From the IMG/VR virus record IMGVR_UViG_3300034062_005007, positions 1 through 20,635 of that record: 20,635 nucleotides of DNA; one strand, 5' to 3'. The notes beneath the pieces were generated by a model. The model was not told where the DNA came from. It did no database searches and saw nothing but the letters and a program-made list of their open reading frames with translations. The number at the start of each line of letters is the position of its first letter. Position 1 is the first letter of the stretch. This document shows positions 1 to 20,635 of this stretch, piece by piece. This stretch comes from a virus. The translations under genes and the position numbers were made by a program.

Positions 1-471
1 TATGATGTCGAAGAACAAAACATCGATATTTCTTTTGTTCCACCTGGAACATTTTTCGAAATGAGAGAAAATCAAAAGAAACAATTGAAAGTTGAAATGT
101 ATGGTAGTGTTATGAATACACAAAATATTTCTGACACTTTTGCAAAGAAAAAATATTTGGGCTGGAGTGATAAAGATGTGTTGGCTGATAGAGAATTTAG
201 ACGATCTGATGCTGCATTTACTTGGGAACTTCAACAAATTTCATCAGCTGGACCAAATTGGAAAGCACAATTATTACAAGGTGCTGCAGAACCAGCGGCG
301 GCTGGAGAAGCTCCAGAAATGGGCGGCGGTATTGGTGGTGGAATGCCTCCTGATTTTGGAGGAGGTCCAGCGGCAATTGGTGGAGAGACAGGAGCACCAC
401 CTCCTCAAGAAGAACCATTTGGAGGAGAAACTAATACAGAACCACCACCTGGAGAAGGAACCCCAGCTTAA
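1..471 (+). CDS. gp20: Portal vertex protein, T4 gp20-like, C-terminal part
   Basis: The frame is open from base 1, so this is the 3' part of a longer gene (156 codons visible). In T4 the portal is the dodecameric ring at the head vertex through which DNA is packaged and to which the neck binds. The segment around bases 61-235 (ExRENQKKQLKVEMYG, then KKYLGWSDKDVLADREF) fits the conserved late part of T4-like portals, where a helix with E..R..L is followed by a 'K.yL..sd.di' stretch. The last 60 or so residues are low-complexity Gly/Pro/Glu/Ala and look like a disordered tail. Its stop (TAA 469-471) shares the palindrome TTAA with the stop of the convergent minus-strand gene. The portal assignment rests on pattern memory and gene context; the upstream part would settle it. 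Confidence 0.75.
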   Translation, partial: YDVEEQNIDISFVPPGTFFEMRENQKKQLKVEMYGSVMNTQNISDTFAKKKYLGWSDKDVLADREFRRSDAAFTWELQQISSAGPNWKAQLLQGAAEPAAAGEAPEMGGGIGGGMPPDFGGGPAAIGGETGAPPPQEEPFGGETNTEPPPGEGTPA

Positions 472-764
472 CTACAAAATTTTACACAATTGAATGAGGA
501 TGAATAATAAAATCCAGTTCCATTATTTGATGCGAAATTAAATCCTGGTGTGCTGGCATCAACACATTGATAAAAATAATACGTTGTTCCATTGTTTGAA
601 GATACATGATTATATCTGGTTGATTGTCCCCATAAAATAAAATCATTGGCTGAGAGATAATAATATCTGGAACCATTATTTGCTTGTAAATCGATACCTA
701 TTTGACTAAGAACTCCGCAAGATATCGGAAAATAGAAAGTTCCATTATTATCGGTTATTGCCAC
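468..764 (-). CDS. Unrecognised small protein with four Asn-Asn-Gly repeats
   Basis: This 98-residue protein is not one I recognise. It has four copies of Asn-Asn-Gly-Thr/Ser followed by aromatic residues (NNG at residues 6, 29, 57 and 80; for example NNGTTYYFY), spaced 23, 28 and 23 residues apart. It is rich in Tyr, Phe, Ser and Cys, with no signal peptide or membrane segment. Repeat codons differ synonymously (AATAATGGAACT, AATAATGGTTCC, AACAATGGAACA), which suggests selection on protein. The GTG start is chosen because a TTAAATA element lies on the minus strand 5 bases upstream, the same geometry as the phage's late genes. It points against the portal and neck genes on either side and overlaps the portal stop. 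A small beta-rich virion or appendage protein is a guess; function is unknown. Confidence 0.6.
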   Translation of the reverse strand: MAITDNNGTFYFPISCGVLSQIGIDLQANNGSRYYYLSANDFILWGQSTRYNHVSSNNGTTYYFYQCVDASTPGFNFASNNGTGFYYSSSFNCVKFCS

Positions 765-769
765 AATAT

Positions 770-776
770 TATTTAA
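770..776 (-). promoter_or_regulatory. Late-promoter-like element of the 468-764 gene
   Basis: TTAAATA on the minus strand, 5 bases before the GTG start at 764. It matches the element found upstream of the plus-strand late genes and is divergent from the element at 790-796. Confidence 0.55.
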
Positions 777-789
777 TTAAAGCAATAGA

Positions 790-796
790 TTAAATA
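790..796 (+). promoter_or_regulatory. Late-promoter-like element of the neck gene
   Basis: TTAAATA 5 bases before ATG 802. It resembles the T4 late promoter TATAAATA and lies 13 bases from the divergent minus-strand element. Confidence 0.6.
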
Positions 797-801
797 CATT
801 T

Positions 802-1944
802 ATGTCTCAATTGTGCCAAATAAGTCCGATATCAGCATTCATGTCAACGAATTTAAATTCAAAGATAGAATGTTTTCAGCAATTGGGAGAGCGTATCATG
901 AGAATGTTGGGACATCCAATTATAAATGTAGAAATTCATCCTGATCAATTATATGATTCTATTTCAATGGCAGTTGAGTTTTTTACAAAGTATGCTGGTT
1001 ACACTCAAGAATATTTGATATTTGATAGTAATTTATACGAATCAAACAAAGGTATAAGGCTTGATCATTTATTTACAGTTGCAAATACTGGATTTACATT
1101 GAGTCAAAAATTACAACAACCAAATAGATCAAATCCAGATTTTACTGTTGATATTCCAGAAGCATTGTATGTATCATTATCTTCAATTCCACAATCTTAT
1201 TTTTCAGCGAGTAGTGCATTGAGTTCTGCAGTTGCATCAGATGGAATTTACGAAATGCAAATAATTAACTCTGAAATATATAATCAATTTATATCATACA
1301 ATCCTCAGCTGAGTGCGCATTTTAAAATGTCTCCTCAAAGAAAGATATCTTCTCAATGTCAAAACATAGAAAATGCAACTCAATACAATAACATGTTTGA
1401 TTATGATGTGATGGATTATAGAAAAGTAATGTCTGTTACTGATTTTGAAGAAGGAAGCAATCAAGGTATAAATACATTATTCACCTTAGAACAAACACTT
1501 GCACAACAAACATATTTTAGTTATGCTATGGGTAATTATGGTTTTGATTTACTTTCATGGCATACTATGAAAGATTGGATTGAAACAAGAGAAAAGCTTT
1601 TAGCAATTCGTAGAGATATACATTTTGATGCAAGAACACAATATCTAAAATTCTATCCGCAACCAAAAAATACAAGATTCTATGGTGTAATTTCTTGTTA
1701 TGTTGAAAGACCAATAAGAGACATAATCAAAGAAAAATGGGTATTGGAATACAGTGTAGCATTAGCTAAAGTAATGTGGGGAAGAATCCTTACAAAAATA
1801 ACAGGAGTTTCATTACTTGGTGGTGGAAATTTCAACGGTGATACTATTCTCGCAGAAGGTATCAGAGAAAAAGAAGCATTGGAAACAATGTTGGTCGAAG
1901 GTGGATACGGAGATTTTGCACCTGTCTCGCTACTAGTTGGATAA
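802..1944 (+). CDS. gp13: Neck protein, T4 gp13-like
   Basis: This 380-residue protein is probably the head-tail connector (neck) that binds under the portal after DNA packaging. The N-terminal part has a helix-rich motif near residues 35-60 (GHPIINVEIHPDQLYDSISM followed by AVEFF), typical of gp13-like proteins. The C-terminal part reads W-G-R-I-L-T-K-I-x-G-V-x-L-L-G-G-G-x-x-N-G and ends L-L-V-G, matching the family's 'WG.nL.K..gv.LpGG..lNG ... (F/L)(L/I)VG' ending. T4 gp13 is about 309 residues, so this copy is longer. ATG 802 is preferred over the internal Met at codon 14 because TTAAATA lies 5 bases upstream. The head-completion gene follows after one base, so the two are likely co-transcribed. 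Confidence 0.7.
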   Translation: MSQLCQISPISAFMSTNLNSKIECFQQLGERIMRMLGHPIINVEIHPDQLYDSISMAVEFFTKYAGYTQEYLIFDSNLYESNKGIRLDHLFTVANTGFTLSQKLQQPNRSNPDFTVDIPEALYVSLSSIPQSYFSASSALSSAVASDGIYEMQIINSEIYNQFISYNPQLSAHFKMSPQRKISSQCQNIENATQYNNMFDYDVMDYRKVMSVTDFEEGSNQGINTLFTLEQTLAQQTYFSYAMGNYGFDLLSWHTMKDWIETREKLLAIRRDIHFDARTQYLKFYPQPKNTRFYGVISCYVERPIRDIIKEKWVLEYSVALAKVMWGRILTKITGVSLLGGGNFNGDTILAEGIREKEALETMLVEGGYGDFAPVSLLVG

Positions 1945-1945
1945 T

Positions 1946-2398
1946 ATGCTTCCTTTAAAAAGAGACAAAAGATTCCGTCAAGGAATTTACAAACCAAAAA
2001 ATCCTAAAAAATTTATTGGAACTACTGCAATTTATCGTAGTGGTTTAGAATGTAAGTTTTTTATGTTTTGTGACAATAATAGTAATGTTATAAAATGGGG
2101 AAGTGAAAATATAATAATACCTTACGTTTCAAAAATTGATGGAAAGTGGCACAAGTATTATGTGGATAATTATGTTGAAATAATGGAAGGAACTAAATTA
2201 GTGAAATATTTAGTGGAAATAAAACCACACAAACAGACTTTAAAACCAGAAGCGAAGCAGGGAAAACGAAAAAGTAGTTTGCTGTATGAACAAACACAAT
2301 GGATCATAAATCACGAAGGTAAATGGCCAGCAGCTAGAAAATTTTGTGAAAGTAAAGGATGGAAGTTCCTTATTTTAACAGAGAAGGAATTGAATTAA
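1946..2398 (+). CDS. gp4: Head completion protein, T4 gp4-like nuclease fold
   Basis: This 150-residue protein matches the T4 gp4 (head completion) family in length and motif order: YKPKNPKKFIGTTAIYRSGLE, K-F-x-x-F-C-D, a Trp-x-Ser-E-N-x-x-I-P-Y strand, a D-G-K-W-H-x-Y-Y-x-D segment, V-E-I-K-P-H-K-Q-T, and a C-terminal W...A..FC...GW.F.ILTEKEL. The order E ... D ... E-I-K is the arrangement of a PD-(D/E)XK-type nuclease. In T4, gp4 acts after packaging to make the filled head competent for tail joining. The in-frame TTG at 1937 would overlap the neck gene; ATG 1946, one base after the upstream stop (TAATATG), is the better start. It has no promoter element of its own. Confidence 0.85.
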   Translation: MLPLKRDKRFRQGIYKPKNPKKFIGTTAIYRSGLECKFFMFCDNNSNVIKWGSENIIIPYVSKIDGKWHKYYVDNYVEIMEGTKLVKYLVEIKPHKQTLKPEAKQGKRKSSLLYEQTQWIINHEGKWPAARKFCESKGWKFLILTEKELN

Positions 2399-2408
2399 AA
2401 ATTCTTTT

Positions 2409-2416
2409 AATAAATA
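2409..2416 (+). promoter_or_regulatory. Late-promoter-like element of the coiled-coil fibre gene
   Basis: AATAAATA 6 bases before ATG 2423, in a 24-base intergenic gap. Confidence 0.5.
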
Positions 2417-2422
2417 AGATAA

Positions 2423-4411
2423 ATGAGGATTTTTACGGAAAATGTCAATTTTATCTCCACATCGGGGGATAAAAATATTCTTCAAATAGAAAATTATGAA
2501 GAAGTATTTTTTGATGTTTATGAAATATCAATAAATGGTAAAAAATTCATTTCTGAAAAAATAGGAGAATATGAAAAAAAACCTATTGTAAAAATACCCG
2601 TGGAAATCGACGGGATTAAAAAAGAATACCCATTTATATTAAACGAAGGTAAATTTCAAATAGTGTTCAATGAACAAAATGAATTGATTCAAGAATCTGT
2701 AGAAGAAAATATTCCAGCGATAACTGAAGAATTTGATGAGGTTGAAGAATATTCCAAAGAATCGTTTGAAAAAGAACTCATAGATATTCAAGAAAAGAAA
2801 AATAAAATTCTGGAATATATAGAAAATGTTAAAAAAACTGCAAAACAGCAAACTGATGAATATAATAAAAACCAGTTAAAAATTCTAGAACAGCAAAAAG
2901 AAGAAAATAAAAAAGAATTAAAATCTTTATTGGAATCTTCTAAGCAATCATGGTTTGAAGAATTTGTCGATGTATCAGATAAAATTAAAAAAGAATTATT
3001 TGATAGATTGAATATTAATAATTCTGAAATTTATGAATCAATTGATTTGAAATTAGAAATCATTTCTGATGATTTTAAGAAATTAATTGAAGAAGATTTT
3101 TCAAATACCGAAAAAATATTTGAAAATAAAATAAAAGAATTAATAACAGAAATTTATAATAATCAGGTTATCAAAGTCATCAACGATGGTATTGATAAAA
3201 TTTCACAACAATCAGAAGTTTCTTTTGAAAATATAAAAAATGATTTTGATTTGGCTCTTTCTGAAAAAGCAACCAGCGTTGATTTAAAAAATGTCGAAGA
3301 TAAGTTAGAAACTGAAATTTTATCAGTACAAAAAGAATCAATTGAATTACACGATTTAATTTCAAAAAGCGTATCATCAAATAAAAAATCAATAACATAT
3401 ATTGAAAATAAAATTGATGAAACTCAAAAAGAATTAAAAGAGAACATCATAAAAATAATTGATGAAAAGATCGAAGAAAACGAAGATAGCATAACAACAT
3501 ATTACAATGAAAAACTTGACGTTGTTGAAAATAAACTTATAGATCTTTCAGACGAAAACAGACAGTATTTCATTGGATTGATAAACGAAAGCAGAGATAA
3601 TCTCTTAAAAGAAATCAAATCCATTAAAGAAAATAAAGCAATAGAATATATTGTTGAAAATAAAAAAACTGGGGAAAAGAAAGAAATTGATATTAATTCA
3701 ATAAAAAGCGATCTCCAGAAAGAAATATCAAATAAAATCTCAAATGAGATAATCTCTCTTAGAAAATATACAGCATATCATGGCGGCGGTGGAGGTACTG
3801 TAGCTCAACAATTTGCAGATGGTGGAACCATGAACGGATCATTGAATATCAATGGTCAAATATTAAGTGGTGGTGTTGATATAGCTACATTATTTACAAT
3901 TGGGGGAACTTCAAATTTCGCAACTTATGATTTTGTAAATAATAATTTTTTAAATTTATCAGGAGGTATAATTACTGGAAGTACACGCTTCAACAGTAAT
4001 GTAACAATTTACGGTAATCTTACCGCTACTGGCACTACAACATTTAACAATACGATATTCTCTGTTACAAGTGCATTAAGTGTTGTTCATATAGGTGAGG
4101 GTCCAGCAGTGTGGGTAGGTAATAGCGGCCTTGGTGATATAGCTTCTTTCAATGATATAGATACAGGGCTTGAAGTATTACACGTTGGCGGTAGTAACGG
4201 CGCATTCCCCAATGTCGGCGTAAAGACTAGTACACCTAATGTTGATTTTACGGTTAATGGTCAAATTAGCGCTTCCAATACAATTTGGAGTTCTGGTGGT
4301 AATTCTAATAACTGGAATAGTACTTATAGTATGGTAAACGCTTTAAGTGCTACATGGAGTTTAGGTCCTGATGACTCAAATACAATTATAGGTCTTTCAA
4401 TCTTTTTATAA
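2423..4411 (+). CDS. Long coiled-coil tail/virion fibre protein
   Basis: This 662-residue protein has three visible parts. Residues 1 to about 90 form a compact domain (includes IDGIKKEYPFILNEGKFQIVF) of a kind I associate with large environmental phage structural proteins. Residues about 95-445 are extremely Glu/Lys/Ile/Asn-rich with heptad-like spacing and very few Gly or Pro, so a long coiled coil. From about residue 450 a Gly tract (YHGGGGG) leads into a Gly/Ser/Thr/Asn-rich beta-structured shaft, with fibre-like phrases such as VTIYGNLTATGTTTF and VGVKTSTPNVDFTVNGQISA. The C-terminus (NSNNWNSTYS...SATWS) ends abruptly. A trimeric fibre anchored by its N-terminus is the likely form. Receptor binding is not shown, and whether it sits on the head, neck or tail cannot be told. 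Confidence 0.65.
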   Translation: MRIFTENVNFISTSGDKNILQIENYEEVFFDVYEISINGKKFISEKIGEYEKKPIVKIPVEIDGIKKEYPFILNEGKFQIVFNEQNELIQESVEENIPAITEEFDEVEEYSKESFEKELIDIQEKKNKILEYIENVKKTAKQQTDEYNKNQLKILEQQKEENKKELKSLLESSKQSWFEEFVDVSDKIKKELFDRLNINNSEIYESIDLKLEIISDDFKKLIEEDFSNTEKIFENKIKELITEIYNNQVIKVINDGIDKISQQSEVSFENIKNDFDLALSEKATSVDLKNVEDKLETEILSVQKESIELHDLISKSVSSNKKSITYIENKIDETQKELKENIIKIIDEKIEENEDSITTYYNEKLDVVENKLIDLSDENRQYFIGLINESRDNLLKEIKSIKENKAIEYIVENKKTGEKKEIDINSIKSDLQKEISNKISNEIISLRKYTAYHGGGGGTVAQQFADGGTMNGSLNINGQILSGGVDIATLFTIGGTSNFATYDFVNNNFLNLSGGIITGSTRFNSNVTIYGNLTATGTTTFNNTIFSVTSALSVVHIGEGPAVWVGNSGLGDIASFNDIDTGLEVLHVGGSNGAFPNVGVKTSTPNVDFTVNGQISASNTIWSSGGNSNNWNSTYSMVNALSATWSLGPDDSNTIIGLSIFL

Positions 4412-4415
4412 AAAA

Positions 4416-4423
4416 AATAAATA
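4416..4423 (+). promoter_or_regulatory. Late-promoter-like element of the 4429-4794 gene
   Basis: AATAAATA 5 bases before ATG 4429, after an A-rich run that begins directly at the fibre stop codon. Confidence 0.45.
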
Positions 4424-4428
4424 AAATC

Positions 4429-4794
4429 ATGGCAACATATACAAAGCAATTATTATCACAAAGCACAAATGGCAAGTCTATTGTTATAGCTGCCAGTGGT
4501 GCTAACACTACAACAATACACACAACACAAGCATCATCAAGTGTAGTTGATGAGGTGTGGTTATACGCCACAAACTCTACAACATCAGATATAATGTTTA
4601 ATTTATTATATGGAGGTACAGATTTTTCAACTGATATTTTATTTGAAGGTGTTATTGAGGCTTATGCTGGAAATACATTAATCTGCCCTGGTTTAATTTT
4701 ACAAGGAGATGGAACTACGGGATCTTCTATATATGGAAATGCTAGTGTATTGAGTGGCATTAATGTTTTTGGCTATGTAAATAGGATAAGTTAA
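4429..4794 (+). CDS. Small virion-like protein between fibre genes
   Basis: This 121-residue protein is Ser/Thr/Gly/Ile-rich with alternating hydrophobic strands (for example SIVIAASGANTTTIHTT, VWLYATNSTTSDIMF). It has no charged helices, signal peptide or Cys motif, so a small all-beta domain is likely. The family is not one I can name. Its place between a coiled-coil fibre and an LRR adhesin, under the same type of late promoter, points to a virion component such as a fibre accessory or decoration protein. That role is inferred from context only. The next gene starts one base after its stop, in the same TAATATG junction used between the neck and head-completion genes. Confidence 0.55.
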   Translation: MATYTKQLLSQSTNGKSIVIAASGANTTTIHTTQASSSVVDEVWLYATNSTTSDIMFNLLYGGTDFSTDILFEGVIEAYAGNTLICPGLILQGDGTTGSSIYGNASVLSGINVFGYVNRIS

Positions 4795-4795
4795 T

Positions 4796-7465
4796 ATGAG
4801 TATTCGTTACGGAAATAAAGTTGGACCGTTAGTCTCACGTAAGTCTTCTTTTTTTAAAAAGGATAGATTTGATCGACTGCGTATAAAACAACCAACAGCA
4901 GCAGCAACTCCAGCCACACCGTCTCCATGGGTTCGTCCTGCTGATTGGTTGACAATGCCGACTATAATATCTTCAGAGCAAAAAATAGCTTTGTTGATGC
5001 CAGTGTTTCCGCAACAATCTAACTTTCTCGCTTTTACAATATCTGGAGCATATACAGTTGATTGGGGTGATGGTGTAACAGAAAATGTTGCATCTGGTGT
5101 TAAAGCTCAACATGAATACTCTTATACCGACCCAGATTTAAATGCCACCGTTGCAAGTGATGGTTATAAAATGGCAGTTGTAGTCATTACTCCTCAAGCT
5201 GGTCAAAATATAACAAGTGTAAACTTTAACCAAAAGTATGCACAAGCAGGATCTACATTTCCCGATTCATCTCCTATATTAGAAATAGCTTTATCTTGCC
5301 CAAGTTTAACAGGTTTAACTCTTGGTAATACAACCGCTTCTTTGGCTTTTTGTAAAAATTTAGTTAGTTTCACTGGAGTCAATATAGGATTATTAACTGA
5401 CTTATCTAGTTCATTTGCAAATTTAGTTTCATTAAAAAATGTATCTTTTAATGATCTTACTAATATTACTAATATGAGTAGTATGTTTCGGAGTTGCTCT
5501 TCTCTTACAACAGTACCGCTTTTTAATACAGAGAATGTTATTAATATGACTAGTATGTTTCAGAGTTGCACTGCTCTTACAAGCGTACCTCTGTTTAATA
5601 CATCAGCTGTTACTAGTATGAGTGGTATGTTTAGTAGTTGCACTGCTCTTACAAGCGTACCTCTGTTTAATACATCAGCTGTTACTAGTATGAGTAGTAT
5701 GTTTAATGGCTGCACTACTCTTACAACTGTACCGCTTTTTAATACAGGGGCCGTTACTAATATGGGTAGTATGTTTAATAGTTGTACTACTCTTACAACT
5801 GTACCGCTTTTTAATACAGGGGCCGTTACTAATATGGGTAGTATGTTTGCCTCTTGTTCCCGTCTTCAGACTGTACCATTATTTAACACGCAAAATGTTA
5901 CTACTATGGGAGGTGCTTTTCCACCAAATGGAATGTTTTCTGGCTGTAGATCACTTATAACTGTACCACTATTCAATACAGTAGCTGTTACTGATATGGG
6001 TGGTATGTTTTTTAGTTGCTTTTCTCTTACAAGTGTACCGCTTTTTAATACAGTAGCTGTTACTAGGATGTCTTTTATGTTTGCTAGTTGTTCCTCACTT
6101 ACAAGTGTACCACTATTCAATACAGCAGCTGTACAATTCATAAATAATATGTTTGCTAGTTGTTCCTCACTTACAACTGTACCACTATTCAATACAGCAG
6201 CTGTTACTAATATGAATAGTATGTTTAATAGTTGCACTACTCTTACAACCGTACCGTTATTCAATACATCAGCTGCTACTGATATGGGTAGTATGTTTTC
6301 TAGTTGCACTACTCTTACAACCGTACCGTTATTCAATACAGTAGCTGTTACTAGTATGAGTGGTATGTTTAGTAGTTGCACTGCTCTTACAAGCGTACCG
6401 TTATTCAATACAGTAGCTGTTACTAGTATGAGTAGTATGTTTAGTAGTTGCACTGCTCTTACAAGCGTACCTCTGTTTAATACATCAGCCGTACAATTGA
6501 TGAATAGTATGTTTAGTGGTTGCTCTTCTCTTACAAGTGTACCGTTATTCAATACAGCAGCTGTTACTAATATGAATAGTATGTTTTCTAATTGCACTAC
6601 TCTTACAAGTGTACCTCTGTTTAATACAGCAGCTGTTATTGATATGTCTAGTATGTTTAATGGTTGTACTTCTCTTACAACTGTACCACTGTTTAATACA
6701 GCAGCTGTTACTAGTATGAGTAATATGTTTAACGGTTGTACTTCTCTTACAACTGTACCGTTATTAATTTCAGGTGCTGGAACAAATACAGGAAAGTTTG
6801 GTGGTATTTTTGCAAGTTGTATATCACTTACAAGAGCAGCATTGAATGGTTCTGAATATTCAATAAGTTATAGTGGTTGTAAATTATCAAAAGAAGAATT
6901 AGAATCTATATTCAATTATCTAGACACAATAGGTGCTGCTTCTCAAACAATAACAGTATCAAATAATTGGGGAGCGCCGACACCTGTAACTCTTACAGGA
7001 ACTACAACTGTTGGTAGCACAACAATAAGCATGGCAAACACCACTGGTATTGCTGTAGGTATGCAAATTACAGGAACAGGATCACCTCTTACATCAACTA
7101 GAGCAGTAACATTTACCGATGCAGGTGATTTAGTCAACCTTGCAAGTCATGGATTAAGTAATGGAGATGAAGTTTCTTTTGCAACTAGAGTAACAACGAC
7201 TGGTATTGTTATTAATACGATTTATTATGTAGTTAATGCTACGGCAGGTACATTTCAAGTAGCAGCAACTCTAGGTGGTCCAGCATTAGCATTAACGACA
7301 AACGGTTCTGGAACCTTACGCTATCGTACACAGGTTGTATCAATTAACCCCAACGTAAGCATCACAGTATCACGACAAATGGCTGCGGGGGGTGCAAATA
7401 GTTTAACATTTAGACAATTAAGAACTGGAACAGCCCTATTAAAAGGCTGGGCAGTAACAGCATAA
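4796..7465 (+). CDS. Giant adhesin/fibre protein with 18 BspA-type (DUF285) leucine-rich repeats
   Basis: 889 residues. Residues about 60-135 form a PKD-like beta domain with the signature VDWGDG (D89-G93). Residues 226-663 are 18 tandem units of 24 residues (unit 7 has 30), consensus about (N/S)MxSMFxxCxxLTxVPLFNTxAVT. This is the BspA-like LRR pattern (DUF285) of bacterial and protist surface proteins, known from adhesins. Residues about 760-850 are a Gly/Thr-rich domain with HGLSNGDEV and YYVVNATAGTFQV, a module I recall from phage fibres, followed by a short tail. A receptor-binding or surface-adhesion role is inferred. There is no signal peptide, as expected for a virion protein. Start ATG 4796 lies one base after the previous stop; AGGA about 9 bases upstream may act as a weak ribosome site. 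Confidence 0.75.
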   Translation: MSIRYGNKVGPLVSRKSSFFKKDRFDRLRIKQPTAAATPATPSPWVRPADWLTMPTIISSEQKIALLMPVFPQQSNFLAFTISGAYTVDWGDGVTENVASGVKAQHEYSYTDPDLNATVASDGYKMAVVVITPQAGQNITSVNFNQKYAQAGSTFPDSSPILEIALSCPSLTGLTLGNTTASLAFCKNLVSFTGVNIGLLTDLSSSFANLVSLKNVSFNDLTNITNMSSMFRSCSSLTTVPLFNTENVINMTSMFQSCTALTSVPLFNTSAVTSMSGMFSSCTALTSVPLFNTSAVTSMSSMFNGCTTLTTVPLFNTGAVTNMGSMFNSCTTLTTVPLFNTGAVTNMGSMFASCSRLQTVPLFNTQNVTTMGGAFPPNGMFSGCRSLITVPLFNTVAVTDMGGMFFSCFSLTSVPLFNTVAVTRMSFMFASCSSLTSVPLFNTAAVQFINNMFASCSSLTTVPLFNTAAVTNMNSMFNSCTTLTTVPLFNTSAATDMGSMFSSCTTLTTVPLFNTVAVTSMSGMFSSCTALTSVPLFNTVAVTSMSSMFSSCTALTSVPLFNTSAVQLMNSMFSGCSSLTSVPLFNTAAVTNMNSMFSNCTTLTSVPLFNTAAVIDMSSMFNGCTSLTTVPLFNTAAVTSMSNMFNGCTSLTTVPLLISGAGTNTGKFGGIFASCISLTRAALNGSEYSISYSGCKLSKEELESIFNYLDTIGAASQTITVSNNWGAPTPVTLTGTTTVGSTTISMANTTGIAVGMQITGTGSPLTSTRAVTFTDAGDLVNLASHGLSNGDEVSFATRVTTTGIVINTIYYVVNATAGTFQVAATLGGPALALTTNGSGTLRYRTQVVSINPNVSITVSRQMAAGGANSLTFRQLRTGTALLKGWAVTA
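5471..6784 (+). repeat. Tandem 72-bp repeats coding LRR units (18 copies)
   Basis: Eighteen in-frame units, 72 bp each except unit 7 (5903-5992, 90 bp, inserting FPPNGM). Adjacent units are nearly identical in places: stretches starting near 5564 and 5636 match for about 60 bases, as do stretches near 5712 and 5784. That suggests recent tandem duplication or conversion rather than old divergence. Confidence 0.9.
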
Positions 7466-7469
7466 TTTT

Positions 7470-7661
7470 ATGACATCAGGATTTTACAAAAAAGATAATG
7501 AGGAACTTTTCTATGCTCCAAACATAGTAGAAGGAAATGGGTTTGTGTTAGTAGCTCAAGACAAAGATCAATATGAATATCCAGTAGATGGATGGTATTG
7601 GTTTGATAGTGAAGATGAAGCAGAAGAGGTTTTCAATATTTTTAATGAAAACAAAGTGTAA
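7470..7661 (+). CDS. Small acidic protein following the adhesin
   Basis: This 63-residue acidic protein begins MTSGFYKKDNEELFYAPNIV and contains YPVDGWYWFDSEDEAEEVF. Small proteins of this pattern (short N-terminal GFY..., central YEYP.DGWYWF) recur next to fibre genes in tailed phages as far as I recall, but I cannot name a function. It starts 4 bases after the adhesin stop with no promoter element of its own, so it is probably translated from the adhesin transcript. A fibre-assembly helper or a capping subunit would fit the location; neither is shown by sequence. Confidence 0.6.
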   Translation: MTSGFYKKDNEELFYAPNIVEGNGFVLVAQDKDQYEYPVDGWYWFDSEDEAEEVFNIFNENKV

Positions 7662-7704
7662 ATTAATAAAGATATTAATAATATTAGATTTTTTATAATA
7701 AAAA

Positions 7705-7712
7705 GATAAATA
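7705..7712 (+). promoter_or_regulatory. Late-promoter-like element of the prohead protease gene
   Basis: GATAAATA 6 bases before ATG 7719, at the end of a 57-base AT-rich gap that holds nothing else I can identify. Confidence 0.6.
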
Positions 7713-7718
7713 ATTTAT

Positions 7719-8384
7719 ATGTTAAAATTAAGATTGATTGCGGAGAACCCAGACCTCTTAGAAAGATTTGAAATTGTTGAAGAACAAGACAATTTAAAAA
7801 AAGGCAGCTCTTTATATGTAAAAGGTCCATTCATAGGATGTAATCAAGTTAATAAAAATCGTCGCATGTATAATTTAGATGAAACACGCGAAGAAGTTAA
7901 TCGTTATATCAGTGAAATGGTAACTCCTGGCAGAGCTATGGGAGAACTCAATCATCCATCAAGTGCTGAAGTTAATCTTGAAAGAGCATGTCATTTAGTC
8001 ACTGAACTTTATGAAAGCGACAATGCTTTTTTCGGCAAAGCTAAAGTTTTATCTACACCAATGGGTCAAATTTTAAGAGCATTGATAAATGATGGTGTTA
8101 AAGTTGGAATGTCCACAAGAGCATTGGGATCATTGCAAGAAGAATCATCATACAATCTTGTAAAAAACATGAAGCTCGTAGCTATTGATGCAGTAGCAGA
8201 TCCATCATTTCCAAAAGCATTTGTTAATGGTATTTTAGAATCAAAACAATGGGTAGTTTCTGATAATGGCAAGTATGAAGAAATTTATGAAAATTTTGAA
8301 AAATCAATAGGTAAATTACCTAAACATGATATGGGTTCTTATCTTAAAGATCAAATTTTAAAATTTATTAATTCACTTAGTTAA
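7719..8384 (+). CDS. gp21: Prohead core protease, T4 gp21-like
   Basis: This 221-residue protein (T4 gp21 is about 212) is the serine protease that cleaves scaffold and capsid proteins inside the prohead during maturation. The fold markers are visible: SLYVKGPFIGCNQVNKNRRMY near residues 31-51, the catalytic-His motif GELNHP (His79), and the nucleophile motif VGMSTRALG (Ser132). These match the herpesvirus-assemblin-like His/Ser arrangement of this protease family. A C-terminal extension after about residue 185 (KYEEIYENFEKSIGKL...) is helical and may be removed by self-cleavage, as in T4. It heads the capsid cassette of protease, core-like protein, scaffold and major capsid protein. The next gene's promoter element overlaps its stop codon. 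Confidence 0.9.
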   Translation: MLKLRLIAENPDLLERFEIVEEQDNLKKGSSLYVKGPFIGCNQVNKNRRMYNLDETREEVNRYISEMVTPGRAMGELNHPSSAEVNLERACHLVTELYESDNAFFGKAKVLSTPMGQILRALINDGVKVGMSTRALGSLQEESSYNLVKNMKLVAIDAVADPSFPKAFVNGILESKQWVVSDNGKYEEIYENFEKSIGKLPKHDMGSYLKDQILKFINSLS

Positions 8385-8387
8385 ATA
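8381..8387 (+). promoter_or_regulatory. Late-promoter-like element of the basic core-like gene
   Basis: TTAAATA 5 bases before ATG 8393, overlapping the protease stop codon (TAA 8382-8384). Confidence 0.55.
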
Positions 8388-8392
8388 CTGTT

Positions 8393-8878
8393 ATGCCATT
8401 AAAAAAAGGATCATCAGATAAAACAATTTCCGCTAATATAGCAACGGAAATGAAATCTTATAAAAAGACTGGAAAGATCGGAACATCTAAACCAAAGTCA
8501 GACAAAGCTGCTCAAAAGCAAGCAGTTGCTATTGCATACTCCAAAGCTGGTAAAAGCAAAAAGAAAAAAGAAAAACCAGAAGAAGATGCTGAATCCGTTG
8601 TCAAGCAAATGAAAAAAAATAACGGAAAGATGTCATTTAAAGGTCCAAAAACAAAAGAACGTAAACATTCTGCACCTCCTGTTAAAGTACATAAAACCAA
8701 GAAAGGTAAAGGATCTTACAACAGAAATCAAGAATTGCACGAAAATAATGACATTACTGCATTTATTAATTGTATTTTTGAAAAAAATTACAACGCTGCG
8801 AATAAATATTTAACAGACGTTCTTAATTCAAAGATACAACAACGTATTGAGAATGAACTATCAACTCCCTTATTCTAA
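8393..8878 (+). CDS. Basic prohead-core-like protein (possible gp67/gp68 counterpart)
   Basis: 161 residues in two parts. Residues 1 to about 115 are strongly basic (Lys-rich) and begin MPLKKGSSDKTISANIATEM followed by KQAVAIAYSKAGKSKKKK, a pattern seen in small phage proteins of the DUF6496-like type. Residues about 116-161 (ENNDITAFINCIFEKNYNAA, then LTDVLNSKIQQRIENEL) resemble the C-terminal helix of T4-like prohead core proteins, where an 'f...l..Ki...i..el' segment precedes the end. Position between protease and scaffold equals that of the small core proteins 67/68 in the T4 order, shifted past gp21. A Lys-rich internal head protein that neutralises DNA or is trapped in the core is the inference. 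The two-part make-up may be a fusion. Confidence 0.55.
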   Translation: MPLKKGSSDKTISANIATEMKSYKKTGKIGTSKPKSDKAAQKQAVAIAYSKAGKSKKKKEKPEEDAESVVKQMKKNNGKMSFKGPKTKERKHSAPPVKVHKTKKGKGSYNRNQELHENNDITAFINCIFEKNYNAANKYLTDVLNSKIQQRIENELSTPLF

Positions 8879-8881
8879 TTT

Positions 8882-9757
8882 ATGAAAATAACAGATCTAT
8901 TAAACGAAGAAGTCGTAAGCGTAATCGGTGAAGAATCACTAGTTGCAATTCAAGAAGCTTTTGAAAAGAAAGTTGAATTAACAACCGAAGCAGCGCTTAT
9001 ATCACAAGACGAAGTTTATGCTGAAAAACTTGATCAACTTATTCAAGCAATTGATAAAGATCATAGTACAAAGATGAAGAGAGTTGTAGAAGCTGTTGAT
9101 GCTGACAGAACTCAAAAACTTCTTAAAGTTGTCAACAAATACGAAAGAGCGTTGAACGAAGATTCAGCTACTTTCAAAAAGCAAATGGTAGGTGCAGTTA
9201 GTGCATATCTTGATGAGTTTTTAGAAGAATCAATTTCAAAAGAAGATTTAGCAACTGCTGTTAAAAACAAAAGCGCATATAATGTTTTAGAAAAACTTCG
9301 CGGTGTTTTAGCTGTTGATTCAGTATTAATGAAAGAGTCTGTTCAAGAAGCTGTTCTTGACGGCAAGACTCAAATTGATAATCTTCAATCTGAAAATTCA
9401 GAATTGAAAAAGCAACTTTCATCATTGCAAGAAAGCTTCAACAATATTAGAGTCAATGCTTTAATTGAAGAGAAAATTTCCAATATGGAAACTGAGAAAA
9501 AGTCTTTCATAAGAAAGACTCTCAAAGACAAATCATTCGATTTCGTTAATGAAAATTTTGATTATGTTTCTCGTCTTTTTGATAAAAAAGAAAAAGAAAA
9601 AATCAAATCAATCACCGAAGAAGCAAAACAAAAGAAAATGGATGTAGATTTCATTCCAGAATATCAGAAAGTTGTTTCAGAAAGTGTAAATAATACAACC
9701 GATGATTCATACAACAGCTATGTTGAAGAATTATCAAAAGTTTTCGGTAAGAGATAA
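8882..9757 (+). CDS. gp22: Prohead scaffold protein, T4 gp22-like
   Basis: 291 residues (T4 gp22 is about 269), almost wholly helical and charged, without Cys and with only one Pro. It starts MKITDLLNEEVVSVIGEESL and carries repeated D-x-D-x-x-x-K-x-x-x-V-V segments around residues 58-90 (DKDHSTKMKRVVEAVDADRT), typical of T4-like scaffolds. The scaffold forms the inner core on which gp23 assembles and is then degraded by gp21. A site fitting the gp21 rule (Ile/Leu-x-Glu before Ala/Gly/Ser) is at I23-Q24-E25|A26, identical to the one in the capsid protein. Other candidates are weaker. The start lies 3 bases after the upstream stop and no promoter element precedes it, so it is co-transcribed with the basic protein. 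Confidence 0.85.
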   Translation: MKITDLLNEEVVSVIGEESLVAIQEAFEKKVELTTEAALISQDEVYAEKLDQLIQAIDKDHSTKMKRVVEAVDADRTQKLLKVVNKYERALNEDSATFKKQMVGAVSAYLDEFLEESISKEDLATAVKNKSAYNVLEKLRGVLAVDSVLMKESVQEAVLDGKTQIDNLQSENSELKKQLSSLQESFNNIRVNALIEEKISNMETEKKSFIRKTLKDKSFDFVNENFDYVSRLFDKKEKEKIKSITEEAKQKKMDVDFIPEYQKVVSESVNNTTDDSYNSYVEELSKVFGKR

Positions 9758-9775
9758 TTTTCACCAAGAACCATG

Positions 9776-9789
9776 AGGTCTTATGACCT
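9776..9789 (+). other. Short hairpin in the major capsid leader
   Basis: AGGTC-TTAT-GACCT forms a 5-bp stem with a 4-base loop, 32 bases before the capsid start, without a U-run. It may be a processing or stabilising element upstream of the capsid message; chance is possible. Confidence 0.3.
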
Positions 9790-9807
9790 GAATATAGAAA
9801 CAGAAAA

Positions 9808-9815
9808 TATACGTA
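9808..9815 (+). promoter_or_regulatory. Degenerate late-promoter-like element of the major capsid gene
   Basis: TATACGTA matches TATAAATA at 6 of 8 positions and ends 6 bases before ATG 9822, the same spacing as the clean elements elsewhere. It is supported mainly by position. Confidence 0.35.
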
Positions 9816-9821
9816 AAACAT

Positions 9822-11273
9822 ATGAAACCTAATTCCCCAGTTAACGAAAGCAGAACTGACGCTCTTGTAAAGAAGTGGTCAAAGGTTCTGGATTATAGCA
9901 GCAATGCTATCCCAGCAATCCGCGACGAGCACACTTACAGAACTACAGCTATGCTTCTCGAAAACCAAGAACAATGGTGCATCCAAGAAGCGAATACTGG
10001 TACTGGTATCTTTGGCGCTACTGGCGCTCAAGGCCCATCAACCATTCCTAACACTGACGGTTATGCCGCTGGTGATAGTCGCCTTCCAAAGATTCTCATT
10101 CCTATGATCCGCCGTACTTTTCCTGAGTTGATTTCCAACGAAATTGTTGGTGTTCAGCCAATGGGTGGTCCAGTTGGACTTGCTTTCGCCCTTCGTTATG
10201 CCTATCAGCAAGAGACTCTCGGTGCTGATGGTGTCGATGGTCGTGCATTTGATACTGCTAACCGCGCTAATGGCACTGCTTACCTTTCTGGTGCAGACGG
10301 CCTGAACGCTACCGAACTTGGTTATCAACTTCTTGACACACGATTCACAGGTACTTCTTCAAGTGCTCTCTCTGGTAACGGAGAGTGGACATTTGCAGAT
10401 GCAGACCGTGGTGTTGCAGAACTTCTTTCAAACTACGAACTGACAGGTAAAATCCCTCAGATCGAGATGAAGTTCGAAAAGACCGCTGTCGAAGCTGGAA
10501 CTCGCAGACTTGCTACTCGCTGGTCTGTTGAGCTTGAGCAAGACCTTAAGAACATGCAAGGTATCGATATCGACGGTGAACTCACTAATGCTATGTCATA
10601 TGAGATTCAAGCCGAAATCGACCGTGAGGTTGTGATTCGTATGATTCAGTCCGCCATGAATGGTGGATTCGGGGCTGGTTACTCCTTCTGGAGCCCAGTA
10701 AGTTCAGACGGTCGTTGGACTGCAGAGCGTAATATCACTTTCTATCAAAAGCTACTCATCGAAGCTGGTCGTATGGCCGCTCGTAACCGTAGAGGCGCTG
10801 CTAACTTTGTTATCGCAACTCCTCGCGTTTGCACCATCCTTGAAATGCTTCCTGACTTCAAGACATTTGAAATCACTGGAAACGTTACAACCGCTGGTGT
10901 CGGAGTATCCAAGGTAGGAACTGTAGGAAGCCGCTTCACAGTATATCGTGATACACGTACCGAAGTACAAAATCAAACTCTCTATTCACCGAACTACTAT
11001 CGCAATAGTCCAAATTCTGGACAAGGCGTTGAGTATGCTCTTCTTGGATATAAGGGTTCTGAGTACTACGACACTGGTATCATCTATTGTCCTTACATTC
11101 CGATCATGGTTCAAAGAACCATCGGACCAAATGATTTCGCTCCTCGCGTTGGTCTCATGACCCGTTATGGAATCGTTAATAATATCTTTGGTGCGAATCT
11201 TTATTACCATCTGATCATTGTTAAAGGTCTTGGTGCAGCATTTACTCCTGGTACAGTTTCCACATACTTATAA
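9822..11273 (+). CDS. gp23: Major capsid protein, T4 gp23-like
   Basis: 483 residues (T4 gp23 is 521). Family features include an N-terminal charged, cleavable segment with RTDALVKKWSKVLDY, the central QPMGGPVGLAFALRYAYQ (a hallmark of T4-like capsid proteins), and the late NFVIATPRVCTILEMLPDF and YYHLIIVKGLG segments. The N-terminal propeptide should be cut by gp21 at I54-Q55-E56|A57, similar in place to the T4 cut after residue 65. Its base composition differs from its neighbours: a sample 60-base line (10141-10200) has 29 G/C, against 10 in the fibre line 3121-3180. Codons ending in C, such as ATC, TTC and AAC, are common. This fits selection for high expression. It has its own terminator downstream. 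Confidence 0.95.
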   Translation: MKPNSPVNESRTDALVKKWSKVLDYSSNAIPAIRDEHTYRTTAMLLENQEQWCIQEANTGTGIFGATGAQGPSTIPNTDGYAAGDSRLPKILIPMIRRTFPELISNEIVGVQPMGGPVGLAFALRYAYQQETLGADGVDGRAFDTANRANGTAYLSGADGLNATELGYQLLDTRFTGTSSSALSGNGEWTFADADRGVAELLSNYELTGKIPQIEMKFEKTAVEAGTRRLATRWSVELEQDLKNMQGIDIDGELTNAMSYEIQAEIDREVVIRMIQSAMNGGFGAGYSFWSPVSSDGRWTAERNITFYQKLLIEAGRMAARNRRGAANFVIATPRVCTILEMLPDFKTFEITGNVTTAGVGVSKVGTVGSRFTVYRDTRTEVQNQTLYSPNYYRNSPNSGQGVEYALLGYKGSEYYDTGIIYCPYIPIMVQRTIGPNDFAPRVGLMTRYGIVNNIFGANLYYHLIIVKGLGAAFTPGTVSTYL

Positions 11274-11284
11274 TGTGAACTGAC

Positions 11285-11300
11285 TGAAGTAAGTACTTCA
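11285..11300 (+). other. Small hairpin after the capsid gene
   Basis: TGAAGT-AAGT-ACTTCA, a 6-bp stem with a 4-base loop, 12 bases before the capsid terminator. It has no U-run; it may stabilise the 3' end of the capsid message. Confidence 0.3.
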
Positions 11301-11311
11301 AAAAGTCTATC

Positions 11312-11349
11312 AAACCATGGGGGCCGAAGACCCCATGGTTTCTTTTTAT
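11312..11349 (+). terminator. Strong intrinsic terminator after gp23
   Basis: A perfect 11-bp stem (11312-11322 with 11331-11341, AAACCATGGGG/CCCCATGGTTT) has an 8-base loop and is followed by CTTTTTAT. It separates the capsid gene from the downstream endonuclease. Confidence 0.9.
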
Positions 11350-11360
11350 ATATTTAATAA

Positions 11361-11390
11361 TTGACAATATATTTGGATGTAATATAAATA
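11361..11390 (+). promoter_or_regulatory. Combined sigma70-like and late promoter of the homing endonuclease
   Basis: TTGACA (11361-11366), 16 bases, then TATAAATA (11383-11390), ending 5 bases before ATG 11396. This is the only exact T4 late octamer among the elements here, and the -35-like box could also allow early transcription. Confidence 0.55.
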
Positions 11391-11395
11391 ATTAT

Positions 11396-12946
11396 ATGGA
11401 TATAAAAACTATCATTCAAAAAGAATCTGATGAAAAGTACAATGGATCTTTTAGATTTTTCAAAGAACAAAACTTAAAAAAGTTGGTAAGTGAAAAGGGA
11501 TTTAAATATATCAAATCTAAAATTTCTGAAGATTTACATTTTCCTATATCTTTAATGGTATATTGTTTTGTGAATGACATATACAAACATCCCACATGTG
11601 TCTGCGGAAATAAACAAAAATTCAACACTGCTAAAAAAGAATTTTCAAAATATTGTTCTAATAAATGTAGATATGAAAATTTTTCAGATATTATATCTGT
11701 TAGACAGCAAACAAATTTAAAAAAGTACGGATCTACTAATGTATTAGCCAGTGAATATGGTAAGAAAAAAATATTAGAAACTAACTTATCAAAATACGGT
11801 GTTTCTAATTACACAAAAACTAAAGAATTTAAAGAAAAAGTTAAAGGTAAAAGTAATTTAACTTCCGATGGTAAGAAAATGTTAATTGAAAAAATAAAAA
11901 GAAAACATTACGATTCCATTTTTACAAAGTATACAAATTTTATTCCATTGTTTAAATTTGAAGAATATGATGGAGTAAAAGGATATAAAAAATATCCATG
12001 GTTTTGTAAAACATGTAACTCTAATTTTATATCATCTTTTGATAATGGTTGTGCTCCTATATGTGATAATTGCAAACCTAAAGGAACAGATTTAGAAATA
12101 TTCATTAAGAAGTTTTTGGATAAATATAAAATTGAATATATATTCAGATATAGAAAATTAGAATCTGGAAGAGAAATTGATTTTTACATACCTTCTAAGA
12201 ATTTAGGAATAGAAACCAGCGGATTATATTGGCATTCAACTGCAAATAAAACATATTCAAAAAATGATCATATTTCTAAATTAGAAGAATGTGAACATCA
12301 AGGAATAAATTTAATAAATATTTTCGCTGATGAAATTTATAACAAACCTAAAATTGTAATTAATAGATTAAAAAGTAAATTAAGTCTTGTAAAAAGAAAA
12401 ATACCAGCCAGAAAATGTCAAGTTGGAAAAATTAGTAATATTCAATGTGAACATTTTTTAAAAAAATATCACATACAAGGAAGTATCAAAACAAATATTA
12501 AATATGGCTTGTTTTATAAAACTCGTTTAGTTGCAGTTATGACATTTAACAAAGGAAGATTAGCAACTGGTAACAAATCAATAAATGGAATTTTTGAGCT
12601 TGGTAGATATGCAACAATAGCCAATTTTAATATTGTTGGAGGTGCTGGTAAATTATTATCTTTTTTCAAAAATCAACACAGTCCAGAAAAAATTTATTCA
12701 TATGCAGATAGAAGATGGAGCAATGGTAATCTTTATAAAAAATTGAATTTTAAATTAGATAAAGCAACTATTCCTAATTACTGGTATGTGAAAGATTTCA
12801 AAAACAGACTACATAGATTAAAATTTCAAAAAAATAATTTAAAACATTTTTTAAATTATGATGAACAAAAAACTGAAGAAATGATAATGAAAGAGTCTAA
12901 ATTTTATAAAATATGGGATTGTGGATCTTTATTATTCATCTTATAA
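11396..12946 (+). CDS. Free-standing homing endonuclease, Vsr-like nuclease with C-terminal GNAT-like domain
   Basis: 516 residues. Order: a zinc-finger-like segment (C68, C70, C87, C91); two 'KYG' DNA-binding-type repeats (LKKYGSTNV at 108-116, LSKYGVSNY at 131-139) common in phage mobile nucleases; a second finger (C204-x2-C207 and C223-x2-C226); then a Vsr-like, EDxHD-type nuclease core (E234, REIDFYIP with D262, GIETSGLYWH with E273 and H280, KNDHI with D291/H292). Residues about 350-480 contain ELGRYA, VGGAGKLL and SYADRRWSNGNLYKKLNF, which resemble a GNAT acyltransferase fold. Such proteins cut homologous phage DNA lacking the gene and spread by repair. It sits between a terminator and a virion gene, so no essential gene is interrupted. 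The nuclease call is firm as a class; exact residues are inferred. Confidence 0.75.
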   Translation: MDIKTIIQKESDEKYNGSFRFFKEQNLKKLVSEKGFKYIKSKISEDLHFPISLMVYCFVNDIYKHPTCVCGNKQKFNTAKKEFSKYCSNKCRYENFSDIISVRQQTNLKKYGSTNVLASEYGKKKILETNLSKYGVSNYTKTKEFKEKVKGKSNLTSDGKKMLIEKIKRKHYDSIFTKYTNFIPLFKFEEYDGVKGYKKYPWFCKTCNSNFISSFDNGCAPICDNCKPKGTDLEIFIKKFLDKYKIEYIFRYRKLESGREIDFYIPSKNLGIETSGLYWHSTANKTYSKNDHISKLEECEHQGINLINIFADEIYNKPKIVINRLKSKLSLVKRKIPARKCQVGKISNIQCEHFLKKYHIQGSIKTNIKYGLFYKTRLVAVMTFNKGRLATGNKSINGIFELGRYATIANFNIVGGAGKLLSFFKNQHSPEKIYSYADRRWSNGNLYKKLNFKLDKATIPNYWYVKDFKNRLHRLKFQKNNLKHFLNYDEQKTEEMIMKESKFYKIWDCGSLLFIL

Positions 12947-12968
12947 TATAAAAATTAAAAACAAATAA

Positions 12969-12975
12969 CTAAATA
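12969..12975 (+). promoter_or_regulatory. Late-promoter-like element of the 12981-13358 gene
   Basis: CTAAATA 5 bases before ATG 12981, in a 34-base gap after the endonuclease. Confidence 0.55.
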
Positions 12976-12980
12976 ATATT

Positions 12981-13358
12981 ATGGCTAGTTATACATTCGA
13001 CACGCAAATTTTATCAGCATCACAAGTGGGTATTGGAAATCCAATAGCTCCCGCCGATTCCTTTCCATTAACAGCGGTTGGTGTTGGAATCCTTGCTCTT
13101 TCTTCTACTCACCAAGGGCTCGCTTTTAACTCTCTTCCATTAAGTGCTCAAGTTGTTAGAACTACTGTCAGAGGCAGCGTTTTCAATATAAACAGCGCTT
13201 ATCATAATAAGCCCATGGCTTTGATTGAATTTGATAATACTTATACCGTATTCACTTTCAATTCATCAGCTCCAACATCGCAAGTTCTTTTACTTTCTGG
13301 AACCAGAGATGTATCAACACCAGAGCATAGAAGAAAGTGGGTTTTGGGATATTATTAA
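12981..13358 (+). CDS. Small virion-like protein of unknown function
   Basis: This 125-residue protein has no recognisable family. It is rich in Ser, Thr, Ala, Val and Leu with many beta-prone stretches (VRTTVRGSVFNINSA, YTVFTFNSSAPTSQVLLLSG) and ends RRKWVLGYY. There is no Cys, signal peptide or membrane segment. It has its own late-type promoter element and its own terminator, forming a single-gene unit between the endonuclease and the baseplate spike genes. A small structural or decoration protein is plausible from context and composition. Loose similarity in length and style to the protein at 4429-4794 is noted but is not evidence of homology. Confidence 0.55.
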   Translation: MASYTFDTQILSASQVGIGNPIAPADSFPLTAVGVGILALSSTHQGLAFNSLPLSAQVVRTTVRGSVFNINSAYHNKPMALIEFDNTYTVFTFNSSAPTSQVLLLSGTRDVSTPEHRRKWVLGYY

Positions 13359-13385
13359 TACAATAAACATTCAAATTTAAATATT

Positions 13386-13414
13386 AAACGCCAGATTAAT
13401 TTCTGGTGTTTTTT
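13386..13414 (+). terminator. Intrinsic terminator before the spike genes
   Basis: A 10-bp stem (13386-13395 with 13402-13411, one G-T pair) has the loop TTAATT and is followed by T's to 13414. It closes the unit at 12981-13358. Confidence 0.8.
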
Positions 13415-13423
13415 ATTATATAG

Positions 13424-13430
13424 TTAAATA
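13424..13430 (+). promoter_or_regulatory. Late-promoter-like element of the spike OB-fold gene
   Basis: TTAAATA 7 bases before ATG 13438, just after the preceding terminator. Confidence 0.55.
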
Positions 13431-13437
13431 ATAATAC

Positions 13438-14157
13438 ATGTTTATCGGAGGTTCAGGAAGCGGTAATGAATTTAGTAAAAACGATCAAGGTTTTTATAGA
13501 GGAATTGTTGTTAAAAACAACGATCCCCTTCGTTTAAATAGAATTAAAATTTACATTTCCGAATTATCAAACCAGCCTTTCGAAGAGTGGTTTGATTCAT
13601 ATGATGAAATTGAAGTAAAAACACCTGGTGAAAATAATACAGATGACAAATGGTCAGATGTTAATATTTTTGAAGAAATATCAAAAAACATTCCATGGGC
13701 TGAACCTTGTTATCCAATTATAGGAGAAAGTGGAAACAGTAGATATTATAAAGATGGTAAAATAGTAACCATATCTGATTGTAATTATCTTGAAGGATTT
13801 GAAGTTATAAATGATGAGCCTCCATCTTTAGAAAAAGGATCATTTGCGCCATCATTTATATATGAAAATGGCGGTACATATATTGGAGATGCTTTTTCTA
13901 ATCCAACTGCTAATTTTTCAGCACAATGCAATCCTTATAGTTTTTTATATAAACCATCATCACACACAAACAAAGCAAAGGGCGTTTTTGGTATTCCAGA
14001 AGTAGGTTCTAAAGTTTGGGTATTCCATTGGCAAGGAGATTTCAATTTCCCTGTTTATTTTGGAACTATGAAAGATTATAGAGAACTCACATTAATCAAT
14101 GATACTGATAATACAACAAAAATGAGCCCATCATATCCTGTTGATTTTGAAAATTAA
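13438..14157 (+). CDS. gp5: Baseplate hub OB-fold protein, gp5 N-terminal-like
   Basis: 239 residues. The N-terminus reads FYRGIVVKNNDPLRLNRIKI, the first strands of the gp5/VgrG OB-fold, in which 'G.V.nNdDP.k.gRvkv' is typical. The middle has IPWAEPCYP, and the C-terminal part has FGIPEVGSKVWVFHWQGDFN followed by PVYFGTM, the usual 'P.vGs.VwV.F..GD...PVy.G' end of the fold. In T4, gp5 makes the membrane-piercing spike with an OB domain, a lysozyme domain and a trimeric beta-helix. This protein stops after the OB domain; about 60 residues between the strands (around 95-165) are an insertion. The beta-helix part appears to be the next gene, and no lysozyme motif is visible in either. Confidence 0.7.
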   Translation: MFIGGSGSGNEFSKNDQGFYRGIVVKNNDPLRLNRIKIYISELSNQPFEEWFDSYDEIEVKTPGENNTDDKWSDVNIFEEISKNIPWAEPCYPIIGESGNSRYYKDGKIVTISDCNYLEGFEVINDEPPSLEKGSFAPSFIYENGGTYIGDAFSNPTANFSAQCNPYSFLYKPSSHTNKAKGVFGIPEVGSKVWVFHWQGDFNFPVYFGTMKDYRELTLINDTDNTTKMSPSYPVDFEN

Positions 14158-14160
14158 ACC

Positions 14161-14167
14161 TTAAATA
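14161..14167 (+). promoter_or_regulatory. Late-promoter-like element of the spike beta-helix gene
   Basis: TTAAATA 6 bases before GTG 14174, overlapping nothing, within the 16-base gap. Its spacing is the main support for the GTG start. Confidence 0.5.
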
Positions 14168-14173
14168 ATTCAA

Positions 14174-15769
14174 GTGTCTTTAAGATATAAAAATAGAACA
14201 ATTATAAATCAAAGGGGGGGTTCGATAGATATTGATAACTCTACCGAAAAAGAAAAAATACAAATCTCTCATAGAAGCGGAAGTAATTTAAATTTTACAA
14301 ATATAGTTACAAGCGAATTAGCTTCTAATAATAAACAATTAATTGTAATAAACGATAATTATAAAACTGTAGGTGGTACAGATTCAGAATATGTAGTAAA
14401 AGACAAAATAGAAAGAGTTGGAGAAAATTCATATTCATTTAAAGGAACTTATGGAGATTCAGAAATAGACGCATTTAAACAATGGAAAGCTGCATATAAA
14501 ACAATAGCAAATGCTAATTCCAGATTTAAAATTAATAGAGGCGGCGCAAGCTTTCCAAACGGTCCAACTACACCAACAAGTGGAACTAGATCTTCAAATC
14601 CAACATTAAATCAAACTATCGTTCCAGTTGAAAATAATTTCGGAGGATACATTAAAACACCTATTAGAAATGCATCAACAGATGAAGTTGTTGATTATGT
14701 TCCTATGCCATATAGGGACACAGAACCAGCAACTCCGAAAGATGTAACCACATCTGATGTCGATTTGGCTGCGGGTGTTAATGGATCTGCTGCTCCTGGT
14801 GTTTTAGAATTTGGATCTTCTAATTCAGCAGCTACCGAAGACGGATCTTGGACACCCAACACGCAGTCTACTAATATTGGAAACTCTATAAAAAATTTAC
14901 AAGATAGTGCTTTAAACGCTATAGAAGCACAAATGGGAAATGGTGGTGATGATATTTCATTCGTTAAAAGAAATAAATCAGATACCGTTGGTGCTATTTT
15001 CAATGATTATCCATCTATAAGAATAGATACCAAAGGAAGAAGTCAACCAATAGAAGTTGTAGTATCAGCATCAGGCGCTTTCAAAAATCACGATTATGTA
15101 CCAATTGTTGAAGATATTGATAATTCTTCAACATTTCCGTGTGGAAATGAAAATAAAACAGTGGGAAATAAATATAATTTAAATGTAGGATCGGGAGGAA
15201 TTAATTTAAAATCCACGGGCTCTATTGAATTAGGAGGTAGTAATTTAAAAATGGGATTCCAAAAAGTTAATATAAGTGCTCTTCATGGTATACACTTACA
15301 TTCAGAAAGCGTTGTTGAATTAGTATCATTAAAATCTATATCTTTAAGAACAAACAGACAGGTTTATATAGAAAGTTCATTAGGTGTTAAAAATAATACA
15401 ATAATTGGTGGAGGTCTTTATACAGAAGGTGAAGTTTATCTACATCATATAACTGCACCAATCGAAATTCAACAAACTTTAGATACTACATTGTACGGTA
15501 GATTCAATTGCACAGCCCCAAGAACACTTCCAATCGGTGAAGTATTTGATCCAGAATGGGGATGGTTAACTGTTTATGCATTGGCTGATGATAATTTGAT
15601 TATAAATTATCCACACAGTCATCATTTCCCAAATCTTCCTTTGAGATTAACAAGTTCAAATTCAGATGTTCGTAAATTTGCAGCTAATGAGAGAATAAAC
15701 ACACACGGTGCTTTTTCTACAGCATTAGCTCAAAAACACGAAAGAAGAAGGGCTGAAGTTGCTCCTTAA
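14174..15769 (+). CDS. Baseplate spike beta-helix protein, gp5 C-terminal-like
   Basis: 531 residues from a GTG start. Residues about 10-95 have short alternating strands (IDIDNSTEKEKIQISHRSGS, IERVGENSYSFKG) like the beta-prism part of gp5/VgrG spikes. Residues about 115-290 are Asn/Ser/Thr/Pro-rich linker. Residues about 330-415 return to a beta-helix pattern (LNVGSGGINLKSTGSIELGG, ISLRTNRQVYIESS). Near the C-terminus H481-S-H483-H484 gives an HxH motif, of the sort that binds iron at the tip of other phage spikes. It directly follows the OB-fold gene, so the two probably form one spike. A G7 run at 14214-14220 near the start is a slippage or sequencing-error risk. The link to gp5 is inferred from pattern and order. 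Confidence 0.6.
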   Translation: MSLRYKNRTIINQRGGSIDIDNSTEKEKIQISHRSGSNLNFTNIVTSELASNNKQLIVINDNYKTVGGTDSEYVVKDKIERVGENSYSFKGTYGDSEIDAFKQWKAAYKTIANANSRFKINRGGASFPNGPTTPTSGTRSSNPTLNQTIVPVENNFGGYIKTPIRNASTDEVVDYVPMPYRDTEPATPKDVTTSDVDLAAGVNGSAAPGVLEFGSSNSAATEDGSWTPNTQSTNIGNSIKNLQDSALNAIEAQMGNGGDDISFVKRNKSDTVGAIFNDYPSIRIDTKGRSQPIEVVVSASGAFKNHDYVPIVEDIDNSSTFPCGNENKTVGNKYNLNVGSGGINLKSTGSIELGGSNLKMGFQKVNISALHGIHLHSESVVELVSLKSISLRTNRQVYIESSLGVKNNTIIGGGLYTEGEVYLHHITAPIEIQQTLDTTLYGRFNCTAPRTLPIGEVFDPEWGWLTVYALADDNLIINYPHSHHFPNLPLRLTSSNSDVRKFAANERINTHGAFSTALAQKHERRRAEVAP

Positions 15770-16414
15770 TCAAACAATCTCATCGATTATTCCAAATTCT
15801 AAACATTCATCAGCGGTTAGCCAAATATCTTTCTTCAAAAGATCATCCAATTTTTTCATTGGAATTTTAGTAGTTTCTTTATAAAAAGACTTGATAAGTT
15901 TCATTAATGTTGTGGAGTTATAAAATTCATCCTCCATTTCACTAAATTTTCCATACATTCCACCACTTAATTGATGAATTAAAAGATGTGCATGTTTTCC
16001 CATAAATCTTTTATTACCAATTGCTGAAATTAAAGTACCAGCACTTGCTACTGAACCATCAACATGCGTATATACTTTAGATTTCATTTTTCTAATTATA
16101 TCAACAGTTGAAAATGCTGGGAAGATTTCTCCACCGTATGTGCATAAATGCAAGTGGCAAACTGGATCAAAACAATCACCCAATGCATTTTTGGTATTTT
16201 GTAATTTAACATCTATTTCCAGCAAAAGCTTATTCAATTCCAAAATTGAATTGGCATCTATATCAGAATAGAATAATATTTTATTTTCTAAAACTTTAAT
16301 ATTAGACTGAACTGACCATCCTTCATTTGCAGATGGTGTTTGAAGGTTTAAAAATATTGGTTGATTTTGAGGAGCTTCCTCCTCTTTGTTTGCTTTATAT
16401 ACCCAGTTTTTCAT
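15770..16414 (-). CDS. clpP: ClpP-type serine protease
   Basis: 214 residues from ATG 16414; an upstream in-frame GTG (16441) would overlap nrdA by 11 bases. ClpP-family hallmarks: YGGEIFPAF near the N-terminal half, the nucleophile motif GSVASAGTLIS (Ser124 by this start), HLLIHQLSGG with the catalytic His147, and the Asp of KKDIWLTADECLEFGIIDEI (Asp196). All three residues of the triad are therefore present. In bacteria ClpP degrades proteins with a Clp ATPase; several T4-like phages carry a copy whose role (prohead processing or host protein turnover) is unsettled. It is last in a minus-strand operon after nrdA and ends exactly where the spike gene ends on the other strand, with no base between the two stops. 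Confidence 0.85.
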   Translation of the reverse strand: MKNWVYKANKEEEAPQNQPIFLNLQTPSANEGWSVQSNIKVLENKILFYSDIDANSILELNKLLLEIDVKLQNTKNALGDCFDPVCHLHLCTYGGEIFPAFSTVDIIRKMKSKVYTHVDGSVASAGTLISAIGNKRFMGKHAHLLIHQLSGGMYGKFSEMEDEFYNSTTLMKLIKSFYKETTKIPMKKLDDLLKKDIWLTADECLEFGIIDEIV

Positions 16415-16430
16415 ATGTTTAATTTGTTTA

Positions 16431-18080
16431 TTATGATTCACAAGTGGAACAAGTTAAAATTGATCTTGCTAATTCTTGAGACGGATTTGAACTTCTTTGA
16501 TAATATAATCCTTTTATACCTTGCTCCCATGCAAAAATCATAAGCTCGTTGACTTCTTTGGGTTTTGCGTTAGGAGGTATCATCAAGTTAAGAGATTGAC
16601 CTTGATCAATAAATTTTTGTCTTTGTGCAGCTTGTATGATAATTTCCTTTTGAGAAATTTCACCAAACGTTTTAAAAACATCTTTTTCTTCTTGAGAAAG
16701 AAAATCTAAATGTTGAACTGATCCACCTTTGATAAGAATAGATTTCCAAGTTTCTTGATCGTTCTTTTCTTTACTCTTTAAAAGATTTTCCAAATGTGGA
16801 TTTTTAAAAGTAAATTTACCTTTAGCAAGATCTTTAACAAAATAATTACTATTCAATGGTTCTATTGATGGAGAAGATTGACCTAAAATAAACGAACTGC
16901 TTGTAGTTGGTGCAACTGCTAGTGTTGTTGTATTTCTTCTATTGTATCCTTCTAAAATAGGAGCCTCGCCAAAAATTCCAGCAAGCTCTTCAGAAGCTTT
17001 ATCAGAATGCTTACGAATATGTTTCCAAATTTCCATATTCAATATTTTTGCATCCATTGATTCAAATGCCATCATTTTGGATTGTAATAAAGAATGCCAT
17101 CCAAGAACTCCAACACCAAGCGCTCTTTGATTAATTGCGAATCGTCTAGGAGCTTCCATGAATTTAATACCATCTGTTTTTTCAATAAATTCTGTCATTA
17201 CAGCATCCAAGAAATAAACCAAAACTTCAACAGCATCAGTATCTTTCCATTCTTCCCATCTTTCAAGATTTAGTGAAGATAAATCACAAACGAAAGATTC
17301 ATCTTCAGAGTTAGAAAGCATTATTTCATTACAAAGATTAGAATTATTAATTTTTAATCCTTTATCTTTATAAACTTGTGGAGCTTGGTTATTAGCATTA
17401 TCAGAAAAGAAAATATAAGGATATCCAGATTCAAATCTCTTTTTAATTACCTGTCCCCATATTTTACGAGCCTGTTTATCTCCATCGATCATTTTTTTCA
17501 TCCATTCATCTGAAACACAAACGCCGACAGACATTTCTTGAATTTCATGACCTTCTCCTCTAATCTTTAAAAATTCTTCAATATCTGGATGATCAACAGG
17601 AAGATAAGCAGCAAATGAACCACGTCGAACATTACCCTGCGACACAACGTTCATAAGCTTATCATAAAGCTCCATAAAATGAATAGAACCAGTAGAACTA
17701 CCACCTGATGATATCGCGGCTCCACGACCTCTCAAGGCTCCAAAATAAGCACTTGTCCCGCCACCACCTTTGGTCATTTGACCGACTTCGGCAACTTTTT
17801 CTAAAATAGAAACCATGGTGTCTCCTATATAACTTCCAAAACATGAAATAGGCAATCCTCGTTCGCGTCCAAAATTACTCCAAATTGGACTTGATAAAGA
17901 ATAATATCCTTTAGACATATAATCATAGAATTTATCTGAAAATCCTTCTATACCTAATAGGCTTTGCGCTCTATCAGCTATATCTTGAATTCTTTGTTCT
18001 GGTGTTTCGCCTTCTATTAAATATCCTCTTTCGAGAAATTTCCTTGAGTCTTTATTGAGCCAATATATATTCTGTGTCAT
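16431..18080 (-). CDS. nrdA: Ribonucleoside-diphosphate reductase alpha subunit, short class I form
   Basis: 549 residues, well short of about 750 in T4 or E. coli. It reduces ribonucleoside diphosphates to deoxy forms for phage DNA synthesis. Key residues are all visible: Cys80 in PISCFGS and Cys265 in FVCDLSSLNL (redox pair), the S-N-L-C-N-E active-site motif (N248, C250, E252), the Tyr pair Y526/Y527 in KGLYYQRS for radical transfer, and the C-terminal C544-S-T-C547 that re-reduces the site. It lacks the N-terminal ATP-cone, so overall activity control by ATP/dATP is not expected. It starts 3 bases after the nrdB stop with no clear Shine-Dalgarno, suggesting coupled translation. Confidence 0.95.
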   Translation of the reverse strand: MTQNIYWLNKDSRKFLERGYLIEGETPEQRIQDIADRAQSLLGIEGFSDKFYDYMSKGYYSLSSPIWSNFGRERGLPISCFGSYIGDTMVSILEKVAEVGQMTKGGGGTSAYFGALRGRGAAISSGGSSTGSIHFMELYDKLMNVVSQGNVRRGSFAAYLPVDHPDIEEFLKIRGEGHEIQEMSVGVCVSDEWMKKMIDGDKQARKIWGQVIKKRFESGYPYIFFSDNANNQAPQVYKDKGLKINNSNLCNEIMLSNSEDESFVCDLSSLNLERWEEWKDTDAVEVLVYFLDAVMTEFIEKTDGIKFMEAPRRFAINQRALGVGVLGWHSLLQSKMMAFESMDAKILNMEIWKHIRKHSDKASEELAGIFGEAPILEGYNRRNTTTLAVAPTTSSSFILGQSSPSIEPLNSNYFVKDLAKGKFTFKNPHLENLLKSKEKNDQETWKSILIKGGSVQHLDFLSQEEKDVFKTFGEISQKEIIIQAAQRQKFIDQGQSLNLMIPPNAKPKEVNELMIFAWEQGIKGLYYQRSSNPSQELARSILTCSTCES

Positions 18081-18083
18081 AAA

Positions 18084-19058
18084 TTAAAATAAGTCGTCTT
18101 CTGAAAATGATTGATTTTTCTTTGAATATTCTGTTGGTCTAGAATGGAAAAAATCAGTCATGTTATTGCCAAGTAATTCTTCATCAAACCAAGTGGTAGA
18201 AGATACTAATTCTTCATCGATTTCAAACACTTTTGAAAATCCTATTTGACTTAATGATTCGTTGATTCGGTTTTTGATGAATTCTTTAAGAATATTAGCA
18301 GACAATCCTGGTTCGTCAATACCATTAACCATCCAATCTACAATTTTAGCTTCGGATTTGAATGCTTCTTGAGCTTCCATTAAAATTCTTTCTTCTAATT
18401 CTTGATCAAACAATTCAGGCAATTCCTCACGAATAGTGTTAATAATTTGTATACCAACCAAAGCATGAATATTTTCTTCATTACGAGTATACTTAACTTG
18501 TTGATCTGTATCTTTCAACACGTTTTTAAATCTTGCAAACCAATTGATAACATAGAATTGTGAAAATAAAGAAACATTTTCAACGAACAGTGTGAATAAA
18601 ATCAATGCGTATAAATATTGTTTCTTTGAATCTTTATAAAATTTATGAGTATATTTTTTTAAATATTTCACTCTGCCTTGAATCCACTCAAGTTTAAGAT
18701 TTTCTTCAAAAATATCCTCTAATTCTAAAACGCTCAACAAACGCTCATATGCACTGTTGTGAATAACTTCCACATTAGCCATAACATATCCAAGATCTTG
18801 AAGAGATGGATGTGGGAGATTATCTCCCAATTTGGCCCAAAATGTTTTAACAGCAACTTCGATTTGTCCAATTGCAGAAAGAGTTCTTATGATGATTTCT
18901 CTTTCTTGCTCTGTCAATTCTACTTTAAACTGTTGTACATCAGATTTAAAATTAAACTCTTTATCAGTCCAAAAGCCATTTTGCATTGCTTCAATAAATT
19001 GTTCTGTCCACGGATATCTGTTTGGTTTTCTGCTTATTTGCTCTTGGAATATGTTCAT
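18084..19058 (-). CDS. nrdB: Ribonucleoside-diphosphate reductase beta subunit
   Basis: 324 residues from the Met that begins MNIFQEQISRKPNRYPWTEQ, a usual start for this family. It houses the diiron centre and tyrosyl radical that feed NrdA. Likely ligands: E67 (in GQIEVAV), E97 and H100 (EVIH), E160 (FVENVSLF), E195 and H198 (EENIH); the radical Tyr104 lies four residues after H100, as in E. coli Y122. The first ligand is Glu where E. coli has Asp84. ATG 19058 is chosen because GAGGAA lies just upstream and a promoter (19087-19114) lies before that. Longer in-frame starts (ATG 19103, TTG 19160) would place the promoter inside the gene. Confidence 0.92.
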   Translation of the reverse strand: MNIFQEQISRKPNRYPWTEQFIEAMQNGFWTDKEFNFKSDVQQFKVELTEQEREIIIRTLSAIGQIEVAVKTFWAKLGDNLPHPSLQDLGYVMANVEVIHNSAYERLLSVLELEDIFEENLKLEWIQGRVKYLKKYTHKFYKDSKKQYLYALILFTLFVENVSLFSQFYVINWFARFKNVLKDTDQQVKYTRNEENIHALVGIQIINTIREELPELFDQELEERILMEAQEAFKSEAKIVDWMVNGIDEPGLSANILKEFIKNRINESLSQIGFSKVFEIDEELVSSTTWFDEELLGNNMTDFFHSRPTEYSKKNQSFSEDDLF

Positions 19059-19063
19059 TTTTG

Positions 19064-19069
19064 TTTCCT
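19064..19069 (-). promoter_or_regulatory. Shine-Dalgarno site of nrdB
   Basis: GAGGAA on the minus strand, 5 bases before ATG 19058 (GAGGAAACAAAAATG). It is the only strong Shine-Dalgarno sequence I see in the window and it decides the nrdB start. Confidence 0.65.
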
Positions 19070-19086
19070 CTAAATTCGTTTTCAAT

Positions 19087-19114
19087 AATGTATCGTCATT
19101 CATAAAATTGTCAA
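19087..19114 (-). promoter_or_regulatory. Sigma70-like promoter of the nrdB-nrdA-clpP operon
   Basis: On the minus strand TTGACA (19114-19109) and TACATT (19092-19087) are 16 bases apart. The expected start lies about 20 bases before the GAGGAA ribosome site. It is consistent with early transcription by host-type polymerase. Confidence 0.6.
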
Positions 19115-19186
19115 TTAAGCTTTTTGTTTGATTATTTAGTTGGCTATTTTTGTCTTTCAAAAAACATTTTTTATCATTCCGTTTAA

Positions 19187-19193
19187 TTAAATA
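19187..19193 (+). promoter_or_regulatory. Late-promoter-like element upstream of the 19203 gene
   Basis: TTAAATA ending 9 bases before ATG 19203, a little further than at other genes, so the call is weaker. Confidence 0.35.
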
Positions 19194-19202
19194 AAGATAA
19201 TC

Positions 19203-19535
19203 ATGAGTGATAAATGGATTGAAGAATTAAGCTTACTTTATGAATCAGATCCCAGACAAATAACACCACATAGAGCATCTGGAATGGGTCCAGAAGCATA
19301 CGATCCTAGAAACTCATGGAGTGGTAAAGTTGGAATTTCTGATGGCACAGCAAGCACTAGAGCGGCTGCTACGCCATATCAACAATCTTTTATTGGAGAG
19401 ATGGAAGAAGATGAAAATAAAATAATGTCTGCTATACAAAAAATAGAAGACCAATTTAATTCTAATTCTGATAAAGACAAAAGCGTTAGATATGCATTGG
19501 GTCTTCTTAAAAAAGAATTAAAGCGCAAGCTTTAA
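19203..19535 (+). CDS. Small hypothetical protein
   Basis: This 110-residue protein belongs to no family I can name. Residues 1-70 are polar with turn-forming motifs (SDPRQITPHRASGMGPEAYD, NSWSGKVG); residues about 70-110 form a charged amphipathic helix ending KKELKRKL. There is no signal peptide, membrane segment or Cys. It is alone on the plus strand between two minus-strand units, divergent from nrdB across a 144-base spacer and convergent with the structural gene to its right. Its last codons form one arm of the hairpin that probably terminates that opposing gene. A late-type element 9 bases upstream suggests late expression; the role is unknown. Confidence 0.55.
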   Translation: MSDKWIEELSLLYESDPRQITPHRASGMGPEAYDPRNSWSGKVGISDGTASTRAAATPYQQSFIGEMEEDENKIMSAIQKIEDQFNSNSDKDKSVRYALGLLKKELKRKL

Positions 19536-19536
19536 T
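19509..19536 (-). terminator. Terminator of the minus-strand structural gene
   Basis: An 8-bp stem (19517-19524 with 19529-19536) closed by a 4-base loop is followed on the minus strand by TCTTTTTT. It lies inside the 3' end of the convergent plus-strand gene. On the plus strand the loop reads GCAA, a GNRA tetraloop, but no strong U-run follows. Confidence 0.6.
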
Positions 19537-19540
19537 AAAT

Positions 19541-20635
19541 TTATCTACTTACTTCTTCCCAATCCATAGAAGCAAACATACCAGAACCATTAGTGGTATC
19601 TGATGCAGCAACCAAAGTTAATTCAAAAGGAGTTTTTGTTAAATTGTTTCGTTCTAATTGAAACTTAAACAAAGCTTCTTTAAGAATATCCAAATTCGGA
19701 GAACCTTGATTAGAAGAATTTAAGAAGCCACTTGCTAAAATTCTTCCCCCCGCATAGCTTGTTCCTGTAATGTTGTATTGAACGGCACTATCAACTCCAG
19801 CATCAACCCAACTTCCCCCTGTTGTGACTCCGCTTGCTCTTACCTGCCAGTTATAGTTTATGCCATTTCCATCCCCAAGAATTGATAAAGCCGTTAAAAT
19901 AATAATTGCATCAAGTCTGTCTGGAGTTGTTTTTAATCGAATTGAAATAATTGGATAAAACGTACCAGCTACTGCAAACGTTCTTGGTGCAGTTATTGGG
20001 ATAGATGCTGCTTGTTGTAATCCTCTTAATTCATAGCCACCTTCGGATATAACCGTACTACATACTTGCTTCAATTTACTAGGACCTGATGTAGCTGCTT
20101 TATTTTCTATTTCGTATCTTAAAGGTAATGACGCGGTGGTAATATATGTAGAGTCAATTAAGTTAGCGTGATGAAAGTAATGACATGGTACAAACTGACC
20201 ATTAATAACAAACCCAGTTCTGACAGTACCTAACCCCAGCCATTCTATATCCATGAATAGGATTTGTGCTTTTGTAATATCAAGCGTGATTCCTGATGGT
20301 CCTGAACCATCAAGCTTATCAACATTCCATCCTGATTGTGGTGTTCTTGTTGAAGTAACAGTACCAGTTACAAGGCTGCGTTCAACCATATACAATGAAC
20401 TATCATCTAGTTCTAAATATATACCGTTTTCAGCTCCATAATAACCAACACGCTGTCTTAGGTTGGTAGTAGAAGGACTAAAAGTAAAGGTACTCATTAT
20501 CTGTAACGATTTACCTGGTTGATAAGCAAACACTTTTGTTGTCTCTCTATATACTTTAGAGCCACTTAATGCATCTACCTTTAACTCTACCAGTCCTTGA
20601 TTTTGATTAAACTGAGCAGATGCAGAGGTTGTAGT
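19541..20635 (-). CDS. Virion structural protein (partial, start outside window)
   Basis: The frame is open to the window edge (365 codons visible), so the 34 codons upstream of GTG 20533 (VELKVDALSGSKVYRET and on) are probably coding and the true start lies beyond 20635. It contains FAYQPGKSLQIMSTFTFSPS, NLRQRVGYYGAENGIYLEL, KLDGSGPSGITLDITKAQI, GLGTVRTGFVINGQFV, then LKEALFKFQLERN and a C-terminal ASMDWEEVSR. I recognise this as a family of large phage structural or appendage proteins in environmental T4-like phages, without a settled function. It is beta-rich with no Cys cluster or signal peptide. It lies on the same strand as the reductase operon but is terminated separately. Confidence 0.65.
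   Translation of the reverse strand, partial: TTTSASAQFNQNQGLVELKVDALSGSKVYRETTKVFAYQPGKSLQIMSTFTFSPSTTNLRQRVGYYGAENGIYLELDDSSLYMVERSLVTGTVTSTRTPQSGWNVDKLDGSGPSGITLDITKAQILFMDIEWLGLGTVRTGFVINGQFVPCHYFHHANLIDSTYITTASLPLRYEIENKAATSGPSKLKQVCSTVISEGGYELRGLQQAASIPITAPRTFAVAGTFYPIISIRLKTTPDRLDAIIILTALSILGDGNGINYNWQVRASGVTTGGSWVDAGVDSAVQYNITGTSYAGGRILASGFLNSSNQGSPNLDILKEALFKFQLERNNLTKTPFELTLVAASDTTNGSGMFASMDWEEVSR

Follow-up and report, generated by a model that had tools for sequence, protein, structure and literature searches.

Late transcription in bacteriophage T4 is a textbook system in which the promoter and the ribosome-binding site are separate. As outlined in PMC2988020, the T4 late promoter is an 8-bp TATA box without a −35 element, which spans −13 to −6 and drives virion genes; the phages described here resemble T4 in these respects and in having a homolog of gp55. 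A cyanophage late promoter, NATAAATA, described in PMC2984593, has the same box and serves the same kind of gene. The leaderless principle itself is already known. The Thermus phage phiYS40 is a precedent, with leaderless middle and late mRNAs reported in a review (PMC3594737); leaderless genes of phages lambda and P2 are cited in PMC4633059, and phage transcripts are called often leaderless in PMC5312081. According to PMC5230787, kasugamycin reportedly leaves leaderless transcripts unaffected. Two cellular cases are also alike. In Deinococcus-Thermus, a −10 box directly before the ORF gives a leaderless mRNA (PMC12340547), although this concerns cellular genes and no phage late system. Under the mycobacterial leaderless RTG rule, ATG or GTG works at +1 and TTG or CTG does not, but this rule, as summarised in PMC4633059, was established for host genes by RNA-seq, ribosome profiling and reporters.

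We analysed a 20,635-nucleotide stretch of an uncultured virus (IMGVR_UViG_3300034062_005007; hereafter the window) together with related loci, using as controls stretches of 23–50 kb from T4, RM378, HTVC008M, RHph_I34, F368 and phiYS40, and about 135 of the 175 kb of Syn19. In this lineage, a TAAATA element is fixed at about 5 bases from the start codon. In the T4 stretch (NC_000866), by contrast, TAAATA lies 9–39 bases before starts, mostly 20–39, with none of 47 ORFs having it at 4–8 bases, and 27 of the 47 carry a Shine-Dalgarno core. Syn19 differs similarly, with the element at 4–8 bases in 2 of 169 ORFs and most copies at 20–39. phiYS40 shares a leaderless strategy at many genes, with a −10-like peak of TANNNT at a distance of 6 bases (9 of 58 starts, against 0–4 at other distances), but it lacks a TAAATA peak in its first 50 kb, and the part of the review that covers it names no gp55-type late system (PMC3594737). 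RM378 has an A/T-rich string before six ORFs, yet no TAAATA peak in the stretch examined. Among the matches listed in a search that left subscription journals mostly outside, there was no earlier report of a start-codon-fused late promoter in T4-like phages. The late mRNAs of these uncultured T4-like phages, judged from sequence, probably begin at the start codon without a leader, unlike those of T4.

Phased late elements in the window

The window carries T4-type head and neck genes, with PHROGs of the gp13, gp4, gp21 and gp23 type, and the best isolates for its capsid protein, among the matches listed, are cyanophages at about 34% identity. Ten of its 19 gene starts have TAAATA ending 5–7 bases before the start codon. 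The original prediction had given spacings of 5, 5, 6, 5, 6, 5, 5, 5, 7 and 6 bases for the genes at 764(−), 802, 2423, 4429, 7719, 8393, 11396, 12981, 13438 and 14174; all ten proved exact, and the core TAAATA was found in every listed element. On the minus strand, the core at 770..775 precedes the GTG at 764 by 5 bases and is kept in 5/5 orthologs. The other nine are on the plus strand. Those 5 bases from an ATG occur at 791..796, before a gp13-like head-tail adaptor gene at 802 (kept in 30 of 38 orthologs); at 4418..4423, before 4429 (kept in the sole ortholog found, 1/1); at 8382..8387, before 8393 (6/6), where the TAA doubles as the stop codon of gp21, whose gene ends at 8384; at 11385..11390, inside TATAAATA at 11383–11390, before a homing endonuclease gene at 11396 (5/6); and at 12970..12975, before 12981 (13/13). 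Cores 6 bases away are found at 2411..2416, before the ATG at 2423 (9/9); at 7707..7712, before the ATG of the gp21 prohead protease gene at 7719 (61/62); and at 14162..14167, before the GTG at 14174 (kept in 6 of 13 orthologs, absent from 7). The core at 13425..13430 lies 7 bases before the ATG at 13438 and is kept in 12 of 26 orthologs, the other 14 being without it. For these counts, an NTG up to 15 codons away from the expected start was accepted, while matches that begin beyond query residue 25 or have less than 30 bases upstream were left out.

The phasing far exceeds chance. Controls consisted of circular shifts and of other ATGs, the reversed hexamer being left out since it overlaps the real motif. 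When the start coordinates were shifted circularly 5000 times, the number of phased starts averaged 0.061 and never exceeded 2, against the real 10/19, and none of the other ATGs in the window was phased with TAAATA (0/397 on the plus strand, 0/348 on the minus strand). Two further copies of the hexamer lie at other distances on the plus strand: a possible late promoter core at 19188..19193, 9 bases before the ATG of ORF 19203(+), for which an ortholog search found none, and a TAAATA at 4778–4783, twelve bases upstream of 4796.

Conservation of the spacing across the lineage

Phased copies were present in 67 of the 69 related loci having at least five ORFs. The spacing peaks at 5 bases across the lineage: taking the window and 80 related loci together, 229 of 946 ORFs had the element at 5 bases, 59 at 6 and 33 at 7, a count that takes in near-duplicates, as the loci are not independent and several contigs are near-identical. 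ORF counts are approximate because a simple longest-ORF caller was used, with no trained gene finder. In ten records, TAAATA-N5-ATG outnumbered the reversed pattern by 48 to 3, 47 to 5, 54 to 2, 27 to 13, 29 to 1, 34 to 2, 19 to 5, 10 to 1, 24 to 2 and 5 to 1. Six records each had 28–63 gene starts with a phased late element; in the record G004 the peak is broader, with 23 starts at 4 bases, 27 at 5 and 15 at 6. In orthologs whose N-termini are longer or shorter by some codons, the element shifts together with the ATG (gp21, 61 orthologs, offsets of −2 to +2 codons).

A probable T4-type late promoter box and its factors

The window has TATAAATA-like boxes without a −35 element. Upstream of late starts in G002 and G003, conservation runs from −12/−11 to −6, and no position from −40 to −13 exceeded 0.25 bits in these two profiles. 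With the T4 box numbered −13 to −6, a spacer of 5 bases makes the A of the ATG the +1 base. Homologs of the late sigma factor gp55 (PHROG 234) were found at 2e-23 to 2e-26 in G001–G004, all four of them genomes of more than 200 kb; none occurred among the ORFs scanned in the 20.6-kb window fragment. A Syn19 gp33 query against six records, run without a positive control, gave no match. A blastp search with Syn19 gp45 at 1e-4 also gave no match in G001–G004.

We consider it highly likely that TAAATA is a T4-type late −10 box set at the start codon, read by gp55 and giving leaderless late transcripts. The original prediction of such a box, with mRNAs beginning at the start codon or one to two bases from it, holds at this strength. 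We infer that host RNA polymerase, carrying the phage gp55 sigma factor, would read TAAATA as the −10 box and place +1 at the opening base of the start codon or no more than two bases from it. With +1 so placed, late transcripts would therefore be leaderless (0–2 nt), and would be translated by ribosomes binding a 5′-terminal AUG or GUG; genes inside operons would depend on another mode of initiation.

Start codons at the predicted +1

The codons found at the predicted +1 bear on where transcription would begin. At TAAATA+N5 in the six records (n=273), ATG occurred 193 times, GTG 21 times, TTG once and CTG never, while TTG is commoner than GTG in the same regions (675 vs 363). The near-absence of TTG is expected if the first base of the start codon is a purine +1. 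It is hard to reconcile with late mRNAs that have very short real leaders of about 3–10 nt, the lineage gp55 starting elsewhere relative to the box than that of T4, since an upstream start sets no such limit on the codon; the start distance is carried over from T4, which leaves some room for this reading, but we regard it as extremely unlikely. Where the spacing is 6, a purine stands at the predicted +1 in just 30 of 48 cases, so transcription starts may wander by one base. Variation of 1–2 bases in start selection, together with the common spacing of 4 in G004, would also suit promoters brought close by genome compaction, from which polymerase starts a few bases inside the ORF and a downstream start codon is used. 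Orthologous proteins, however, resemble one another right from the residues next to the phased start (gp21, gp13 and the product of the gene at 12981), and ATG and GTG are enriched exactly at the predicted +1, making such internal starts very unlikely.

Gene class, transcription units and Shine-Dalgarno usage

The element precedes 33 of 53 virion genes vs 6 of 65 others, the six being five phoH genes and one TTG start of gp46; among virion genes, just 4 of 11 have it in G004 and 2 of 6 in G006. A ClpP-like non-virion gene has it in 7 of 13 orthologs within the search tolerance. In the window, the internal genes at 1946, 4796, 7470 and 8882 begin 1, 1, 4 and 3 bases after the preceding stop, as predicted, and most of the internal-gene orthologs lack the element (63 of 70 for gp22, 43 of 50 for gp4). 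The proposed partition into transcription units thus stands in the window but is not absolute across the lineage, where 111 of 465 genes lying less than 20 bases behind a same-strand gene still have a phased element of either class.

This distribution helps to separate a promoter from a translation-initiation signal, in which TAAATA would offer an A/T-rich context for ribosome docking without Shine-Dalgarno pairing and transcripts would start further upstream. The tie of the element to the start codon fits such a signal, as does the lack of Shine-Dalgarno excess in G001–G003, but most operon-internal orthologs and almost every replication gene lack the element, although such genes require signals for translation as well. 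The element also agrees with a promoter box already known, and the profiles of G002 and G003 show no other conserved motif within 40 bases upstream. A further point against a translation signal is the second promoter class described below, which has a spacer of 6, another sequence and a pyrimidine-purine initiator that keeps its place relative to the promoter even where the ATG is 3 bases further downstream. We therefore think a translation signal unlikely, and retain the T4-type late promoter as the preferred reading.

Shine-Dalgarno cores precede 0/43, 2/49, 3/63 and 4/53 late genes in G001–G004, compared with 3, 0, 5 and 4 in the control stretch. No gene class showed an excess in G001–G003; G004, a more distant relative, alone shows a contrast, with a core in 29 of 106 operon-internal genes vs 5 in the control stretch. 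The idea that leaderless starts replace Shine-Dalgarno initiation for late genes specifically was not borne out, because three of the four genomes have no Shine-Dalgarno signal in any class and many non-late genes in G001–G003 carry their own start-phased promoter.

A second promoter class and the major capsid leader

A second promoter class in some of these phages looks phased in the same way as the late class. In the four records tested by matrix (G001, G002, G003 and G005 only), other genes have a different compact promoter, with a −10 ending 6 bases before the ATG, whose A would again be +1. When the ATG lies 3 bases downstream, the pyrimidine-purine initiator stays with the promoter in 22/22 cases, several of them near-identical. 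Among non-late genes, TANAAT lies at 6 bases in 24 of 235 in G004 but in just 2 of 72 in G006. The second class gives the same +1 through its own geometry, an observation we count as support. A search for a second phage sigma factor serving it gave only matches below the cut-off: the sigma70_r2 matches in G001–G004 lie in the gp55 homologs, G006 has one weak match, and G005 has none.

The major capsid gene at 9822 is an exception, with a structured leader instead of a start-phased element. The degenerate late promoter once proposed before it is ruled out: TAARTA occurs at 4–9 bases in just 2 of 79 orthologous major-capsid starts, and this region carries a conserved leader whose hairpin, AGGTC-TTAT-GACCT at 9776..9789 on the plus strand, covaries. 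Across 12 leaders, chosen from the closer part of 83 upstream stretches, 54 of 54 cells are paired and 9 have changed on both sides. At E up to 1, Rfam matched neither the capsid hairpin nor anything else in the window.

Implications

Similarity of NrdA was uninformative on the host, the best isolates being Rhodobacter, Sinorhizobium, Ruegeria and Staphylococcus phages among others, at about 60–63%. Four distant matches to MAG contigs, which hinge on MAG binning, were to Lachnospiraceae, Paludibacteraceae, Gammaproteobacteria and Rickettsiales.

We suggest, tentatively and with slightly less than even confidence, that both promoter classes, sigma70-like with a spacer of 6 and gp55-dependent with a spacer of 5, are welded to the start codon, such that a large share of transcription units would be leaderless and the capsid gene exempt through its structured leader. 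If so, these phages would take advantage of a ribosome state in which leaderless mRNAs are preferred, or would impose it. In this lineage, promoter and translation start appear to be fused within about one base. If this is true, one could read from sequence alone where translation and transcription begin in these uncultured phages, gene calling based on Shine-Dalgarno signals could be corrected, and whether host or phage favours leaderless translation would become testable.

A T4-type gene set with start-phased late elements

The window, which is the whole of a 20,635-base contig from an uncultivated virus, encodes proteins that fall in T4-type families, including a gp13-type head-tail adaptor (gene at 802), gp4-type head closure protein (1946), gp21-type prohead protease (7719) and gp23-type major head protein (9822). 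A homing endonuclease gene (11396) is followed on the opposite strand by genes for a ClpP-like protease, NrdA and NrdB. By capsid protein, the best of the isolates listed are cyanophages (about 34% identity). Closer relatives are numerous in IMG/VR, and the best 80 of them (57–100%) were kept. The gene at 4796–7465 encodes a protein of 889 residues that contains six stretches of DUF285 repeats; one relative of it was found, in the related contig L002 (77.7% identical). A 161-aa protein (8393–8878) shows a sub-threshold match, perhaps by chance, to the ribosome-rescue factor ArfA (E 2e-4, 20.9 of 25.5 bits).

Ten of 19 gene starts in the window have TAAATA, the core of the T4-type late promoter, 5–7 bases upstream, and the ten spacings listed in the original prediction are all exact. 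Over 5000 circular shifts of the starts, the mean count was 0.061 and the maximum 2. No phased copy precedes the other window ATGs (0/397 on the plus strand, 0/348 on the minus strand). The four internal genes said to lack a phased element do lack it; a TAAATA does occur 12 bases before 4796, out of phase. At 8382–8384, TAA serves both as the gp21 stop codon and as the beginning of the late promoter core that follows, and in the window and six larger records 73 of 313 elements overlap the stop codon of the upstream gene.

Start phasing is a property of the lineage. Among 946 ORFs from the window and 80 related loci, TAAATA ends 5, 6 or 7 bases before the start in 229, 59 and 33 cases, with 7–19 at each distance from 8 to 12 bases and 0–9 at every other distance up to 54. 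Of the 69 loci in which five or more ORFs were called, 67 have a copy at 4–8 bases, the sole exceptions being L035 and L078. Phasing also held in six larger records (87–230 kb), where the element lies 5–7 bases before 28–63 ATG gene starts each and before 7–23 of the 3366–8680 other ATGs per record. In contrast, a T4 stretch has no copy at 4–8 bases (0/47 ORFs) and peaks at 27–28 bases; Syn19 (2/169) and stretches of HTVC008M (2/46), RM378 (1/41), RHph_I34 (0/46) and F368 (1/20) likewise differ. Distant MAG contigs gave a mixed picture: 3/25 ORFs at 7–8 bases and three further at 9 in L140, 3/23 at 6–7 in L141, 5/18 at 6–8 in L143, and none of 18 at 4–8 in L142.

Late-promoter behaviour and predicted transcript starts

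The phased element behaves as a late promoter would, judging by the genes that carry it. Among identified core genes of the six records, it precedes 33 of 53 virion genes versus 6 of 65 others, the six being five phoH genes and one TTG start of gp46. phoH is the sole identified non-virion core gene repeatedly carrying it (G002–G006, five of the six records). Orthologs of gp21 (61/62) and gp13 (30/38) keep the element, and those of gp22 (63/70) and gp4 (43/50) are without it. As counter-evidence, it is scored as present, at the tolerance applied, in 7 of the 13 ClpP-like orthologs, and it is absent from 14 of 26 orthologs of the gene at 13438 and 7 of 13 of that at 14174. The anticipated gp55-like late sigma factor was found in each of the four genomes larger than 200 kb (Syn19 gp55 as query, E 6e-11 to 5e-17), each homolog also matching PHROG 234; identity to the G003 homolog is 44–68% in the other three genomes and 35% in Syn19. 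In G004, the ORF at G004:C1:39344-39463(-) encodes a homolog of ribosomal protein bS21, scoring above the Pfam cut-off, and has a TAAATA of its own 4 bases before the ATG.

A review of T4 late transcription describes an A(-13) variant of the 8-base box and an Aeh1 variant at -13/-12 (PMC2988020), so the box spans -13 to -6. TAAATA then occupies -11 to -6. With 5 bases between the element and the start codon, +1 falls on the codon's first base. The codon at TAAATA+N5 is ATG in 193, GTG in 21, TTG in one and CTG in none of 273 cases, although TTG, at 675, is more frequent than GTG, at 363, in those regions. The same RTG pattern is reported for mycobacterial leaderless genes (PMC4633059). Where orthologous N-termini lie 1–2 codons apart, the promoter shifts along with the ATG. 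Spacing 6 fits more loosely: 30 of 48 cases have A/G at the predicted +1. From the observed spacing, conservation, gene class and presence of gp55, we predict that gp55 reads the box, that late mRNAs begin at their start codons and that they are translated leaderless.

Genes outside the phased scheme

Counting either class of phased element (the late element and the second class described below) under relaxed criteria in G001, G002, G003 and G005, we found that, where the preceding gene lies on the opposite strand, 105 of 248 genes have one. For same-strand gaps of at least 60, 20–59 and fewer than 20 bases, the counts were 62/155, 106/175 and 111/465. Core replication genes are among those that have neither, and A-rich stretches lie upstream of some of them. 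The major capsid gene is predicted to be among those left leadered: a conserved 64-base intergenic leader (9758–9821) precedes it, with a conserved, covarying hairpin (9776–9789) in which, across 12 chosen leaders, 54 of 54 cells are paired and 9 are changed on both sides. Searched against Rfam at E up to 1, the window gave no match. By eye, some relatives' capsid leaders apparently contain two hairpins.

The original prediction had a leaderless mode replacing Shine-Dalgarno initiation at late genes. This was not supported, since no gene class in G001–G003 has a Shine-Dalgarno excess over the control stretch. In G004, operon-internal genes have one (29/106 versus 5) and late genes do not (4/53 versus 4). 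Thus leaderless starts do not just take the place of Shine-Dalgarno sequences at late genes.

A second promoter class

A compact element without a conserved -35 precedes 74 of 330 genes in G001 (L082–L092), 47 of 269 in G002 (L110–L120), 43 of 287 in G003 (L121–L131) and 35 of 148 in G005 (L093–L097); none of these genes has the late element. Examples are TTAAAAACTAGAnTAnAAT in G001 and TTAATTAAAACCGAACTATAAT in G002, followed mostly by 6 bases and ATG, and AAACACTAnnnTAnAAT. The TAnAAT half is nearly constant, and the upstream half varies between phages. A sigma70 -10 box occupies -12 to -7; for an element read as such a box, a 6-base spacer likewise places +1 on the A of ATG.

C/T stands at -1 in all 148 no-leader cases. 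In 22 cases, several of them near-identical, the ATG lies 3 bases further downstream, and the promoter's own +1 is still A/G (22/22) preceded by C/T (22/22); the 19 cases with other offsets are less strict, with C/T at -1 in 12 and A/G at +1 in 15. Because the pyrimidine-purine initiator is kept in the 3-base-shifted cases, the transcription start seems to be set by the promoter and not by the ATG. Were both elements translation signals, it would be hard to explain why two classes have unlike spacers, each fitting its own promoter geometry. The second class, read as promoters, may serve early genes; the label is tentative because no identified replication gene, inspected by eye, shows the exact element.

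Precedent for leaderless late genes

According to a review (PMC3594737), most middle and late transcripts of the Thermus phage phiYS40 are leaderless, and the phage raises IF2 and lowers IF3. Within its first 50 kb, 9 of 58 starts have TANNNT 6 bases upstream, against 0–4 at other distances. In the present lineage, a T4-type late system appears to have been turned to the same end, leaderless late mRNA.
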